This document shows, one piece after another, positions 1 to 64,000 of a DNA stretch of 64,000 bases (positions are counted from its first letter, which is position 1; every line of letters begins with the position of its first letter). The DNA comes from Solirubrum puertoriconensis (lineage in GTDB: Bacteria; Bacteroidota; Bacteroidia; Cytophagales; Hymenobacteraceae). Under the pieces are notes generated by a model. The model was given only the letters and a program-made list of their open reading frames with translations. It searched no databases and was not told the origin of the DNA. The stretch is from positions 1,054,001 through 1,118,000 of the forward strand of contig NZ_LNAL01000008.1 in NCBI RefSeq assembly GCF_001483135.1, given 5' to 3'. The translations under genes were made by a program, and so were the position numbers.

Positions 1-276
1 TTCGAAACCGCTGAATTGGATGCCCGTCATCTGGTGACACTGCCCGGCATAGAAACAGGTAGCCAAGGCTGGCCGCTAGTCATTCGGGCGGAGCGCATGA
101 CTGGCGGCGTGGTACTCACAGGGACTTACCGCATGGACGGATTAGTTGGTCGGCCCGAGTTTGCCGCCGAATTTTTGGGGTTCGAATGGTCGCCGGCCAA
201 AAGCAGTTTCAGGCAAGTCGAGAAAACAGCTCGCTCGGTCGGCCGCAGTACCATCAAGTACAGCCGACACAAGTAG
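1..276 (+). CDS. C-terminal fragment of an unidentified protein
   Basis: An open frame runs in from the left edge and stops with TAG at 274-276, so this is the last 91 codons of a gene that begins outside the window. The visible part has no motif I recognise. It is mixed alpha/beta in composition with a basic C-terminus (ending SRHK) and no membrane segment. A strong hairpin terminator follows 18 bases downstream, which supports this being a real transcribed gene end. I assign no function. Confidence 0.6.
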   Translation, partial: FETAELDARHLVTLPGIETGSQGWPLVIRAERMTGGVVLTGTYRMDGLVGRPEFAAEFLGFEWSPAKSSFRQVEKTARSVGRSTIKYSRHK

Positions 277-293
277 CGTTTCACGTTTTAGCC

Positions 294-328
294 AAAAGCC
301 CCGGCAGATTTGCTCTGTCGGGGCTTTT
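294..328. terminator. Bidirectional terminator between convergent genes
   Basis: A 15-bp stem (294-308 with 314-328, one G-T pair) and a 5-base loop are flanked by A-run and T-run, so it can end transcription from both sides: the partial gene on the left and the OmpA gene on the right. Confidence 0.85.
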
Positions 329-353
329 GCTTGAATTCAGGTAGGAAAGTGGC

Positions 354-1364
354 CTACTTCGCTGGCGTCGAGTTCGACTCCAGCATCTGAAATAGTTCGT
401 CGAGCTTGGGCGTGAGAATAATCTCGGTGCGGCGGTTCAGGGCCTTGTTCTGGGGCGAGTCGTTTTTGGCTACGGGCACATATTGCGAGCGGCCCGATGC
501 CGTAACGCGCTCGGGCTGCACGCCACCTACCGTAAGCAGGCGCGCTATTTCGGTGGCACGTAGGGCCGAAAGATCCCAGTTGTCGGCCATGCCGGCGGTG
601 CCTTTCAGGATGGGCACATTGTCGGTGTGGCCTTCAACGACCACGTTCACATCGCGCTGATCTTTCAGCACACCGGCTAGTTTGGTAAGGGCCTCCTGGC
701 CTTTCGGGTCGACTTTGGTTGAGCCCGACTTGAATAGCAGTTGCTCCGATAGCGACACGTACACCTTGCCGTCCTTCACTTTCACCTGTAAGTCGCTGGC
801 TTTAAAGGAGAGCAGGGCGTTGCTCACTTTGGCCTTAAGCGCGTTTACGGCGGCATCCTTCTCGGCCAAGGCCTTTTCCAGCTCGGCCAGCTTTGCCTCG
901 CGCGACTTCACATCGGAGGCCAGCTTGTCAATCTCGTTGCGGCTCTTATTCAGGTTGTTGGCTAGGTCGCCCAGCTCGGCCTCGCGGCGGGCTAGGTCTT
1001 GCGCTACTTTTTGGTAATCGGCGTTTTTGTTAGCCAACACCTTCTCGTTGTTCTTCAGCAGCTTGTCGTACGTATCGCTCAGCTCGCGGTACAAGCCCTG
1101 GGTGCGGCGCAAAATGGTGCCGGTTTGGGCCGAGTCGTTCACGAGGCGCTTGTTTTCGAGGCGCAACGCGCTTAGCTCTTCGTTGGCCTTCTTCAGCTCG
1201 GCCACGGCTTCGCGGGCTTGGCGCTCGGCCGATTCGCGGGCTTGTTCGGTGGCTTCGTGGCGGGCCTTCAGGTCGTCAAACTTTTTGGAGGCAACGCAGC
1301 TGGGCAGCGCCGTGCTAGCTGCCAATAGCGCGGCCAGCAGCAGGGGAGAGGTTGACTTCTTCAC
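354..1364 (-). CDS. OmpA/MotB-family peptidoglycan-binding lipoprotein with coiled coil
   Basis: A probable outer-membrane lipoprotein that anchors the envelope to peptidoglycan. A signal peptide (KKSTS, then a Leu/Ala core) ends in the lipobox LPSC. A long, heptad-like, charged coiled coil covers about residues 25-185. The C-terminal OmpA domain (about 205-330) has the hallmark VVVEGHTDN stretch and an NRRTEI end. I place the start at GTG 1364 because it gives a normal signal peptide and lies three bases after a CAATTTTG promoter-like element. ATGs at 1385 and 1406 in the same frame would add an odd N-terminus. It is a single-gene unit ending at a terminator shared with the gene to the left. 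OmpA-domain identity is firm; the start is less so. Confidence 0.88.
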   Translation of the reverse strand: MKKSTSPLLLAALLAASTALPSCVASKKFDDLKARHEATEQARESAERQAREAVAELKKANEELSALRLENKRLVNDSAQTGTILRRTQGLYRELSDTYDKLLKNNEKVLANKNADYQKVAQDLARREAELGDLANNLNKSRNEIDKLASDVKSREAKLAELEKALAEKDAAVNALKAKVSNALLSFKASDLQVKVKDGKVYVSLSEQLLFKSGSTKVDPKGQEALTKLAGVLKDQRDVNVVVEGHTDNVPILKGTAGMADNWDLSALRATEIARLLTVGGVQPERVTASGRSQYVPVAKNDSPQNKALNRRTEIILTPKLDELFQMLESNSTPAK

Positions 1365-1367
1365 AGA

Positions 1368-1375
1368 CAAAATTG
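1368..1375 (-). promoter_or_regulatory. Possible -7 element immediately before the OmpA lipoprotein start
   Basis: On the minus strand this reads CAATTTTG, one base from the Bacteroidota -7 consensus TAnnTTTG, and ends three bases before the proposed GTG. If used, the mRNA would be essentially leaderless. Confidence 0.35.
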
Positions 1376-1593
1376 TGCAAAACATGTCGGCTTTCGGGCC
1401 GAACATATGGCCATGGCAAGGTAGCTTTTTTAGCGTCAGTAAGTCCCAAATAGCACGTGGAATAATGCACCTGGCAAGTGCCTGGGTACAGGCGGGCCCA
1501 CGTACCTAGGGCTGATTTATAGGGTGGTATGTGGTGGTCGATGGGTGCCGAACGTGCGTTAGGTTTTCAGCCGGCCAGAACGGATTCACCCTA

Positions 1594-1601
1594 TATATTT
1601 G
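1594..1601 (+). promoter_or_regulatory. Bacteroidota -7 promoter element for fbaB
   Basis: TATATTTG is an exact match to TAnnTTTG, 45 bases before the fbaB start. I see no convincing -33 TTG at the usual distance. Confidence 0.6.
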
Positions 1602-1646
1602 TGGCATCGTTCTATTTCCCATTCCCACCTTATCACCCCATTTTCA

Positions 1647-2699
1647 ATGGAAACGAGCACCCTTCAGGTAAGCGCCGAAGTTGACGCGCTGCTCCAGCAC
1701 GAGTGTCAGACCATTACCAAGGACCAGATTCACCAGCCTGGCCCCGATTTCATCGACCGCTGCTTTCTGCAGTCCAACCGCTCGCCGCAGGTACTGCGCA
1801 GCCTAGGTCAGCTTTACAACTCGGGCCGCCTAGCAGGTACCGGTTACATGAGCATCCTGCCCGTTGACCAAGGTATTGAGCACACCGCCGGTGCTTCGTT
1901 TGGCCCGAACCCGATGTATTTCGACCCCGAGAACATCATCAAGCTAGCTATTGAAGGTGGCTGCAACGCGGTGGCTACTACCTTCGGCACGTTTGGTACG
2001 GTGGCCCGCAAATACGCCCACAAGATTCCGTTCTTGGTTAAAATCAACCATAACGAGTTGCTGACTTACCCGAACAAGTTCGACCAGATCATGTTCGGCT
2101 CGGTTGAAGAGGCCTGGAACTTAGGTGCCACGGCCGTGGGTGCTACCATCTACTTCGGTTCGGAGGAGTCGAGCCGCCAAATTCAGGAAGTGGCAGCTGC
2201 CTTCGAGCGCGCCCACGAGCTGGGCATGGCTACGGTGCTGTGGTGCTACACCCGCAACAACTCCTTCAAGACTTCGGAGAAGGACTACCACGTGTCGGCC
2301 GACCTCACGGGCCAGGCCAACCACCTAGGCGTAACCATCGGGGCCGACATCATCAAGCAGAAGCTACCCGAAAACAACGGTGGCTTTTCGACGCTGAAGT
2401 TCGGCAAAACGCACAAGGCCATGTACGACACCTTGTCGTCGGAGAACCCCATCGACCTGGCGCGTTACCAGGTGGCCAACTGCTACATGGGCCGCATTGG
2501 CCTCATCAACTCGGGCGGCGAAAGCAAAGGCGCCACCGACCGCGAAGAGGCCATCCGCACGGCTATCATCAACAAGCGCGCCGGCGGCCAAGGCCTGATT
2601 TCGGGCCGCAAGGCCTTCCAGCGTCCGTTTGGCGAAGGCGTCGACCTGCTGAATGCCATTCAGGATGTGTACCTCGACGAGCGCATTACGCTGGCCTAG
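1647..2699 (+). CDS. fbaB: Class I fructose-bisphosphate aldolase (DhnA/FbaB type)
   Basis: Cytoplasmic aldolase of glycolysis and gluconeogenesis: it cleaves fructose 1,6-bisphosphate into dihydroxyacetone phosphate and glyceraldehyde 3-phosphate through a Schiff-base lysine. The 350-residue chain has the family landmarks: [11 protein letters not shown] near residue 60, [10 protein letters not shown], and [10 protein letters not shown], whose lysine is the likely Schiff-base residue, followed by glycine-rich phosphate-binding segments ([19 protein letters not shown]). The start at ATG 1647 is chosen because the in-frame upstream codon GTG 1599 lies inside the promoter element. It is a single-gene unit. 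The stop codon TAG is itself part of a CCTAGG word. This call is very secure. Confidence 0.95.
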
Positions 2700-2813
2700 G
2701 TCGGAAAATTGTTGGTAGTAGCCCGGTGGCACCTGGTGCCGCGCCCGTTGCCAACTTCGCCCGAAGCAGTACCAGATAACCGGGTACTGACCTCTTAATA
2801 CGAACAAAAACCG

Positions 2814-2845
2814 CGGCGCCGTGACGAGAAAAAGTCGCGGCGCCG
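2814..2845. terminator. Strong hairpin between fbaB and accD
   Basis: Two 12-base arms (2814-2825 and 2834-2845, one G-T pair), each containing the self-complementary octamer CGGCGCCG, enclose an 8-base loop. A-run lies before and TAGTTTTG after, so it is a plausible fbaB terminator. The -7 element of accD starts on the very next base. Confidence 0.6.
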
Positions 2846-2853
2846 TAGTTTTG
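2846..2853 (+). promoter_or_regulatory. Bacteroidota -7 promoter element for accD
   Basis: TAGTTTTG matches TAnnTTTG exactly, 41 bases before the accD ATG. It abuts the upstream hairpin. Confidence 0.6.
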
Positions 2854-2894
2854 TCTAAATACTCAGTACCAAGTACCCCATACACCCCGTTCAA

Positions 2895-3770
2895 ATGGCT
2901 TGGTTTAAGCGTCAGGAGAAAGGCATCATCACCCCCACGGAGCAGAAGAAAGAGACCCCCGACGGCCTCTGGTACAAGTGCCCGGAGTGCGGTACCGTGA
3001 GCGACATGGGCGAACATCGTCGGCTCCTGTACACGTGCGCCAAGTGCAACTACCACGACCGAATCGACTCGGCCGAGTACTTTGAGGTGTTGTTCGATAA
3101 CAACCGTTTTGAGGAGCTCGATGCCGATTTGTCGTCGGGCGACCCGTTGCACTTTGTTGATACCAAGCCGTACCCGCAGCGCATCAACTCCACGCAGCGC
3201 GCCACCGGCCTGAAAGACGCCGTGCGTACCGCTCATGGCCAGATCAACGGCCTCGACCTGGTAGTGGCCTGCATGGATTTTAAATTCATCGGCGGCTCGA
3301 TGGGCTCGGTGGTGGGCGAAAAGATTGCCCGTGCCATTGATTACGCCCGAAAAAACCGCATTCCGTTCCTGATGATCAGCAAATCGGGCGGTGCGCGCAT
3401 GATGGAGGCCGGCTATTCGCTGATGCAGATGGCCAAAACCTCGGCTAAGCTGGCGCTGCTGGCCGAGGCCGGTGTGCCCTACATTTCGTTGCTCACCGAC
3501 CCCACCACCGGGGGCGTTACGGCTTCGTACGCCATGCTCGGCGATTTCAACATCTCGGAGCCGGGTGCGCTGATTGGCTTTGCCGGCCCGCGCGTGATCA
3601 AAGAAACAATCGGCAAGGATCTGCCGAAAGGTTTCCAGAGCGCCGAGTTCGTGCTGGAGCACGGTTTCTTGGATTTCATCGTAGATCGTAAGCAACTGAA
3701 GCAGAAGCTCACCGACCTGCTCACCATGTTGCGCCACGCCGAGGTACCCGCCGACGCTACGCGCGCCTAG
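2895..3770 (+). CDS. accD: Acetyl-CoA carboxylase carboxyltransferase subunit beta
   Basis: Beta subunit of the carboxyltransferase that moves the carboxyl group from biotin carboxyl carrier protein to acetyl-CoA, the first committed step of fatty acid synthesis. The 291-residue chain begins with a four-cysteine zinc finger (CPEC at about residue 30, CAKC about 52), then a crotonase-like fold with [29 protein letters not shown] and [11 protein letters not shown], and GFAGPRVI. Length and order fit the family. accA is not adjacent. The TAG stop is part of a CCTAGG word. Confidence 0.97.
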
Positions 3771-3794
3771 GTCGAGTTCGGCACGCTTGTTGGT

Positions 3795-3833
3795 AAACCC
3801 CGTTTGGCTTTCAAATAGAGCCAGGCGGGGTTT
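3795..3833 (+). terminator. Intrinsic terminator after accD
   Basis: 15-base arms 3795-3809 and 3819-3833 (near-perfect) with a GTTT end follow the accD stop by 24 bases. Confidence 0.8.
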
Positions 3834-3993
3834 GCTGCTTTAAACCCATTGTTCGGCCAGACGGGCACCCCACGGAGTAGCAGCATACATTAGCCCGCTT
3901 ATATATTCGCCCGAACATTATCGGGCTAAATACAGTAAGTACCGGCAAAAGACAATCTGGCCACGTCTCTCAACTCTTTCCAAACATACGTTC

Positions 3994-4761
3994 ATGAAGT
4001 CATTCAAATCCCTACTTGCGCTGCTGATGGTATTTACCATGCTGTTCAGCGCGTGTCAATCTTCGCGTCCGGCTGCTGGTGGCAGCACGGGCAGCACCAG
4101 CACTGGCAACGACCTGCCCTCAGGCAATGGCTCGGGCGAGCGTAAAACCGGCATGAGCAAAACGGCTAAAGGCGGCCTTATCGGCGCTGGCGCCGGTGCC
4201 GCCGCTGGGGCTGTGCTGGGCCGCGTAATCGGTGGCAAAAACGGCACGGCTGCTGGCGCCATCATTGGTGCTACCGTGGGTGGTGCTTCGGGCGCTGTTA
4301 TCGGCCGCAAAATGGATAAGCAAGCCGAGGAGTTGCAGCGCGACATGAAGAACGCCCGTGTAGAGCGTGTAGGCGAAGGCATCAAGATTACCTTCGATGC
4401 TGGCATCCTGTTCGACACCAACAAATCGGATTTGCGGGCGGCCTCGGTACAAGAAATCGACAAGATGGCTGAGGTGCTGAAGAAGTACCCCGACACAAAT
4501 GTTATCGTGGAAGGCCACACCGACAACACCGGCTCTGATGCTATCAACCAGCCGCTGTCGGAGCGCCGCGCCCAGGCCGTAGCCAACGAAACCATGAGCA
4601 AAGGCGTAGAGTCGGGCCGCATAACCACCAAGGGCTACGGTTCGTCGCAGCCGGTAGCCGATAACACCACGGCTGAAGGCCGCCAGGCCAACCGCCGCGT
4701 CGAAATTGCCATCTTCGCCAACGAAAAGATGAAGAAAGCTGCTGAGCGCGGCGAGTTGTAA
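3994..4761 (+). CDS. Glycine-zipper OmpA-family lipoprotein
   Basis: Probable outer-membrane lipoprotein with a membrane-associating glycine zipper and a C-terminal peptidoglycan-binding domain. The signal peptide ends in lipobox FSAC (residues about 18-21). A Ser/Gly/Thr-rich spacer follows, then the zipper (about residues 55-105; GGLIGAGAGAAAGAVLG and similar repeats), then an OmpA domain (about 125-250; VIVEGHTDNTGSD, NRRVEIAIF). The downstream gene at 5673 is a close paralogue without the lipobox, and the small gene between them carries only the zipper, so the three look like products of local duplication. It has its own terminator. A weak TATATTCG at 3902-3909 may be the -7 element. Confidence 0.9.
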   Translation: MKSFKSLLALLMVFTMLFSACQSSRPAAGGSTGSTSTGNDLPSGNGSGERKTGMSKTAKGGLIGAGAGAAAGAVLGRVIGGKNGTAAGAIIGATVGGASGAVIGRKMDKQAEELQRDMKNARVERVGEGIKITFDAGILFDTNKSDLRAASVQEIDKMAEVLKKYPDTNVIVEGHTDNTGSDAINQPLSERRAQAVANETMSKGVESGRITTKGYGSSQPVADNTTAEGRQANRRVEIAIFANEKMKKAAERGEL

Positions 4762-4791
4762 GCCAGCTGCCCGCCAAGCATTCTGCTGACC

Positions 4792-4821
4792 AAGAAGGCC
4801 GCACCTAGGTGCGGCCTTCTT
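4792..4821. terminator. Perfect 30-bp palindromic terminator with CCTAGG at its centre
   Basis: The two 15-base halves are exact reverse complements with no spacer, centred on CCTAGG, and are followed by a T-run. The hairpin must open its central CTAG to form a loop. Confidence 0.9.
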
Positions 4822-4962
4822 TTTTGCATACGGTGTTCATACTGGGCAACATACCTGCACAATAGTGTAACCCAGGGTATGGGATTTTTCGTTTAGAGTC
4901 CTATAAAAACCAGATATGTCAATGCTCTAACCTGAGCGACGTGTCTCTAAAACTGAACGACC

Positions 4963-5265
4963 ATGAAACTTCATAAAGCTATTGTTGCCGCCGTGCTATC
5001 GGTTGCGCTGCTGGGTGGTACTACCGAAATGGCCCAGGCCCAAGATTCTAAACCTCGGAAAGGCTGGAGCAAAAAAGGCAAAGGTGCCGCTGTAGGTGCT
5101 GGTGCAGGTGCCCTAACGGGTGCCGTAATTGCTGGTAAAGGCGACCGTGCTACGGGTGCCATCGTTGGCGGCGCTGCCGGTGCCGTGGGCGGTGCGCTAA
5201 TCGGCCGCAAGAAGGACAAGAAGAAAGACCCGCAGCGCTACGAACAGTACACACGCAAAGACTAA
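4963..5265 (+). CDS. Small secreted glycine-zipper protein
   Basis: A 100-residue protein with a cleavable signal peptide (MKLHK, hydrophobic core, cleavage after AQAQ near residue 27), then a glycine zipper (about 42-83) with GAAVGAGAGALTGAV and GGAAGAVGGALIG repeats, ending in a highly charged KKDKKKDPQRYEQY tail. It resembles the YMGG/glycine-zipper proteins of Bacteroidota. It carries the same zipper as its two neighbours but no OmpA domain. A periplasmic or outer-membrane-associated role is inferred; the molecular function is unknown. Confidence 0.8.
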   Translation: MKLHKAIVAAVLSVALLGGTTEMAQAQDSKPRKGWSKKGKGAAVGAGAGALTGAVIAGKGDRATGAIVGGAAGAVGGALIGRKKDKKKDPQRYEQYTRKD

Positions 5266-5299
5266 CCCAAGGGCCCTTGCCCTAGGTCCTCATCCGCTG

Positions 5300-5332
5300 A
5301 AAAGGCCACCCTGCAAGCAGGGTGGCCTTTTT
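5300..5332 (+). terminator. Intrinsic terminator after the small glycine-zipper gene
   Basis: 15-base arms (AAAAGGCCACCCTGC and its complement) with a two-base centre and a T-tract, 35 bases after the stop. Confidence 0.85.
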
Positions 5333-5619
5333 GATTGAGATTTAGCAGCAACTTTTAGCTTAGCGGCGCGTTCAAGCCCTCAGCTCGGCAGTAAAACAGC
5401 GCAGGAACCTGGCAAAAACCGATGGCCAACCAACAGTTTGCCTCGTAAACTTTGGTTGGAGAATGCTGCCCAGTAAATCAACGCAGTAGCAATAAGTAAA
5501 AATAAAGAGCTGAAATTCAGGCGTTGCAAATGAATATTCGCCTGATTGCCTGTTTTTGGCAAGGAGGTTGCCTTATGCTAAACAGGCCAGGAGGTAAGCT
5601 CCAAAAGCTTGCTCCGCAT
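5333..5619. other. Gene-free spacer
   Basis: Less GC-rich than the flanks and with short frames only. I see no conserved protein, tRNA or repeat. A TAAACTTTG string near 5454 resembles a promoter element with one extra base. Confidence 0.5.
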
Positions 5620-5627
5620 TAAGTTTG
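5620..5627 (+). promoter_or_regulatory. Bacteroidota -7 promoter element
   Basis: TAAGTTTG is an exact TAnnTTTG match 45 bases before the OmpA gene start at 5673. Confidence 0.55.
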
Positions 5628-5672
5628 CAAGCTGGCATACATTCAGAAACTCAACAACCCAATTCCATACCC

Positions 5673-6380
5673 ATGAACAAGCTCCGTTCGACGTTTGCCT
5701 TTTTGCTGGCATTCGTACTGCTGATGACCTCCACGCTCTCGCAGGCGCAAACCACGACTACCAAAAAACCGATGAGCAAAACCGCTAAAGGTGCCATCAT
5801 CGGGGGCTTGGGTGGTGCTGCCGGTGGTGCAGTACTGGGCCGCGTAATTGGCGGTAAAAAAGGTACCGCTGCTGGTGCTGTAATTGGTGCTGCCGTAGGT
5901 GGCGGCGCTGGTGCCCTGATCGGTCGTCGTATGGATAAGCAAGCCGAAGAGCTGCGCCGCGACATGGCCGGTGCCAAGGTTGAGCGCGTAGGCGAAGGCA
6001 TCAAGATTACCTTCGACTCGGGTATCCTGTTCGCTAAGAACTCGTCGACCCTGACCTCGACTGCTCAGAACAACATCCAAACGCTGGCTGAAACTCTGAA
6101 GAAGTACGGCGACACGAACGTACTGATCGAAGGCCACACCGACAACACCGGTTCGGATGCCATCAACGACCCGCTGTCGGTGCGCCGCGCCCAAGCTGTT
6201 GCCAACTACGCCATGAACCAAGGCGTAGAGTCGTCGCGCTTCGAGGTGAAAGGCTACGGCTCGAAGCAGCCGATTGCTGACAACACCACCGAAGACGGCC
6301 GTCGTCAGAACCGCCGCGTGGAAGTTGCCATCTACGCCAACGAAAAGCTGAAGAAAGCTGCCGAAAAAGGCCAGATCTAA
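5673..6380 (+). CDS. Glycine-zipper OmpA-family secreted protein
   Basis: A 235-residue paralogue of the lipoprotein at 3994. The signal peptide is type I (cleavage expected after LSQAQ, about residue 26) and there is no lipobox cysteine, so the two paralogues probably differ in how they are held at the outer membrane. The glycine zipper covers about 38-88 and the OmpA domain about 105-230 (VLIEGHTDNTGSD, NRRVEVAIY). Zipper and OmpA domain match the paralogue almost residue for residue, while the first 30 residues do not. The start at ATG 5673 gives a proper signal peptide and lies downstream of the -7 element. It likely contacts peptidoglycan through the OmpA domain. Confidence 0.9.
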   Translation: MNKLRSTFAFLLAFVLLMTSTLSQAQTTTTKKPMSKTAKGAIIGGLGGAAGGAVLGRVIGGKKGTAAGAVIGAAVGGGAGALIGRRMDKQAEELRRDMAGAKVERVGEGIKITFDSGILFAKNSSTLTSTAQNNIQTLAETLKKYGDTNVLIEGHTDNTGSDAINDPLSVRRAQAVANYAMNQGVESSRFEVKGYGSKQPIADNTTEDGRRQNRRVEVAIYANEKLKKAAEKGQI

Positions 6381-6413
6381 GCCGGGCCGGCCATAGCCGC
6401 AGTCCCGTTGCTC

Positions 6414-6448
6414 ATCCGGCGGTTTCCCTAGGTGGGAAGCCGCCGGAT
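6414..6448 (+). terminator. Intrinsic terminator with CCTAGG in the loop
   Basis: 15-base arms 6414-6428 and 6434-6448 (one G-T pair), followed by six T. CCTAGG lies at the tip. Confidence 0.88.
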
Positions 6449-6523
6449 TTTTTGTGCCCTGAGCGGCAGCTGTCAGGTCGGCTTCATCAAAAGATAATGC
6501 AGCGCAGCCGGCACGTGCGCTTC

Positions 6524-6531
6524 TATCTTTA
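6524..6531 (+). promoter_or_regulatory. -7 element five bases before a start codon
   Basis: TATCTTTA (one mismatch to TAnnTTTG) ends five bases before the ATG at 6537, predicting a leaderless or nearly leaderless transcript. Confidence 0.45.
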
Positions 6532-6536
6532 CCCGC

Positions 6537-7958
6537 ATGTCGCATACACTTACCCATTGGCGTTGGGCGGTGTGGGGCGTGGGCACGTTGGTGCTTACGG
6601 CCTGTGCTGCTACGGCGCAGCAAGCTCCTCCTGCTGCGGCCGAAACCGCAGAAGTTACCACAACCAAATCAACGAAATTAAAACCAGTACGCGGGGCTGC
6701 GGCCCTGCTGCGCTCGGGCCCCATGGTGGGCTATTCCGAAATGCGGGAGGTAATGCTGTGGGTGCAAACAACCCAACCTACCCGAGCGCACATTGAGTAC
6801 TGGGAGAAGGACAAACCCGACGAGCGTTACCAAACCGCCGAAGTTGAAACCGGGGAGGTCAGCGGCCTTACGGCGCATCTGCTAGCCGACAAAGTGCAGC
6901 CCGGGCGGCGCTACGAGTATGCGCTGTACCTCAACCGCAAGCCCGTGGCAAGGCCTTATCCGCTGGAGTTCCAAAGCCAGGAGCTGTGGCAGTGGCGCAA
7001 AGACCCCGCTAACTTCCGTATGGCCATGGGCAGCTGCACCTACGTGAGCGAAGCCGCTTACGACCGACCCGTGCCCTACGCCGGCGACTACGACATCTTT
7101 ACGAGCATCGATCAGCAAAAGCCCGACCTAATGCTGTGGCTGGGCGACAACGTGTACCTGCGCGAAGCCGACTGGAACACCCGCACCGGTATTTGGCACC
7201 GCAACTCGCACACCCGCGCCTTGCCCGAGATGCAGCCGCTGTTGGGCCACGCGCACAACTACGCCCTCTGGGACGACCACGATTACGGCCCAAACGATTC
7301 GGGTTACTCCTTCGCGCACAAGCAACTCACGCTGGCGGCCTTCAAGCGGTTTTGGGCCAACCCCAACTACGAGCAGGGCGGAGGGGGCATTACGGGCACG
7401 TTTCAGTGGAACGACGTGCAGTTTTTTCTGCTCGACGACCGGTGGCTGCGCTCGGCCAACAAGCTGCCTACTGCCAACGCCAGCTACCTAGGCGAAACTC
7501 AGTTGCAGTGGCTGCTCGATGCCTTGGCCAGCAGCACGGCCACCTTCAAATTTGTGGCCGTTGGCGGGCAGGTGCTCAACCCCGCCAGGGTGTTCGAAAA
7601 CTACAGCAACTACGAGCAAGAGCGCGGCCGCTTGCTCAATGCTATTACAGCGGCCAAAATACCGGGCGTAATTTTTTTAAGCGGCGACCGGCACCACACC
7701 GAGCTGACGCGCTTGGAGCGTACCAACGGGTACCCACTCTACGACCTTACCGTGTCGCCGCTTACGAGCGCACCCGCCCTAGGTGCCCGCGAAGAGGGCA
7801 ACACCGGCCGGGTGGCGGGTACGCTGGTTACGCAGCGCAACTTTGCCATTGTAGATGTATCGGGCCCGCTGGCCGATCGGCACCTGCAAATCCGGATACA
7901 TGACGCCAAAGGCAAGCTGCTGTGGGAGCAAAGTATAGCAGCCAAAGATTTGCGGTAA
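6537..7958 (+). CDS. PhoD-type alkaline phosphatase / metallophosphoesterase
   Basis: Exported phosphoesterase of the alkaline phosphatase D family, which uses Fe/Ca-type metal centres to hydrolyse phosphodiesters or monoesters. The 473-residue chain has a signal segment ending in the lipobox-like LTAC (about residues 20-23), an N-terminal Fn3-like domain (about 60-145), then the catalytic domain: GSCTYV, DLMLWLGDNVYLRE, ALWDDHDYGPNDSG (metal ligands) and SGDRHHTEL near residue 380. The family recognition is firm; the substrate is not known. The gene stands alone between two terminators. Confidence 0.88.
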   Translation: MSHTLTHWRWAVWGVGTLVLTACAATAQQAPPAAAETAEVTTTKSTKLKPVRGAAALLRSGPMVGYSEMREVMLWVQTTQPTRAHIEYWEKDKPDERYQTAEVETGEVSGLTAHLLADKVQPGRRYEYALYLNRKPVARPYPLEFQSQELWQWRKDPANFRMAMGSCTYVSEAAYDRPVPYAGDYDIFTSIDQQKPDLMLWLGDNVYLREADWNTRTGIWHRNSHTRALPEMQPLLGHAHNYALWDDHDYGPNDSGYSFAHKQLTLAAFKRFWANPNYEQGGGGITGTFQWNDVQFFLLDDRWLRSANKLPTANASYLGETQLQWLLDALASSTATFKFVAVGGQVLNPARVFENYSNYEQERGRLLNAITAAKIPGVIFLSGDRHHTELTRLERTNGYPLYDLTVSPLTSAPALGAREEGNTGRVAGTLVTQRNFAIVDVSGPLADRHLQIRIHDAKGKLLWEQSIAAKDLR

Positions 7959-7988
7959 GCATGCCGTAGAGCATGCATTCTTGAAACC

Positions 7989-8017
7989 GCCCCGGCGCTG
8001 CAATACCGCGCCGGGGC
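7989..8017 (+). terminator. Intrinsic terminator after the PhoD gene
   Basis: A perfect 10-base stem (7989-7998 with 8008-8017) followed by CTAGTTTT. The same T-rich tail holds a TAGTTTTC promoter-like element for the next gene. Confidence 0.65.
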
Positions 8018-8035
8018 CTAGTTTTCCGACAGGTT

Positions 8036-8575
8036 ATGAAAGTGGGTTTGGTGCGCCACTTCAAAGTGCAGAAGGAATTGGTGTGGTGGCAGCGGGTATC
8101 GGCGGCGGAGTTGCTGCAATGGTTTGCCGAGTACGATGCTGCCGGCATCGAAGAAGCCGAAGTAAACCTAGGCGGGGTAGCGTGGAGCCGTTGTGTAAGC
8201 AGTAACCTAGGGCGCGCGGCGCAAACCGCTGCCTGCATTTTCGAGGGCCAGGTGCAGCAGACGCCGTTGCTGCGCGAGGTGCAAATACAGCCGCTGTTCA
8301 GGAGTGGGGTGCGCCTGCCGCTGGTTTTGTGGGCCATGCTGGTGCAAGTGGCGTGGCTGCTCAACCACAAATCACAACCCGAAAGCCGCCAGCAGGTGGA
8401 GCAGCGCATTGCCGCCGCCCTCGATGAAGCCTTGCAACACCAGGAAAACGTACTGATTGTAAGCCACGGAGCCGTAATGCGTTTTCTGCGGCAAGAGTTG
8501 CTCCGGCGCGGCTTTCGAGGGCCGAAAATCAGCCGCCGCCCAGCCAATGGCGAACTGTTCGTGTTTGAGCAGTAG
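8036..8575 (+). CDS. Histidine phosphatase superfamily protein
   Basis: A small (179-residue) member of the phosphoglycerate mutase-like superfamily. The N-terminal VRHF supplies the catalytic RH pair (the usual RHG has F in place of G). SSNLGRAAQTA supplies the second arginine region, and VSHGAVMRFL near residue 143 carries the second active-site histidine. A Trp/Leu-rich stretch at about 95-110 is hydrophobic but too short to be a confident membrane span. The substrate is unknown. The unusual RHF triad should be noted, though the phosphorylated histidine is present. Confidence 0.75.
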   Translation: MKVGLVRHFKVQKELVWWQRVSAAELLQWFAEYDAAGIEEAEVNLGGVAWSRCVSSNLGRAAQTAACIFEGQVQQTPLLREVQIQPLFRSGVRLPLVLWAMLVQVAWLLNHKSQPESRQQVEQRIAAALDEALQHQENVLIVSHGAVMRFLRQELLRRGFRGPKISRRPANGELFVFEQ

Positions 8576-8641
8576 CTGCACACCTAGGGCTTTGGCCGCC
8601 ATCGGTGTAACCCACCGGCAAGCCTAGCGGTACAACCGAGC

Positions 8642-9406
8642 ATGCCCATTGCCGCGCTTCCCATCGCCTACGAATTGCCTGCGGCCGAGAAAACGCTGAC
8701 GGCCCACCACGTGCTCAACGATTTCTACGGCCCGCTGCCTACTGCGCCGCGCCGCTCGCCCATGCGCGAGCTAATTAGCACGGTGCTCTCGCACCGCACT
8801 ACCCACCGCGACGAGGAATTGGCTTACGACCGCATGCTCGAAACCTTTGGCGATTGGGCCGGCGTAGAGCAGGCACCAACCGCCGAGCTGGCGCATGCCA
8901 TTCGTACCACCCGTTGGCCCGATACGCAGGCGCCGCGTATTCAGGAAATCCTGCGCCGGATTCGCACGGAGTTTGGCACCTACTCGCTGGATGCTTTGGC
9001 CGACTGGCCCACCGAAAAAGGCCTGGTATGGCTTACCGACATGCCCGGCATCGGGCTGAAAACCGCATCGTTGGTGCTGCTATTCAACTTTCAGAAACCG
9101 GTGTTGCCCGTTGATACGCACGTGCACCGCGTAGCGCAACGCGTTGGCATGATTGGGCCGAAAACTTCCGTGGAAAAGGCGCACCAAGTGCTGCTGGCGC
9201 AATTACCCGCCGATGCGGTGGCCTTGCTGAACTTTCATAAGCACCACTATTGGCTGGGCCAGCACATTTGCTTTTTTGCCAAGCCCAACTGCCCCAAGTG
9301 TCCGCTCAAAGGCCTGTGCAACTACTACCTCGAGCACTACGGGCCGGCCACCGCGGCGGCGCTGGCCGAGGTGCCCCGCAGCTGGGAAGGGGAGAAGCTG
9401 CACTAA
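8642..9406 (+). CDS. nth: Endonuclease III-family DNA glycosylase
   Basis: HhH-GPD base-excision DNA glycosylase with an iron-sulfur cluster. The helix-hairpin-helix MPGIGLKTAS (about residue 135-144) carries the catalytic lysine; PVDTHVHR (about 155-162) carries the catalytic aspartate. The C-terminal cluster is Cys-x6-Cys-x2-Cys-x5-Cys (from CFFAKPNC to GLCNYY), as in Nth and MutY-type enzymes. At 254 residues it is slightly longer than E. coli Nth. Oxidised pyrimidines are the likely substrate, but related subfamilies have other specificities. Confidence 0.88.
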   Translation: MPIAALPIAYELPAAEKTLTAHHVLNDFYGPLPTAPRRSPMRELISTVLSHRTTHRDEELAYDRMLETFGDWAGVEQAPTAELAHAIRTTRWPDTQAPRIQEILRRIRTEFGTYSLDALADWPTEKGLVWLTDMPGIGLKTASLVLLFNFQKPVLPVDTHVHRVAQRVGMIGPKTSVEKAHQVLLAQLPADAVALLNFHKHHYWLGQHICFFAKPNCPKCPLKGLCNYYLEHYGPATAAALAEVPRSWEGEKLH

Positions 9407-9447
9407 GCACCTAGGGCGTGCGGACGGCTAGTGTGAGCCAGCACCTC

Positions 9448-9455
9448 TATCTTTG
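9448..9455 (+). promoter_or_regulatory. -7 element four bases before a start codon
   Basis: TATCTTTG is an exact TAnnTTTG match ending four bases before ATG 9460, predicting a leaderless mRNA for the radical SAM gene. Confidence 0.6.
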
Positions 9456-9459
9456 CCCT

Positions 9460-10443
9460 ATGCGCCTCGTTCGTCATCCGGTTTTGTGCAACTACTACGT
9501 CACCTACCGGTGCAATGCGAAGTGCTCGTTCTGCGACATATGGGAGAAACCCTCGCCTTATATCCAATTGGCCGATGTGGAGCAGAACCTGCGCGACCTG
9601 AAGCGTATGGGCGTGCGGGTAATTGATTTTACCGGAGGAGAGCCGCTGCTGCACCGCCAGCTGCCCGAGTTTCTGCAGCTGGCCCACGATTTAGGCTTCA
9701 TCACCACGGTCACCACCAACGGGCTCCTCTACCCCAAATTCGCGGAGCGACTACGCGGCAAAGTCGATATGCTGCACTTTTCGCTCGATAGCAGCGAAAA
9801 AGAGCAGCACGACCGCGGCCGCGGCGTGGCCTGTTTCGATTTTGTGCTCGAAAGCATTCGGGTAGCCAAAAGCCTGGGCGAGCGACCCGATATCCTGTTC
9901 ACGGTTTTCCGCGAAAACCTTCAGCAGCTCGAGGCCGTGTACCGCGACATCACCCAGCCCAACGGCTTGGTGCTCATTATTAACCCAGCCTTTGAGTACA
10001 ACGCCGTGGAAACCGGCGAGCGGCTGACCGAAGATGAGCTGCAGTATCTATCGGCTTTTGGCAAGCGCCCCGGCGTTTACCTCAACGAAGCGTTTATTCA
10101 TCTGCGGCGCGATGGCGGCAACCACGTAGCCGCGCCCGTGTGCCGCGCGGCCAGCACCACGCTGGTTATTTCGCCCTCCAATGAGCTGGTGCTGCCCTGT
10201 TACCACCTAGGTACCCGCAGTTTCCCTATTGAAGGGCGTTTGCACGAACTCTACCGCTCCGAAGAAGTACAAACCCTGGCAGCTTTGGAGGGCCGTTTGC
10301 CGCAGTGCGAGGGCTGTACTATCAACTGCTACATGCAGCCCAGCTTCGCCGTCGAAACCAGCAAGTATTTTTGGCAAGCGCTGCCCAGTACCCTCAAGTA
10401 CAACTGGTACAAAGGCACCTGGAAGCGCATGCTAGCCCGTTAG
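9460..10443 (+). CDS. Radical SAM protein with SPASM-like C-terminus
   Basis: A 327-residue radical S-adenosylmethionine enzyme. The cluster motif Cys-x3-Cys-x2-Cys is at residues 18, 22 and 25 (YRCNAKCSFCD), followed by the SAM-binding DFTGGEPLL and TTNGLL segments. The C-terminus has more cysteines (APVCRA, LPCYH, and CEGCTINCYMQ), consistent with an additional SPASM/twitch-type cluster. The start at 9460 is preferred over the in-frame GTG 9418 because it puts the fold in register and follows a -7 element. The reaction is unknown: peptide maturation is possible, but no precursor peptide is visible nearby. The stop overlaps the end of the convergent next gene. Confidence 0.85.
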   Translation: MRLVRHPVLCNYYVTYRCNAKCSFCDIWEKPSPYIQLADVEQNLRDLKRMGVRVIDFTGGEPLLHRQLPEFLQLAHDLGFITTVTTNGLLYPKFAERLRGKVDMLHFSLDSSEKEQHDRGRGVACFDFVLESIRVAKSLGERPDILFTVFRENLQQLEAVYRDITQPNGLVLIINPAFEYNAVETGERLTEDELQYLSAFGKRPGVYLNEAFIHLRRDGGNHVAAPVCRAASTTLVISPSNELVLPCYHLGTRSFPIEGRLHELYRSEEVQTLAALEGRLPQCEGCTINCYMQPSFAVETSKYFWQALPSTLKYNWYKGTWKRMLAR

Positions 10444-10964
10444 GCTGGCACCTCGGCGGGTGCGCCGAGCCGCTCGAGTGCCTGCTGCAGCTCGGCGGGG
10501 CGTTGGGTACCTAGTAAAATGCGTGTGCCGCTGCGCAGCACCAACTGCAGCCCATAGGAGCCGGCCACGTTATAGGCATAGTTGTTCAGCGAAAAGCCCT
10601 TAATGCCCCAACCGCCGTACTCCCGCAGCGCCGAATACTTGCGTACGTAGGCCTGCTGCACTTCGGCCCAGCCAATCAGCCTCCAGCCTAGCGGAAAAAA
10701 TCGGTACCGAATGCCCTCGGTATTGAGGCGCACTTGCAACCGGAAGCAGGCCAGCAAACCCAGCGTAAGTGGGCCCGCCACAAAAAGCAGTGCGGTACGG
10801 GCACCTAGCGGAAGCGGTTTCAGCAACACAGTTAGCCCAACGGTAAGGGCGCCCAGCAGCAAAATCAGCCACCACCAATGGCACAGAAAGGATTGCTGCT
10901 CAGTAAAGGTGTACTCGCTGGTGCCGCTAGGAGGCGGGGGCAGGGCTTGCTGCGACATGGCCAT
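10440..10964 (-). CDS. Small two-helix membrane protein of unknown function
   Basis: 174 residues. A proline-rich N-terminus precedes two adjacent transmembrane helices (about 30-50 and 55-75, WWWLILLLGALTVGL and ALLFVAGPLTLGLLA), then a soluble domain of alternating beta strands (RYRFFPLGWRLIGWAEV, LVLRSGTRILLGT) that resembles bacterial PH-like domains. I recognise no catalytic motif. Its end overlaps the radical SAM gene tail to tail by four bases without a visible terminator. ATG 10958 is an alternative start. Confidence 0.65.
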   Translation of the reverse strand: MAMSQQALPPPPSGTSEYTFTEQQSFLCHWWWLILLLGALTVGLTVLLKPLPLGARTALLFVAGPLTLGLLACFRLQVRLNTEGIRYRFFPLGWRLIGWAEVQQAYVRKYSALREYGGWGIKGFSLNNYAYNVAGSYGLQLVLRSGTRILLGTQRPAELQQALERLGAPAEVPA

Positions 10965-10989
10965 GGGTACGGGTTAGGGGTAGCCGATT

Positions 10990-10997
10990 TACATTTG
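10990..10997 (+). promoter_or_regulatory. Bacteroidota -7 promoter element
   Basis: TACATTTG, an exact consensus match in the divergent spacer, 39 bases before ATG 11037. Confidence 0.55.
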
Positions 10998-11036
10998 GTT
11001 TTCCTTCGGTAAACGTATCATTTTTCTGCCCTGCTC

Positions 11037-11579
11037 ATGCCCGCCATCATTCTGCCCGTACAGGGCAAACACCCGCAACTCGGCCCTAATTGCTTTGTGG
11101 CCGACAACGCCACCATTGTGGGCGACGTGCACCTAGGATCCGATTGTACCGTGTGGTTCAACGCCGTGGTGCGCGGCGACGTGAACAGCATCCGCATCGG
11201 GGAGAAAACCAACATTCAGGACGGCGCTGTAATCCACTGCACGTACCAACGGGCCGCTACCACCATCGGCTCGCGCGTGAGCATCGGCCACAACGCCATT
11301 GTGCACGGCTGCACCGTGGAAGACGACGTGCTCATCGGCATGGGCTCCATCGTGATGGACAACGCCGTAGTGGGCCGCGGCTGCATTATTGCCGCCGGCG
11401 CCATCGTGCTCGAAAACACCATTTGCGAGCCGGGCTACCTCTACGCCGGCGTGCCCGCCAAGAAAATCAAGCCGGTTACGGAACAGCAAACCCAGAACAT
11501 GAGCCGCACCGCCGACAATTATGCAATGTATGCCAGCTGGTTCGACGACAGAGCTGAGCAGCAGCAGCCGGCCAGCTAA
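11037..11579 (+). CDS. Gamma-carbonic-anhydrase-like hexapeptide-repeat protein
   Basis: A 180-residue left-handed beta-helix protein of the YrdA/PaaY/gamma-CA group. Hexapeptide repeats run from about 15 to 145 (VGDVHLG, VWFNAVVRGD, IQDGAVIH, IGHNAIVHG, IGMGSIVMDNAVV). The histidines of DGAVIH, GHNAIVHG and the HxxxxH spacing match the trimer's zinc ligands, and NAVVRGD carries the conserved Arg-Asp. Carbonic anhydrase activity is possible but many family members lack it. It is a single-gene unit. Confidence 0.85.
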   Translation: MPAIILPVQGKHPQLGPNCFVADNATIVGDVHLGSDCTVWFNAVVRGDVNSIRIGEKTNIQDGAVIHCTYQRAATTIGSRVSIGHNAIVHGCTVEDDVLIGMGSIVMDNAVVGRGCIIAAGAIVLENTICEPGYLYAGVPAKKIKPVTEQQTQNMSRTADNYAMYASWFDDRAEQQQPAS

Positions 11580-11586
11580 GCCGTAA

Positions 11587-11630
11587 ACGCAACACGGCCC
11601 GGCAACTGCAGTTGCCGGGCCGTGTTGCGT
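11587..11630. terminator. Perfect 44-bp palindrome between convergent genes
   Basis: Two 22-base halves are exact reverse complements with no spacer, centred on CTGCAG. It lies between the ends of two convergent genes, and there is no T-run on either side. It could act as a bidirectional terminator or cruciform-forming site. Confidence 0.75.
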
Positions 11631-11648
11631 GTCGTACCACCTAGGTCG

Positions 11649-12983
11649 TTATTCCTCCATGTTAGGCATCTCGCCGGCGGCTTCGCGCTCGGCGGGCTCC
11701 AGCACCCGCAGCTGCACCAGTTCTACGGCGCGGCGCGAGCGGTTGAGAATGCGAAACTCATAGTTCTCGAACACCGCTACGTCGCTAACCTCCGGAATGG
11801 TGCCGTAAATCACGTTCACCAAGCCACCTACGGTTTCGTAATCATCGCCCTCGGGCAAGGCAAAGGGCAGAAACTCGTTGGCGTCGCTGATAGCGGTAGC
11901 GGCGTTTACGCGGTACTCCAGCTCCGATACCTTTTCCACCACGGGTACTTCGTTATCGTACTCGTCTTGGATTTCGCCTACTAGCTCCTCCATAATGTCC
12001 TCGATGGTGACGATACCCGACACCCCGCCGAACTCGTCGGACACGATGGCCATATGCAAGTGCTTGCGCTGAAACTGGCGCAGCAAGCGGTTGATCTTTT
12101 TGGTTTCGGGCACGAAGAATGCCGGCCGCATGATCTTGGCTAGATTAATGTCTTCGCCGCGCCGAATGAGGGCAAACATGTCCTTCACGTACAGGATGCC
12201 CACGATGTTATCAATATTGTCCTCGTACACCGGAATGCGCGAGTAGCCCTCGTTAAAGGCAGCTTCCACGATTTCCTCCTGCGAGCAGCTCACGTCGATG
12301 GCCGAAATCCGGGTGCGGGGCACCATGATTTGCTTCACCATCCGGTCGTTGAACTGGAACACGTTCTCGATCAGCTCGTGCTGCGATTCCTGGATTTCGC
12401 CGCTTTGCTTGCTCTGATCGATGAGCAAGCGTAGTTCTTCGGCCGTGTGCACTTCGTGCTCCCCAGCGGGCTGAATGCCGAACAAGCGCAAAATGGCGTT
12501 GCTGATCTTATTCATTACCCAAATCAGCGGGAAGGTGGCGTAGTAAAACGCCTGCAGCGGACCAGCTACCACCAAGCTTACCGTTTCGGAGCGCTGAATA
12601 GCCAATGACTTTGGCACCAACTCGCCTAGCACAATGTGTAACAGCGTAATCAGGCCAAACGAAACCGGCAAGGCAATGCTGTGGGCAGCGGCAGGCGTTA
12701 GGTCGTAGCCGAGGCTGTGCATGGTAGCCACTACAATTTCGGCCACCACATCTTCGCCCACCCAACCTAGGGCCAGCGAAGCGAGCGTAATGCCCAGTTG
12801 CGTGGCCGACAAGTAGGCGTCGAGGTTCTGAACAAGGCGCAGTGTAAGTTTGGCAAACCGGTTGCCATCCTGCGCGCGTAACTCTATCTGTGACAGACGG
12901 ACCTTAACTATGGCAAACTCGGCGGCTACAAAAAAGCCGTTAGCGAGAACCAACAGAAGCGTCCAAAGGATGTTTAAGCCCAT
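11649..12983 (-). CDS. Hemolysin-type CBS-domain membrane protein (CNNM/CorC family)
   Basis: 444 residues with the standard order: DUF21 transmembrane domain (about 1-190; LLLVLANGFFVAAEFAIVKVR, ALGWVGEDVV, LLHIVLGELVPK), two CBS domains (about 205-330; MVPRTRISAIDV, YSRIPVYEDNIDNIVGIL, GGVSGIVTIEDIMEELVGEI), and a CorC/HlyC transporter-associated domain at the C-terminus. Members are linked to magnesium and cobalt efflux or tolerance. ATG 12983 is preferred over GTG 13004. The promoter lies in the divergent spacer shared with dsbD. Confidence 0.9.
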   Translation of the reverse strand: MGLNILWTLLLVLANGFFVAAEFAIVKVRLSQIELRAQDGNRFAKLTLRLVQNLDAYLSATQLGITLASLALGWVGEDVVAEIVVATMHSLGYDLTPAAAHSIALPVSFGLITLLHIVLGELVPKSLAIQRSETVSLVVAGPLQAFYYATFPLIWVMNKISNAILRLFGIQPAGEHEVHTAEELRLLIDQSKQSGEIQESQHELIENVFQFNDRMVKQIMVPRTRISAIDVSCSQEEIVEAAFNEGYSRIPVYEDNIDNIVGILYVKDMFALIRRGEDINLAKIMRPAFFVPETKKINRLLRQFQRKHLHMAIVSDEFGGVSGIVTIEDIMEELVGEIQDEYDNEVPVVEKVSELEYRVNAATAISDANEFLPFALPEGDDYETVGGLVNVIYGTIPEVSDVAVFENYEFRILNRSRRAVELVQLRVLEPAEREAAGEMPNMEE

Positions 12984-13027
12984 AAATCCAGAGCCGACCG
13001 GCACCCGCGGCGGGTCTCTGTATGTAA

Positions 13028-13035
13028 CAAAAGTA
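13028..13035 (-). promoter_or_regulatory. Bacteroidota -7 element for the CBS-domain gene
   Basis: Minus strand reads TACTTTTG, an exact consensus match 44 bases before the start at 12983. Confidence 0.55.
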
Positions 13036-13096
13036 CGAGAATCCGGCTAAGCGGTTCGGGCGACGTGCCCGCACGGGTAGGATGCAACGCTTGGCG

Positions 13097-13104
13097 TAAC
13101 TTTG
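13097..13104 (+). promoter_or_regulatory. Bacteroidota -7 element for dsbD
   Basis: TAACTTTG, an exact consensus match 28 bases before ATG 13133. Confidence 0.6.
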
Positions 13105-13132
13105 TTTCTTCTTCGGAAATTCCGACTGCCCT

Positions 13133-15352
13133 ATGTTTTTGCGATTAACCTCCTGGCTAAGTTTGGCTTTGTTGCTCCTCTGGGGCACGGCCACCACGGC
13201 CCAAGTGCTGGAGCCCACCAAGCTCAGCACAGCCGTGAGCAAGTCCACGGCCAAAGTAGGCGACGAGCTTGAGCTCATCGTCAACGCCCGAATCGACCCC
13301 ACTTGGCACCTCTACGCCACCGATTTCGACCCCGACCTAGGGCCCACGGTGTTCACCTTCAGCTGGGCCAAGTCGCCGGCCTACGAGGTGATAGGGGCGC
13401 CTAAATCCGTGTCGCCCAAAAAGAAATTTGATACAGTATTTAAGGGCGACGTAACGTATTTCGAAACCACCGGCCAGATTCGGCAGCGCATCCGCCTGCT
13501 GCAGCCCGGCAGCATCAGCATCAAGGCCGATGCCGAGTATCAGAGCTGCACCGAAACCGATGGCCGCTGCATCCCCGGCAACAACTCGCTCACTTTTGGG
13601 CCCATTGAGGTAACGGGTACTGCCGCCGCACCGGCCAGCGTACCTGCCGCGCCGGCTACCAAAAGCCCGACCGCAACTGCCGTACCCAGCACCGCCGCCC
13701 CTGCAAGCGTAGCCACTACGCCCCCAGCTGCAACCCCCGACACTGCTTCGGTGGCCCTAGCTACGGCGCCGGCTACTGCCACTGCGCCCGATACTCCGGC
13801 GGCTGTTTCGGCCGAGGCACCAGCCGCGGCGCCTGCTACAGAAGTGGCGGCCGTTGGTGCGCCTGCGGCCAGCCCACAAGCTACCCTGGGGCTGCTCGAA
13901 TACATGCTGCTGGCTTTTGGCGCCGGCCTGCTGGCGGTGCTAATGCCCTGCGTGTACCCCATGCTACCCATGACGGTATCGTACTTCACCAACAGCAGCG
14001 GCTCGCGGGCACAAGGCATTGCCAAAGCGTTGGTGTACGGCCTCTCCATTATTGCCATCTACACCACGGCGGGCGTGCTGCTGAGCGTGTTGCTCGGGGC
14101 CGATGCGGCCAACGTCATCAGCTCGCACTGGCTGCCCAACGTTATTTCGTTTGCCATTTTCGTGCTGTTTGGGCTTTCCTTCCTAGGTTTGTTCGAGATT
14201 CAGGCGCCCTCTGGGCTGGTAAACTCCGTCGATCGGCAAGCTGATAAAGGCGGCTGGTCGGGCTTGTTTTTTATGGCCGCCACGCTGGTACTGGTGTCGT
14301 TTTCGTGCACGGTGCCGTTTGTGGGCTCGGTGGCTATTGCCTCGGCGGGCGGCGAGTTGCTGCGGCCTACGCTGGGCATGATGAGCTTTGCCCTGGCGTT
14401 TGCCCTGCCGTTTGTATTCTTTGCCCTGTTCCCCTCGTGGCTTAAGAGCATGCCTAGGTCGGGTGGCTGGCTGAATACCCTGAAGGTGACCATGGGCTTT
14501 GTGGAACTGGCACTGGCCTTCAAGTTCCTCAGCTCGGCCGACCTCTCGTACCATTGGGGCCTGCTACCGCGCGGCGTATTTATTGCCATCTGGGCGGTGC
14601 TGGCTTTGCTGCTGGGCCTTTACCTGCTGGGCTTCATCCGTCTGCCGCACGACGACGAAAGCACCCGCGTAAGCGTACCCCGCCTGTTGTTGGCCGGCGT
14701 ATCGCTCACCTTTATGCTGTACCTGCTGCCCGGCTTGTTTGGCGCGCCGCTACCGGCGCTATCGGCGCTGGTGCCGCCGCCCAGCCGCCACGATTTTTCG
14801 TTGGCAGCGCCTGCGGCCGGTGCTACCGCTATGCCAGTAAGCGCCACCGCCAACACCCTCTGCGAAACGCCACGCCACGCCGATTTTCTGGAGTTGCCGC
14901 ATAATCTGCAGGGTTATTTTGATCTGAAGCAAGCCCTGGCCTGCGCCAAGCAGCAAAACAAACCTGTATTTGTCGACTTTACCGGCCACAACTGCGGCAA
15001 CTGCCGCCTGATGGAAGCCTCCGTGTGGGCCGACCCTAGGGTGTTGCAGCGCCTGCGCAACGATTTTGTGGTAGTAGCGCTGTACGTTGACGATAAAACT
15101 GAACTGCCCGAATCGGAATGGTTTACCTCGCAGCGCGACGGCCGCCAGAAAAAGTCTATCGGCGAGCAAAACCTCGATTTCGAAATCAGCCGTTTTGGGG
15201 CCAATGCCCAGCCGTACTACGTGCTGCTCTCGCCCGATGGCCAACAATTGGTTGAGCCCAAAGCCTACGAATCGGATGCGACGCGTTTCGTGGAGTTCTT
15301 AGATGCTGGCTTGGCACGCCACCGCGCTGCAGCGCCGGTAGCCGCTCGTTAG
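13133..15352 (+). CDS. dsbD: Thiol:disulfide interchange protein DsbD
   Basis: Inner-membrane electron conduit that carries reducing power from cytoplasmic thioredoxin to periplasmic thiols. Order: signal peptide (1-23); DsbD-alpha-like domain with a Cys pair in YQSCTETDGRC (about 138-146); an Ala/Pro/Thr-rich linker (about 165-245); a transmembrane domain of about eight helices with paired cysteines LMPCVYPMLP and VSFSCTVPF; and a C-terminal thioredoxin-like domain with CGNC at about 621-624. The linker is much longer than in E. coli DsbD. The asparaginase gene starts 33 bases later with no terminator between, so the two may be co-transcribed. Confidence 0.93.
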   Translation: MFLRLTSWLSLALLLLWGTATTAQVLEPTKLSTAVSKSTAKVGDELELIVNARIDPTWHLYATDFDPDLGPTVFTFSWAKSPAYEVIGAPKSVSPKKKFDTVFKGDVTYFETTGQIRQRIRLLQPGSISIKADAEYQSCTETDGRCIPGNNSLTFGPIEVTGTAAAPASVPAAPATKSPTATAVPSTAAPASVATTPPAATPDTASVALATAPATATAPDTPAAVSAEAPAAAPATEVAAVGAPAASPQATLGLLEYMLLAFGAGLLAVLMPCVYPMLPMTVSYFTNSSGSRAQGIAKALVYGLSIIAIYTTAGVLLSVLLGADAANVISSHWLPNVISFAIFVLFGLSFLGLFEIQAPSGLVNSVDRQADKGGWSGLFFMAATLVLVSFSCTVPFVGSVAIASAGGELLRPTLGMMSFALAFALPFVFFALFPSWLKSMPRSGGWLNTLKVTMGFVELALAFKFLSSADLSYHWGLLPRGVFIAIWAVLALLLGLYLLGFIRLPHDDESTRVSVPRLLLAGVSLTFMLYLLPGLFGAPLPALSALVPPPSRHDFSLAAPAAGATAMPVSATANTLCETPRHADFLELPHNLQGYFDLKQALACAKQQNKPVFVDFTGHNCGNCRLMEASVWADPRVLQRLRNDFVVVALYVDDKTELPESEWFTSQRDGRQKKSIGEQNLDFEISRFGANAQPYYVLLSPDGQQLVEPKAYESDATRFVEFLDAGLARHRAAAPVAAR

Positions 15353-15385
15353 TAAAGTTTCGTTCGCCTTCGTTAATTGCCTGCC

Positions 15386-16528
15386 ATGAAAAAGCTCCTG
15401 TACCTGCTGCCTTTGGCGCTGCTTCACCTAGGGGGAAGCGCGCAGGCCCAGACCGCGACGGCCGGCAAGCCCGCATCGGCTACCTCAACTGCCGATCCTA
15501 GCCGCATTACCCTAGTAATTCATGGCGGAGCCGGCACCATCACGCGCGCTAACATGACGCCCGAGCAGGAGAAAGCCTACCGCGAGGTACTGAACCAAGC
15601 CCTGCAGGTGGGCTACGGCGTGCTGCAAAAGGGCGGTACCTCGCTCGATGCAGTAGAAGCTACCGTGCGCGTGATGGAAGACTCACCACTGTTCAACGCC
15701 GGTAAAGGCGCCGTTTTCACCCACGATGGGCGCAACGAGCTCGATGCTTCCATTATGGATGGTAAAACCCTTAAAGCGGGTTCGGTAGCAGGCGTAACCG
15801 TAGTGCGCAACCCCATTACGGCTGCCCGTACCGTAATGGAGAAGTCGGAGCACGTGATGATGGTAGGCCCAGGTGCCGAGCAGTTTGCTAAGGAGAAAGG
15901 CCTGCAGATTGTTGAGCCCAACTACTTCTACACCGAGGCGCGCTACAACCAGCTGCAGAAAGCCATTGCCAAAGAGCAAGGCGCCGTTCCCGATCAGCTG
16001 AACACGCCTACCAAGCCCGCTGCCCCGGCTACTGAGTCGAAGAAAGTAAAGGCGAAGCAGAAAGCAGGAGGGAAGCCGCAGAGCTACTTGGAGCCACCCA
16101 TATTTACGGAGGGCCGCAAATACGGCACCGTAGGTGCTGTGGCCCTCGATCAGTACGGCAACCTCGCCGCCGCTACCAGCACCGGCGGCATGACCAACAA
16201 ACGTTTCGGCCGCGTGGGCGATGCGCCCATTATCGGCGCCGGCACCTACGCCGACAACCAGTCGTGCGCTATATCGTGCACGGGCTGGGGCGAGTACTTT
16301 ATCCGGGCCACAGTGGCCCGCGACATTGCCGCCCGGATGGAGTACGGCAAGCAGCCGTTGCAGCAAGCGGCGCAAGCCACCATCGATAAGGTAGCGCAAT
16401 TGGGCGGCGACGGTGGCCTCATCGGGCTGGATCGGCAAGGCAACATTACCATGCCTTTTAACTCCGAGGGCATGTACCGCGGCTACATCAAGGCAAACGG
16501 GCAAAGCGAAGTGCTCATTTACAAATAA
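15386..16528 (+). CDS. Type 2 L-asparaginase / isoaspartyl peptidase (Ntn hydrolase)
   Basis: Exported 380-residue N-terminal-nucleophile hydrolase. The signal peptide (MKKLLYLLPLALLHLGG, AQAQ cleavage) is followed by LVIHGGAGTI and a precursor that should cleave itself before the Thr of GTVGAVALD (about residue 250), exposing the nucleophile. TSTGGMTNKRFGRVGDAPIIGAGTYA is the substrate-binding segment in the beta subunit. A Lys/Ala/Pro-rich low-complexity linker (about 212-236) precedes the cleavage site, where the alpha subunit's flexible tail normally lies. The likely role is breakdown of isoaspartyl peptides or asparagine in the periplasm. Confidence 0.92.
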   Translation: MKKLLYLLPLALLHLGGSAQAQTATAGKPASATSTADPSRITLVIHGGAGTITRANMTPEQEKAYREVLNQALQVGYGVLQKGGTSLDAVEATVRVMEDSPLFNAGKGAVFTHDGRNELDASIMDGKTLKAGSVAGVTVVRNPITAARTVMEKSEHVMMVGPGAEQFAKEKGLQIVEPNYFYTEARYNQLQKAIAKEQGAVPDQLNTPTKPAAPATESKKVKAKQKAGGKPQSYLEPPIFTEGRKYGTVGAVALDQYGNLAAATSTGGMTNKRFGRVGDAPIIGAGTYADNQSCAISCTGWGEYFIRATVARDIAARMEYGKQPLQQAAQATIDKVAQLGGDGGLIGLDRQGNITMPFNSEGMYRGYIKANGQSEVLIYK

Positions 16529-16551
16529 GCCGCCCACGTTATGCACCACAG

Positions 16552-16595
16552 AAAAGCCGTCGTTCCTGAGCAAGTTTGCCAGAACGGCGGCTTTT
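16552..16595 (+). terminator. Intrinsic terminator after the asparaginase gene
   Basis: 13-base arms (AAAAGCCGTCGTT with AACGGCGGCTTTT, one G-T pair) around a 17-base loop, 23 bases after the stop. Confidence 0.75.
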
Positions 16596-16801
16596 CTATT
16601 GGCGCTACCGCCACCCAAAAACCAACAAATTGTGGTGCTCAGTTTGGCCGAATGTTTGGCAAAGCCGGAAACATTTGGAGTTTTGCAGCGCCAAAGCACG
16701 CGCTAGGCACACTTAGCGCGTTTACCCGCGTGTCATCCATGCTGCCTGGTTTAGCTTCTTCAGAGCCCTTATTTCGAGCCAAGATAGGCTTAGGTATGGG
16801 C

Positions 16802-17033
16802 AAAAAAAAGGCGGCACCCACCCAGATGCCGCCTCTAGAACAGGACGTACCCACCCAGATACGCCCCGCAAGTTTCCTCTTCACCGGTTCCACCCTAGTT
16901 GTAGCCGAAGGAGTTGCACCTTCGCAAGCGGGCATTAAGGCCAGCAGGGGCACCTCGCTCAGCACTTTTTCGGCGTTTGGCCTAGCAGGTTTGCGTTGCT
17001 CTACAAAGTTTGTAACGCCGGCTGCGTTTCATT
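16802..17033 (-). ncRNA. Candidate structured non-coding RNA of about 230 nt
   Basis: No credible protein is encoded here, but the minus strand has an exact TACATTTG promoter element at 17038-17045 and ends in a GC hairpin plus eight U (16802-16834). In between are several hairpins: a CGGCGTT/AACGCCG long-range stem near the 5' end, CGAAGG/CCTTCG in the middle, CGTA/TACG at 16846-16863 and GGCGGCA/TGCCGCC at the terminator. The last two present an identical ten-base loop, TCTGGGTGGG. I do not recognise it as tmRNA, RNase P RNA, SRP RNA, 6S RNA or a common riboswitch. It lies between the asparaginase and Lrp genes and is antisense to no gene. The exact ends are inferred. Confidence 0.45.
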
Positions 17034-17037
17034 ATCA

Positions 17038-17045
17038 CAAATGTA
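17038..17045 (-). promoter_or_regulatory. Orphan -7 element facing the candidate ncRNA
   Basis: Minus strand TACATTTG, an exact match. A T-rich stretch (TTTT) lies 19 bases upstream where a -33 element would be. Confidence 0.5.
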
Positions 17046-17154
17046 AAGCAGCTGCGTAATAGGTAAAATATTAACATCATATATGACGAACATTTACATA
17101 CTTCTTCACTTTTAGTTCGTTCTCTTGAAAATCTCGCAAGTTAAACCCGATAAG

Positions 17155-17619
17155 ATGTCTCGTAATTACGAACTTGATGACACCGACCGGAAGATATTGG
17201 CACTTCTGCTCGAGGATGCCAAGATGCCTTATACCGAAATTGCGCGTCGGGTACATGTATCGGGGGGCACGGTGCACGTGCGGATGGGGCGCCTCGAAGA
17301 GCTAGGTATTGTTCGGGGTGCCACGCTGAAAATCGATTATGCCAAACTTGGCTACGGCGTAAATGCCTTTTTGGGCATTTACTTGCTGAAGAGTTCGGTA
17401 TATAACAGCGTGGCCGAGCAGCTTCGTGATATACCCGAAGTAGTAAGCATCCACTTCACTACGGGCGCTTATGGCGTATTTGCCCGCTTGGTTTGCCGCG
17501 ACACCCAGCACCTGCGCGATGTACTGCATGACAGGATTCAGTTGATAGAAGGCATCGAACGCACCGAAACCCTTATTTCACTCGAGGAGACGCTTAACCG
17601 CCCTATCCAATTGCTTTAA
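17155..17619 (+). CDS. Lrp/AsnC-family transcriptional regulator
   Basis: 154-residue leucine-responsive-type regulator. The N-terminal winged helix-turn-helix (about 5-60) reads LDDTDRKILALLLEDAKMPYTEIARR, then HVSGGTVHVRMGRLEELGIV. A C-terminal RAM/AsnC ligand-binding domain (about 70-150) follows, with GVNAFLGIYLLKSS and the effector loop TTGAYGVFARLVC. The start at ATG 17155 fits the usual MSRNYELDDTDR beginning; the TTG at 17125 would add ten residues upstream. The spacer before it is AT-rich (17040-17130), typical of an autoregulated promoter, but no clear palindrome stands out. Targets are unknown. Confidence 0.92.
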   Translation: MSRNYELDDTDRKILALLLEDAKMPYTEIARRVHVSGGTVHVRMGRLEELGIVRGATLKIDYAKLGYGVNAFLGIYLLKSSVYNSVAEQLRDIPEVVSIHFTTGAYGVFARLVCRDTQHLRDVLHDRIQLIEGIERTETLISLEETLNRPIQLL

Positions 17620-17634
17620 CCTGCCAAGACCACG

Positions 17635-17670
17635 AAGCCGGCCCTAGGAATAGCAACCTAGGGCCGGCTT
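17635..17670 (+). terminator. Intrinsic terminator after the Lrp gene with CCTAGG in both arms
   Basis: Perfect 14-base arms 17635-17648 and 17657-17670 around an 8-base loop. Each arm contains one CCTAGG. Confidence 0.85.
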
Positions 17671-18405
17671 TGCCTTTCGTTGCACTCAGCACAGAGCTAT
17701 TGCACATCTAAGAAAATTAGCTAGAAAAAAGATAATAAGATTCATGAGTTATCATACATAGTATTATTATTACAAAAAATTGAACAAGTGACAACTCGCA
17801 CCCAGCCTCAGCGGACTGGAGCAGGGTGGTGTTGCCTTACCAACAAACGTATGCGGTCTGCTTACATCAGCTGTGCTCATGGCAATAGCCAGGTTCCCGC
17901 CAGGAGCCAGACTGCCTGTAAGCCTTTGCATGGGTTCCTAGGTGCTGCAGCGGCACAGGTACAGCCAGTAAGCAAAACGTTGTTGGATTATTGCAACAAT
18001 GGTCAGGCGTATGCCCAACTCACTAACGGCAGTTGTTGCGGAGCCATACCGCTTGTTGCTAACAGTAGGTGGAACAGCCTTGACATAACAAAGCCTCACT
18101 TCGATGAGCAAAACGTTCCATGCCATGAGCCAACTCGTACGCCTAGGTGCAATGCCAACGCAATGAGGGTAAGGAGCCGAGCGGCTGGTAAAGTTCAACG
18201 CAAAAAACAGCTGATTGTCAGCAATACGCATCGCCGCCGCGCACGCCTAATAAGCATTGCAGGGGTTGCCAAAGCATCAATAATAGGGGAGGAAGCAAGC
18301 CGTTTCAGCTTCCCGTAACAAGATTGCACTACAGCCTCAACTTCGTGCAGGTGGAGACGAAGTTGAGCAGTGTGCGAGGGCATTTATCCAAAAAATAGAT
18401 GCCCG
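17671..18405. other. Gene-poor stretch with an AT-rich block
   Basis: About 735 bases without a credible gene. 17700-17790 is strongly AT-rich. Frames in the rest (17788-18318 plus, 17938-18231 minus) lack the GC-rich third positions seen in neighbouring genes and match no family I know, so this may be a decayed insertion. A perfect 11-base hairpin lies at 18336-18367 (CTCAACTTCGT with its complement), and a clean terminator follows at 18406, so some plus-strand transcript probably ends here. Confidence 0.5.
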
Positions 18406-18445
18406 ACGTCGGCCGTGGGTGGCGCCACGGCCGACGTTCTTTTTG
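18406..18445 (+). terminator. Intrinsic terminator with no obvious upstream gene
   Basis: 13-base arms 18406-18418 and 18425-18437, followed by TTCTTTTTG. The nearest recognisable plus-strand gene upstream ends at 17619 and has its own terminator. Confidence 0.75.
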
Positions 18446-18514
18446 TAAAAAACCGTGGTGAGTGACTTTTTCTTTGTTGCCGCTGACGTATATTTCGGAA
18501 CTGTTGCCCTGCTC

Positions 18515-19453
18515 ATGAAAGCTTTGCTTGCTGCGTTGCTGCTTTTATGCGGAGCCTCCGCTGCCGAGGCCCAGAGCTTGCCGGCTGTGTACCTGAACGA
18601 GCAAAATCAGGAAGCCGTGCCCGATAGCGCTACCCATTACCGGGTAGTGGAGCAGCAACCCGAAAATGGCCTTTACCCCATACGGGAGTATGCCTTGAAT
18701 GGCACCTTGCTGTTGCGCGGATATCTTGAGAGCCTTGAACCGCCAAAGCGGAGTGGCTTGTTTACTACCTATTACCCAAGCGGTACCAAAGCTAGCCAAG
18801 TACCTTTTCAGAACGATCAGCCCAATGGACTGTACGTAGCTTGGTACGAAGACGGTAAAGTACAGGAGCGGGGCGAGTACCACAACGGCGAGCGTACCGG
18901 TCGCTGGCTAACCGTGCACCGCAACGGGCAGCGCCGATCCACCGGCATGTACCACGAAAACCAGCCAACCGGCGAGTGGCGCTATTACTATAGCTCGGGC
19001 CAGCCCGCCGCCGTAGAGCAAATTGGGCAAGCGGCTAGCATTACGCTGTTCAACGAAGATGGCAGCCGCTCCGACGGCATGGTTCGGCGCCGTCAGGCCC
19101 CCGAGTTTCCGGGCGGTGAGCAAGCTTTGGTGGAATACCTTATTCAGCATACCAATTACCCCAAAGACGCCCGCCGCAAAGGCATTACCGGCAAGGTGTA
19201 CGTAACCTACACCGTGGGCGAAGACGGCCGCGTAGGCCAGGTGCGCGTGCTGCGTGGCCTCTCGCCCGAAGCCGACTTAGAAGCCAAACGCGTGGTAGAA
19301 AGCTTGCCTAGGTTTCGGCCCGGACGCGAGTACAACGTGCCCACCAGCTTTACCTACACCGTACCCATTTACTTCGCGCCACAGTTCAACTTATTCGGTG
19401 GGCCCAAGCCGCCGCCCACGCCGCCCGTAGAGGCGCGTGCCAATTGGGAGTAA
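18515..19453 (+). CDS. Exported MORN-repeat protein with TonB C-terminal domain
   Basis: 312 residues. The signal peptide (MKALLAALLLLCGASAAEAQ) is followed by MORN/YwqK-type repeats (about 50-185) in the pattern GxYxxWYxxGKxxERGEYxxGxxxGxW, then a TonB C-terminal domain (about 205-300): PEFPGGEQALVEYL, YPKDARRKGITGKVYVTY, and GEDGRVGQVRVLRG. Many Bacteroidota proteins carry this fusion. It lacks the N-terminal membrane anchor of true TonB, so it probably acts in the periplasm in an envelope role rather than driving import. ATG 18515 is chosen because it starts the signal peptide. Confidence 0.85.
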   Translation: MKALLAALLLLCGASAAEAQSLPAVYLNEQNQEAVPDSATHYRVVEQQPENGLYPIREYALNGTLLLRGYLESLEPPKRSGLFTTYYPSGTKASQVPFQNDQPNGLYVAWYEDGKVQERGEYHNGERTGRWLTVHRNGQRRSTGMYHENQPTGEWRYYYSSGQPAAVEQIGQAASITLFNEDGSRSDGMVRRRQAPEFPGGEQALVEYLIQHTNYPKDARRKGITGKVYVTYTVGEDGRVGQVRVLRGLSPEADLEAKRVVESLPRFRPGREYNVPTSFTYTVPIYFAPQFNLFGGPKPPPTPPVEARANWE

Positions 19454-19497
19454 AAGCAAAGCGGGCCCGCTACCTAGGTAGCGGGCCCGCTTTGCTT
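19454..19497. terminator. Perfect 44-bp palindromic bidirectional terminator centred on CCTAGG
   Basis: Two exact 22-base halves with no spacer lie between the convergent MORN-TonB and trxA genes. The centre is ACCTAGGT and both ends are A/T-flanked. Confidence 0.88.
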
Positions 19498-19511
19498 GGG
19501 CTAGGGCTGCC

Positions 19512-19841
19512 TTAGGCAGTTACCTGTGCATCCAGCTTTTGGGCCAGCACATGCTTGGGCACGGCGCCTACTTGCTTGTCAACTACCTGCCCGTTCTTGA
19601 ACACCAGCAGCGTAGGGATGCTGCGGATACCGAACTTCATCGAAGTTTGCGGGTTGGCGTCTACGTCAACTTTGCCAATCACGGCGCGGCCTTCGTACTC
19701 ACCAGCTAGTTCTTCTACTACCGGGCCTACCATGCGGCAGGGGCCGCACCATTCAGCCCAAAAGTCTACCAATACAGGCTTATCGGAGTTAATGATTTCG
19801 TCGAAGTTGGCGTCGGTGATTTCAATGGCTTTGTGTCCCAT
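19512..19841 (-). CDS. trxA: Thioredoxin
   Basis: 109-residue classical thioredoxin, the cytoplasmic protein disulfide reductant and the likely electron donor to DsbD encoded 4 kb away. The active site WCGPC is at about residues 31-35 in [14 protein letters not shown]. The cis-proline loop is [12 protein letters not shown]. Length and sequence are typical of TrxA. It lies downstream of dnaE on the same strand with a 131-base gap, so it may have its own promoter. A weak TACCTTG is present there. Confidence 0.97.
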
Positions 19842-19972
19842 TGTCTTATGCGGGTTAAGAAAGTGAGTGCCTAGGTTAACTAATCTGCTTACGCGAGTTG
19901 GGCGTGCAAGGTAGCAGATTGGATGTCAAACATGGAAGCTCCGCGAAAGTTCGACTATAAGCCTCCGGCAAT

Positions 19973-22900
19973 TCAAATCAGTTGGCAGGCATCAATCTCC
20001 ATTTCGCGCATCCGGAAGATAAACGACTTAGGCTCGATGCGGTAGCGGCGCGAGTAGGTATCAACCGTGAGGTGCTCGTGCGGCTCGGCAAACTTGATTT
20101 CCAGCTTTTTCGAGCCCGCGCAGTCCTCTACGGCGGCCATAAAGCGGTCCATAAAAGGCTCCGTGATGGTGCGCAGATCAAGCTGCACGCGCACGCCGTT
20201 GGCCAGCTTTTCGGCCACGTTGAACAGCGGCTCCATGGTCATGATCTTGAACTCGTACTGATCGGAGTCGCGGAAACGCTGGGCGTATTTGCCCCGGATG
20301 AACATGGGCGGAATCTGCTCCTTGTCGTAGTTGCGCGGGTTGATGATACTCGAGAACTTCGTGTAATCGTCGCGGAACAAGGCCAGGTTGATGCTCGAAT
20401 CGTAGTCTTCCACGTTGAACGACACGAACGGCTGACCCGTCTTGGTTGTCTTGAACATCACGTTGGAGATTAGCCCTGCCACCGTAATGTCGCGGTTCTT
20501 ATACGTTTCGATCTTGTCGAGTCCGCACGTGCAGTACGAGTCAATTTCCAGCTTGAAGTCGTCGAGCGGATGGCCCGAGAGGTAGAAACCCACCACTTCC
20601 TTTTCGCGGCGCAGCTGCTCGGTAGCAGGCCAGGGCTCCATGTCGGCCACCTTGGGCAACGGCATGGCCACAGCGCCAAACGCGCCGCCCCCAAACAAGC
20701 TCTGCTGGGCCGAATCCTGGTCGGCTTGGTGTTGCTGACCTAGGCGCACGGCCTTATCGATGAGGTGCTGGTCGCCGGCTGGCGCCTCTACAAACTGCCG
20801 GCGGTGGTAGCGCTCAAACGAGTCGAACGCCCCGGCCAAGGCCAGGCTTTCAAACGTTTTCTTGTTTACGGCGCGCAGGTTCACGCGCTTGGCAAAGTCG
20901 AAAATGTCGGAGTACGGACCTTTTTTCTCGCGTTCGGCCACAATGTTCTCGATGGCTGACTCGCCCGCGCCCTTCACGGCGGCCATGCCAAAACGGATCT
21001 GGCCCTTCTCGTTTACATTGAACTTCAGTACCGATTCATTCACGTCGGGGCCGAGTACCTGCACACCTTGGCGGCGGGCTTCCTCGATAAAGAAGGTCAC
21101 CTTCTTGATGTCCGACATGTTGTTCGTCAGCACGGCGGCCATGTACTCGGCGGGGTAGTTAGCCTTCAGGTAGCCCGTTTGGTAAGCTACTACCGAGTAA
21201 GCAGCGGAGTGGGAGCGGTTGAAGCCGTAGGCCGCAAACTTCTCCATCACGTCGAACACCTCGTTGGCCTTCTTCTCCGAGATGTTGTGCAGCTCTTTGG
21301 CCCCTTTGCAGAATTTCTCCCGCTCCTGAGCCATCTTCTTCATGTCCTTCTTACCCATGGCGCGGCGCAGCAAGTCGGCGCCACCTAGGGAGTAGCCGGC
21401 CAGGATCTGGGCCGTCTGCATAATCTGCTCCTGGTACACCATAATGCCCTGCGAGTAGGACAAGATAGGCTCCAGCAGTTCGTGCGGGTACTCAATTTCC
21501 TCGCGCCCATGCTTGCGGTTGATGAAGTTCGGGATGAACTGCATCGGGCCCGGGCGGTACAGGGCGTTCATGGCAATCAGGTCCTCGATGTTGGTGGGCT
21601 TGAGGTCCTTGAGGTACATGCGCATGCCCTCCGATTCGAACTGGAACGTGCCGATGGTGTCGCCGCGCTGGTACAGTTCGTACGTCTTGGGGTCGTCGAG
21701 CGGAATGTCGTCGATGTTGATGTCGACGCCGTGGTTCTTCTTGATCAGCGTGAGGGCGTCCACGATGATCGTGAGCGTCTTCAGGCCCAAGAAGTCCATT
21801 TTCAGCATCCCCGCCGACTCAATCACCTTGCCGTCGAACTGCGTCACGAGCAGGTCCGAGTCCTTAGACGTCGAAACCGGGATGTACTTCGTGATGTCGT
21901 CGGGGGCGATGATAACACCGGCGGCATGGATGCCGGTGTTACGCACCGAGCCCTCTAGCTTCTCGGCCAGGCGCAGAATCTGCCCGCGCAAGTTGTCCGG
22001 CGCGTCGTCGCGGCGGATCATGTCCAGTTCCTGGTTTTCGGCGAAGGCGCCGGCCAGCGTGGTCCCGGGCTTTTCGGGTACCATCTTGGCCAGCTCGTTG
22101 GTAGCGGGCAGGGGCAGCTCCATGGCCCGCGCCACGTCCTTGATGCTCGACTTGGCGGCCATAGTGCCGAAGGTGATAATTTGGGCCACCTGCGTTTTGC
22201 CGTATTTATCCACCACGTAGTCAATCACGCGCTGGCGGTTCACGTCGTCGAAGTCAATATCGATATCGGGCATCGACACACGCTCCGGGTTCAGGAAACG
22301 CTCGAACAGCAGCGAGTACTTAATCGGATCGATGTTGGTGATGCCCACGCAGTAGGCCACCGCCGAACCCGCCGCCGAGCCACGGCCGGGGCCCACGGCC
22401 ACGCCCATGTCGCGGCCTTTGTTGATGAAATCCTGCACAATGAGGAAGTAGCCCGCAAAGCCCATCGTCTGGATGATGCGCAGCTCGTATTCCAGCCGTT
22501 CCTCGATTTCAGGCGTGCGCTCTGAATAGCGCGGCGGTTTGGTCATCGTCACGATGCCCTTGCCCGCACTCGGTCCGAACGCGCCCACGTAGGTCAGTTC
22601 GCGCAGAAATTCGTCGGCGTTGGCAAAGCCAGCTGGTAGCGGGAAATTGGGCAACAGGATGTCACGCGCCAGTTTCGGCGGCGTGATTTTGTCAACGATT
22701 TCGTTCGTGTTGTCCACGCTTTCCGGCACGTCGGCGAACAACGCGTTCATTTCCTCCTGCGACTTGAAGTAGAACTGGTCGTTGGGGAAGCCGAAGCGCG
22801 ACTTGGGCTTGGGCATTTGCAACTCCTCGTCGATGCGCATGAGCTGGCGGCGCACCTGGTCGTCGGAGCCGGCGAGGGGGCGCAGGTTGTCGAGGTGGTC

Positions 22901-23689
22901 GTAAACCACCTTGTTTTCGCCCGAAATCAACCGGAAGTATTTCGTCTGGAAGTCGCCCACCGGGATGCTGTGCTCCTCGCCAGTATTCACGCACAAAAGC
23001 AAATCGTGCGGAGCGAAGTCCTGCTGATCGACGTAGTGCGAGTCGTTGGTGCAGATAACCTTAACGTTGTACTTCTTGGCCCATTTCAACAGGGTTTGGT
23101 TCAGGTCTTCCTGGCTTTTGCCCGTGTTGTCGATGTTCATCAGCCCGTGGCGCTGAATCTCGATGTAGTAGTCTTCGCCGAACACATCGAGCCACCACTT
23201 CAGGGTTTCTTCCGCTTCGTCTTCCGATTTCCACAGCAACGCCTGCGGAATTTCGGCGCCGATGCAGCACGAGGTAGCAATCAGGCCCTCGTGGTACTGC
23301 AGCAGCAACTCCTTATCGATGCGCGGGTACTTGGAGTACACGCCCTCGATGTAACTCATGGAGCAGAGCTTGGCCAAGTTCTGGTAACCGGCCTGGTCTT
23401 TGGCCAGTAGCAACTGGTGAAAGCGGTTGTCCCGCTCGCCTTTTTCGCGGCTGAACGACTTCTTGTGCCGGTCCTCTACCAAGTAAAACTCGCAGCCCAC
23501 AATGGGCTTCACGTTGTACTTGTTGGCCTCGGCCACAAAGTTGAACGCCCCAAACATGTTGCCGTGGTCGGTGAGGGCCACGGCGGGCATGCCATCCTTC
23601 TGCGCTTTTTTCATCAGCGCCGAAATGCTGGCTTGGCCGTCGAGCAGGGAGTATTGGGTGTGGCAGTGGAGGTGAGAGAACGTTGGCAT
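19973..23689 (-). CDS. dnaE: DNA polymerase III subunit alpha
   Basis: 1238-residue replicative polymerase. The PHP domain is N-terminal (HLHCHTQYSLLDG from residue 6, ALTDHGNMFG). The polymerase palm contains GPGRGSAAGSAVAYC and the catalytic PDIDIDFDD at about residue 475. Fingers follow (DFLGLKTLTIIVDAL, NALYRPGPM, and GYNRSHSAAYSVVAY-like AYGFNRSHSAAY), then tandem HhH and an OB-fold domain (DITVAGLISNVM), ending in DACQLI. Length and architecture are those of Bacteroidota DnaE; there is no exonuclease domain insertion of the PolC type. Confidence 0.97.
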   Translation of the reverse strand: MPTFSHLHCHTQYSLLDGQASISALMKKAQKDGMPAVALTDHGNMFGAFNFVAEANKYNVKPIVGCEFYLVEDRHKKSFSREKGERDNRFHQLLLAKDQAGYQNLAKLCSMSYIEGVYSKYPRIDKELLLQYHEGLIATSCCIGAEIPQALLWKSEDEAEETLKWWLDVFGEDYYIEIQRHGLMNIDNTGKSQEDLNQTLLKWAKKYNVKVICTNDSHYVDQQDFAPHDLLLCVNTGEEHSIPVGDFQTKYFRLISGENKVVYDHLDNLRPLAGSDDQVRRQLMRIDEELQMPKPKSRFGFPNDQFYFKSQEEMNALFADVPESVDNTNEIVDKITPPKLARDILLPNFPLPAGFANADEFLRELTYVGAFGPSAGKGIVTMTKPPRYSERTPEIEERLEYELRIIQTMGFAGYFLIVQDFINKGRDMGVAVGPGRGSAAGSAVAYCVGITNIDPIKYSLLFERFLNPERVSMPDIDIDFDDVNRQRVIDYVVDKYGKTQVAQIITFGTMAAKSSIKDVARAMELPLPATNELAKMVPEKPGTTLAGAFAENQELDMIRRDDAPDNLRGQILRLAEKLEGSVRNTGIHAAGVIIAPDDITKYIPVSTSKDSDLLVTQFDGKVIESAGMLKMDFLGLKTLTIIVDALTLIKKNHGVDINIDDIPLDDPKTYELYQRGDTIGTFQFESEGMRMYLKDLKPTNIEDLIAMNALYRPGPMQFIPNFINRKHGREEIEYPHELLEPILSYSQGIMVYQEQIMQTAQILAGYSLGGADLLRRAMGKKDMKKMAQEREKFCKGAKELHNISEKKANEVFDVMEKFAAYGFNRSHSAAYSVVAYQTGYLKANYPAEYMAAVLTNNMSDIKKVTFFIEEARRQGVQVLGPDVNESVLKFNVNEKGQIRFGMAAVKGAGESAIENIVAEREKKGPYSDIFDFAKRVNLRAVNKKTFESLALAGAFDSFERYHRRQFVEAPAGDQHLIDKAVRLGQQHQADQDSAQQSLFGGGAFGAVAMPLPKVADMEPWPATEQLRREKEVVGFYLSGHPLDDFKLEIDSYCTCGLDKIETYKNRDITVAGLISNVMFKTTKTGQPFVSFNVEDYDSSINLALFRDDYTKFSSIINPRNYDKEQIPPMFIRGKYAQRFRDSDQYEFKIMTMEPLFNVAEKLANGVRVQLDLRTITEPFMDRFMAAVEDCAGSKKLEIKFAEPHEHLTVDTYSRRYRIEPKSFIFRMREMEIDACQLI

Positions 23690-23729
23690 TGCAAGCAGGG
23701 CTTAGCGCGTTAGGGCGCCAAACAGCAGG

Positions 23730-23737
23730 TAAAGTTA
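23730..23737 (-). promoter_or_regulatory. Probable -7 element for dnaE
   Basis: Minus strand TAACTTTA, one base from consensus, 40 bases before the ATG. Confidence 0.4.
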
Positions 23738-23800
23738 CCGCTGGGGTAGGGGAAAGGAAACGTTGCGACGGCGCTAGTTTTTCTGTATTGGTAAGAACAA

Positions 23801-23829
23801 AAAAGGATGGCCTTTCGAGCCATCCTTTT
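23801..23829 (-). terminator. Intrinsic terminator for the gene at 23866
   Basis: 11-base arms 23801-23811 and 23819-23829 with an A-run on the low side, which is a U-run for minus-strand transcripts. Confidence 0.85.
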
Positions 23830-23865
23830 GCCAGAACTTAAGGCCATCAGCCAAACTAGGAAATG

Positions 23866-24360
23866 CTATTCGGTTGCAGCATCATCTTCCTCCTCGCTGT
23901 CAGGAGACTGTTTTTTGAGGATAGTAGCGCTTGAAAGCGAACCAGCGGAGTAAAGTTTGGCGGCCATCAGGCGGGCGGAAGCAGCTTTCAGCTGTGGGTT
24001 TTGCTTTTCCCGATCCATAAACTTCATGAGCTGCGGCGAGGCTACCATATTGCCGTACCGCTCGACCCAAGGCGCTTTTTGCATGCGCATGATGGCGGCT
24101 TTCTGCTGCGCGGGGCTAGCAGTTGCCAGCCACTGATCAACGCTTTTGCCTAGTGCGTTGCGGCGGGGCGTAAAGTCTTTAATGACTTTGTCGATGAGGG
24201 CAATGGCCGCTGCATCAGTTGGGGCGCGGTACACCGGCTCCATCCGAGCAATGTAATCGTTGAAGTACTGATTTACTTGAGCTTCGAGGCTGGTGGTTTG
24301 GGCAGTTCCCAACAGAACCGTGGCCAACGAAAGAATTGCAATACATAGTAAACGAATCAT
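23866..24360 (-). CDS. Secreted helical protein of unknown function
   Basis: 164 residues with a clear signal peptide (MIRLLCIAILSLATVLLGTAQ). The rest is predicted mostly helical (NQYFNDYIARMEPVYRAP, LIDKVIKDFTPRRNALGKSVDQWL, PQLKAASARLMAAKLY), and it ends in a very acidic tail (SPDSEEEDDAATE). The start at ATG 24360 is the one that gives a signal peptide; in-frame codons farther upstream would bury it. I do not recognise the family. It is a single-gene unit with its own terminator. Confidence 0.75.
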   Translation of the reverse strand: MIRLLCIAILSLATVLLGTAQTTSLEAQVNQYFNDYIARMEPVYRAPTDAAAIALIDKVIKDFTPRRNALGKSVDQWLATASPAQQKAAIMRMQKAPWVERYGNMVASPQLMKFMDREKQNPQLKAASARLMAAKLYSAGSLSSATILKKQSPDSEEEDDAATE

Positions 24361-24668
24361 CGAGCAATGGGGCGTTAGTGGTGGATATATGGGCATCAAG
24401 ATATAAAAACACCGCTGAGGTTCTGATCCGTGTGGCTGTACTGTGGGCACTCGTCTGTTCGTAGCCTATTTTTTGGTGTAGCTTATTGGTTATGGCGTCG
24501 GGGCTGATTGCGGCTGTCACCAGGCACTGGTTGTGCCTCGCCTCAGTAACCTAGGGCAAACTAAGTGCGCGGATATTCCTGATGCTGGCGAATGGTACGG
24601 TAACTCGTTGGGGGCGTAGGTGCCAGCCTCGCACCACATCGTTGATTCTCACCTAGGGGTGTGAAAGG
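24361..24668. other. Spacer without a recognised gene
   Basis: Holds the upstream region of the 23866 gene (a TATATCTTG string near 24400 may be its promoter) and two CCTAGG words. I see no protein or RNA gene. Confidence 0.5.
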
Positions 24669-24702
24669 CAACTGGCCGCCCCTAGGTAGGAGCGGCCAGT
24701 TG
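24669..24702 (-). terminator. Hairpin after the lytic transglycosylase gene
   Basis: 11-base arms 24669-24679 and 24692-24702 with CCTAGG in the loop. The U-run is weak. Confidence 0.65.
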
Positions 24703-24723
24703 TTATTAAAGAAGCAACCAAGG

Positions 24724-27036
24724 CTACTTGGTTGGTTTTACCACCAGTACTTCGCCGGGGCGGACGTTGAAATCGGGCTTGCCGTTCCACTCCATAATGT
24801 CTTTGATGGTGACACCGTACTTGCGCGAAATGCCATACATCGACTCGCCTGGCGCTACCGTATGCTTGATGGTTCCCGCAGCCGCTGGGCCCGGAGCAGG
24901 TGCCGAAGTGGCCACCGTGGTTGGCTTGGAGGCAGCGGCAGGAGTAGCGGCAGGTTTGGCCGGGGTGGTAGCCGGCGCCGCCGAAGCTGTAGCGCCAACT
25001 GCCGGCGGCGCTACCCGAATAACCTGGCCTATCAGCAGCGAAGGGCTAGGGGGCAAGTTGTTCCAGGCAACGATATCAGCCGGCCGAATACCGAAGCGGC
25101 GGGCAATTGAGTACACGTTTTCTTTAGGTTGAACCGTGTGTAGGCCTGAAGCTGGAACAGCTTCCACTACCGTAGGAGCCGGCGTAGCAGCGGGTGCTGT
25201 GGGTTTCGGAGCAGGCACCGTAGTTGGCTTTTCGGCTGTAACAGCAGGTGTAGAGGCTGCAGTAGTGGGCTTAGTGGCTACAGGAGCAGGCACTGCTGGG
25301 GTTGGGGTAGCCGGCGCAGGCTTGCTCGCGGGCGGAGCAGTGGCAGCAGGGCGGCTAGGTGCTGCGGGTGCGGCAACTGCCACGGGTTCTTCCTCCAGCG
25401 CGTCAGCTCCCGGCTCATCGGCTACTGGGGTTGAAGGCGGTAAGCCTTTGCTGGTGGCCGGCGTAGTGCTGGCTAAATCGGGCTGCTTGGCCGGCATCGG
25501 TTCAGCCGGCGCTGCTACGGGGGCCGAGTCGGGTGCGGCTACATCGTTGATGTTCTCCAGGTTTGAGTCGGCGGCTTCCGTACCGGCATCGGCCAATGCG
25601 GGCTCGTCTTGCACCGGCTGCGTAGGAGCAGGCTTGCTGGCTGTAGTAGCCGGGGCTGGGCTGGCTGAGGCAGGTTTGTTCGGAGCAGGTTTGGGCGCGG
25701 TAGCTGGTGCTGCAGGTGCTGGCTCAGCAGGCGCAGTGCTGCCGGTGGGGCGCTCCAGGGCTGCCGCAACGGCTCCGTTGGTATCCTTTACGTACTCCAC
25801 GGCTACCTCGCGCGGGCGGGTGTGCTGCATCCAGAGCACACGGCCGGTTTGCAATTGCTCGTTGGCGGCCATGCGGTTTTTGCTCCGAATGGCCTTGCTG
25901 CGCATGCCGTACTTCTGCGACACCGACGCCACGCTCTCACCGGGCTGGGCAACGTGGTACTCCACGGCGGCCTTGTCGCGCTTTTTCTGCACGAAGTATG
26001 GCTGGCCAACTACTATCTGATCGAAAGGCTTGAGGTCGTTGTACTGCAGCAGCTTGCGCAACTTAATGCCGGTGCGCTGGGCTAGGTCTTCTTTGCTCTC
26101 GCCGGGCAGCGCCACCACGGCGCGCAGGCCGTTCACGGTAACGAAGGCGGCGTTGGTGGGGTCTACTTCGGGCTTGGTTACCAGTTTGGTGGCATTCTGG
26201 CGCTGCTGCACCGCCATAGCCAGCAATTGCAGCGAATCGGTTACGGGTACCAGCGCGGTGTACGACTTATCGGTGGGCACCGCAGCGGCCAGCAGCCAGC
26301 GGTTGTGCTTGCTCAACTCGGCTGCCGGTGTTTGAATGGCCTGCGCGAGCATATCCAACGATTGGCCGCCAATCGCGGGGTATTCGCGCAGCATCATGGC
26401 CGGGCGAGGGTTGGCCCCAATGGCAGGCTCGTAGGCAATCTTATGAGCTAGGAAGGTCAGCACATAGGGGTGCGTCTTCTCCGATACCTCCATTTCCGTG
26501 GCCGTGGCGTCGGTGGGCAAAGTGTACGGCTTCACGCCGCCGGGCCCTAGGTTGTAGCTGAGCAGGGTATTCAGCCAGTTGCGGTACATCAGTTGCGAGC
26601 GGAGCAGGTACTTAGCCGCTCCGTGCGTGGCCGCTACCAGGTGCTTACGCTCATCTACCTGGTCGTTCACGAGCAGGCCGAAATCGGAGGCCGCCTCGCG
26701 CTTAAACTGCCAGTAGCCCACCGCGTCGTGAATGCTCTGCGCATCGCCCTGCAGGCCGCTTTCCTGCAAGCAGAGGTAGCGGAAATCGAGTGGTACGCCT
26801 TCCTCCTGCAGCACCCGATCGATGATTGGGAAAGCGGCATCGGCCAAGGCTACCCGCGCCTGAAACGACGAGGGGTGGCGCCGCAGGGCATCAACTTTTT
26901 GCTGCACGGCCGTCCGCCCACCATCGGTAAGGCGCAGGCGCAAGCCAGCAAACTGAATTTCGGTAGGAACGGGTACGCTCTGAGCCGCCACCAGCAACGG
27001 CAGCAGGCAAAGCAACAAGGGCAGCAGTCTTTTCAT
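24724..27036 (-). CDS. LysM-containing lytic transglycosylase (MltD-like)
   Basis: 770-residue exported murein hydrolase. The signal peptide is 1-18. An SLT-type catalytic domain spans about 65-215 (DFRYLCLQESGLQ with the catalytic Glu near residue 90, AVGYWQFKREAASDFGL, LLSYNLGPGGVK). A first LysM lies at about 355-400 (HVAQPGESVASVSQKYGM), then a low-complexity Pro/Ala/Thr linker (about 430-630) and two more LysM repeats (about 632-678 HTVQPKENVYSIARRFGI, and 722-768 HTVAPGESMYGISRKYGV). It cleaves glycan strands and binds peptidoglycan through LysM. The linker is unusually long and probably spans the periplasm. Confidence 0.92.
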   Translation of the reverse strand: MKRLLPLLLCLLPLLVAAQSVPVPTEIQFAGLRLRLTDGGRTAVQQKVDALRRHPSSFQARVALADAAFPIIDRVLQEEGVPLDFRYLCLQESGLQGDAQSIHDAVGYWQFKREAASDFGLLVNDQVDERKHLVAATHGAAKYLLRSQLMYRNWLNTLLSYNLGPGGVKPYTLPTDATATEMEVSEKTHPYVLTFLAHKIAYEPAIGANPRPAMMLREYPAIGGQSLDMLAQAIQTPAAELSKHNRWLLAAAVPTDKSYTALVPVTDSLQLLAMAVQQRQNATKLVTKPEVDPTNAAFVTVNGLRAVVALPGESKEDLAQRTGIKLRKLLQYNDLKPFDQIVVGQPYFVQKKRDKAAVEYHVAQPGESVASVSQKYGMRSKAIRSKNRMAANEQLQTGRVLWMQHTRPREVAVEYVKDTNGAVAAALERPTGSTAPAEPAPAAPATAPKPAPNKPASASPAPATTASKPAPTQPVQDEPALADAGTEAADSNLENINDVAAPDSAPVAAPAEPMPAKQPDLASTTPATSKGLPPSTPVADEPGADALEEEPVAVAAPAAPSRPAATAPPASKPAPATPTPAVPAPVATKPTTAASTPAVTAEKPTTVPAPKPTAPAATPAPTVVEAVPASGLHTVQPKENVYSIARRFGIRPADIVAWNNLPPSPSLLIGQVIRVAPPAVGATASAAPATTPAKPAATPAAASKPTTVATSAPAPGPAAAGTIKHTVAPGESMYGISRKYGVTIKDIMEWNGKPDFNVRPGEVLVVKPTK

Positions 27037-27189
27037 AAGCAGGCGGAGCAGACGGAACCGACACTGCGCGGCTATTTCGCCGGTCCCTCAGCTTACAAAG
27101 TAGGCGAAAAATTGCGTCGGCACGGCCGGTTAGGGCCTGCCAATGTTCTTTTTATGTGCTGCCACCTAGGGGCAGCGGTCCTGTAAACG

Positions 27190-27226
27190 AAAAGCGGAGC
27201 CGGTGCATTTTACCGGCTCCGCTTTT
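27190..27226 (-). terminator. Intrinsic terminator after the TonB-type receptor gene
   Basis: Perfect 15-base arms 27190-27204 and 27212-27226 ending in AAAA/TTTT, usable on both strands. Confidence 0.85.
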
Positions 27227-27265
27227 AGGCAAGTGTGTTTCTGAAGACAGCAAGGAGCGAACTAC

Positions 27266-30244
27266 TTACAACCCGCCACCAGGAGGCGGCCCGCCTGGGA
27301 AACCGCCCGGACGGCCACCCGGGCCGAACCCACCAGGGCCGGGGTTGCTCGGCTGATCAATGGCCGGGCCGCCCGCGCCGCCGAAGTTGCGGATGTTGTA
27401 GGTGAACATCAGCATCACGTAGCGCTGCAGGATGTTGGTGCGCACGTCCTCGGTGTAGGCCGGCGTAATGTTGCGCTGAATGCTGTTGTTCTGGCCCAGC
27501 AAGTCGAAAGCGTACAGGCGAATCTCGCCCTGCTGCTTGGGCAGGATCTTTTTACCTAGGCTGGCATTCCAAAGCACAAAGTTTTGGTTGAAGCCCGCCG
27601 TGAGGCCCGAGTAGGCAATGTGGTTCACGTCGGACTGCAGCGTGATGCCTTTGGTGATGATCCAGCTAAAGCGCAGCGTGGTGTTCTGGCGGAAGTATTG
27701 GCTATTCGTCTGCGTTTGCAGGGTGTTGCGCACATACGTCTGCGACGAGTTCGACGACAGCGTGAAGTCCAGCTCGGGGCTGATGTTGCTGCTCAGCACC
27801 GCGCCAAAGTTGAAGCCAGGCGCCCGGTTGTAGTTCAGCTGCTCGTTTACGAGGCCCGGCGTTTGGCTGTAGCTCGCGCCCGCGTTCAGGTTCAGGTTCG
27901 ATTTGATAAACGCCAGCGGCAAGGTGTAGTTGGCAAACGAGCGCAGCGTGTACTGCTGGTTCAGGTTTACGGGGCGTGTAATCTGCCCGCCCGCCGGCAC
28001 GATTACGCCGCCAATGGCCGTGGGCCGATCGACAATGCGCGTGCTGTTGGTGATGTAGTTATCGGTATACGAGCCGCCAATCAGCGCAAAGAACGAGGTC
28101 GACTTTTCGGGCTTGGCGGCCGAGTAGCGCACAAACAGGTTGTGCGTAAACTCCTGCTGCAGCAAGGGGTTGCCGGTGGTAATCTGCAGCGGGTTGGAGT
28201 TGTTCACCACCTCCTGCAGCTGGCTGATGCTGGGCTCCTGCGTGCGCATGCGGTAGTTGAGGCGCAGGTTTTGCTGCCGCGAGAAGTTGTAGCGCAGCAT
28301 GGCATTGGGCAGCACGTTCAGGAAGGTGCGGCGCGTAATGGCCGCCTGCGGAAACTCCTGCTCGTTGCGCAGCACCGCTTGTTGCACCGAAGCGCCCACC
28401 ATCCATTGCAGCTGCTGGTCGTTGTAGCGGTAGCTTAGGCCGGCGGCGTTGGTGGTGTAGCTGCTCTGAAACACGTTGCTCAGCGGCGTGTTCAGGGCGG
28501 TGTAGCGGCCGGTACTCGGGTCGAAGTTGTAAGTCTTGCGGTCCGAGTCGTTGGGCGTGTAGCCGAAGGTGTAGTTCAGCTGCAGCTGGCTCTTAAGGGT
28601 AATGGGCTCGGTGTAAACGGCCGAGGCGTTCCAGTTCCAACCTACTTGGTCGAGGCGGGCGTACTGGTCGGTAAGGCGCCGCGACTCCGGCGTGCTGGTA
28701 AAGTCGAGGTTTTCCGAGAACAGGTAGTTGCTGCCGCTACGGTCGTTGTAAGTGGTGTTCAGACCTAGGGAAAACGTGCGGCCGCGCTTCAGAAAGCGGT
28801 GGCGGTACAGCAGCTGGTTGCCGAACGTAATGCCCGTATTGGCCGAGCGGTAGTCGCTGCTGTTGGTACTCTGGGTGCTGTCGGCTACGTCGGCAAAAGC
28901 ATCCCGGAAAATGCGTCCGTCAAGCGTGTTGTTGCTGGTGTTGCGTTGCACCGAGAGGCGGGGCTGCCACAGCAGCGAGTTTAGCGAGTCGAACTTGTGC
29001 TCGATGCGCAGGTTGGCGCGGTTGTTTATGTTGCGGCTGGTGGTAAGCGAGTTCTCGTTGTAGCGCAGCAAATCCACGTTGAAGGCGCGCGCCGTAGTGC
29101 TGCTCAGGGTGTTATCGCTCAGGTTGAAGAAGTAGCTGCCCTGCACATCCGTCTTCTTGCTCCAGCTGTCGGAGTAGTTCAGACCTAGGGCATGCGTGCG
29201 CGAGATACCGCCACTCTGGTTCACCAGAAAGTTGCTGGCGTTGTTGCCCCCGCCACCGCCGGGGTTGCCACCGCCGCCCTGGCCACCGCCACCGGGCCGG
29301 CCACCACCCGCACCACCGCGCTGGCCACCACCGCCTCCGCTGCCCCCTTGGCGCGAGTTGCCCACCACGCCGAGCAAGTCCTCGGTGCCGAAGTTCTGCT
29401 CGTTTACGTTGTTGCTTTGGGCAATTACCGAAATGCGCTGCTTGCCCTTAAACGAGTTGATGTTGCCGCTGGCCCGGTAGCGCGTTTCGCCGTCGGTGCC
29501 TTGGCCCGCGCCGGCTTGCACCCGGCCAAACTGCCCGTTGCGGAATTGCGGCCGCGTAACAATGTTGATGGTTTTCTGCTGGTTGCCGTCGTCGAAGCCG
29601 GTGAACTGCGACTGGTCGGAGGCGCGGTCGTACACCTGAATCTTGTCGATAACCTCCGCCGGGATGTTGCGCAGTACGGCGTCGGGGTCGTTGCCGAAAA
29701 ACTCCTTGCCATCCACCAAAATGCGCTGCACTTGCTCGCCCTGCGCCTGCACGCGGCCATCGGTGCCCACGGTTACACCGGGCATTTTGGTAATCAGATC
29801 CTGCGCATTGGCGTCGGGGTTTGTCTTGAAAGCGCGGCTGTCGAACTGCGCCGTATCGCCCTTTTGCACGGCCGCTGGAGCGCGGCCTGTCACCTCCACA
29901 CCGCGCAGCGTAACGCCCGAGGCCTGCAGCGCAAGCGTGCCTAGGTTCAGCGGCGCGCCGCTTACGGTAACAGCCCGCTTAAGCGCTTGGTACCCTAGGA
30001 ACGAAACCGTGAGGCGGTAGCTGCCCGCTTCGGCGCCCGGAATAGTAAAGCTACCATCGGGGTTTACGGCCGCGCCCACCCGCGCCGAGTCGGCCTGCAA
30101 GCGGGTAAGCAGCACGTTAGCGCCAATCAGCGGGGCCTGGTCTTTGGCATCGAGCACGCGGCCGCTTACCGGAAAGGTTTGGGCCTGCGCCTGCGCGGCG
30201 GCAACAACAAAAGGTAAGAGTATCCCTAGGGAGGCGTGTTTCAT
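27266..30244 (-). CDS. TonB-dependent-receptor-like outer-membrane beta-barrel protein
   Basis: 992 residues. A signal peptide (AQAQAQ) is followed by a carboxypeptidase-regulatory-like domain (about 25-105; VSGRVLDAKDQAPLIGANVLL, GSYRLTVSFLGY), a plug domain (about 125-215; DLITKMPGVTV, VDGKEFFGNDPDAVLRNIPAEVIDKIQV), and a large outer-membrane beta-barrel of the OMP_b-brl_3 type. A Gly/Arg/Asn insertion at about 298-337 (runs such as GGSGGGGGQRGG) sits between plug and barrel, and the C-terminus is a Gly/Pro-rich tail. The family suggests TonB-coupled uptake; no SusD partner, substrate enzyme or regulator is adjacent, so the ligand is unknown. Confidence 0.88.
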   Translation of the reverse strand: MKHASLGILLPFVVAAAQAQAQTFPVSGRVLDAKDQAPLIGANVLLTRLQADSARVGAAVNPDGSFTIPGAEAGSYRLTVSFLGYQALKRAVTVSGAPLNLGTLALQASGVTLRGVEVTGRAPAAVQKGDTAQFDSRAFKTNPDANAQDLITKMPGVTVGTDGRVQAQGEQVQRILVDGKEFFGNDPDAVLRNIPAEVIDKIQVYDRASDQSQFTGFDDGNQQKTINIVTRPQFRNGQFGRVQAGAGQGTDGETRYRASGNINSFKGKQRISVIAQSNNVNEQNFGTEDLLGVVGNSRQGGSGGGGGQRGGAGGGRPGGGGQGGGGNPGGGGGNNASNFLVNQSGGISRTHALGLNYSDSWSKKTDVQGSYFFNLSDNTLSSTTARAFNVDLLRYNENSLTTSRNINNRANLRIEHKFDSLNSLLWQPRLSVQRNTSNNTLDGRIFRDAFADVADSTQSTNSSDYRSANTGITFGNQLLYRHRFLKRGRTFSLGLNTTYNDRSGSNYLFSENLDFTSTPESRRLTDQYARLDQVGWNWNASAVYTEPITLKSQLQLNYTFGYTPNDSDRKTYNFDPSTGRYTALNTPLSNVFQSSYTTNAAGLSYRYNDQQLQWMVGASVQQAVLRNEQEFPQAAITRRTFLNVLPNAMLRYNFSRQQNLRLNYRMRTQEPSISQLQEVVNNSNPLQITTGNPLLQQEFTHNLFVRYSAAKPEKSTSFFALIGGSYTDNYITNSTRIVDRPTAIGGVIVPAGGQITRPVNLNQQYTLRSFANYTLPLAFIKSNLNLNAGASYSQTPGLVNEQLNYNRAPGFNFGAVLSSNISPELDFTLSSNSSQTYVRNTLQTQTNSQYFRQNTTLRFSWIITKGITLQSDVNHIAYSGLTAGFNQNFVLWNASLGKKILPKQQGEIRLYAFDLLGQNNSIQRNITPAYTEDVRTNILQRYVMLMFTYNIRNFGGAGGPAIDQPSNPGPGGFGPGGRPGGFPGGPPPGGGL

Positions 30245-30361
30245 GACAGCGGAGCGTAGCCTGACGAGTGGCTTAGACGGCCCAGGGCCGCAAGCGTTTA
30301 ATCGTCGGGGCGTATACGCAAAGCGCCGCCATTAGGTAATTGCAGCTAAACAGCTGAAGTG

Positions 30362-31006
30362 CTATCGTTTGCGCACCAAAAATAATCCGTCGCGGATGGG
30401 TAAAAACACGTTTTCCACGCGCTCATCCTGCTGCACAAAGTCGTTGAAGTCGCGCACGGCGTGGGCATCTTTGTCGGCCGCCTTCAGCTGATAAGAGGGC
30501 AGGGCTTTGCCGCTCCACAGCACGTTGTCGATGAGGATAAACCCGCCTGCCCGCACCTGCGGCAGTACCAGCTCGTAGTACACGCGGTTGCGAATTTTAT
30601 CGGCGTCGATGAACACCATGTCCCATGTTTCGGCCAAAGTCGGTATCACCTGCTCGGCGTCGCCAATGTACAGGTGCACACGCCCACCTAGGCCCGCCTG
30701 CTCTACGTAGCGCTCCACGCGGCTGCGCAGCTCGAGGTTCTGCTCCACCGTGTGCAGCTCGCCATCGGGTGCCAAGCCTTCGGCCAGGCAAAGCGCAGAG
30801 TAGCCCGTAAACGTTCCCAGCTCCAGCACCCGCCTAGGTTGCACCATGTAGCTAAGCATGCTCAGCAGCCGACCCTGGTAGTGCCCCGAGAGCATGCGCG
30901 GCATCAGGGTTTGCAGGTGCGTTTCGCGCACCAAGCGGCCTAGCAGTGCTGGTTCAGGCGAGGTGTGGTCGTCGGCGTATTGCTGAAGTTCGTCGGCGTG
31001 GTACAT
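30362..31006 (-). CDS. Class I SAM-dependent O-methyltransferase
   Basis: 214 residues of the catechol/caffeoyl-CoA O-methyltransferase family. The glycine-rich SAM site is VLELGTFTGYSALCLAEGL (about residue 60-78), followed by LHTVEQN and VFIDADKIRNRVYYE, with the metal-binding Asp-Asn pair FILIDNVLWSG. The substrate is unknown. It lies 10 bases downstream of the SRA-HNH gene and is probably the last gene of the M16 peptidase transcription unit. Confidence 0.88.
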   Translation of the reverse strand: MYHADELQQYADDHTSPEPALLGRLVRETHLQTLMPRMLSGHYQGRLLSMLSYMVQPRRVLELGTFTGYSALCLAEGLAPDGELHTVEQNLELRSRVERYVEQAGLGGRVHLYIGDAEQVIPTLAETWDMVFIDADKIRNRVYYELVLPQVRAGGFILIDNVLWSGKALPSYQLKAADKDAHAVRDFNDFVQQDERVENVFLPIRDGLFLVRKR

Positions 31007-31016
31007 GGGCCAAGTG

Positions 31017-31904
31017 TCAGCGTCGGGAAGGTCGCGCGTAAATTGTAGCGCGATGGTAGGTTATGTGTTCTGGATTAGGCTGATGTGTGTCAGTGATGCG
31101 GAGCTGACCTGGTAGTCCAAGTAAGCTGCCATCAGTAGCAACGCTCCACGCACCTAAATCAAAAAGAACATGGTGGTTGGGGCACAGACAAAGTACGTTG
31201 TCGAGCTTATCAGGCCCATGGTGAGGTGCCCCCAGCGGCCGGATATGCGCTGCTTCGGCGTAAGGACCTTTAGGCCCTTGCAGCACTATCCCACAAACTT
31301 GACAAGCAAACCCGTGTGCCGACTTTATATTGCGCATAACCGCAGTATCACGCACTAATCGAACTACAGTGCTGGTTTCCCGTCGGGCAGGACCATATTC
31401 CCCAGCTTCTTCAGCAACCTGCGAAACAGAAATTACTGTTGCTGGTGCTTCGGAAACAGAGTTATCAGCTTCAACTAGTAGGAACTGATAAATCAGAAAG
31501 CCTGATTTACCCTTCTTCTCCTGCCACTGGCTGATTTTATACAGTCCAGCATATTGGTAATACTCCAAGCGTCCTTCTACTACTTTGCGAATGACGCGTA
31601 TGGGCGTTTGTTGCTCGTAGCTAAGGTGAAGTGCTTTATTTCCACGGGTTAGCGTTTGATCAGCAACCTGTTGTCCTTCGGAGTTGCCTCCCTGGCCGGT
31701 GTATAAGATTGTGGAGCCCAAGTCCAAGTCATCCTCATACCCGCCAGACAGAACTATGGCGTCGGCAGCTTGCCCGCTGGCATAGGATATTCCTTTCATC
31801 CAGTCGCGGTGCAGTCCTGCTTGTTGCACTGCACGACGGTTCTCGAACTCTGCACCCACGGGTACACCCGGTACGTGACCGAATGCTATGTTCGTATGCT
31901 TCAT
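31017..31904 (-). CDS. SRA-HNH modification-dependent restriction endonuclease
   Basis: 295 residues. The N-terminal SRA/YDG domain (about 8-165) has the family signature: GAEFENRRAVQQAGLHRDWMKGI, AIVLSGGYEDDLDLGS, YTGQGG, DQTLTRGNKAL, PIRVIR. This fold flips out and reads modified cytosine. The C-terminal HNH nuclease (about 197-255) has CQVCG, YAEAAHIRPLG, HHGPDKLDN, and LCLCPNHHVLFD, giving zinc-binding cysteines and catalytic histidines. SRA-HNH fusions are known to cut DNA containing 5-methyl- or 5-hydroxymethylcytosine and defend against modified phage. The gene starts three bases after the M16 peptidase stop and ends 10 bases before the O-methyltransferase. Its base composition is lower in GC than those neighbours, suggesting acquisition. 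No DNA methyltransferase is adjacent. Confidence 0.9.
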   Translation of the reverse strand: MKHTNIAFGHVPGVPVGAEFENRRAVQQAGLHRDWMKGISYASGQAADAIVLSGGYEDDLDLGSTILYTGQGGNSEGQQVADQTLTRGNKALHLSYEQQTPIRVIRKVVEGRLEYYQYAGLYKISQWQEKKGKSGFLIYQFLLVEADNSVSEAPATVISVSQVAEEAGEYGPARRETSTVVRLVRDTAVMRNIKSAHGFACQVCGIVLQGPKGPYAEAAHIRPLGAPHHGPDKLDNVLCLCPNHHVLFDLGAWSVATDGSLLGLPGQLRITDTHQPNPEHITYHRATIYARPSRR

Positions 31905-31907
31905 GGC

Positions 31908-33146
31908 TCAGCGGCCCTCGGGCACGTATTGCAATACGCTGAGCTGGTCTTCGCGCAGCACATCGTTGGCGAGGTCTTGCAGCTCCTGCGAGGTTACCTG
32001 CCGAATGCGGTCGAAGATTTCGTTGAGCGACTCCACGCGGCCTAGGTCGAGGGTGCTCTTGCCCAGCAGCTGCATCATGCCGCCGTTGCTTTCTTCGGCC
32101 ATGGCCAGCTGGCCCATCAGCTGCTCTTTGGCCATGTGCAGCTGCGCGGTGGTTAGGGGCTTTTCGCGCAGCAGGCGCAGTTCGCGCAGCACCAGCTGGG
32201 TGGTGCGCTCGAGGCGGGCTTTCTCGGTAGCGAAGTAAATGCCAAACAGGCCCGTGTCGGTGTAGGGCGCGTAGTTGGCGTCGATGCTGTACACAAAGCC
32301 GTACTTCTCGCGCACGGCCAAGTTCAGGCGCGAGTTCATGCCCGGCCCACCTAGGATGTTGGTGAGCATGAAGAAGGGCAGACGGCGCGCATCGGGCAAG
32401 GCATAGGCCGGGCAGCCAATAAGCGAGTGGGCTTGCGTAATGGGCTTCTGCTCGGTTTGGTGCTGGGGCTGGTAATCGGCGAAGGCCAATCGCGGGCGGG
32501 CACCTAGCTGTGCGGGCAGCGGCGCCAGGTACTTATCGGCCAGACGCTTTACTTGCTTGAAGGTCAGGTTGCTCACCGAGCTGAACACCAGCCGATCAGT
32601 GCGCAGGTTCTCCTTCAGAAATTGAAAGAAATCCTGCTGCTGGAAGGCCGACACGCTCTCGCGCGTGCCGAGGATGTTGTGACCTAGGGCGTGCTGGCCG
32701 TACACCACCCCGTCGAAATCATCGATGATGGCATCTTCGGGCGTGTCGATATACATCGACATTTCCTCCAGAATCACGCCGCGCTCTTTTTCAATCTCCT
32801 TCACCGGAAATACCGAGTTGAAGGTAAGGTCCGTCAGCAACTCAAACGCCCGCTCAAAGTGCGTACTCAGCAGCGAAGCGTAAAAGCAAATTTTTTCCTT
32901 GGTGGTGTAGGCGTTCAGCTCGCCGCCCACGGCCTCCAAGCGGTTAAGAATGTGAATGGAGCGGCGCTTTTCGGTGCCTTTGAAGGCCATGTGTTCCCAA
33001 AAGTGCGCAAGGCCGTACTGCTCGGGGCGTTCGTCGCGCGAGCCAATATCGAGTAAGAAACCGCAGTGGGCCACTTTGGTATGCGGCACCTGTTTGTGCA
33101 GCACCCGAATGCCGTTGGGCAACTCGTAAAAATCGTATTCGAGCAT
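31908..33146 (-). CDS. M16-family zinc metallopeptidase
   Basis: 412-residue insulinase-like peptidase. The inverted zinc motif HxxEH is at about residues 48-52 (AHFWEHMAFKGT), with the third ligand Glu in GVILEEMSMY (about 125). The C-terminal half is the inactive-like M16C domain (GGPGMNSRLNLAVREKYGFVYSI with the substrate-binding Arg/Tyr). It is close in form to the processing-peptidase-like single-domain family of Bacteroidota. No signal peptide is seen, so a cytoplasmic location is likely. It is the first gene of a probable three-gene unit with the SRA-HNH endonuclease and O-methyltransferase. Confidence 0.92.
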   Translation of the reverse strand: MLEYDFYELPNGIRVLHKQVPHTKVAHCGFLLDIGSRDERPEQYGLAHFWEHMAFKGTEKRRSIHILNRLEAVGGELNAYTTKEKICFYASLLSTHFERAFELLTDLTFNSVFPVKEIEKERGVILEEMSMYIDTPEDAIIDDFDGVVYGQHALGHNILGTRESVSAFQQQDFFQFLKENLRTDRLVFSSVSNLTFKQVKRLADKYLAPLPAQLGARPRLAFADYQPQHQTEQKPITQAHSLIGCPAYALPDARRLPFFMLTNILGGPGMNSRLNLAVREKYGFVYSIDANYAPYTDTGLFGIYFATEKARLERTTQLVLRELRLLREKPLTTAQLHMAKEQLMGQLAMAEESNGGMMQLLGKSTLDLGRVESLNEIFDRIRQVTSQELQDLANDVLREDQLSVLQYVPEGR

Positions 33147-33248
33147 GGATATGGGAATGCGGAGCGGGGCTAATCAGCTCCCAAAACGCTAAAAACCAGA
33201 GAAAGGTAATTTGGTTGGCCTAGGCTAGCAAGCCAAGGCAAAGGGCAG

Positions 33249-33256
33249 CAAAGGTA
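33249..33256 (-). promoter_or_regulatory. Bacteroidota -7 element for the M16 peptidase unit
   Basis: Minus strand TACCTTTG, exact consensus, about 100 bases before the first start codon of the M16/SRA-HNH/O-methyltransferase unit. Confidence 0.5.
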
Positions 33257-33309
33257 CAACAGCAAAGTGCGCCACTGTTACCTAGGCCCGTAATACTGTG
33301 CTGGGTAGC

Positions 33310-34356
33310 CTAGCGTGCGGTGGCTACAGGCGCCGTCCAGGCTTCGGCTTCGGCCAGTACGCTCAGCAGCAGCTGCGTTTCGATGCCGTGCGCGCACTGG
33401 AAGTGGCCAAGCGGGCACTTGCGGTAGCCGTGCAGGCCGCAGGGTTTGCACTCCAGCTCTCCGGCTATTTCCACGATGCGGGCAAACGAGCTAAGCGGGC
33501 CAAACCCAAAGTAGGGTACCGTGGAGCAAAACACCGCGCAAGTAGGCGCATCCACAGCCGAGGCCAAGTGCTGCGGGGCCGAGTCGTTGACGTAGTTGAG
33601 CACGGCACCGCGCATGAGCGCCGCCGAAGCCAGCAACGACAGCTTGCCCGCCAGGTTTACCACGCGCGGCCGGCCAGCTTTTTCGAGCAACTCTTGGCAC
33701 TCGGCCGCATCGGGTGGGCCACCCAGCAGGTACACGGTGTAGTGCGCCGGCAACGCCCGCAATAGCTTGGCCCATTGCTCCTGCGGAAACTGCTTGGTAA
33801 ACCACACCGACGTGGGCGCAATGCAGATGTACGGGCCCGCTTCGGCGTAAGGCGCAGCGGCGGCTTCGTCGGTGGCAGTGGGGTAGAGGCGCGGGCGGGT
33901 AAGCGGCGCCGGTATGCCCGGCTCGAGCAAGCTTAGGTTGCGGCTCACTTCGTGCACGCCCGGCGCAAAGCCGTGAGGTAGCCGGTGCGTAAACAAAAAG
34001 CTCAGCGGGTTCTTATCGAAGCCAATGCGCTGCTCAGCACCCGAAAAGGCCGTGAGGAAGCCCGTGGAGGCAAAACGCTGCAGGTTGATAACGCGCTCGT
34101 AGTGCGTGGCGCGCACTTGCTGAAGCAGGCGCCACAAGCCGCCGTATTTCTCGTTCTTTTTATCCCATACCAGCAGCTTCCGCACGTGCGGGTGGCCTTT
34201 CAGCAGCCCCTCGTTGCCGCGGCGCACCAATACATCCACGGGTGTATCGGGCTCGGTTTCGTGCAGGCGCTCGAGCAGTGCTGTGGCCAAGATAACATCG
34301 CCAATAAAGGCGGTCTGGATCAGCAAAATGGCTCGGTTGGCAGCGGGGCTTTGCAT
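33310..34356 (-). CDS. Glycosyltransferase family 9 (ADP-heptose:LPS heptosyltransferase-like)
   Basis: 348 residues, GT-B fold. The N-terminus AILLIQTAFIGDVILATAL is the family start. The acceptor and donor segments include YICIAPTSVWFTKQFPQEQW, YLLGGPPDAAE and NYVNDSAPQHLASAV. Near the C-terminus is a Cys/His motif, CKPCGLHGYRKCPLGHFQC, also present in the GT9 gene at 43285. It transfers heptose or a related sugar to lipopolysaccharide core in the cytoplasm. ATG 34356 is chosen because it starts the fold and follows a full promoter. Confidence 0.88.
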   Translation of the reverse strand: MQSPAANRAILLIQTAFIGDVILATALLERLHETEPDTPVDVLVRRGNEGLLKGHPHVRKLLVWDKKNEKYGGLWRLLQQVRATHYERVINLQRFASTGFLTAFSGAEQRIGFDKNPLSFLFTHRLPHGFAPGVHEVSRNLSLLEPGIPAPLTRPRLYPTATDEAAAAPYAEAGPYICIAPTSVWFTKQFPQEQWAKLLRALPAHYTVYLLGGPPDAAECQELLEKAGRPRVVNLAGKLSLLASAALMRGAVLNYVNDSAPQHLASAVDAPTCAVFCSTVPYFGFGPLSSFARIVEIAGELECKPCGLHGYRKCPLGHFQCAHGIETQLLLSVLAEAEAWTAPVATAR

Positions 34357-34373
34357 AGGATAAAGCAAGGATA

Positions 34374-34403
34374 CAAATATACCCGCAGGCTGCTTTGCTG
34401 CAA
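34374..34403 (-). promoter_or_regulatory. Full Bacteroidota promoter (-33 and -7)
   Basis: On the minus strand TTG at 34403-34401, a 19-base spacer, then TATATTTG at 34381-34374: an exact consensus arrangement, 17 bases before the GT9 start. Confidence 0.75.
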
Positions 34404-34636
34404 CTGATTTTGTACAATCTGTGCAAACAGGGTAATGCAGCAAGGCGTATCCTCTATGGCTATAACACGCTTACGAAGCCAATTAGCTCCCGGCTGCCTC
34501 TGTTTGCTCACGTTGCCCTAGGTGCTGCCAACTTCCAACATGTGCCTTGGTACCTAGGCCCAAAACCTACCGCCTAAAACCTAACTTGCAACCGGCCGCG
34601 CAGGCGGCCGTTATTCCGCACGCTAATACCCACTAC

Positions 34637-35929
34637 ATGCGCTACGGCTCAATCTCACCCGAACTCTTTATCCACAACCGCCGCAACTTCGAGCGGCAGC
34701 TGCTGCCCGGCTCGTTGGCCATATTTCACTCCAACGACATCATGCCCACCAACGCCGATGGCACCATGGCGTTCCGGCAAAACAACGACCTGTTCTACCT
34801 CTCGGGCGTCGATCAGGAAGAAAGCATCTTGCTCATTTTCCCCGATGCCAAGCTGCCGCAGTATCGCGAAATCTTGTTTCTGAAGGAAACCAGCGAGCAT
34901 ATCCTCGTGTGGGAGGGCTACAAGCTCACCAAAGAGCAGGCGCGCGAGCAGTCGGGCATCAAAACCATCCTGTGGCTCGACTCTTTCAAGCAGGTGCTGC
35001 ACGCCCTCATGAACGAGGCCGAGCACGTGTACCTGAACACCAACGAGCACATTCGCTCGGTGGTGGAGGTGCAAACCCGCGACGCCCGGTTTATCCGGGA
35101 AATCCGGGAGAAGTACCCGCTGCACAACTACAAGCGCGCCGCGCCCATTATGCACCAGCTGCGCGCTATCAAGAGCCAGGAGGAAATCCGGCTGATGCGC
35201 CGCGCCTGCGAAATCACGGGCAACGCCTTCCGTCGCTTGCTGGGCTTTGTAAAGCCCGGCGTGATGGAGTACGAAATTGAGGCCGAAATTTTTCACGAGT
35301 TCTTGAAAAGCGGCTCGCGCGGCCCGGCCTACGGCAGCATTATCGCCTCGGGTGCCAATGCCTGCATTCTGCACTACGTAAGCAACGACCGCGAATGCAA
35401 CGACGGCGACGTGCTGCTGCTCGATTTTGGGGCGGAGTATGCCAACTACGCCGCCGACCTTTCGCGCTCCATCCCCGTCAACGGCAAGTTCACGCCGCGC
35501 CAGCGCGAGGTGTACGACGCCGTGTTGCGCGTAATGAAGTTTGCCAAATCGCAGCTGGTGGCCGGCAACAACATCGAGGATTACCACGCCGCTGTGGGCC
35601 GCACCATGGAGCAGGAGCTCATTGGCTTGGGCTTGCTGAGCCAAGGCGACGTGAACAACCAGGACCCCGCCGCGCCGCTGTACAAGAAGTACTTCATGCA
35701 CGGCACCTCGCACTACCTAGGCCTCGATGTGCACGACGTAGGCGCCAAGTACCGCACCTTCGAGCCGGGCATGGTGTACACCGTGGAGCCGGGCATCTAC
35801 ATCCGCGAGGAGGGCTTGGGTATTCGTCTCGAAAACGACGTGGTAATTACCCGCTCGCAGTGCGAAGACCTGATGGCCGACATTCCGCTCGAAGCCGACG
35901 ACATCGAGCGCATCATGGCTCAACGCTAG
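34637..35929 (+). CDS. pepP: Xaa-Pro aminopeptidase
   Basis: 430-residue M24B metallopeptidase that removes N-terminal residues before proline in the cytoplasm. The N-terminal creatinase-like domain is about 1-170. The pita-bread catalytic domain shows the dimanganese ligands: LLLDFGAEYANYAADLSRS (two Asp), GTSHYLGLDVHDVG (His), TVEPGIYI (Glu) and RLENDVVI (Glu). Length fits E. coli PepP. The start at ATG 34637 gives the usual MRYGSISPELFIHNRR beginning; an in-frame codon 90 bases upstream is unlikely. It is a single-gene unit with a strong terminator. Confidence 0.93.
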   Translation: MRYGSISPELFIHNRRNFERQLLPGSLAIFHSNDIMPTNADGTMAFRQNNDLFYLSGVDQEESILLIFPDAKLPQYREILFLKETSEHILVWEGYKLTKEQAREQSGIKTILWLDSFKQVLHALMNEAEHVYLNTNEHIRSVVEVQTRDARFIREIREKYPLHNYKRAAPIMHQLRAIKSQEEIRLMRRACEITGNAFRRLLGFVKPGVMEYEIEAEIFHEFLKSGSRGPAYGSIIASGANACILHYVSNDRECNDGDVLLLDFGAEYANYAADLSRSIPVNGKFTPRQREVYDAVLRVMKFAKSQLVAGNNIEDYHAAVGRTMEQELIGLGLLSQGDVNNQDPAAPLYKKYFMHGTSHYLGLDVHDVGAKYRTFEPGMVYTVEPGIYIREEGLGIRLENDVVITRSQCEDLMADIPLEADDIERIMAQR

Positions 35930-35951
35930 CACCACTTCATCTTGAAGTAAT

Positions 35952-35990
35952 ACAAAACGCCGCTCTGCACGAGAGCGGCGTTTTGTTTTT
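35952..35990 (+). terminator. Intrinsic terminator after pepP
   Basis: Perfect 15-base arms 35952-35966 and 35972-35986 plus a long T-run. Confidence 0.92.
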
Positions 35991-36210
35991 TTATCGGCGC
36001 AAGTAAATAAGCGTTTGGGCTTGGCTAATGATGTTGCCAACTGCTGTGAATGAGAGGCTAACGAAACTTGATGGCACGGCTGGACTGCAAGAATATGCCC
36101 GAAAACACAACTAAGTAGGGCTTTGAAAAGTATAGTGTGGCGTTAATGTATGGGATGCAATTACGTATTTCGCGCCCCAAACTGCTTTTCCTCACTTAAG
36201 CGTTTCGCAC

Positions 36211-37689
36211 ATGAAACATCTTATAACCACATCTGTCCTGGGTCTGGCGCTGCTGGCGGCGGCCCCGCGCGGACAAGCTCAAAATGCCGACCGGCGCTGG
36301 GGTATTGGCCTCAACGTAAGCGCCTACCAGTACAAGGGCAACTTCGGCTCGGAGTACTGGAAGCTCGACCAAGCCGAGTACGGCCCCGGTCTCAGCATCA
36401 ATCGTTACATCTCACCGGGCCTCGACATGGGCCTGCACCTGAGCTACGTGGAGCTGAAGCACACCACGGCGCAGGGCAACCCATACTACGGCTCAAGCTT
36501 CGAGACCAACGTAGTAAACGCCAACTTGGGCTTTAAGCTGAAGCTGAACAACGGTTGGGCCCTGAAAGAGGACGCCGTGGTGCAGCCTTACCTGCTGGTT
36601 TCGCCGGGCCTGGCCTTTGCCAGCGCTGGTGGTACCCTCAACCGCGACAACCAGTCGCGCAACTTCGACGAGAGCAAGACTTACTTCGATGTGCACGGTG
36701 CGGCGGGCATCAACTTCCGCCTGGGCGACGCCGTGGGCCTGTTCGTTCAAACGGGCCAGCACTTCCCGCTAGGTGCTAACCTCGACAACCAGCCCAACCG
36801 CGACGACAACAGCATCGACGACCGGTACCTGCAACACACCGTGGGCCTGAACATCGGCCTGGGCAAAGCCAAGGATACCGACGGCGACGGCGTACGCGAC
36901 AAAAAAGACAAGTGCCCCGATACCCCCGCCGGTGTGCAGGTTGACGAAAACGGCTGCCCGCTCGACGGCGACAAGGACGGTGTACCGGATTACCAGGATC
37001 AGTGCCCCACCGAAGCCGGCAAAGCTGAGCTGCAAGGCTGCCCCGATAAGGACAACGACGGCGTACGCGACAAAGACGACGACTGCCCCGACCAGGCTGG
37101 TACGGCTGCCCTGCGCGGCTGCCCCGATGCCGACGGCGACGGCGTAGCGGATAAGAACGACAAGTGCCCCGACACGCCGAAAGGTGTGCAGGTAGATGCC
37201 AACGGCTGCCCGGTTGATGCCGACGGCGACGGTGTGCCCGACAGCGCCGACCGCTGCCCCAACACCCCCGCTGGTGCCAAGGTAGATGCCAACGGCTGCC
37301 CCGAAATCCCGCAGGAAATCCGCAAGCTGGAGCAGCCCATCCGCTTCCGCACCAACAGCACGCAAATCCTGCCCTCGTCGTACCCGACGCTGGATAAGAT
37401 GGTACGTGCCCTGCAGGAGCACCCCGAGTACAGCATCCGCATCGTAGGCCACGCCGACTCGCGCGGTACCGACGAGTACAACCAAGGCCTCTCGGAGCGC
37501 CGTGCTATTTCGGCCAAGAACTACTTCACCCAGAAGGGTGTAGATCCGAGCCGCATCCCGACACTGGGCATGGGCGAAAGCGCACCCGCCGCGCCCAACA
37601 CCTCGGCCAAGAACATGTCGCAGAACCGTCGCGTTGAATTCCGCTTCGAGTTCTTCATCCCCGACCAGCAGCCGGCTCCCCAGCCCTAA
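36211..37689 (+). CDS. OmpA-family porin with thrombospondin type 3 repeats
   Basis: 492 residues. The signal peptide ends near RGQAQ (about 23). An eight-strand OmpA-like beta-barrel covers about 28-215. Calcium-binding thrombospondin type 3 repeats (about 220-365) have units such as DTDGDGVRDKKDKCPDTPAG and DADGDGVPDSADRCPNTPAG. The C-terminal OmpA peptidoglycan-binding domain (about 375-480) has IRIVGHADSRGTDEYNQGLS and NRRVEFRF. It is one of the major outer-membrane protein types of Bacteroidota. The Asp-rich repeats probably form a stiff calcium-loaded linker between barrel and cell wall. It is a single-gene unit. Confidence 0.94.
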   Translation: MKHLITTSVLGLALLAAAPRGQAQNADRRWGIGLNVSAYQYKGNFGSEYWKLDQAEYGPGLSINRYISPGLDMGLHLSYVELKHTTAQGNPYYGSSFETNVVNANLGFKLKLNNGWALKEDAVVQPYLLVSPGLAFASAGGTLNRDNQSRNFDESKTYFDVHGAAGINFRLGDAVGLFVQTGQHFPLGANLDNQPNRDDNSIDDRYLQHTVGLNIGLGKAKDTDGDGVRDKKDKCPDTPAGVQVDENGCPLDGDKDGVPDYQDQCPTEAGKAELQGCPDKDNDGVRDKDDDCPDQAGTAALRGCPDADGDGVADKNDKCPDTPKGVQVDANGCPVDADGDGVPDSADRCPNTPAGAKVDANGCPEIPQEIRKLEQPIRFRTNSTQILPSSYPTLDKMVRALQEHPEYSIRIVGHADSRGTDEYNQGLSERRAISAKNYFTQKGVDPSRIPTLGMGESAPAAPNTSAKNMSQNRRVEFRFEFFIPDQQPAPQP

Positions 37690-37710
37690 GCCCTAGGTGG
37701 TGATTTGATA

Positions 37711-37745
37711 AAAAGCGGCGGCTCGGCAACGAGTCGCCGCTTTTT
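37711..37745 (+). terminator. Intrinsic terminator after the OmpA/TSP3 gene
   Basis: 15-base arms (one G-T pair) with a four-base loop and seven T. Confidence 0.88.
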
Positions 37746-37766
37746 TTGTGCTCCCAGCAGTGCATT

Positions 37767-38073
37767 TGTCATCCTCATGCGCCAGCCGAAGGCCCTTGTC
37801 ACGCACGAACGACCTAGGCAAAGACCTTCATATCGAGGTTATCGAGGCACCTCGCTTGATAGTACTGTCATTCTGACGAAGGAAGGACCTTACCACGTTG
37901 AAACCTCACGGGACTCCTCGGGGCAAGCTTTTCTTCAAAAGACGGGCGGTTAGTATCTAACGTTAGCACGCGGGATGTCTCGACTTGCTGCCCTATGTGC
38001 AACATGCTCGAAATAACGACCCAGGGAGTGCCGTGCAGGCGAGATAAGGGCTTTTGCTTAGATCAGGATGACA
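37767..38073. repeat. Decayed intergenic repeat bounded by short inverted ends
   Basis: The element begins with TGTCATCCT (37767-37775) and ends with its exact complement AGGATGACA (38065-38073). Inside are degenerate copies of the same type of word (TGTCATTCTGACGAAGGAAG at about 37868), plus ACGCGGGATGTCTCG and TGCTCGAAATAACG. Short interspersed elements rich in TGTCAT...GAAGGA and CTCG...GAAAT words are common between genes in Hymenobacter and relatives. No protein is encoded. Family membership is recognised from memory, not by search. Confidence 0.5.
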
Positions 38074-38182
38074 GAAAAACCCAGGAGGACCAAAACTGCT
38101 GTGAGCTTACTCGGCGCGCCCTGGCTCTGCCCATTAGGATGATGTACCTAGGGCGTGCTGCTCAGGTGCAGGGCGCCTTAAC

Positions 38183-38219
38183 AAAAAGGCCGGGGCAGCA
38201 CTGCTGCCCCGGCCTTTTT
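38183..38219. terminator. Near-perfect 18-bp palindromic bidirectional terminator
   Basis: Arms 38183-38200 and 38202-38219 are exact complements separated by a single base, with A-run and T-run at the ends. It serves the minus-strand gene at 38238. Confidence 0.88.
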
Positions 38220-38237
38220 TGGGTATGGCTACCTAGG

Positions 38238-38801
38238 CTATTTGGTGATTTCGCCCGTCATGCCTGGCAAAATTTTGGTTAGCTGATCTAGCTGCGCTTG
38301 CGTGAAGTCGCCGCTGATGGCGAGTAGGATAAATGAGTCTGGGACATCCTGCACGCGGCTGGTGGCTACTACCTCGCGCACACGGTCGCCGGTGCGGCGC
38401 ACGGAGTAGCGGTAGGTGTTGCCGGCTGCGCCCTCGGCGGCTTGCGTGTTCAGGGGCTCGTACCGTTCGTTGCGAAGCAGGCCATCTACCTCGTTCAGCA
38501 AGCCTCGCTCGGTGAGGTTGCGGGCACCGGCCGACGTAGGCGTGAAGGTGAGGGCCCGAATGCTGCGCACCGCGGTAAGCGCCTGCACGGCATCGGCATC
38601 CGACATGCGGCTTACACGGCCCAGCACTATCCGCGTCAGGAAGTTGGGCTCGTAGGTAGTGGCCCGAAAGCCGGGGCGGTTTTCGTATTTGTTGAAGAAC
38701 TCAGCAACAGTGCGAGCCGGGTTTTCGGGGCCGGCTGCCCGGCAGGCACCTAACCAAAGCAGGACCAGCAGGGGCCAAAGGCGAAGCAGTGAATGTCTCA
38801 T
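38238..38801 (-). CDS. DUF4252-like lipoprotein
   Basis: 187 residues. The signal peptide ends in lipobox LGAC (about 17-20). The body (FFNKYENRPGFRATTYEPNFL, NEVDGLLRNERYEPL, VVATSRVQDVPDSFILLAISGDF) fits the DUF4252 family of Bacteroidota lipoproteins, whose function is unknown. It lies 63 bases downstream of another exported protein on the same strand and may share its transcript. Confidence 0.75.
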   Translation of the reverse strand: MRHSLLRLWPLLVLLWLGACRAAGPENPARTVAEFFNKYENRPGFRATTYEPNFLTRIVLGRVSRMSDADAVQALTAVRSIRALTFTPTSAGARNLTERGLLNEVDGLLRNERYEPLNTQAAEGAAGNTYRYSVRRTGDRVREVVATSRVQDVPDSFILLAISGDFTQAQLDQLTKILPGMTGEITK

Positions 38802-38864
38802 GAAAGCGAAGTAAGGCGTTTAGCGAAATATGCACGCCTGTACGCACCCCGCAAGCCACAAGAT

Positions 38865-40352
38865 TTATTCGAAAGCCACCACGTTCAGGAAAAATACCTC
38901 GCGGCTGCTGCCGTGCTCGGGGCGCACGCGCTGGTAGCCGTAGGCCAGAAAGCGGCTGCCGTACCAAGGCAAAATGCCGGTGCGGTTCGTCGAAACGGAT
39001 TTTTCGCGCAAGCCCTGGGTATTGGTGGCCAAGGGTACGTGCAGGTCGTTAGGCGAGGGCGTGGTGCGGTCCACGATTTTGTACCGAATCTTTTCCTCAT
39101 CCACGTACGCCAAGGCCAAGCGGCGGCCATCGGGGAGGGGGCGGGCCCGCACGGTTTCGGTGAGGGTAGGCCGCTCGGCGTTTTTCAGCACAAAGGTGTT
39201 GTCCCAAAGCAGGGTGCCGTTGCGGTCGAAGCCACACACGATGGCGTGCGACGAACGGTAGCCATCGAAGGTGCGGTTGGGCGAAAACAGCACGAAGCCG
39301 TACGAATCGTAGCGGTAGCGCGGGTAGTAGATTTCCGCCATCAGCACATAGCCATCATCAAAGGGCAGCATGCGGTGGGTAAGAATGCGGTAGCGCAGGC
39401 GCAGGTCGCGGCCGGCGGCCCGGCGTTGGGCACTGCGGGCCCGCAGGCGCTCGGCCCGGCGGGGCTTCATAAAATCGAAGAAGTGCTTGAGCACCGTGAA
39501 ATCGTAGAAGCGCAGCGGCGGGCGGGCCGTGGGTCCTCCCGAAAGGTCGGTAGCAAACAGGCCTTGCGAGTACCTAGGGTCGCGCAGGGTATAGGTGCCC
39601 GTGAGCAGGCGCCGGATACTGTCGCCGGGGCTAAGCTCGGCCGTAACCAGCCCGCGGCCACTTTCGGCCTGTATAAACTGCGAAGCCAGCAGCTGCCCCC
39701 GCGCCGAAAGCTGCTTTACCTGCAGGCGCGACAAGCGGCCGTTGGTTTGGCTGAGCACGTAGCCTACGCGCTCGGTGGCCGAATCAGCCAAGAAAGTAAG
39801 CTGCGTGGGCAGCGGCTCGTACACCGAGGGCAGCAGCCGGAACTCCTCGCCGTCCATATCTACGTGCATCACGGTGAGGTGCTGCGCTACCTGCACCGTG
39901 GCAAACAGCTTGCCGTTGAGCACCTCCAGGTCGTAAATGTCGTTGACGACTTTGGTATCGAAGGCAAAGCCCTGGGTTTCGCCGGTGCGCAAATCGAGCC
40001 GGAACACTTGGAACCGCGCGCCTATGTAGCCCGACTGGAACAGCGCGTAGGCGTAGGGCGCTTCGGCGCAGGCAAACTGCAAGTTGAACTCGGTGGGCAC
40101 TTCAACCTTGGCCTCGCGCGCCAGTTGCAAGTCGCGGTTGAAGTGTAGAAAACGGTAATCGAGCTTAAAGGAACCGTTGGCCTCGTTCTCGACAAACAAG
40201 ACCACTGTGCTATCGGGCAGCGGCACTACCTGCACATCGCTGTAGCTGGGCTCAAGCTTAAGCTCCAGCCGCTTGGGCTGCGTGGGTGCGGGCTGAGCAC
40301 ACAGGCCCAGGGGCAGCCACAGCAGCAGCAACAACAGTAAAGCGCGAGGCAT
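38865..40352 (-). CDS. Large secreted protein of unknown function, beta-rich
   Basis: 495 residues with a signal peptide (Leu-rich, cleavage near LGLCAQ). The body alternates short beta strands throughout (VVLFVENEANGSFKLDYRFLHF, VFRLDLRTGETQGFAFD, GKLFATVQVAQHLTVMHVD, LAYVDEEKIRYKIVD), the look of a repeat or propeller fold. An Arg-rich stretch lies at about 293-315. I recognise no catalytic motif and no sorting domain. It is probably periplasmic or outer-membrane-associated. Confidence 0.7.
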   Translation of the reverse strand: MPRALLLLLLLWLPLGLCAQPAPTQPKRLELKLEPSYSDVQVVPLPDSTVVLFVENEANGSFKLDYRFLHFNRDLQLAREAKVEVPTEFNLQFACAEAPYAYALFQSGYIGARFQVFRLDLRTGETQGFAFDTKVVNDIYDLEVLNGKLFATVQVAQHLTVMHVDMDGEEFRLLPSVYEPLPTQLTFLADSATERVGYVLSQTNGRLSRLQVKQLSARGQLLASQFIQAESGRGLVTAELSPGDSIRRLLTGTYTLRDPRYSQGLFATDLSGGPTARPPLRFYDFTVLKHFFDFMKPRRAERLRARSAQRRAAGRDLRLRYRILTHRMLPFDDGYVLMAEIYYPRYRYDSYGFVLFSPNRTFDGYRSSHAIVCGFDRNGTLLWDNTFVLKNAERPTLTETVRARPLPDGRRLALAYVDEEKIRYKIVDRTTPSPNDLHVPLATNTQGLREKSVSTNRTGILPWYGSRFLAYGYQRVRPEHGSSREVFFLNVVAFE

Positions 40353-40433
40353 AAGCGGAGGAGTAGGGGTACGATTGATGCAGCTTTCTAAAAATACAAC
40401 AAAGCCATGCCAAAAGACATACCCCTAGGTGGC

Positions 40434-40841
40434 TTAATGCGCCAACTCCAGCAGCACGTCGAACTCGGCCGGTTGCAAAGGCATTACGGACAAACGCGAC
40501 TGGCGGAGTAGGCTAATTTGCCGCAGGCGCTCATCGGCCTTAATAGCAGCCAACGATACGGCGCGCGGCAGGCGTTGCTGCGGGCGCAAATCAACGGCTA
40601 CCCACGGCGTGTTGGGCTCGGCGGTGCGGTCGGGGTAGGCGGCGCGGGCTACTTCGGCAATGCCCACTACTTCTTTGTCGGTAACACTGTGGTACACCAG
40701 TACTAGGTCGCCGGGCTGCATTTGGGCCAGGAAATTGCGGGCTTGGTGGTTGCGTACGCCGGTCCAGTCGGTTTGGCCGTCGCGCTCGAGGTCGGAAAAG
40801 CTGTACGCGGCAGGTTCGGATTTAACGAGCCAGTAGTTCAA
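40434..40841 (-). CDS. EVE-domain (PUA-like) protein
   Basis: 135 residues covering one EVE domain: NYWLVKSEPAAYSFSDL at the start, WTGVRNHQARNFL, MQPGDLVLVYHS, VVGIAEVARAAYPD, and WVAVDLRPQQRLPRAVSL. EVE is related to YTH and ASCH domains and is thought to bind modified nucleic-acid bases; it recurs in modification-dependent restriction systems as well as alone. I start it at TTG 40841, because family members begin two or three residues before YWL and the frame upstream does not look coding. It is not part of the SRA-HNH unit 9 kb away. Confidence 0.85.
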   Translation of the reverse strand: MNYWLVKSEPAAYSFSDLERDGQTDWTGVRNHQARNFLAQMQPGDLVLVYHSVTDKEVVGIAEVARAAYPDRTAEPNTPWVAVDLRPQQRLPRAVSLAAIKADERLRQISLLRQSRLSVMPLQPAEFDVLLELAH

Positions 40842-40962
40842 AGCAGGGAACAGGTAACAAGTGACAAGTAGCACGTTGCAGGCAAGCAGCACGTGCAAGT
40901 CAAAAGTAGCACGAGCAGCGCAACTCAACCTAGCCAGATGAGTTTCGACCTGTCACCTAGGA

Positions 40963-41358
40963 CTATTTCTGCCGCACCTTTAGCACGTCGTTTTCGAGCG
41001 ACACGATTTCGAGCTGATAGTCGGGGTCTTTCTTGTCTTCGAGGCTGATGCGCAGGGTGTTGTCATTTACCGGCGTCCAAGTGCCTTTGCGGCCCTCTAT
41101 GCCATCGGTAGGCGCAATGTCGTACTGCGTAAATAAGCCGTTTTGCTCGAAAGCAAAGCCCGTGCGGCCGCGCGAGGGCGGAAAGTTGTAAGTGTTGGGG
41201 CGGTACACGCGAATGTCGCCTTGGTCTTCTTCGTGGGCGTGCAGCCAGGTACGATACAGCATCTTCATCTTGAGCTCGGTGGCACTGCCCGAGTCGTTAC
41301 GGCAGGTGCTGGAAAGCAGCAGCACACAAAGGGAGAAAAGCAAGGCAGAGAGTCGCAT
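40963..41358 (-). CDS. Small lipoprotein-like exported protein
   Basis: 131 residues. A signal segment (MRLSALLFSLCVLLLSSTC) ends in a cysteine, but threonine at -1 makes it an imperfect lipobox. The remainder forms short beta strands (TYNFPPSRGRTGFAFEQNGLF, GTWTPVNDNTLRISLE, YQLEIVSLENDVLKVRQ) reminiscent of small lipocalin-like proteins of Bacteroidota. The function is unknown. Confidence 0.7.
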   Translation of the reverse strand: MRLSALLFSLCVLLLSSTCRNDSGSATELKMKMLYRTWLHAHEEDQGDIRVYRPNTYNFPPSRGRTGFAFEQNGLFTQYDIAPTDGIEGRKGTWTPVNDNTLRISLEDKKDPDYQLEIVSLENDVLKVRQK

Positions 41359-41407
41359 AGCGGCTAACATACGTAACCTAGGTGGCTTTTGCCGTAACCC
41401 AACTACG

Positions 41408-41435
41408 TTGCCCTGCGGTTTTGCGTATAGCTTTA
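41408..41435 (+). promoter_or_regulatory. Probable promoter of the PolX-like gene
   Basis: TTG (41408-41410), 17 bases, then TAGCTTTA (41428-41435, one mismatch). It lies 21 bases before the proposed TTG start and supports that start over the upstream GTG. Confidence 0.5.
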
Positions 41436-41456
41436 CTGCTTCAAACGATACTTGCC

Positions 41457-43229
41457 TTGGAAAACCGCGCCCTCATTCGCGCCTTTCGGCTGATGGCCCA
41501 GCTGCTGGAGCTGCACGACGAAAATCCTTTTAAGGTGCGCGCCTACGAAAGCGCCGCCGCTGCCATCGACCGCCTTGAGCAGCCTCTGGCCAACCTCGAA
41601 CCCAGCGAGTTTACCACCGTGGCGGGCCTAGGTAAAGGCGCTGCCCTGGCCGCGCAAGAGCTGCTGCGCACGGGCACTTTCCCCGAACTGGCGCGCCTGC
41701 AAGAGGCCACCCCGCCGGGTGTGGTGAGCATGCTAGGCATCAAAGGCTTCGGGCCGAAGAAGATACGGGCCCTGTGGCGCGAGCTAGGCGTTGAAACCAT
41801 TGATGCCTTGCGCGAAGCTGCCGAGCAAAACCGCGTGGCTAGCCTTAAGGGCTTTGGCGCCAAAACCCAGGAGGCGCTGCTGCAGGCTTTGGAGTTCACG
41901 GCCCAAAGCCAAGGCAAGCTGCTCATCAACCAGGCGCAAAACCTGGCCGCGCAGTTAGTGGCCTTGCTGCAGGAAGCCCTGCGCACCGAGCAAGTGGCTG
42001 TGGCCGGCGAAGTGCGCCGCGCCCTGCCAGTGGTCGAAACCATTCGGGTAGTGGTGGGCACCAACCAAGCTTGGGCCGTGCATGAGGCCCTAGGTGCCAT
42101 TGAGGCCTTGGTTGCCGATGAGGCCAACTCGGGCCCATTTGTATGGCGCGGCGCAGCGCAGGAGTCGGGCGTAAAGGTAGAGGTGCAGATTGCTCCCCCC
42201 GAGAATTATACCAACTGCTTATTTCTGCAAACCGGCTCCGATGCCCACCTTGCGGCGCCTCTAGGTGCCAAAGCGCCGGCGGCTACCCTGCGCCAGTTGG
42301 TGCGGCAAACCAAGTTTTTCAGCGAAGCCGCCATTTACGAAAAGGCTGGCCTGCAGTACGTCGAGCCCGAAATGCGCGAGGGCGCCGGCGAGGTTGAGGA
42401 AGCCGCTGCGCACAAATTGCCCGCGCTGCTCACCGAGGCTGATTTGCGCGGCTCGCTGCACAACCACAGCACATACTCCGACGGCGCCCACTCGCTGCGC
42501 CAGATGGCCGAGTTCTTGCGCGACAACGGCTACCAGTACCTAGGCATTTGCGACCATTCGCGCGCCGCGCACTACGCCAACGGCCTCAGCATCGAGCGGG
42601 TGGAGCAGCAACACCAGGAAATTGAGCGCCTCAACCGCGAGCTGGCGCCCTTCCGCATTTTCAAAGGCATCGAGTCAGATATCCTTTCCGATGGCTCGCT
42701 CGACTACCCCGACGACGTGCTGGCGTCCTTCGACTTTGTGGTGGCCTCGGTGCACTCGGGGCTGAAGATGGACAAAGAGCGCGCCACCGAGCGCCTGCTG
42801 CGCGCCATTGCCAACCCGTACTGCACCATGCTGGGCCACCCCACCGGCCGCTTGCTGCTGCGCCGCGAGGGCTACCCGCTCGATTACGAGGCCATCATCG
42901 ACGCCTGCGCCGAGCACAACGTGGCCATCGAAATCAACTCGAACCCCTGGCGCCTCGACCTCGACTGGCAGTGGGTGCGCTACGCCCTAGGTAAGGGCGT
43001 GCGCCTGAGCATCAATCCCGATGCCCACCACACCGATGGCTACGCCGATATGCGCTACGGCGTGCTGCAGGGCCGCAAAGGTGGCCTCACGGCTGCCATG
43101 ACGCTGAACGCGCTGACGGTGGATGAGCTGGCTGCGTATTTCGAGCAGCGCCGCGCCCAGGCCGTCAAATTTTCGGGGCCCAAAGCCGCTGCCAAGAAAC
43201 CTGCCGACTTCGGCCCGCTGTTCGGATAA
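41457..43229 (+). CDS. PolX-like HhH/PHP-domain protein with degenerate polymerase site
   Basis: 590 residues with the layout of bacterial family X polymerases: HhH motifs (VAGLGKGAALAAQEL, LGIKGFGPKKIRALW, LKGFGAKTQEALL), a polymerase palm (about 175-300), and a C-terminal PHP phosphoesterase domain (from about 333; LHNHSTYSDG, GICDHSRAAHY, VASVHSGL, MLGHPTGR, EINSNPW, and NPDAHHTDGY, all metal ligands present). In the palm the usual GSxRRG...GDxD reads AGEVRRALPVVETIRVV, so both first catalytic aspartates are gone, and the third is glutamate (VKVEVQI). The PHP nuclease is probably active while polymerase activity is doubtful. The TTG start follows the promoter and homologue length; a GTG at 41382 is the alternative. 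Confidence 0.88.
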   Translation: MENRALIRAFRLMAQLLELHDENPFKVRAYESAAAAIDRLEQPLANLEPSEFTTVAGLGKGAALAAQELLRTGTFPELARLQEATPPGVVSMLGIKGFGPKKIRALWRELGVETIDALREAAEQNRVASLKGFGAKTQEALLQALEFTAQSQGKLLINQAQNLAAQLVALLQEALRTEQVAVAGEVRRALPVVETIRVVVGTNQAWAVHEALGAIEALVADEANSGPFVWRGAAQESGVKVEVQIAPPENYTNCLFLQTGSDAHLAAPLGAKAPAATLRQLVRQTKFFSEAAIYEKAGLQYVEPEMREGAGEVEEAAAHKLPALLTEADLRGSLHNHSTYSDGAHSLRQMAEFLRDNGYQYLGICDHSRAAHYANGLSIERVEQQHQEIERLNRELAPFRIFKGIESDILSDGSLDYPDDVLASFDFVVASVHSGLKMDKERATERLLRAIANPYCTMLGHPTGRLLLRREGYPLDYEAIIDACAEHNVAIEINSNPWRLDLDWQWVRYALGKGVRLSINPDAHHTDGYADMRYGVLQGRKGGLTAAMTLNALTVDELAAYFEQRRAQAVKFSGPKAAAKKPADFGPLFG

Positions 43230-43284
43230 GGCAACCTAGACCGCCGTGGCCTGGGTGCTGGCATCAGAGAAATAACCTTAATCA

Positions 43285-44352
43285 GTGAAGATTTTAGTCT
43301 TGCGCTTTTCCTCCATCGGCGATATTGTGCTGACTACGCCGGTGGTGCGCTGCCTTAAGCAGCAAGTGCCCGATGCGCAGGTGCACTACTGCACCAAACC
43401 TGCGTACCGGGGCATGCTCGAGGCCAACCCCTACGTGGATAAAGTGCATTGCCTTACCGGTTCGCTCAAAGAGTTGGTGCGCGAGCTGCAGCAGGAGCGG
43501 TTCGACTTCATCGTTGATCTGCACAACAACCTGCGCACCTTCCTGATCAAGCTGCAGCTGGGGCGGCCGAGTGCCAGCTTCAACAAGCTGAACTTCCGGA
43601 AGTGGCTGCGCGTGAACCTAAAGTGGGATGTGCTGCCGCGCGTGCACATTGTGCAGCGCTACCTGGCCGCTGCCGCGCCCCTCGGCGTGCACGACGATGG
43701 CCGCGGCCTCGATTACTTCATCCCGGCCGACCAACGCATCAACGCCGAACAAACCCTGCCCGCCGATTTCCACAACGGCTACGTAGCGTTTGCAATTGGT
43801 GCCCAGCACGCCACCAAACGCCTGCCCGTGGAGCGCATTATTGAGCTGTGCGGGCAGTTGCGCCGTCCCGTGGTGCTCCTAGGTGGCCCCGAAGACGAAA
43901 GCACCGGCCACGTGGTGGAGCTGCACTTCGAGCAGCACCAACCCCGGGAGCAGGCGAGTGCGCTGCCGCGTACCATTCCGGCTTCGCCCTACTATTTCGA
44001 TAAAACCGCGCTGCCGCCTTCGCGCACTACCATTTACAATGCCTGCGGGCGGTTTTCGCTGCACCAGTCGGCTTCGTTGGTGAAGCAGGCGCAGCTGGTC
44101 ATCAGCCACGACACAGGCCTGATGCACATTGCAGCCGCTTTCCGCAAGGAAATATTTAGTGTGTGGGGCAATACGGTGCCCGAGTTTGGTATGTACCCCT
44201 ACCGCACCGAGTTTAAGGTGCTGGAGGTGGAGGGGCTTGCTTGCCGGCCGTGCTCCAAAATCGGATACGCAAAGTGCCCGCAAGGCCATTTCCGCTGCAT
44301 GCGCGATATCCGCTTCGACCTCGACCTGCCGCCCGCTCGCGACGCCCGTTAG
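43285..44352 (+). CDS. Glycosyltransferase family 9 (heptosyltransferase-like)
   Basis: 355 residues. It starts with GTG: KILVLRFSSIGDIVLTTPV is the canonical GT9 beginning. FIVDLHNNLRTFL, FAIGAQHATKRLP, VVLLGGPEDEST and LVISHDTGLMHIAAAF are donor and acceptor site segments, and CRPCSKIGYAKCPQGHFRC is the C-terminal Cys/His motif shared with the GT9 at 33310. It likely adds heptose or a related sugar to the LPS core. A weak TAACCTTA ends four bases before the GTG, the same close spacing as other genes here. Confidence 0.9.
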   Translation: MKILVLRFSSIGDIVLTTPVVRCLKQQVPDAQVHYCTKPAYRGMLEANPYVDKVHCLTGSLKELVRELQQERFDFIVDLHNNLRTFLIKLQLGRPSASFNKLNFRKWLRVNLKWDVLPRVHIVQRYLAAAAPLGVHDDGRGLDYFIPADQRINAEQTLPADFHNGYVAFAIGAQHATKRLPVERIIELCGQLRRPVVLLGGPEDESTGHVVELHFEQHQPREQASALPRTIPASPYYFDKTALPPSRTTIYNACGRFSLHQSASLVKQAQLVISHDTGLMHIAAAFRKEIFSVWGNTVPEFGMYPYRTEFKVLEVEGLACRPCSKIGYAKCPQGHFRCMRDIRFDLDLPPARDAR

Positions 44353-44373
44353 GCATCACCTGCATGGCAATCC

Positions 44374-44405
44374 AAGCCCACCTGCTAATCTGGGTGGGCT
44401 TTTTC
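44374..44405 (+). terminator. Intrinsic terminator after the second GT9 gene
   Basis: Nine-base arms 44374-44382 and 44393-44401 with TTTT. The loop and 3' arm include TCTGGGTGGG, the same ten bases found in both loops of the candidate ncRNA. Confidence 0.75.
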
Positions 44406-44490
44406 GTGCCGGGCTGCAGCGGGTTTGTGCCAAGCAACGTAATTAAGCCAGCAAGCACTTGCCCAAGCGCGTTGCACAACCCGTTGCCGC

Positions 44491-44976
44491 ATGACTGAAA
44501 CCACACCCGTTACCAACCCGCCGCAACCCGCCGCCCACACCGTGCTGGTGCGCGTAGCCGCCGATGCGCTGCTTGCCGATGTGCAAGCCGGCCGCCATAC
44601 CTTCATCATCGACGAGCCCGTAGCGGTAGGCGGCCACGACCGCGGCCCCACGCCCTACGATATGCTGCTCTCGGCCCTAGGTGCTTGCACGGCTATTACG
44701 CTACGCCTGTATGCCAACCAAAAACAATGGCCGCTTGAGGGCGTGGAGGTGCGCCTTTCGCATGGCCGTGAGCACAAGCTCGATTGCGAACAATGCGAAC
44801 AGGAGGGGGCCGGGTCGTTGGAAGTAGTGCGCAAAGAGCTGCGCCTGCTAGGGCCCCTAACCGCCGAGCAGCGCCAACGGCTGGAGGTAATTTCGGCCAA
44901 GTGCCCCGTGCAGAAAACCCTGGGCAAAAGCTTACGCATCGAAACCACCTTGGTGCCGGCCGACGCTTGGGTGTAG
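44491..44976 (+). CDS. OsmC-family peroxiredoxin-like protein
   Basis: 161 residues of the OsmC/Ohr superfamily, which reduces organic hydroperoxides using two cysteines. The first reactive Cys is in LLSALGACTAITLRLYA (about residue 69) and the second in VISAKCPVQKTL (about 141). HDRGPTPYDM is the conserved approach to the first cysteine. An extra CEQCEQ pair in the middle is not part of the catalytic set. It is closer to the YhfA/OsmC-like branch than to Ohr. Single gene; cytoplasmic. Confidence 0.88.
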   Translation: MTETTPVTNPPQPAAHTVLVRVAADALLADVQAGRHTFIIDEPVAVGGHDRGPTPYDMLLSALGACTAITLRLYANQKQWPLEGVEVRLSHGREHKLDCEQCEQEGAGSLEVVRKELRLLGPLTAEQRQRLEVISAKCPVQKTLGKSLRIETTLVPADAWV

Positions 44977-45137
44977 CCCTAGGTAGCTGCCCAGCGAAGC
45001 CACACTGGAACACCTGTTGAACTAGCGTAGCAGCAGTTTTCCTTGCGAAGCCGCGCGTATACGTGCGACCTGGGGATAATGTTGCTAATGCGGGCTGATT
45101 TTTTTGTGTTTTACAGCAAAGTTTGGATTGTGCAGGT

Positions 45138-45145
45138 TAGTTTTG
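45138..45145 (+). promoter_or_regulatory. Bacteroidota -7 element upstream of the GNA1162-like gene
   Basis: TAGTTTTG, exact consensus, 58 bases before ATG 45204. A second weaker element, TCTCTTTG, ends four bases before the ATG (45192-45199). Confidence 0.5.
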
Positions 45146-45203
45146 TTGCCAGTGCGTGCCACAAAACAGGCCATCTATTTTCTTCTTTTCCTCTCTTTGC
45201 TCT

Positions 45204-45860
45204 ATGCGTAATTCTACTCTCAAGCTGCTGGCGTTCTTGATGCTGGCGGTGTTCTTTACGGCCTGTGGTCCTTCGATTTACCTGGCTAAGGATTTTCGCG
45301 CCTATGCACCTAAGCACAAAACCGTAGCCATTCTGCCGGCTAGCGTAACCATGCAACTGCGCCCCAACGAGGCAAAGCGCATCAGCGCCGACCAACACCG
45401 CGACATGGAGCAGAAAAGCGGCGTTGATTTTCAAGGCAAGATTTACTCGTGGCTGCTGCGCCGCGGGCAGCAGCGCGGTTACACCGTGGAGTTCCAGGAC
45501 GTAGCTCAAACCAACGCGTTGCTGGCCAAGCAAAACGTTAACTACGCCGACCTAGCCAAACACTCGCCGCAAGAGCTGGCCAAAATGCTCGGCGTTGACG
45601 CAGTACTGACCACCAGCGTACGCACCACCAAGCCGATGAGCGACGGTGCTGCCGTAGCGGTTGGTTTGCTGGTAGGCGCCTGGGGTGCTACCAACCAAGC
45701 GAACATCACCGTGAATATCCACGAGAACGAAGGTGGTAAACTGCTTTGGAAGTACGACTATGTAGCTGCCGGCTCGGTTTTCTCTTCCACCGAAACCATC
45801 GTGGATGCTCTGATGCGCAACGCTTCCAAGAAATTCCCCTACACGCCGGTTAAAGGTTAA
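45204..45860 (+). CDS. GNA1162/DUF799-like outer-membrane lipoprotein
   Basis: 218 residues. The signal peptide ends in lipobox FTAC (about 18-21), followed by GPSIYLAKDFRAY and a domain (VAILPASVTM, SWLLRRGQQRGYTVEFQDV, LAKMLGVDAVLTTSVRTT, and VNIHENEGGKLLWKYDY) that fits the GNA1162-like family, which is related in fold to LPP20/TolB-N-type lipoproteins. The physiological role is unresolved. ATG 45204 gives the signal peptide; the in-frame upstream codon does not. Confidence 0.8.
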   Translation: MRNSTLKLLAFLMLAVFFTACGPSIYLAKDFRAYAPKHKTVAILPASVTMQLRPNEAKRISADQHRDMEQKSGVDFQGKIYSWLLRRGQQRGYTVEFQDVAQTNALLAKQNVNYADLAKHSPQELAKMLGVDAVLTTSVRTTKPMSDGAAVAVGLLVGAWGATNQANITVNIHENEGGKLLWKYDYVAAGSVFSSTETIVDALMRNASKKFPYTPVKG

Positions 45861-45889
45861 TTACCTAGGCTTGTAGCTGGCACACTAGC

Positions 45890-45925
45890 AACACGGCCGC
45901 TGCTCGTTCGGGCAGCGGCCGTGTT
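45890..45925 (+). terminator. Intrinsic terminator after the lipoprotein gene
   Basis: Perfect 14-base arms 45890-45903 and 45912-45925, followed by a T-rich tail. Confidence 0.8.
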
Positions 45926-46069
45926 GTTGTTGCCTAAAGCCAAATTGCCAAGTACGCAGCGCAGCAGCTGCGGCAATACCAGGCAGAATGCCTCATAGGG
46001 CTTGCAGGGCGAGGTTTTTACGACACCTTTGCGGCGCATTTTCGCAGGCCCTTTGTGGGCAACACATGT

Positions 46070-46594
46070 ATGCCGATTACCTCCATTGCCTACGCGGAGC
46101 TGCCCGCCGCTACGCAAAGTACCCTAGGGCAACTAACACACGCCGAGTTCGGGCACGTGCCTATTGTGCAACAGTACCAGTGGGCCACGCCCGATTGGTC
46201 GATGCTGCTGCACGACGACCAAGGCCAGCTGATGGCCTTTTATAACCTAGTGCTGCGCACCGTCACCTTCGATGGGCACCCGGTGCAGCTTGCGGGCCTC
46301 AACAACGTAATTACGCCGCCCGCCTTACGTGGCCACGGCTACGCCAAGCAACTGTTGCTGGCGACCGAGCCGCAGTGGTGGGAGCCGCTGGGCGCTCAGC
46401 ACGGCCTGCTGGTGTGCGCCGACCACATGATGCCGTATTACCGCAAGCTGGGCTGGTATCCGGTAGAGGCCGCCCTGTACTTCAGCCAGCCCGATGGCCA
46501 GCACCACCGCTTCGAGTCGAACGTGATGCTGCGCAGCCCCAGTGCCCTGCAAGTGCATCCTGCCGAAATCGACCTAGGCGGTTTGCCTTGGTAG
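46070..46594 (+). CDS. GNAT-family N-acetyltransferase
   Basis: 174 residues. The acetyl-CoA-binding signature is ITPPALRGHGYAKQLLLA (about 83-100; the R/Q-x-x-G-x-G/A loop as RGHGYA), with beta strand 4 VQLAGLNNVIT before it and PYYRKLGWYPVE as the C-terminal alpha4/beta6 segment. The substrate is unknown. I use ATG 46070; a GTG at 46055 would add five residues. It is bounded by its own terminator. Confidence 0.85.
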   Translation: MPITSIAYAELPAATQSTLGQLTHAEFGHVPIVQQYQWATPDWSMLLHDDQGQLMAFYNLVLRTVTFDGHPVQLAGLNNVITPPALRGHGYAKQLLLATEPQWWEPLGAQHGLLVCADHMMPYYRKLGWYPVEAALYFSQPDGQHHRFESNVMLRSPSALQVHPAEIDLGGLPW

Positions 46595-46614
46595 TTGGCA
46601 GGCACAAAACCCGC

Positions 46615-46655
46615 AAACAAAAAGCCCGGCTGCTCGGCAGCCGGGCTTTTTGTTT
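46615..46655. terminator. Bidirectional terminator between acetyltransferase and serS
   Basis: Exact 19-base arms 46615-46633 and 46637-46655 around a three-base loop, A/T-flanked on both sides. Confidence 0.93.
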
Positions 46656-46674
46656 ACCTAGGACGCGTGCTGGG

Positions 46675-47952
46675 CTAGCCCAGTTGCGCGAAGCCGCAGT
46701 AGCGGTGCAGCACCTCGGGCAGGCGAATGGTACCGTCGGCTTGCTGGTTGTTCTCGAGCAACGCGGCCACGATGCGCGGCAAGGCCAAGGCCGAGCCGTT
46801 GAGCGTGTGCAGCAGCTGCGTTTTATTGTTTTCGTCGCGGTAGCGCAGCTTCAGGCGGTTAGCCTGGTAGGTTTCGAAGTTCGAACACGACGATACTTCC
46901 AGCCAACGCTGCTGCGCCGCCGACCACACCTCCAGGTCATAGGTAAGGGCCGACGTAAAGCCCATATCGCCGCCGCACAGGCGCAGCACGCGGTAGGGCA
47001 GCTCCAGCTTTTGCAGCAACTGCTCGATGTGGCCTAGCATGTGCTCCAGCGTTTGGTAGGAGCGCTCCGGCAGGTCGATTTCAACAATCTCAACCTTATC
47101 GAATTGGTGCAGGCGGTTAAGGCCGCGCACGTGCGCACCCCACGAGCCAGCCTCGCGGCGGAAGCAAGGCGTGTAGCCGGCATTGCGAATGGGCAGACGC
47201 TCCGCCGCTATGATTTCGTCGCGGTAGAGGTTGGTGATGGGCACCTCCGCTGTCGGAATCAGGTACAGGTCGTCGGCGGTGGCGTGGTACATCTGGCCCT
47301 CCTTGTCGGGCAGCTGACCCGTGCCGTAGCCCGAAGCCTCGTTGATGAGAATGGGCGGCTGCATTTCGGTGTAGCCCGCGGCCATGGCTTCATCAAGGAA
47401 GAAGTTGATGAGCGCACGCTGCAAGCGGGCCCCCTGGCCTTTGTACACCGGAAAACCGGCACCCGTAATCTTATTACCCAGCTCGAAATCAATGATGTCG
47501 AGCTTTTTGATCAAATCCCAGTGGGGGAGGGCGCCACCGGGCAGCTCGGGTTTGTTACCTACTTCGCGCACTACCTCGTTGTCGTCGGCCGAGCGGCCGG
47601 CCGGCACGCTATCGTGCGGCACGTTCGGAATGCGGTAGAGCGCATCCTGCAGCTCCTTCTCCACGCCGGTTAGCTCCTCGGCAGCGGTTTTGGTTTGCTG
47701 CTTAAGGGTTGCGGTGCGGGTTTTTAGCTCCTCAGCACCGGCCTTGTCGCCGCTTTTCATCAGCGCGCCAATTTGCTGGGCAAGCTTGTTGGCTTCGGCC
47801 TGGGCCGAGTCGTGCTCGGTTTGCAGCTGGCGGCGGCGCTGGTCGAGTTCGAGCACGCGCTGCACCTCGGCCTCGGCGTTGGGGAAATTCCTTTTGGTGA
47901 GCCCGGCCAATACCCGGTCGGTTTGTTCTTTCAGGACGGAAACTTGCAGCAT
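46675..47952 (-). CDS. serS: Serine--tRNA ligase
   Basis: 425-residue class II aminoacyl-tRNA synthetase charging tRNA-Ser. An N-terminal long antiparallel coiled coil (about 25-105) binds the tRNA. The catalytic core follows: motif 1 region GAGFPVYKGQGARLQRAL, TAEVPITNLYRDEII, motif 2 TPCFRREAGSWG, EVSSCSNFETYQANRLKLRY, and motif 3 LNGSALALPRIVAALLENNQ. ATG 47952 (MLQVSVLKEQTDRV) is the family start; the longer frame adds an unrelated N-terminus. Confidence 0.97.
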   Translation of the reverse strand: MLQVSVLKEQTDRVLAGLTKRNFPNAEAEVQRVLELDQRRRQLQTEHDSAQAEANKLAQQIGALMKSGDKAGAEELKTRTATLKQQTKTAAEELTGVEKELQDALYRIPNVPHDSVPAGRSADDNEVVREVGNKPELPGGALPHWDLIKKLDIIDFELGNKITGAGFPVYKGQGARLQRALINFFLDEAMAAGYTEMQPPILINEASGYGTGQLPDKEGQMYHATADDLYLIPTAEVPITNLYRDEIIAAERLPIRNAGYTPCFRREAGSWGAHVRGLNRLHQFDKVEIVEIDLPERSYQTLEHMLGHIEQLLQKLELPYRVLRLCGGDMGFTSALTYDLEVWSAAQQRWLEVSSCSNFETYQANRLKLRYRDENNKTQLLHTLNGSALALPRIVAALLENNQQADGTIRLPEVLHRYCGFAQLG

Positions 47953-47982
47953 ACTTCGGCGACAAAACGCGTGGAAACGCGG

Positions 47983-47990
47983 CAAAAGTA
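47983..47990 (-). promoter_or_regulatory. Bacteroidota -7 element for serS
   Basis: Minus strand TACTTTTG, exact consensus, 30 bases before the serS ATG. Confidence 0.6.
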
Positions 47991-48380
47991 GCGGTTTTCG
48001 GGCGCCGCTGGCAGTTCTTTTGTTGAGCTGGCCCGGGCAGGCACCTAGGAAAGCAGGAAGAAATAGCTAGGTCGGAACTTCGTTAATCTGCGAAAAGTTA
48101 AATTCTCAGGCACTACTCATAAAATCAGTGCATCCTATTGGCCCTTTTGGCCGTATTGCGTAACATTGCGAAAGCAAGCCGGCGTGTGATGCCGGGCCCA
48201 GCCCTAGGTGGTTTCCGGCCCGATTGGTTCCAGCGCCCAGAGTCTCTAGCTTTTCTGACATCCTGCCCGCGCTTTTGCGCTGCTTATCTGTAGGGTTTGT
48301 GCCGTGGCAGCTCGCCAAAGGGCCGCGGCGGCATTTGCCGGGCATCTCCACCCCGATTTCTCTCCCTCCCGTACCCATTT
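47991..48380. other. Divergent spacer and long rho leader region
   Basis: About 390 bases between the serS promoter and the rho start. I find no coding sequence. A weak TAACATTG near 48156 could be a rho -7 element, which would leave a leader of over 200 bases. Long rho leaders serve autoregulation in other bacteria, but no specific attenuator hairpin is evident here. Confidence 0.4.
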
Positions 48381-50507
48381 ATGTACACTATTGACGAGCT
48401 CAAGGACCGGTTGTTGTCCGAGCTGAAGGAAATAGCCGAATCCCTTAACGTGGGCAATTTCCGCCGCCTGAGCAAACAGGACCTTATCTATAAGATTCTG
48501 GATCAGCAAGCTATTACGCCGCCCGATAAAATGCCCACCAAACGGGCTCCGCTGGCCGAAACCATCGATGCTGCTCCCGCACCTGCCGTTAACGGCAACG
48601 CCGCCCCCGCTGTGGTGGCCCCAGCAGGCCGCCCCGAGCGCCGCGGAGGCCGCAATGCTGCGGCACCTGCGCCGGTTGTGGCCGAGGCACCTGTTGCCGA
48701 TGCCGAGGTAGCGGTAGCCGAAGCACCCGCTGTTGAGGCACCCGCGCCGGCCGCTAACGGTCGCCAGCCGCGTGGTAACCAACGAGGTGGCCGTGGTCGG
48801 CGTAACGAAGCCCAGCCAGCAGTAACTGTTGAGCCCGGCGAAGACGGCAATACCACCGCTGCACCGCTGCCCCCCGTGGAAGCTCCGGCGCCCGATGCGC
48901 CTGTTATTACGCAGCCCGTACCCGAGATTCCGCAGCCTGCTGAGGCACCCCGCCCAACCGAGGAGCAGCCCCGCGAGCAACGCCCGGTGCGCTTTGTGGT
49001 ACCGCAACCCGGCCGCGAGCCGCGCGAAATTCGCCCAGCCGATTACCGCCGCGATGCGCCGCGCCCCAACCGCAACGAGCCCCGCGAGCCGCGCCCGATG
49101 CCAGCCGCACCTGAGCAGGCACCGCAAGCACCGCGCCCCCTAGGTGAGCAGCCGCGTCCGCTCAATGGGCAGGCCCAACCGCTGCGCGACGAACGCGAAG
49201 TGCGCGAGCCACGTGAGCCCCGCGAAATGCGAGATGGCCGCGAGGGACGCGAACCCCGCGACCGAGACCAGCGCCGGGAGGACCGCTTCAACCGCGACAA
49301 CCGCGAAGGTCGTCAACCGCAGCAAGGTCAGCGCCCCGCCGGCGAGCAGCCCCAGCAGCGTCAGCCGCAGTTGCCCCGCGTCGAGTCGCTTGACATTACC
49401 ATTCCGAGCGAAGGTGCTCTGGAAATGATGCCCGACGGCGGCTATGGTTTCCTTCGTTCGCCGTACTACAACTACCTGGCCTCACCCGACGACATTTATG
49501 TGTCGCCGCAGCAAGTCAAGCAGTACTCGCTGAAAGCCGGCGACACCGTGAAATGCACCGTGCGTCCTCCGAAAGAAGGCGAGAAGTACTACGCGCTGGT
49601 AACGGTAGAAAGCGTAAACGGCCGCTCGGTAGAAGACGTGCGCGACCGGATTTCCTTCTCGCACCTTACGCCGCTGTTTGCCGAGGAACGCCTGAAGCTG
49701 AGCACTTCGCCCTCGCAGTACAGCACCCGCATTCTGGATTTGTTTGCCCCCATTGGCAAAGGCCAACGCGGCCTGATTGTGGCGCAGCCGAAGGTAGGTA
49801 AGACGGTGTTGCTGCAGGAAATTGCCAACTCCATTGCCGAAAACCACCCCGAGGTGTACCTGATGATTCTGCTCATCGACGAACGCCCCGAGGAAGTAAC
49901 CGAGATGCAGCGCACGGTGAAAGCCGAAGTGCTCAGCTCAACCTTCGACGAAACGGCCGACCGCCACGTAAAAATCGCCGGCATGGCGCTCGATAAGGCC
50001 AAGCGCCTCGTGGAGTGTGGCCACGATGTCGTAATCCTGCTTGACTCGATTACGCGCCTGGCCCGCGCCTACAACACGGTGCAGCCTTCGTCGAGCCGCA
50101 TCCTGTCGGGTGGTATCGATGCCGGTGCCCTGCAAAAGCCCAAGCGCTTCTTCGGTGCAGCTCGCAACGTGGAAAACGGCGGTTCGCTTACCATCATTGC
50201 CACGGCCCTGACGGACACCGGCTCGAAGATGGATGAAGTAATCTTCGAAGAGTTCAAGGGTACGGGCAACATGGAACTGCAGCTCGACCGCAAACTGGCC
50301 AACAAGCGCATCTTCCCGGCCATCGACGTGCCGGCTTCGGGCACCCGCCGCGAAGACCTGCTGATGGGCAAGGAAGAGCTCAGCCGCGTGTGGGTTCTGC
50401 GCAAGTTCATGTCCGACATGACCTCGACCGAGGCCATGGAGTTCCTGAAGGACCGCATGAAAGGCACCCGCGACAACATGGAGTTCCTGGTGTCGATGAA
50501 TGGCTAA
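48381..50507 (+). CDS. rho: Transcription termination factor Rho with long disordered insertion
   Basis: 708 residues against about 420 in E. coli. Rho-N domain: about 1-45 ([22 protein letters not shown]). Then about 280 residues of low complexity (about 50-330), first Ala/Pro/Val-rich, then dominated by Arg, Pro, Glu and Asn (repeats such as EPREPR and REGREPRDR). The RNA-binding cold-shock-like domain follows ([37 protein letters not shown]), then the ATPase (Walker [12 protein letters not shown] about 467, [12 protein letters not shown], Walker [17 protein letters not shown] about 549). Disordered, charged insertions are a known trait of Bacteroidota Rho. ATG 48381 begins Rho-N. Confidence 0.96.
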
Positions 50508-50524
50508 GCGCCAGCAGCAATGCC

Positions 50525-50563
50525 AACAAAAAAGCCCCGCCGTGCTGGCGGGGCTTTTTTGTT
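50525..50563. terminator. Bidirectional terminator between rho and the T9SS cargo gene
   Basis: Exact 17-base arms 50525-50541 and 50547-50563 with A6/T6 flanks and a 5-base loop. Confidence 0.93.
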
Positions 50564-50582
50564 AGCTTCTACCTAGGGCAGG

Positions 50583-51848
50583 TTAGTCCTGCTTGAAGAA
50601 CTTCTGCACCGAGCGCTGACCACCCGTGCTAACTTCGAAGAAGTACACGCCGGCACGCAGCGAAGACACGTCGACCGACGAGCTGACCTGTGCCGAGCCT
50701 TGCTTCATCAGCTGACCCACCGAGTTCACAATGCGCCATTGCAGCTCGCCGCCGGCATATTCAAAGCCAAGTTGGCTGGTGGCGGGGTTCGGCGTCAGGT
50801 ATACTTGTTGGGTGCTGTTGCGAACTACTGCAACTTGCGAGTAGGTAGCAGTACCATCAAAATCAACCTGGCGCAGGCGGTAGTAGCTGGTACCTGCCAG
50901 CGGCTTAGCATCGGTGGCAGTGTAGCTGGAAGCAGTGGAGGTGTTGCCCTTGCCTCGTACGGTTGCCACAAGCTCATACCGCGTACCATCGGTACTGCGC
51001 TCAACCTCGAACCGGTCGTTGTTCTTCTCTTGAGCAGTAGTCCAGGTTAGCTGAACATTTTGGCCGTTGGCTGCAGCAGCGAAGCTGGTTAGGGTTACGG
51101 GAAGTACCGAGCGGCAGGTAGGGTCGTTGTTAGCACCTGCTGGCGGAGTTTGCTCGGCTTCAGGAGTAGTGCTGCCAGGAACAGTACAGCCTGATACAGT
51201 TCGGTTAAGCTGAGAGCACGTTACCAAGGTACCGGTGTATACGTTGTTTGTACCACCGCCAACACCTCTAAACAACCCTATTACACGAATACCGGCTGGT
51301 TCGCCAGTTGCCGGGCCATTTACTAGACCGTTGCCATTGGTAACTGTCAAGTCACGGGCTACGTTGATCAACGCGTTGTTGCCTAGAGTAACAGCTCCTT
51401 GGTTGTCCAGGGTGAAGCATCCAACCTGAATAGCAGAGTTGGCACCAATGGTTGCAGTATTGCGTGCAAGTATCAACTGCGAGACAGTCAACCTAGGTAC
51501 TGTACGATCAGCCACTGCTGCTATGGAGAGTGTGCCTCGGTCAATAGTCAGAGTCTGAGCAACGGAGCCCTCTATAAGCGAACCTGTTGCGTTAATGGTG
51601 AGAGTACCGCCGTTGCCAACTGTAAAGCTGGTATTCAATGTAACCTGGTGATTGATAATAATCGTGGAAGAGGAAGAAGGAATAGTTGGGCAGCCGCCCG
51701 TCCCTGTTGGCCCTGTTCCGCCCGTTCTCACATAAATGTTAGGATCATTGAAGTTGCCGGCGCTTATCGTGGTGAAAGTGCACTGAGCCCAGGATAACTG
51801 CGCCATTCCCACCAGGAAGACGAGCAGAAATGTAAATTGCTTCAGCAT
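50583..51848 (-). CDS. Type IX secretion system cargo protein (T9SS type A sorting domain)
   Basis: 421 residues. The signal peptide (MLKQFTFLLVFLVGMAQLSWAQ) is followed by a parallel-beta-helix-like region (about 40-200) with repeated Asn/Thr/Gly-rich strands (GNGGTLTINATGSLIEG, LDNQGAVTLGNNALINVARD), an Fn3-like domain (about 250-340; FEVERSTDGTRYELVATVRGKG, SYYRLRQVDFDGT), and a C-terminal sorting domain (about 348-421; VYLTPNPATSQL, SSLRAGVYFFEVSTGGQRSVQKFFKQD). It should be exported to the cell surface by T9SS. Lower GC and an AT-rich upstream region set it apart from its neighbours. The ligand or role is unknown. Confidence 0.9.
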   Translation of the reverse strand: MLKQFTFLLVFLVGMAQLSWAQCTFTTISAGNFNDPNIYVRTGGTGPTGTGGCPTIPSSSSTIIINHQVTLNTSFTVGNGGTLTINATGSLIEGSVAQTLTIDRGTLSIAAVADRTVPRLTVSQLILARNTATIGANSAIQVGCFTLDNQGAVTLGNNALINVARDLTVTNGNGLVNGPATGEPAGIRVIGLFRGVGGGTNNVYTGTLVTCSQLNRTVSGCTVPGSTTPEAEQTPPAGANNDPTCRSVLPVTLTSFAAAANGQNVQLTWTTAQEKNNDRFEVERSTDGTRYELVATVRGKGNTSTASSYTATDAKPLAGTSYYRLRQVDFDGTATYSQVAVVRNSTQQVYLTPNPATSQLGFEYAGGELQWRIVNSVGQLMKQGSAQVSSSVDVSSLRAGVYFFEVSTGGQRSVQKFFKQD

Positions 51849-51886
51849 AGTTGAAGGTTGTAAGCGTGTTGCATAGGCGTGTGCAA

Positions 51887-51916
51887 CAAATATATTAAAA
51901 TAGAAATTACACCAAA
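51887..51916 (-). promoter_or_regulatory. Full Bacteroidota promoter for the T9SS cargo gene
   Basis: Minus strand TTTG (51916-51913), 18 bases, TATATTTG (51894-51887), in an AT-rich spacer; 38 bases before the ATG. Confidence 0.75.
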
Positions 51917-52083
51917 GAAGATTGGACCAATGCAGCTTATTTGTTTACCTATGTTAGGTATAATACACTGTCCAGCTGGTTTGTGCATGGGTCATAGTTT
52001 ATCATAAGTTTCTCGTGTATTGCATTATGTTGAGCTTTCAAGGCGGTATTCATGTATTAATATGAGCACAAGCCTACGTTCGC

Positions 52084-52091
52084 CAACTTTG
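52084..52091 (+). promoter_or_regulatory. -7-like element five bases before a start codon
   Basis: CAACTTTG (one mismatch to TAnnTTTG) ends five bases before ATG 52097, again predicting a leaderless mRNA. Confidence 0.4.
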
Positions 52092-52096
52092 CACGC

Positions 52097-52756
52097 ATGC
52101 AACAGCAACTTCCCGATACCCAACTGCTCTACATCTTCGATCCGCTGTGTGGCTGGTGCTACGGCATGAGCCCATTAATCAAACGCTTGGCCGAAGAATA
52201 CGCCGAACGAGTGCCTTTCACGGTGCTGAGCGGCGGTATGGTTACGGGTGATGATGTAGAACCCATCGGCAAGAGATGGGACTACATCAGCCAAGCCCTT
52301 AAGCAAGTAGAGCAGGTGACTGGCGTTGAGTTCGGTGCCGCGTTTCACGCGTTGGGCGCAGAAGGCAGCTACGTGAATAACTCCGAGCCGCCCAGCCGCG
52401 CCCTGATGGTTTTCAAGCAGCTCGACCCGCTTAACCGCGAGGTTGCCTTTGCACACGATATACAGCGGGCACACTTCGCCGAAGGCCGCGACCTCAACGC
52501 CCCCGACACTTACGAGCAACTGGCCAAAGCCTACAGCCTCGATGCCGGCGAATTCAGGAGATGGTGGGAAAGTGATGCTACCCGCGAAGCCACCCAGCAC
52601 GAGTTTGATATGGTGCGCCAACTGGGCGTGCAGGGCTTCCCTACCTTGGTGTTTGTGCACGGGCACCAAGGCTATGTGCTCACGCGCGGCTACCAACCCT
52701 ACGAAGAACTGAAGGCGGGCCTTGAGCAGCTGCTAAACGAAACGGCCCATCAGTAA
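52097..52756 (+). CDS. DsbA-family thioredoxin-fold protein
   Basis: 219 residues with a thioredoxin fold and a helical insertion typical of the DsbA/FrnE group. The redox motif CGWC is at about residues 18-21 (IFDPLCGWCYGMSP); the cis-proline loop is QGFPTLVFVHG (about 178-188). It lacks a signal peptide, so it works in the cytoplasm, like the frequently annotated DsbA-family oxidoreductases of unknown target. Single gene; a long hairpin follows. Confidence 0.88.
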   Translation: MQQQLPDTQLLYIFDPLCGWCYGMSPLIKRLAEEYAERVPFTVLSGGMVTGDDVEPIGKRWDYISQALKQVEQVTGVEFGAAFHALGAEGSYVNNSEPPSRALMVFKQLDPLNREVAFAHDIQRAHFAEGRDLNAPDTYEQLAKAYSLDAGEFRRWWESDATREATQHEFDMVRQLGVQGFPTLVFVHGHQGYVLTRGYQPYEELKAGLEQLLNETAHQ

Positions 52757-52768
52757 ACCGCCGATAAA

Positions 52769-52820
52769 CCCCAACGCGAAGGCCGGCCCTAGGTATCTAG
52801 GACCGGCCTTCGCGTTGGGG
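52769..52820. terminator. Long bidirectional hairpin between convergent genes
   Basis: 24-base arms 52769-52792 and 52797-52820 with a single mismatch and a four-base loop. CCTAGG lies at the top of the left arm. There is no T-run. Confidence 0.75.
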
Positions 52821-52836
52821 CAGAGCAGGAGCTTGA

Positions 52837-53472
52837 TTACCCGCCAAACGAAGCGTAGCGCACTACTTGCTTTTTGAGCGGCGACCATGCAATGCGGCGG
52901 CCGTCTTCTTTGCCCACCTTGTACTCGAAGCCGATGGCGTCGGGGCGGCGGCGCAGGTCATCCCAGGTGGCGCGGTCGGTGGTGTTGGGCTGAAATGTAT
53001 CGTTGGGCCGAACGGCGGGCTTGCGGAAGTTGCGCTCGGCAAAGAACTCATCCATGCGGCGGCGCAAGTACGCTTCGCGCTCTTGGCGGGTAGCGCCGGG
53101 TGTTTTCATTTCGTACACCATGGCGGCTTCGAGGTCGGCTGAGCTCAGCGACTCGCGGAAGATGACGGTGCCATCGGCAGCAGTGATGCTGAAGGTGGCT
53201 TCGCTGCTCAGGAGCGAATCGCCGCGCAGCACCAGCTGAAACAGATCGGGCGACGAGGGCGAGGAAAACAGGTGCCGCACACGTACGGCCTTCAGCGTAT
53301 CGGATTGGGCATCGGCCACGGAGGCAGCCGTGGTATCCATGGGTTCCAGTGCGGGGCTGTCGGTGGTGTCGGCCGAGGCGGGGCCGGGCGGTGCGGCGGC
53401 GCGGTCGGCGGGGGCAGAGCAGGCCAGGGGCAGTGCCACCACTAATGAGAGTAGAAATGGGCGCGTCAACAT
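52837..53472 (-). CDS. Lipoprotein of unknown function
   Basis: 211 residues. The signal peptide (MLTRPFLLSLVVALPLACS) ends in lipobox PLAC. An Ala/Pro/Asp/Thr-rich spacer (about 20-60) follows, then a domain with beta strands and a charged helix (VRHLFSSPSSPDLFQLVLRG, REAYLRRRMDEFFAERNF, GFEYKVGKEDGRRIAWSP). I do not recognise the family. It starts 40 bases after the UbiA-family gene on the same strand, so it is probably the third gene of that operon. The in-frame ATG at 53502 would displace the signal peptide. Confidence 0.7.
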   Translation of the reverse strand: MLTRPFLLSLVVALPLACSAPADRAAAPPGPASADTTDSPALEPMDTTAASVADAQSDTLKAVRVRHLFSSPSSPDLFQLVLRGDSLLSSEATFSITAADGTVIFRESLSSADLEAAMVYEMKTPGATRQEREAYLRRRMDEFFAERNFRKPAVRPNDTFQPNTTDRATWDDLRRRPDAIGFEYKVGKEDGRRIAWSPLKKQVVRYASFGG

Positions 53473-53512
53473 ACCCTCGCCTACGAAAGCCGCTGCGGGC
53501 AAGTTGGGGCAG

Positions 53513-54421
53513 CTAGCGCGGCCAATGGCGCAGTACCAACATCAGCACAAACGCCACGCTCAGGCACACCGACGATACCTGATTCATGCGCATGGTGCGC
53601 CGGAAGTCGGCCGCAACGGGATTGTGCCACACCTGCCAAACCCAGCGGCCGAACAACGCTACGATGGGCAGCGTGGCCAGTGCAAATACCAGCAGAAATT
53701 GGAGCTCATCGCGCCCTAGGTAGGCAGCACCCAGCACCACCGCACCAGCCAGCAGACCTAGGGCTGCAAACACAAACGTGCCGCGTACGCCCAGCAGCAG
53801 GCTTAGGGTACGGTCGCCGCGGCGGGCGTCTTCCTGGTGCTGGTACACCTGCGTTAACGGGTAGGAGCCGCACAAAAACAAGCTGCTCACCAGCGCAATA
53901 AGTAGGTTGTCGGGGGCAAATACCTCGCGCTGCGCTGCCCCAACGCCAATTTGCGTCATTAGGAAAGTGTAGGCGCCCTGAAACAGTACCACCACAAGCG
54001 TGCTGACGATGGGGTATTTTTTGAGCCGGATTCGATCGTAGCTGTAGGCTTTGGAAACAAGCAGGTAACCCGCGAGGAGCACGGCAAATAGGGGCGAAAT
54101 AAGCAGGGCACCTGCTACGGCCAGCACATCAAAAGCCACTACCAAATGCCACAGCTCGGAGGTTACCTGTGGCGGCCGCTCCAAGCCGCCAATGCTGCCC
54201 TCGTCGCGGTCGAACCAGGAGTTGTAGCCATTGGAGGCCGGGTAGGCCAGCAAGTGCAGCACCACAAACACCCCTAGGGCTCGGCCCACCGAAAAAGGCT
54301 CGCGCAGTGTGCTCAGGCCAAACCAGTACACGGGCATCAGGTACACCGAAAACGGAATGCGCAGGAGCGGCAGCGCCCGGCGATAAGCGGCCAGTGTGGG
54401 AGTTGAGGAGGCGTGTTCCAT
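53513..54421 (-). CDS. UbiA-family prenyltransferase
   Basis: 302-residue integral membrane protein with about eight or nine helices. The first Asp-rich motif is NGYNSWFDRDEGSIGG (Asn-x3-Asp-x-Asp-like, about 65-80), the second YQHQEDARRGDRTLS (about 193-207); both bind the Mg-prenyl diphosphate in this superfamily. LLRIPFSVYLMPVYWFGL is the typical first helix. The acceptor is unknown. The methyltransferase gene ends seven bases upstream, so the pair probably acts in one pathway: prenylation plus methylation, as in quinone or lipid-like metabolite synthesis. Confidence 0.88.
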   Translation of the reverse strand: MEHASSTPTLAAYRRALPLLRIPFSVYLMPVYWFGLSTLREPFSVGRALGVFVVLHLLAYPASNGYNSWFDRDEGSIGGLERPPQVTSELWHLVVAFDVLAVAGALLISPLFAVLLAGYLLVSKAYSYDRIRLKKYPIVSTLVVVLFQGAYTFLMTQIGVGAAQREVFAPDNLLIALVSSLFLCGSYPLTQVYQHQEDARRGDRTLSLLLGVRGTFVFAALGLLAGAVVLGAAYLGRDELQFLLVFALATLPIVALFGRWVWQVWHNPVAADFRRTMRMNQVSSVCLSVAFVLMLVLRHWPR

Positions 54422-54428
54422 AGCAGCG

Positions 54429-55217
54429 TTAGGGTTTGGGCCAGCCCACCAAGTACGTAACCTCGGGGCCCCAAGCGTGGCGCACTTTGCCCGCTTGCCA
54501 ATGGTAGCGCTCGTGCGGGTCGGCCGCCCGACCGAGGGCCATCAGCTGCTCGGGTGGGTACATACGCAAAATAGAAATCACGCCATCCCAGATGGTGCAG
54601 AGTGGGATAAGCGGTACTAGGTACGTAAACAGCAACCGATTTAAGCTGAAAGGCCGGATAAACGGCGTGATGATTAATTGCGCTACCGGCAGCACCGTAA
54701 GCGCCAGCAATATTTCCCACCAGTGCTTGCCCGCGCCCTCAAACACGCCAACGCCGGTTTGGGCTTGCACGGCATCGCGCAACAAGCTTTGGCCCATAGC
54801 CGGGCTGAAGTGGTGAAACGCCGAAAACACCGCCCGAAAACCTGGTAGTTGCTCGGGTACCTGCAGCGCATTTACGGACGTGGGCTCGTAGCCAATGGCG
54901 CCGCGCGTTTGCTCGCTGATGTGCTGCCACGCGGCCGGTTGGGGGTACAAGTCGGTAAGGGTGAAACGTGCGTTCGGCAAGTTTTCGGCGTGCAATGCCT
55001 GCAGTACATCCTCGGTGCCGCCGCCCGCCCCGGCGCAAAGCTCCAGTACTTGTTGCTGGCCGGTACGGCGCAAGGCTTCGGCCAACAGCGGGGCAATGGG
55101 CCGGTAGGTGTGCAGGTGGGTAATCATGAAGCGGAGGTAGTCCATCATGCCTGCCCGCACCACGGCCGGAAACCACGGCTGATCTTCGAACTCAAACAGC
55201 TGCAAACGAAGCTTCAT
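54429..55217 (-). CDS. Class I SAM-dependent methyltransferase with hydrophobic segment
   Basis: 262 residues. The SAM-binding motif is VLELCAGAGGGTEDVL (about 58-73), then FTLTDLYPQP (motif 2) and FRAVFSAFHHFSP (motif 4). A hydrophobic region (about 165-210; WEILLALTVLPVAQLIITPFI and LLFTYLVPLIPLCTIW) suggests membrane association, matching its operon partner, the membrane-embedded UbiA-family enzyme. First gene of a probable methyltransferase-UbiA-lipoprotein operon. The substrate is unknown; a hydrophobic prenylated compound is the natural guess. Confidence 0.82.
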   Translation of the reverse strand: MKLRLQLFEFEDQPWFPAVVRAGMMDYLRFMITHLHTYRPIAPLLAEALRRTGQQQVLELCAGAGGGTEDVLQALHAENLPNARFTLTDLYPQPAAWQHISEQTRGAIGYEPTSVNALQVPEQLPGFRAVFSAFHHFSPAMGQSLLRDAVQAQTGVGVFEGAGKHWWEILLALTVLPVAQLIITPFIRPFSLNRLLFTYLVPLIPLCTIWDGVISILRMYPPEQLMALGRAADPHERYHWQAGKVRHAWGPEVTYLVGWPKP

Positions 55218-55351
55218 GCTGTTTGTGGCTCTTCGTGACTGGTATTGATGTAATCATGTGCTGGAGGTGTGCTGAATGCCCGAGTGTGGAGAGAAGTCGG
55301 TTGACAAATTGCTGTGCGGATTAGGAGCAGAACGAAGAAAAATTACAACGG

Positions 55352-55385
55352 TTGAATACAAGTCCGGAAACTCTTGGTAGCTTTG
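55352..55385 (+). promoter_or_regulatory. Bacteroidota promoter for the membrane protein/regulator cluster
   Basis: TTG (55352-55354), 23 bases, TAGCTTTG (55378-55385, exact -7), 22 bases before ATG 55408. Confidence 0.55.
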
Positions 55386-55407
55386 CTCTACAAAGTGCTC
55401 TGAATAC

Positions 55408-56109
55408 ATGAAGCCTGCTGTCGACCCCTTAGCCCAATTAGCCGAAATTCGCTCGATCATGGAGCGCTCCTCGCGGTTCATCTCACTGAGTGGTTTGTCG
55501 GGGATAGGAGCTGGGGTGGTAGCGCTGGCCGGTGCAGGCCTAGGGCATTGGTACTTGCATCGGCTGCTGGGCGGCTCGCTTGGCACGAGCCAGTACGGCA
55601 GTTCGTTCGGCAGCGCATCGGGCCTTATTTCGTTGCTCGAAGAATCGCCCACGGTGCGGTTTGCCGTACTGCCTTTTTTGCTGGTTTTGTGCCTAGGTAT
55701 CATTGTGCTGGCAGGCGGCGTGGCGGTGTTCTTTACGCGCCGGCGTACGCGCCACGTGGGCGGTTCGCTGTGGGATGGTGTAGCGCGCCGCTTGTTCTGG
55801 AGCATGGCCTTGCCGCTGGTGGCCGGCGGGCTGTTTTGCCTGCAGTTGTACCTGCGCGGCGCGGCTGGGCTGGTGGTACCGGGCATGCTCATCTTCTACG
55901 GCGTGGCCTTGCTCAACGCCAGCAAGTACACCCTGCCCGAAATAAAGCTGCTGGGTATCTCGCAGATAGTGCTGGGCTTGGTGGCCAGTTTGGCCGTCAA
56001 CTGGGCCTTTCTGTTCTTTGCAGCGGGTTTCGGGTTGTGCCATATCGGTTACGGGTTACTGATGTACAACCGCTACGAGCGCGAGAGCAACGTGGCGCCA
56101 AGCAAGTAA
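55408..56109 (+). CDS. Multi-pass membrane protein of unknown function
   Basis: 233 residues with about six transmembrane helices (about 27-48, 86-108, 127-147, 151-167, 178-196, 198-216). The soluble N-terminus PLAQLAEIRSIMERSSRFISLSGLSG is typical of a Bacteroidota family repeatedly found upstream of small winged-helix regulators, as here. No catalytic motif is visible. The regulator gene starts 87 bases later. Confidence 0.75.
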   Translation: MKPAVDPLAQLAEIRSIMERSSRFISLSGLSGIGAGVVALAGAGLGHWYLHRLLGGSLGTSQYGSSFGSASGLISLLEESPTVRFAVLPFLLVLCLGIIVLAGGVAVFFTRRRTRHVGGSLWDGVARRLFWSMALPLVAGGLFCLQLYLRGAAGLVVPGMLIFYGVALLNASKYTLPEIKLLGISQIVLGLVASLAVNWAFLFFAAGFGLCHIGYGLLMYNRYERESNVAPSK

Positions 56110-56196
56110 TTCCTGCCTTACCCGAACCTGCAGCTCCGTCCCTAGGTTCTTCAACCTTCCGCGGCGCAAGCAGCGCCAGCGTTTTTCAACTCATCC

Positions 56197-56496
56197 GTGA
56201 AGCACGTCATCCATCAGCTCAACAAAGCCTTCGACCACCGCGTGCGGCTGGGCGTTATGGCCGTGCTCATGGCCAACGACGAGGTGAGCTTTAATGAGTT
56301 AAAAGAAACCCTCGACCTCACCGATGGCAACCTCGCCAGCCACGCCGCCGCCCTCGAGAAAGCCGGCTATGTGCAGGTAAACAAGCAGTTCGTTGGCAAA
56401 AAGCCCAACACCACTTTCACGGCTACCAAAGAAGGCCGCCAAGCCTTTCAAGAGCATCTTGATACGCTTGAAAAGCTGCTGAAAGGGGCGGAGTAA
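56197..56496 (+). CDS. Winged-helix transcriptional regulator (PF13601-like)
   Basis: 99 residues, one winged helix: HQLNKAFDHRVRLGVMAVLMA, SFNELKETLDLTDGNLASHAAALEKAGYVQV (recognition helix and following helix), FVGKKPNTTFTATKEGRQAFQEHL (wing and C-terminal helix). This matches the small single-domain regulators that sit beside membrane protein genes in Bacteroidota. It starts with GTG 56197. An inverted repeat (56515-56531) lies between it and the DUF4173 gene and is a candidate binding site. Confidence 0.9.
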   Translation: MKHVIHQLNKAFDHRVRLGVMAVLMANDEVSFNELKETLDLTDGNLASHAAALEKAGYVQVNKQFVGKKPNTTFTATKEGRQAFQEHLDTLEKLLKGAE

Positions 56497-56514
56497 ATTT
56501 TTTTTTGGACTTAA

Positions 56515-56531
56515 ACTTTGAAACACAAAGT
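56515..56531. promoter_or_regulatory. Candidate operator of the winged-helix regulator
   Basis: ACTTTG, five bases, CAAAGT: an exact 6-base inverted repeat in an AT-rich spacer, overlapping a TTAAACTTTG promoter-like string and ending 13 bases before the DUF4173 start. Confidence 0.45.
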
Positions 56532-56544
56532 ACTTTAAAACATC

Positions 56545-58194
56545 ATGAATGTACTTCCTTTGTTTTCAACTGCTACAGCCCGAAGCACTGCCAAGCAGCC
56601 CCACGCGTCTGCTTGGTATCCTGTAACGCTAGTGCTCAATACTACCCAAAAATGGCTTTTGCCGGTAGGGCTGGTGTTGTTTGATGTATTGTTCTGGGAG
56701 CAGCACATCGGCCTCAACTTGGCGCTGTACACGCTAATGGCTGTAGCCGTACTGCTGGCCAGTAGGCCGCAAAGCGCGTGGCGTTCCGGGTACTTTCGGC
56801 TGGTATTGTTGGGCACTGTGGTATCGGCAGGGGCGGTGGCCTGGTACGGCTCGGGGGCGGCGGCACTTGCCTGCACGGCTTCGTTGCTGATGTTGTGGGG
56901 CTACGCCAACCAGCCGCCGCTAAAGCAGGCGGGCTTGGCTTTGCTTACGGGCCTAGGTGCTGCAGCCGAGGTATTAGCTGGCTTGCCCAACCTGCTGGTA
57001 CGCGCACTGCCCAGCCGGCAAACCAAAGTAGGCCGCTTGGGCTGGTACGTGCGGCTGCTGGCAATGCCACTGCTGGTGCTGGGTATTTTTCATGTGCTCT
57101 TTGCTTTGGCAAACCCGCGCTACCGCACGCTGGCCGATAAGGTGTGGGCAAGCGTTGCGGCGTGGCTGGCGAAGTATTTCGAGCTGTTGTCGTGGGGGCA
57201 CTTGCTGTTTTTGCTGGTGGGGCTGGCCAGCACAGCCGTAATGTTGTTGCGGGTGCCGCTGCCCGGCTTGGCGCAGTGGGAGGCGCGTTTTGCCGAGGTG
57301 GTGCTGCGCCGCCGCGACGGGGTGGCTTCGTTTGCGGTGCGCCACCCCGATTTTCGCCGGCGCACGTTCCGCTCATCCGATTTACGAAAGGAGTACCTAG
57401 GTGCTTTGGCCGTGTTTGGGTTGGTTAACCTGTTGTTGCTGGCCGTAAATGCCATCGATATTCAGTGGTTGTGGTTTGGGTTTAGCCCCGAGCCCAGCTT
57501 CAACCTAGCGCAGTTTGTACACGAGGGTACCTACGTGCTCATCTTCAGCATTTTGCTGGCCATGGGCATTGTGCTGTGGTTTTTCCGCCGCAACCTCAAC
57601 TTTTATCAGCCGGGCTTGCCCTTGCTGCGCTGGGGTGCTACGGTGTGGGTGGTGCAAAATGCAATACTGGCGGTGTCGGTGGGGCTGCGCAACTACTACT
57701 ACATCTCGCACATGGGCTTGGCTTACAAGCGCATTGGGGTGTGCTTTTTCCTGCTGCTTACACTGTTTGGCCTGGTCACCATCTTGCTGAAAATCTGGCA
57801 GCGGCGCTCGGCATTTGCATTGGTGCGCCTGAATAGCGTAGCGGTCTATCTGGTGCTACTGTCCCTGGCATTGGGCAACTGGGAAATCTGGATTGCGCGC
57901 TACAACCTTACTTCGGGGTTCCGGCAAATCGATTACGGTTTTCTGCTGAACATGCCCGGCCGCGTGCTGCTCGAACTCGTGCGGCACCGCGCTGCTCTGG
58001 CAAGCACGCTCAGCATAACCACGGAGAAGACTTACAGCAGCTACGGCACGCAAACAATAAAAGCCGACGCGGCCCAACGCATGCTGGATACACGCATAGC
58101 CAACTGGCGTGCTTACTACCAAGCCACGGCCAGCTGGCAGGATTGGACTTACGCCGATTGGCAGGCTTACCGTCAGCTCAGCCAGCGCCGCTAA
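56545..58194 (+). CDS. DUF4173 multi-pass membrane protein
   Basis: 549 residues with about 12 hydrophobic helices through about residue 450 (VGLVLFDVLFWEQHIGLNLALYTLM, LLVLGIFHVLFALANPRY, ALAVFGLVNLLLLAVNAIDIQWLWFGF, YYYISHMGLAYKRIGVCFFLLL). It fits DUF4173, whose function is unknown, and ends in a soluble helical tail (LDTRIANWRAYYQATASWQDWTYADW). It follows a winged-helix regulator and a six-helix membrane protein, an association seen in other Bacteroidota, and is likely controlled by that regulator. Confidence 0.85.
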   Translation: MNVLPLFSTATARSTAKQPHASAWYPVTLVLNTTQKWLLPVGLVLFDVLFWEQHIGLNLALYTLMAVAVLLASRPQSAWRSGYFRLVLLGTVVSAGAVAWYGSGAAALACTASLLMLWGYANQPPLKQAGLALLTGLGAAAEVLAGLPNLLVRALPSRQTKVGRLGWYVRLLAMPLLVLGIFHVLFALANPRYRTLADKVWASVAAWLAKYFELLSWGHLLFLLVGLASTAVMLLRVPLPGLAQWEARFAEVVLRRRDGVASFAVRHPDFRRRTFRSSDLRKEYLGALAVFGLVNLLLLAVNAIDIQWLWFGFSPEPSFNLAQFVHEGTYVLIFSILLAMGIVLWFFRRNLNFYQPGLPLLRWGATVWVVQNAILAVSVGLRNYYYISHMGLAYKRIGVCFFLLLTLFGLVTILLKIWQRRSAFALVRLNSVAVYLVLLSLALGNWEIWIARYNLTSGFRQIDYGFLLNMPGRVLLELVRHRAALASTLSITTEKTYSSYGTQTIKADAAQRMLDTRIANWRAYYQATASWQDWTYADWQAYRQLSQRR

Positions 58195-58205
58195 CTCCTG
58201 CGGCC

Positions 58206-58236
58206 CTAGGTGCTGCCGTGCTTGTGCGGCACCTAG
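58206..58236. terminator. Hairpin after the DUF4173 gene
   Basis: Perfect 8-base arms CTAGGTGC/GCACCTAG around a 15-base loop; no T-run, so weak as a terminator. Confidence 0.4.
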
Positions 58237-58305
58237 AGCCAGCTAAGCAACGATTTATCACCCCTAAAACCCGCGTGCTCTGCTGCTGAGCGCGCACCCA
58301 CCGCC

Positions 58306-59076
58306 ATGACGTTTGCTGACTGGGCCGAGTACTTCCGCGCCAACCAAAACCACCTGGCCGAGTTGAGTTGGGACGATACCCACCGCCTCACCGACCGCGA
58401 ACGACGCGCGGCAGGCCGCTCGCTGCAGCATTTTCAGCGCGGCGAAAGTTCGGAGGGGCATCACCTCTACCACCACGCCCAAGCCAGCCACGACGCCGAT
58501 TATCTCGCGGCTATGCGCTTGTTTATTGCCGAAGAGCAAGGGCATGCGCAAGTGCTAGGTCGTTTTTTGGATATGCAAGGCCTGCCCCGCCTGCGCGCTT
58601 GCTTTACCGATGATGTGTTTCGTTGGCTGCGGCGCTTCAGCGGTTGGGAGCACACCATCCGGTTGCTGCTCACGGCCGAGATTATTGCCGCGGTGTACTA
58701 CCGGGCTTTGTACTACGCTACCTACTCGGGGCTGCTGCAGCAAATTTGCCTGCGCATCATGCGCGATGAGCAACAACACATTGCCTTTCAGTGCAGTACC
58801 CTGCGCTATCTGCGCCCGCGCCGTAGCGGCCTCGGGTGGTGGCTAAGCCAGCAGTTGCACTGTGCGCTGATGATTGGGACCACGGCGGTAGTGTGGGTAT
58901 GCTACAACCGTACATTGTGGGCTGGCGGCATGGGGCCCGTAGGCTTTGCAGCCAGCGTGGCGCAGGAGTGGGGTCGGGCCCAAGCATTGCTGCGCGCTTC
59001 GGCTGCCGCCGTTACGGGGCCCCGGAATGGATTTGCACACCTAGGGGGCACCAACCTGCCCGCGCTTGGGCAATGA
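58306..59076 (+). CDS. Ferritin-like di-iron protein
   Basis: 256 residues, helical. Two E-x-x-H pairs are visible: EEQGHAQVLG (about 76-85) and RDEQQHIAFQ (about 150-159), with a further Glu in LLLTAEIIAAVYY (about 124) and in RGESSEGHH (about 48-52), giving the carboxylate/histidine set of a four-helix di-iron protein. The C-terminal third has hydrophobic helices. It could be an oxygenase or desaturase-like enzyme; the substrate is unknown. Its stop overlaps the next start as ATGA, so the two genes are translationally coupled. Confidence 0.8.
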   Translation: MTFADWAEYFRANQNHLAELSWDDTHRLTDRERRAAGRSLQHFQRGESSEGHHLYHHAQASHDADYLAAMRLFIAEEQGHAQVLGRFLDMQGLPRLRACFTDDVFRWLRRFSGWEHTIRLLLTAEIIAAVYYRALYYATYSGLLQQICLRIMRDEQQHIAFQCSTLRYLRPRRSGLGWWLSQQLHCALMIGTTAVVWVCYNRTLWAGGMGPVGFAASVAQEWGRAQALLRASAAAVTGPRNGFAHLGGTNLPALGQ

Positions 59077-59420
59077 TTAGCTTGTTGGTGAAAGGCGTAA
59101 AAGCAGCGCCACCAACTATGTGGTGGGGTTTGCTCGCGTCAGTATTCGCTCTGCTAAACTTAGTAGGGCAGGAGGAGCTATGGCCTAATACGCCCGCTGC
59201 CGTGCCGGCTTGCCAGGCGCTGCTTGCAATAGGAGCAGGTTGCATGGTGGCTTCGGCGCCAATTACGGCGTGGCGGTGGGCCGCTGAGTTGCCTGGCTCG
59301 GTGCTGCCGGCCACTATGCGGGTGCTGGCAATAGTGGCAGGGGTAGTTGCCTTTCCGGTAATAACAGCACTGCTGTGCGGCTTTGTTTGGTGTTGCGTTG
59401 AGGCAATTAGCCGTTATTGA
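59073..59420 (+). CDS. Small membrane protein coupled to the ferritin-like gene
   Basis: 115 residues starting at ATG 59073, four bases before the previous stop is complete. Three hydrophobic helices are seen: about 16-32 (MWWGLLASVFALLNLVG), 46-68 (ACQALLAIGAGCMVASAPITA) and 85-108 (VLAIVAGVVAFPVITALLCGF). No motif is recognised. The overlap suggests fixed stoichiometry with, or membrane tethering of, the ferritin-like protein. A longer frame starting at 58836 is not a gene: it runs inside the ferritin-like gene. Confidence 0.75.
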   Translation: MISLLVKGVKAAPPTMWWGLLASVFALLNLVGQEELWPNTPAAVPACQALLAIGAGCMVASAPITAWRWAAELPGSVLPATMRVLAIVAGVVAFPVITALLCGFVWCCVEAISRY

Positions 59421-59443
59421 ACCTTCGGCCGGCTGGCAACTGG

Positions 59444-59451
59444 TATATTTG
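59444..59451 (+). promoter_or_regulatory. Bacteroidota -7 element for the penicillin-binding protein gene
   Basis: TATATTTG, exact consensus, 49 bases before ATG 59501. Confidence 0.6.
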
Positions 59452-59500
59452 TATTTCAGCCGGAGCGTTTACGTGCCAGCTCCCCGGTTTTTTCTGCCCG

Positions 59501-61894
59501 ATGCCCTCGACTGAAGCTCAGCATATTAACGCCGCTACTTCTCCCAAACCCCGGCCTAAGCGTTCTTGGCCCAATCGCCTTTCGCGAATGGCATGGGCTG
59601 CGTTTGCGGCCGCGGCTGGTTTTTTCCTGCTGCTGCCCATTCTGGTAGCTTCCAACTTCTTGTTCCTATTTGGCAAATCGCCGAGCCTGGAGGAACTGGA
59701 AGACCCCAAAGTGGAGCAACCCTCCGAGGTGTATACTTCCGATGGAGTGCTGCTGGGCCGCTACTACCGCGAAAACCGTTACCCCGTGCCGCTCGATAGC
59801 ATGTCGCCGTGGCTGGTAAAGGCGCTGGTCGCTACCGAAGACATTCGCTATCAGGAGCACTCCGGCATCGATCCGCAGGCACTGGTGGGCTCGGTGGTGG
59901 CAGCGGCGCGCGGGCAAAAGCGCGGGGGCTCTACCATCACGCAGCAACTGGCCAAAAACCTCTACAAAACCCGCCGCGGCGAGCAGGGCCTCCTAGGTCA
60001 TGTGCCCGTGGTGAGCACCATCATAGCCAAATTAAAGGAGTGGCTAACGGCCGTAGAGCTGGAGCGCCGCTACACCAAGGATGAAATCCTGCGCATGTAC
60101 CTCAACACCGTCGACTACGGCTCGCAGTCGTACGGCATTAAGGTGGCAGCCAAAACCTTCTTCAGCACCACGCCCGATAGTCTCCGGCCCGAGCAGGCGG
60201 CTGTGTTGGTAGGAGCACTTAACAACCCTACCGCGTTCAATGCCCGCTTTCACCCCGAGGCTGCTACGCGGCGGCGCAACCTGGTGCTGGAGCGCATGGG
60301 GCAAGCAGGCGTGCTGCCGGCCGAGCAGGTGAAATTGCTGCAAAGCCAGCCCATCGTGCTGAACTACCAAGTGGAAAAGCACGTCGATGGCCCTGAGAAT
60401 TATTTCCGTTCGGCCATCAGCCAATTCGTAAACGATTGGTGCGAGAAGAACGGCTACGACATGTACCGCGACGGGCTGCGCATCTACACCACCATCGATT
60501 CGCGCATGCAGGAGCACGCCGAAGAGGCCGTGCAGAAGCGGATGAAAACGCTGCAACGCACGTTCGATAACTTCTGGCGCAACCGCGGCAAAAATCCGTG
60601 GGTGGACGAAGACGGTAATGAAATTCCGAACTTCATCGAGACGCAGATTAAGCGCACGGAGCTGTACAAGGAGTTGGCTGCGCGCTACAAAGGTAACCCT
60701 GCCGGCCTCGATTCGGCCCTGAACACCAAGCGCCCCATGAAGGTATTTACCTGGAAGGGCGACGGTGACACTACGTTGCTGCTTTCGCCGCTCGATTCGC
60801 TGGCGTACTACAAGCACTTCCTACACGCCGGCATGATGTCGATGGATCCGTACACCGGGCACATCAAAGCATGGGTGGGTGGTCTGAATTATCGATTCTT
60901 CCAGTACGACCACGTGAAGCAGGGCAAGCGCCAAGCCGGCTCTACCTTCAAGCCGTTCGTGTACCTCACTGCCATAGACAAAGGCTACGCGCCCTGCGAC
61001 CGGATTCGGGACGAACGCGTGACCATAAACTACGTGGAGAACGGCAAGCCCATGGAGTGGAAGCCCGACAACGTAACGCGCGAGTACACCGGCATCAACA
61101 TGACGCTGCGCCATGCCATGGCCCGCTCGGTAAACTCCGTAACGGCCCAGCTAACCGAGCGCGTGGGCTGGAACGAGGTAGTCAAGTATGCCAACAAAGT
61201 AGGCATTCGGAGCAAGCTGCTGGGCGTGCCGAGCATCGGCCTGGGTTCGGCCGGCGACGTGAGCGTGTACGAAATGGTGAATGCCTACAGCACGTTCGTG
61301 AACGGTGGCTTCCGGCCCGAGCCGCTTATTGTAACGCGCATTGAAGACCGCAACGGCAACGTTATTAAACAGTTCGATCCGCAGCAGAAGCGCGTGATTC
61401 CGGCCGAAACCGCTTGGCTGATGGTATACATGCTGCGCGGCGGTATGGAGGAGCCAGGCGGCACCTCGCAAGGCCTGTGGGACTACGACCTCTTTAAGAA
61501 AAACAACCAGATCGGCGGCAAAACCGGCACCACCTCCAACTACTCTGATGGTTGGTACATGGGCATCACAAAGGACCTAGTAACCGGGGTATGGGTTGGT
61601 GGCGAAGACCGTTCCATTCACTTCTTCCGCTCGGAGCAGGGCGAAGGCGGCCGCATGGCACTACCAATCTTCGGTATGTACATGGAGCGTGTCTATAAGG
61701 ACAAGGAATTGGGCATCACGCCCGGGCCGTTCCCGAAGTACCCCGGCAAAATCAACCGGAAGTACATCTGCTATTCCGAAGACTCACGCCCGCGCCGTAA
61801 GAAAGTAGAAGTGGACTCGATTGTGGTAGATAACCTCCTCGATCGTATTAACGAAGGAACTATCGAAGTGCCCGACAGCCTGAAGGCGCAATAG
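59501..61894 (+). CDS. mrcA: Class A penicillin-binding protein (PBP1A-type)
   Basis: 797-residue bifunctional peptidoglycan synthase, anchored by one N-terminal helix (about 32-54). The GT51 glycosyltransferase has ATEDIRYQEHSGIDPQAL (catalytic Glu), GGSTITQQLAKNLYK and ELERRYTKDEILRMYLNTVDYG. The transpeptidase has AGSTFKPFVYLTAI (SxxK, about 481-484), ARSVNSVTAQL (SxN) and GGKTGTTSNYSDGWY (KTGT, about 674). Start codon ATG 59501 gives the usual short cytoplasmic tail. Single-gene unit, convergent with a frameshifted gene. Confidence 0.94.
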   Translation: MPSTEAQHINAATSPKPRPKRSWPNRLSRMAWAAFAAAAGFFLLLPILVASNFLFLFGKSPSLEELEDPKVEQPSEVYTSDGVLLGRYYRENRYPVPLDSMSPWLVKALVATEDIRYQEHSGIDPQALVGSVVAAARGQKRGGSTITQQLAKNLYKTRRGEQGLLGHVPVVSTIIAKLKEWLTAVELERRYTKDEILRMYLNTVDYGSQSYGIKVAAKTFFSTTPDSLRPEQAAVLVGALNNPTAFNARFHPEAATRRRNLVLERMGQAGVLPAEQVKLLQSQPIVLNYQVEKHVDGPENYFRSAISQFVNDWCEKNGYDMYRDGLRIYTTIDSRMQEHAEEAVQKRMKTLQRTFDNFWRNRGKNPWVDEDGNEIPNFIETQIKRTELYKELAARYKGNPAGLDSALNTKRPMKVFTWKGDGDTTLLLSPLDSLAYYKHFLHAGMMSMDPYTGHIKAWVGGLNYRFFQYDHVKQGKRQAGSTFKPFVYLTAIDKGYAPCDRIRDERVTINYVENGKPMEWKPDNVTREYTGINMTLRHAMARSVNSVTAQLTERVGWNEVVKYANKVGIRSKLLGVPSIGLGSAGDVSVYEMVNAYSTFVNGGFRPEPLIVTRIEDRNGNVIKQFDPQQKRVIPAETAWLMVYMLRGGMEEPGGTSQGLWDYDLFKKNNQIGGKTGTTSNYSDGWYMGITKDLVTGVWVGGEDRSIHFFRSEQGEGGRMALPIFGMYMERVYKDKELGITPGPFPKYPGKINRKYICYSEDSRPRRKKVEVDSIVVDNLLDRINEGTIEVPDSLKAQ

Positions 61895-61895
61895 C

Positions 61896-63142
61896 TTAGG
61901 CTAGCTGTTGGCTTCCGGCGCTAGGTCCATTGCGCCACAGCCAAAACAACACACCTAGGAGCATTGCGGCGCCTGCCAACGAGTACGCTTGAAACTCAAG
62001 GGGCCAGCCCGAAGGAGAAATCAACGGGGTATGTGGTTGCCAAGAGTTACTCCAGGCAATAAAGGCATCGGCAATTGGCAGCGTACCAAACAAGTAGCAC
62101 TTTTGCCCCCGGCTTGCCCAAGGTATTCCGAAGGCCTCGATGCTATTACGCAGGCGAACGGCCAAAAGCGTATCGCCATATTGTTCCGCCGCCCGACGTC
62201 CTACAATCGAAGCAGCGCCTCCGATACCCACACAACAGGGCCGGAGTCGATGTCGCTTGCGCCGTCAACGCCGTGCGGATGCTCTCGAAACCCTGGCAAA
62301 CCCAACCGCTCATCAGCAAAGTGCTGTTTATACAGCATGTAATGCGGCCGGGCATACGCCGGATCAATCTCGTAGAGCATGCTTAGTAATAAGCTTTGCG
62401 AAGAGCCACGGGCACTTTCAAGCACTTTGCCCGACTGGGCTTCTACCGAGTGTGGAATCATCCCGCGCATATCAGTGTGAGTGGCTACCCGTTGTAGCCA
62501 AACTTGCAGCAACTCTTGGTATAGGGGAGTGAACACCCGATCGTGCGTGGCTAACGCTGCGGCGCATACTGCTGCATCGGCTGGCCAAGCACCTCTGGCG
62601 TAGGACTCCGGAAAAGGTGTGCCTGCATCCGCAAGTACGGCGGCAATTTGCTGGCATGTGCGCCGAAACAACTCCACATCGCCAGGCCTACGCTTAGCCG
62701 CTGGCTGACTCAGCAGCAACTTACCTAGGGAGTAACCCAACCAACCGTTGTAAAAAGCGCCATGTGGCAGCGGCAGCGTGGCATCAAACACCTGCTGGCC
62801 AGCAGGCGAAGCAATTTCCTTCACTGCCCAACTACTTTCGGCGGTTGCTTCTTGGTGCAACATTGTTTGTGGAGAAGCGGCGGCGGCTACCTCACTCCAA
62901 CAAAGGCTGTAAAAGGCGTTCAGGAATACATGTCCTTCGGGATATATTTCTTGCATGTCATGTGCAGCACCGGCATGCAACTGTGCTTTCAAATGGCGCA
63001 GTTGAGCTAGCAAATCAGCATTCATGGAGTTCGTTCCACCATCTGTGTTTGGCTGATGATACAGCCGAACATTGAGGGTGATTATGTACAGAAGTATGCT
63101 CCCTAACAACAAGCTGGCTGTTAGCCGTAATAGCTTTATCAT
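61896..63142 (-). pseudogene. Frameshifted gene for a membrane-anchored helical protein
   Basis: Two overlapping frames read as one protein. The first (63142 to 62201) ends ...DIDSGPVVW then shifts to an unrelated tail; the second (to 61896) continues GIGGAASIVGRRAAEQYGDTLL. Adding one base at the CCC run 62227-62229 (a GGG run on the coding strand) joins them into about 414 residues. N-terminal helix at about 5-25 (LTASLLLGSILLYIITL), a long helical body (VFLNAFYSLCWSEVAA, LLLSMLYEIDPAYARPHYMLYK), and a C-terminal helix (SLAGAAMLLGVLFWLW). The body resembles (alpha/alpha)6-type toroid proteins, but I do not firmly recognise it. It may be a real null allele or a sequencing error. Confidence 0.7.
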
Positions 63143-63186
63143 GATGATTGTATCTGTTAAGCAAACCAGCTAATAAGTAAATATGG

Positions 63187-63230
63187 AAACAGCAGGGCCC
63201 GCATATGAAGGTATGCGGGCCCTGCTGTTT
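63187..63230. terminator. Bidirectional terminator
   Basis: Exact 19-base arms 63187-63205 and 63212-63230 with a six-base loop and AAA/TTT ends. It terminates the TIGR01777 gene. Confidence 0.9.
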
Positions 63231-63259
63231 GGTATGCTTGTTAAAAACAAATAGCTCAG

Positions 63260-64000
63260 CTACTCTTCTTCACGTTGGTAGAAGGACTCCAACGCTTCGC
63301 GTAAGTCGGGGTGCTCGAACCGGAAACCTTGCTCCAGCACTTTTTGTGCACTAACGCGCTGCGAGGCCAGTACTATCTCGCTCATTTCGCCCATAAGCAA
63401 CTTCAGGCCAAACTCTGGCACTTTGGGTAATACCAGCGGGCGGTGAAGTACTTCGGCCAGCGTAGAAGTAAACTCTTTATTAGTGACAGGGTGCGGCGAC
63501 ACCGCGTTGTATGTACCCTGCCACTCGGGCTCTTCCATCATCTGGATAAGCAAGCGGCAAAGGTCGTCGATGTGCACCCACGACATGTACTGGCGTCCGC
63601 TACCTAGGGCCGCACCAGCCATCAGCTTTACCGGACGGGCAATGCTGGGCAGTGCGCCGCCTTCGTCGCTGAGCACAATACCGATGCGGGTAATCACAGT
63701 ACGAACGCCTAGGTTTTGCACCTGCTGCGCAGCACGCTCCCACTGTGTAGCCACGTCGGCCAAGAAATCATCGGCCGGGGCAGGAGGGGTATCCTCGGTT
63801 AACACTCGGTCGTCGGCGTCGCCGTAGATGCCGATAGCCGAAGCCGAGATGAATGCTTTCACGTGGTGCGGCCGTTCGCGCAACTCGCGCGCGAGCAGGT
63901 TAGTGCCTCCCACGCGGCTCGACATGATTTCGTGCTTCCGCTCCTCCGACCATTTTTCATCGGAAACGCTGGCGCCAGCGAGGTTCACAATAAAATCGGC
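63260..64000 (-). CDS. TIGR01777-family epimerase (partial, N-terminus outside the window)
   Basis: The visible 246 residues are the C-terminal five-sixths of an extended short-chain dehydrogenase of the YfcH/TIGR01777 type. DFIVNLAGASVSDEKWSEERK, FISASAIGIYGD (catalytic region), TRIGIVLSDEGGAL, YMSWVHIDDLCRLL, GTYNAVSPHPVTNKEF, and the C-terminal DUF1731 segment VLASQRVSAQKVLEQGFRFEHPDLREAL are all in place. The Rossmann glycine motif lies beyond the edge. The frame is open to base 64000, so the GTG at 63988 is not the start. The substrate is unknown. Confidence 0.92.
   Translation of the reverse strand, partial: ADFIVNLAGASVSDEKWSEERKHEIMSSRVGGTNLLARELRERPHHVKAFISASAIGIYGDADDRVLTEDTPPAPADDFLADVATQWERAAQQVQNLGVRTVITRIGIVLSDEGGALPSIARPVKLMAGAALGSGRQYMSWVHIDDLCRLLIQMMEEPEWQGTYNAVSPHPVTNKEFTSTLAEVLHRPLVLPKVPEFGLKLLMGEMSEIVLASQRVSAQKVLEQGFRFEHPDLREALESFYQREEE

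Follow-up and report, generated by a model that had tools for sequence, protein, structure and literature searches.

The window, i.e., the whole stretch of DNA analyzed here at its full length of 64000 bases, harbors 93 copies of the hexamer CCTAGG (exact position list and gaps; positions 1505 to 63713, no strand assigned), the first at 1505, the last at 63708 to 63713, and with a mean gap of 676 bp. Genic examples include those at 7778 to 7783, inside the plus-strand open reading frame (ORF) at 6537 to 7958, and at 14453 to 14458, inside the plus-strand ORF at 13133 to 15352, where an initial, sequence-only reading assigned the encoded pair as Pro-Arg. The window also contains the rho gene (48297 to 50507, plus strand), which served as an anchor for orthologous DNA. 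The exact count equals the tally of about 93 made by eye in the sequence-only reading, whose random expectation of near 20 is reproduced by an order-0 Markov model; 14 of the 15 coordinates quoted there are exact, the exception being 19308, which should read 19307.

Several copies are associated with hairpins. ACCTAGGT forms the center of a perfect 15-bp inverted repeat (4792 to 4821), which is followed by a T-run and is terminator-like, while inspection of the sequence and a hairpin script together define a hairpin with one copy in each arm (17635 to 17670; copies at 17643 and 17657), a 22-bp inverted repeat in which ACCTAGGT is likewise central (19454 to 19497), a hairpin (24669 to 24702) whose loop region includes the copy at 24681, and an 18-bp inverted repeat (52769 to 52820) tipped by the copy at 52788. 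The script reported five hairpins with 6 of the 93 sites and one inverted pair, a count made without a control set. It did not report the intergenic copy at 6427 to 6432, which lies downstream of the ORF at 5625 to 6380 and, by eye, caps a G+C-rich hairpin with imperfect pairing. An Rfam search of the window gave no match, and a PADLOC scan of one window protein, unrelated to CCTAGG, gave nothing.

On one strand of the window, 20.2, 13.4, 11.3, and 21.6 copies are expected under Markov models of order 0, 1, 2, and 3, respectively. The order-4 expectation is as high as 78.9 only because CCTAGG itself accounts for most of the CCTAG and CTAGG 5-mers found there, and maximal-order Markov was dropped as a null on account of this circularity. 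The 46 called genes of the window contain 51 copies, compared with 4.43 ± 1.84 following synonymous-codon shuffling (300 shuffles; maximum, 10). The tetranucleotide CTAG (172 copies versus 160 expected; observed/expected ratio [O/E], 1.07) is not enriched against the composition of the window, but is enriched by comparison with low relatives, in which its O/E is 0.23 to 0.48.

Distribution of CCTAGG among genomes

The genome from which the window derives (G000) harbors 6212 copies of CCTAGG in 4.80 Mb (1293 per Mb, or about one per 770 bases) versus 136 copies of the same word read backward, and the excess suspected from the window is, therefore, genome-wide. Among 204 genomes of the family, 9 carry 5325 to 8806 copies, 4 carry 1209 to 2331, and 191 carry fewer than 900, and in 300 further genomes of the same order the count never exceeds 1349. 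G005 and G006 are the other high relatives within the genus. In a tree built from the 3′ part of rho of 30 genomes, the nine high genomes fall into three supported clades, one of which also includes a low genome. The word is lacking from plasmid-like contigs, and from some islands, of the cells with high genomes. Among the matches listed in open-licence PMC literature there was no description of the word in Bacteroidota, and in the available portions of PMC10269773 and PMC7988955 the HIPs or CCTAGG occur in reference lists only.

Orthologous stretches of three low relatives contain 7 copies in 240 kb. At window copies which could be aligned without gaps (sites with gaps or without alignment being excluded here and in the counts of changed copies below), the word is present in 0 of 46, 0 of 44, and 0 of 47 cases in these relatives, and the words found there differ from it by one or two bases in 31, 32, and 33 cases. 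The alignable copies thus came from base changes in words that were mostly one or two bases off. The palindromic hexamers enriched in the low relatives G001, G003, and G004 (80 kb each) include none resembling CCTAGG, being A+T-rich hexamers (counts of 3 to 7; O/E, 2 to 7.5), AGTACT in G001 and G004 (16; O/E, 2.2 to 2.4), and TGCGCA in G003 and G004 (63 to 67; O/E, 1.8 to 2.1). Once present, the word is better conserved in G000 and G005 than other words are, with 7 of 41 copies changed in each, compared with 27 to 28% of other 6-mers. In G006, 18 of 52 copies are changed versus 23% of other 6-mers, and relaxation of the word may be under way there, a suggestion resting on these 18 sites.

Heptamer unit, codon context, and local reach

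What is over-represented is the heptamer NCCTAGG, on either strand; this unit is non-palindromic, and its first base varies by clade. In g1 it is ACCTAGG, a non-palindromic word with a palindromic core; A before or T after CCTAGG occurs on exactly one side at 238 of 282 sites, and both flanks together, forming the symmetric ACCTAGGT, at 14 of 282, compared with 63 expected under independent flanks. The symmetric octamer is common in G070, which belongs to another clade (55 of 109). Beyond the heptamer, a G or C follows and then, one base further, a weak C, but otherwise nothing. The flanks proposed previously, A or C before and T or G after, are real but are better expressed as this single one-sided rule. 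The likeness drawn to HIP1 survives insofar as a genome-wide word is kept by some force, as reflected in counts, codon use, and conservation, but fails with regard to a palindromic unit.

In a sample of G000, Leu CTN codons in the context C-CTN-GG are CTA in 72% of cases, compared with 7 to 12% in other contexts, and the share of AGG among Arg codons is 14% where CCN precedes and 2% otherwise, in line with the earlier impression that both codons are rare outside the word. In a table summed over G000, G005, and G006, C-CTN-GG contexts carry CTA in 274 of 327 cases with an A or T flank, in 29 of 118 without this flank, and elsewhere the proportion is 6.6%. Of the positions at which a synonymous Leu change can make the heptamer, 82 to 89% carry it in G000 and G005. 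In the G000 sample, copies inside called genes are predominantly in the CTA frame (197 of 220), the remaining 23 being in the CCT AGG frame. No effect of gene position was seen (0.66 to 0.69). Many of the rare CTA, AGG, and GGT codons here are DNA-level in origin rather than translational. Density in G000 and G005 is 3.2 per kb outside called genes and 1.1 inside, with corresponding values of 2.9 and 1.2 in G109, 2.3 and 1.3 in G125, 2.0 and 1.1 in G070, and 1.0 and 1.0 in G158, the outside densities being approximate because gene calls were crude (longest ORFs with high GC3) and part of the DNA outside them is coding.

The presence of a neighboring copy has a short-range effect. Flanked contexts carry CTA in 35 of 55 cases (64%) where the nearest heptamer lies less than 75 bp away, in 214 of 260 at 75 to 300 bp, and in 316 of 366 beyond, whereas five control word sets placed less than 75 bp away give 81 to 88%. 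Four genomes of two other clades, when pooled, give 7 of 19 below 75 bp versus 245 of 296 (P = 2.5e-5), unevenly distributed (0 of 9 in G109, 4 of 7 in G125, 3 of 3 in G070, and no case in G158), and the 40- to 60-bp neighbor bin of g1 gives 11 of 13. Redundancy between copies is partial at distances up to about 75 bp and hardly evident beyond about 100 bp. No orientation bias of the heptamer, measured by contig strand, was seen (228 versus 227, and 255 versus 283; P = 0.24). Gaps between copies are near random, with a slight departure toward evenness (coefficients of variation [CV] of 0.81 to 0.91 in four single sets, and 0.86 and 0.88), and even spacing was rejected as a driving principle given how little these values depart from random.

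Proposed origin of the word and known systems

Methyltransferases (MTases) were sought in families PF00145 and PF01555 within the genus and in PF02086, PF07669, and PF02384 also in genomes outside it (20 handles). None of these five families was matched in all of G000, G005, and G006, a result which lends no support to the methylation mark suggested by the sequence-only reading. In G000 there was no match to PF00145, PF02086, PF07669, or PF02384, and its single PF01555 enzyme lies on a plasmid contig that carries a Rep3 initiator and adjoins a SmaI-family nuclease there. G005 yielded no match to PF00145, PF01555, or PF02086. The main kinds of DNA-methylating enzyme thus do not seem to account for the word.

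We propose, at a probability a little short of even, that the excess of CCTAGG represents the core of ACCTAGG, on either strand, as the target of a putative sequence-specific protein acting on double-stranded DNA. More tentatively, and with clearly less than even confidence, this may be extended to a methylation-independent form of genome writing in which a putative NCCTAGG reader, through short-patch repair or a structural benefit felt locally, over about 75 to 100 bp, would have recoded synonymous sites by the thousand in three or more clades within a single family, whether gained separately or inherited from an old system that other lineages lost, and with a recognition base that differs from clade to clade. 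Such a protein would act locally, site by site; copies born by mutation would be kept because binding there confers a slight advantage or, alternatively, protein-guided short-patch repair would retain the word-carrying strand, and long repetition would convert most eligible positions to the word. Altered protein contact with the first base could produce the clade dialects, and loss of the protein would lead to erosion, possibly ongoing in G006. The same sequence pattern would result from selection in favor of bound sites as from biased repair. The plasmid-like contigs and islands devoid of the word would fit repair that acts on DNA of every kind only if they are recent elements.

An uptake drive, in which NCCTAGG is the DNA-uptake signal of naturally competent Hymenobacteraceae and word-bearing fragments enter cells and recombine at a higher rate, is considered unlikely. 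Clade dialects around a constant core are as described for DUS in PMC3630211, and similar traits of uptake sequences are reported in PMC1939737 and PMC1626085; the lack of orientation bias, the higher density outside called genes, the copies in terminator-like hairpins (without a control set), gaps a little more even than random (CV, 0.88), and the wordless plasmid-like contigs and islands would all suit it. A clade-specific DNA-uptake receptor would account for the dialects, the balanced orientation, and the higher density outside genes as well as the reader protein would. However, the word comprises only 7 bp, compared with 10-mers for DUS and a 9-bp core for USS, and kilobase fragments should give redundancy over kilobases rather than about 75 to 100 bp. 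In 480 kb of G005, a crude search by pattern revealed no PilB/PilT-like or prepilin-like ORFs, which is no proof of absence.

HIP-like upkeep, in which CCTAGG would be marked by an orphan MTase and newly arisen sites preserved by methyl-directed repair, appears distinctly improbable. Although a putative marking MTase is present in all cyanobacterial genomes with highly over-represented sequences (Elhai 2015, PMC4390886), and the density found here falls inside the 500 to 2500 per Mb given in that source, the MTase matches absent from G000 and G005, the nuclease-adjoining enzyme on the Rep3 contig, and the same core in three separate clades all argue against it, as does the range of about 1000 nt in the model of PMC4390886, a misfit to redundancy of about 100 bp. 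A Chi-, KOPS-, or spacing-type chromosome signal for a moving machine would suit a short, dense, genome-wide, non-palindromic word but is disfavored to the point of being very improbable, since orientation is balanced, gaps are near random, and neighbors at kilobase distances matter little; the chromosome-organizing role suggested from the sequence alone is not supported in a form that works through even spacing or strand polarity. A compositional artefact, or a point-mutation bias that depends on context without any recognition of the word, has next to no credibility, as its one support, the order-4 expectation, is circular, and it is refuted by the flank rule (CTA in 5 of 46 GCCTNGGC versus 63 of 78 ACCTNGGC contexts). 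The synonymous shuffle (4.4 versus 51 seen) and the nine one-off neighbor words, whose O/E is 0.41 to 1.06 in high genomes, also count against it.

For the filling of some bacterial genomes with one word, the model in PMC4390886 rests on methylation. The present word represents a strong case in another phylum in which that model meets trouble, and relatives having, lacking, or maybe losing the word, together with its dialects and short reach, render the question testable.

HIP1 was described in 1995. Together with the alternate HIPs (GCGATCGC, GGCGCC, rCCGGy, and GCsGC; PMC4390886), it shares with the present word the traits of a short, genome-wide word, at about one per kb, which is patchy among relatives and both genic and intergenic. 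HIPs are palindromic and cyanobacterial, whereas the host here is a Hymenobacter-like member of the Bacteroidota and the g1 heptamer has a clade-variable end base; also unlike HIPs, there is no shared MTase in the five main families, and redundancy spans about 75 to 100 bp. Chi (GCTGGTGG) and like recombination signals are also short, non-palindromic, and over-represented, but Chi has strand polarity, which is not seen here. Sites of restriction systems are expected to be avoided, not spread. The AvrII/BlnI/XmaJI restriction-modification systems target the same hexamer (named in PMC1939737, in which GCCTAGGC is given as rare in a listed genome), but here the word is spread and no fitting MTase was found in G000. 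Compared with the DUS of Neisseriaceae (PMC3630211) and the USS of Pasteurellaceae (PMC1626085), the present word is shorter, has a palindromic core, is known from sequence alone, and has neighbors that are redundant only at tens of base pairs, yet it resembles them in being non-palindromic and without polarity, in forming dialects around a fixed core, in being more frequent outside genes, and in being missing from plasmid-like DNA; the few copies in terminator-like hairpins, counted without a control set, may be a further likeness.

CCTAGG abundance and its distribution among relatives

The over-representation of CCTAGG claimed in the sequence-only reading was borne out in the window (C8:1054001-1118000 of G000, its genome), where the 93 exact copies matched the earlier by-eye count and only 11 to 22 were expected under Markov models of orders 0 to 3; the order-4 expectation of 79 is high because the pentamers counted belong to the word itself. 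Shuffling of synonymous codons in the 46 called genes of the window gave 4.43 +/- 1.84 expected copies against 51 observed, and the excess extended genome-wide, with 6212 copies in 4.80 Mb (8 contigs) and 136 of the reversed control word, GGATCC. Many g5 genomes carried almost no GGATCC (0-10 copies) and many others >100 copies, as if through restriction avoidance; samples of six genomes of the genus (G000, G005, G006, G001, G003 and G004) were all depleted in CGATCG (0-7 versus 28-41 expected) and TCGCGA (1-3 versus 21-28), with a GATC observed/expected ratio of 0.39-0.47.

The host is called Hymenobacteraceae-like. Window genes include dnaE, rho, polX and a class I FBP aldolase gene, as well as one whose product carries a type IX (Por) secretion tail; when Rho proteins were compared, Hymenobacter ranked with the closest named relatives, and it provided the best, also syntenic, DNA matches, and a plasmid contig of G000, C4, is approximately 82% identical to Hymenobacter plasmids over part of its length.

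Among eight genomes of the genus, three are CCTAGG-rich, or high (G000, G005 and G006, with 6212, 5678 and 5325 copies), and five are low (123-249), while among 204 genomes of the family nine carry 5325-8806 copies, four (middle genomes) 1209-2331 and 191 fewer than 900. Outside the family, none of 300 genomes of the order (391 surveyed) exceeded 1349 copies; the top counts there, 1349 and 1138 in 4.0 and 3.4 Mb for G242 and G317 (family f9, genus g39), may represent a weaker case of the same phenomenon. Density was at most 0.24 copies per kb in the 80 rho-containing loci, of 22 kb or less, taken from named Bacteroidota, and no report of the word in Bacteroidota was found among the literature matches listed. 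In a tree built from 1.1 kb of rho in 30 genomes, the high genomes formed three supported groups, namely, G000 with G005 and G006, G070 with G076 and G158, and G109 with G125 and G140, the last of which may represent one or two events because it lies in an unresolved fork with the low genome G083. The middle genomes G080, G082, G172 and G164 grouped with G098 (876 copies). Such a patchy distribution may reflect either separate gains or an old presence lost elsewhere.

Word-poor DNA was found in G000 (2 copies in the 12.5 kb of contig C4 and 4 in 20 kb at C8:700001-720000), in contigs C2 to C4 of G005 (0-1 per stretch) and in C3 of G006 (4 in 20 kb). As plasmid-like contigs and some stretches lack the word, new DNA acquires it slowly, or never outside the chromosome. 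The 259-kb contig C5 of G000 (L134, L263-L274) is a mosaic, with 9 copies in its first 160 kb, 54 in the following 80 kb and 0 in the final 19 kb, and CCTAGG density could act as a clock for imported DNA.

A heptamer unit with clade dialects

The unit is NCCTAGG on either strand, being ACCTAGG in G000, where 238 of 282 core sites have the flank (A before or T after the word) on one side only, 14 on both (63 expected if flanks were independent) and 30 on neither. Conversion, that is, the use of CTA and thus of the word at eligible C-CTN-GG codon positions, reached 274/327 with the flank and 29/118 without across genes from G000, G005 and G006 (summed), CTA elsewhere making up 6.6% of CTN codons. 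CTA was carried in ACCTNGGC at 63/78 positions versus 5/46 in GCCTNGGC, which disfavours a simple context effect on mutation. A single flank suffices, since any Gly codon may follow xAC CTA (GGC 63, GGG 40, GGT 13, GGA 4) and mostly GGT follows xCC CTA (90/104). On the 3' side of ACCTAGG, G or C is preferred, then weakly C one base on, with no further flanking signal seen.

The CCTAGG core is fixed, and the first base of the unit varies by clade. High genome G109 converted CCCTNGGG at 32/35 positions and ACCTNGGC at 2/19; G070 converted 53/56 with T after the word and 7/16 without; G125 accepts A or C before it; and the G140 sample, one 102-kb contig on which the word is sparser (60 kb with 35 sites), contributes little. 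Conversion is weak in the middle genomes G082 and G172 (21/72 versus 13% elsewhere), with G before the word the commonest flank (GCCTAGGC, 11/22 and 7/25). This weak GCCTAGGC dialect is accompanied by an excess of AGGCCT, which ranks first among palindromic hexamers in G082 (19 versus 10 expected; L149) and G172 (27 versus 11; L150) and third in G048 (15 versus 9; L160).

Origin, upkeep and local reach of the copies

Window copies with an ungapped alignment were absent from three low relatives (0/46, 0/44 and 0/47), in which 31, 32 and 33 of the words at those sites were one or two bases off, the commonest precursor-like words, CCTGGG and CCTCGG, being synonymous partners of CTA. G000 had 57/77 window copies in common with G005 and 45/76 with G006, compared with 8/56 and 9/58, respectively, for other NCTAGN words. 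Copies common to two relatives were altered in the third at 7/41 sites in both G000 and G005 (other 6-mers, 27-28%) and at 18/52 in G006 (other 6-mers, 23%), and conversion was 173/194 in G000, 56/68 in G005 and only 43/63 in G006. We read these few sites as an apparent weakening of the force in G006.

In 763 kb of G005 and G000, where orthologous window and G005 stretches overlap and some sites are counted twice, eligible positions 75-1600 bp from the next copy carried the word in 82-88% of cases and conversion fell below 75 bp (18/30 at <50 bp versus 547/651; p = 0.0019). In these same overlapping stretches, a heptamer neighbour gave 35/55 below 75 bp, 214/260 at 75-300 bp and 316/366 farther, and five control word sets as neighbours below 75 bp gave 81-88%. 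Without the G005 orthologue, the genus yielded 35/52 below 80 bp and 475/562 farther (summed; other chance G000/G005 overlaps may remain), the effect being uneven, with 11/13 converted at 40-60 bp. Four genomes of two other clades gave 7/19 with a neighbour below 75 bp versus 245/296 (p = 2.5e-5), made up of 0/9 in G109, 4/7 in G125, 3/3 in G070 and 0 cases in G158; with all clades binned together, conversion was 44/74 at distances under 80 bp, 0.76-0.78 between 80 and 150 bp and 0.81-0.87 farther.

Gaps between copies were near random (CV 0.88) and no effect of gene position was seen; the strand bias raised in the sequence-only reading was not detected (228/227 and 255/283 copies per strand, by contig strand rather than replichore). 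Density was 3.2 per kb outside called genes versus 1.1 inside in G005 and G000; G109, G125 and G070 showed a similar excess, which was absent in G158. Five script-found hairpins, counted without a control set, hold 6 of the 93 window copies; in the terminator-like hairpins centred on the word at 19454-19497 and 4792-4821, stem and tip form a single perfect inverted repeat.

Candidate mechanisms and known systems

As the word is favoured at several bases simultaneously, starting from different precursors, it would have to be recognised in its entirety, presumably by a word-reading protein whose effect would be local, given that redundancy ends at approximately 100 bp. The bound site might carry a small benefit, or short-patch repair might retain the strand bearing the word. 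The main rival is an uptake drive, in which the word would spread via DNA-uptake fragments of kilobase size; the remaining traits of the word fit it well, yet the ~100-bp redundancy is as awkward for such fragments as for kilobase-range repair.

Among five Pfam methyltransferase families profiled, no METHYLTRANSFERASE of the main kinds seems to account for the word. In genus-wide searches, PF00145 (C5-methyltransferases) had no match in G000 or G005, and PF01555 had one in G000 and none in G005; PF02086 was without a match in 9/9 high genomes, and PF07669 and PF02384 had none in G000, whereas in G005 PF02384 was matched once and PF07669 gave a hit that did not reach the cut-off. The PF01555 feature, an N6/N4 methyltransferase with an adjoining SmaI-family type II nuclease (5493-7271 of G000 contig C4, L133), lies on 12.5 kb also encoding a Rep3 initiator and a TraD-like protein. 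SmaI cleaves CCCGGG, and the pair is therefore probably unrelated to the word. A methyltransferase of families beyond these five, e.g., MT-A70, or a non-methyl modification might instead be involved. According to PMC4390886, every cyanobacterial genome with highly over-represented sequences has a putative fitting methyltransferase, and HIP1 genomes without a CGATCG enzyme are also named.

The same paper describes methyl-directed repair with a range of approximately 1000 nt, halting at one site per kb (PMC4390886); in contrast to this model of Elhai, approximately 85% of eligible positions here carry the word regardless of copies 100-1600 bp away. The CCTAGG system falls outside HIP on two counts, the palindrome and, for the five families profiled, the methyltransferase; membership among DUS would depend on competence. 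In its mode of working, the word would fall between HIP1 and uptake sequences.
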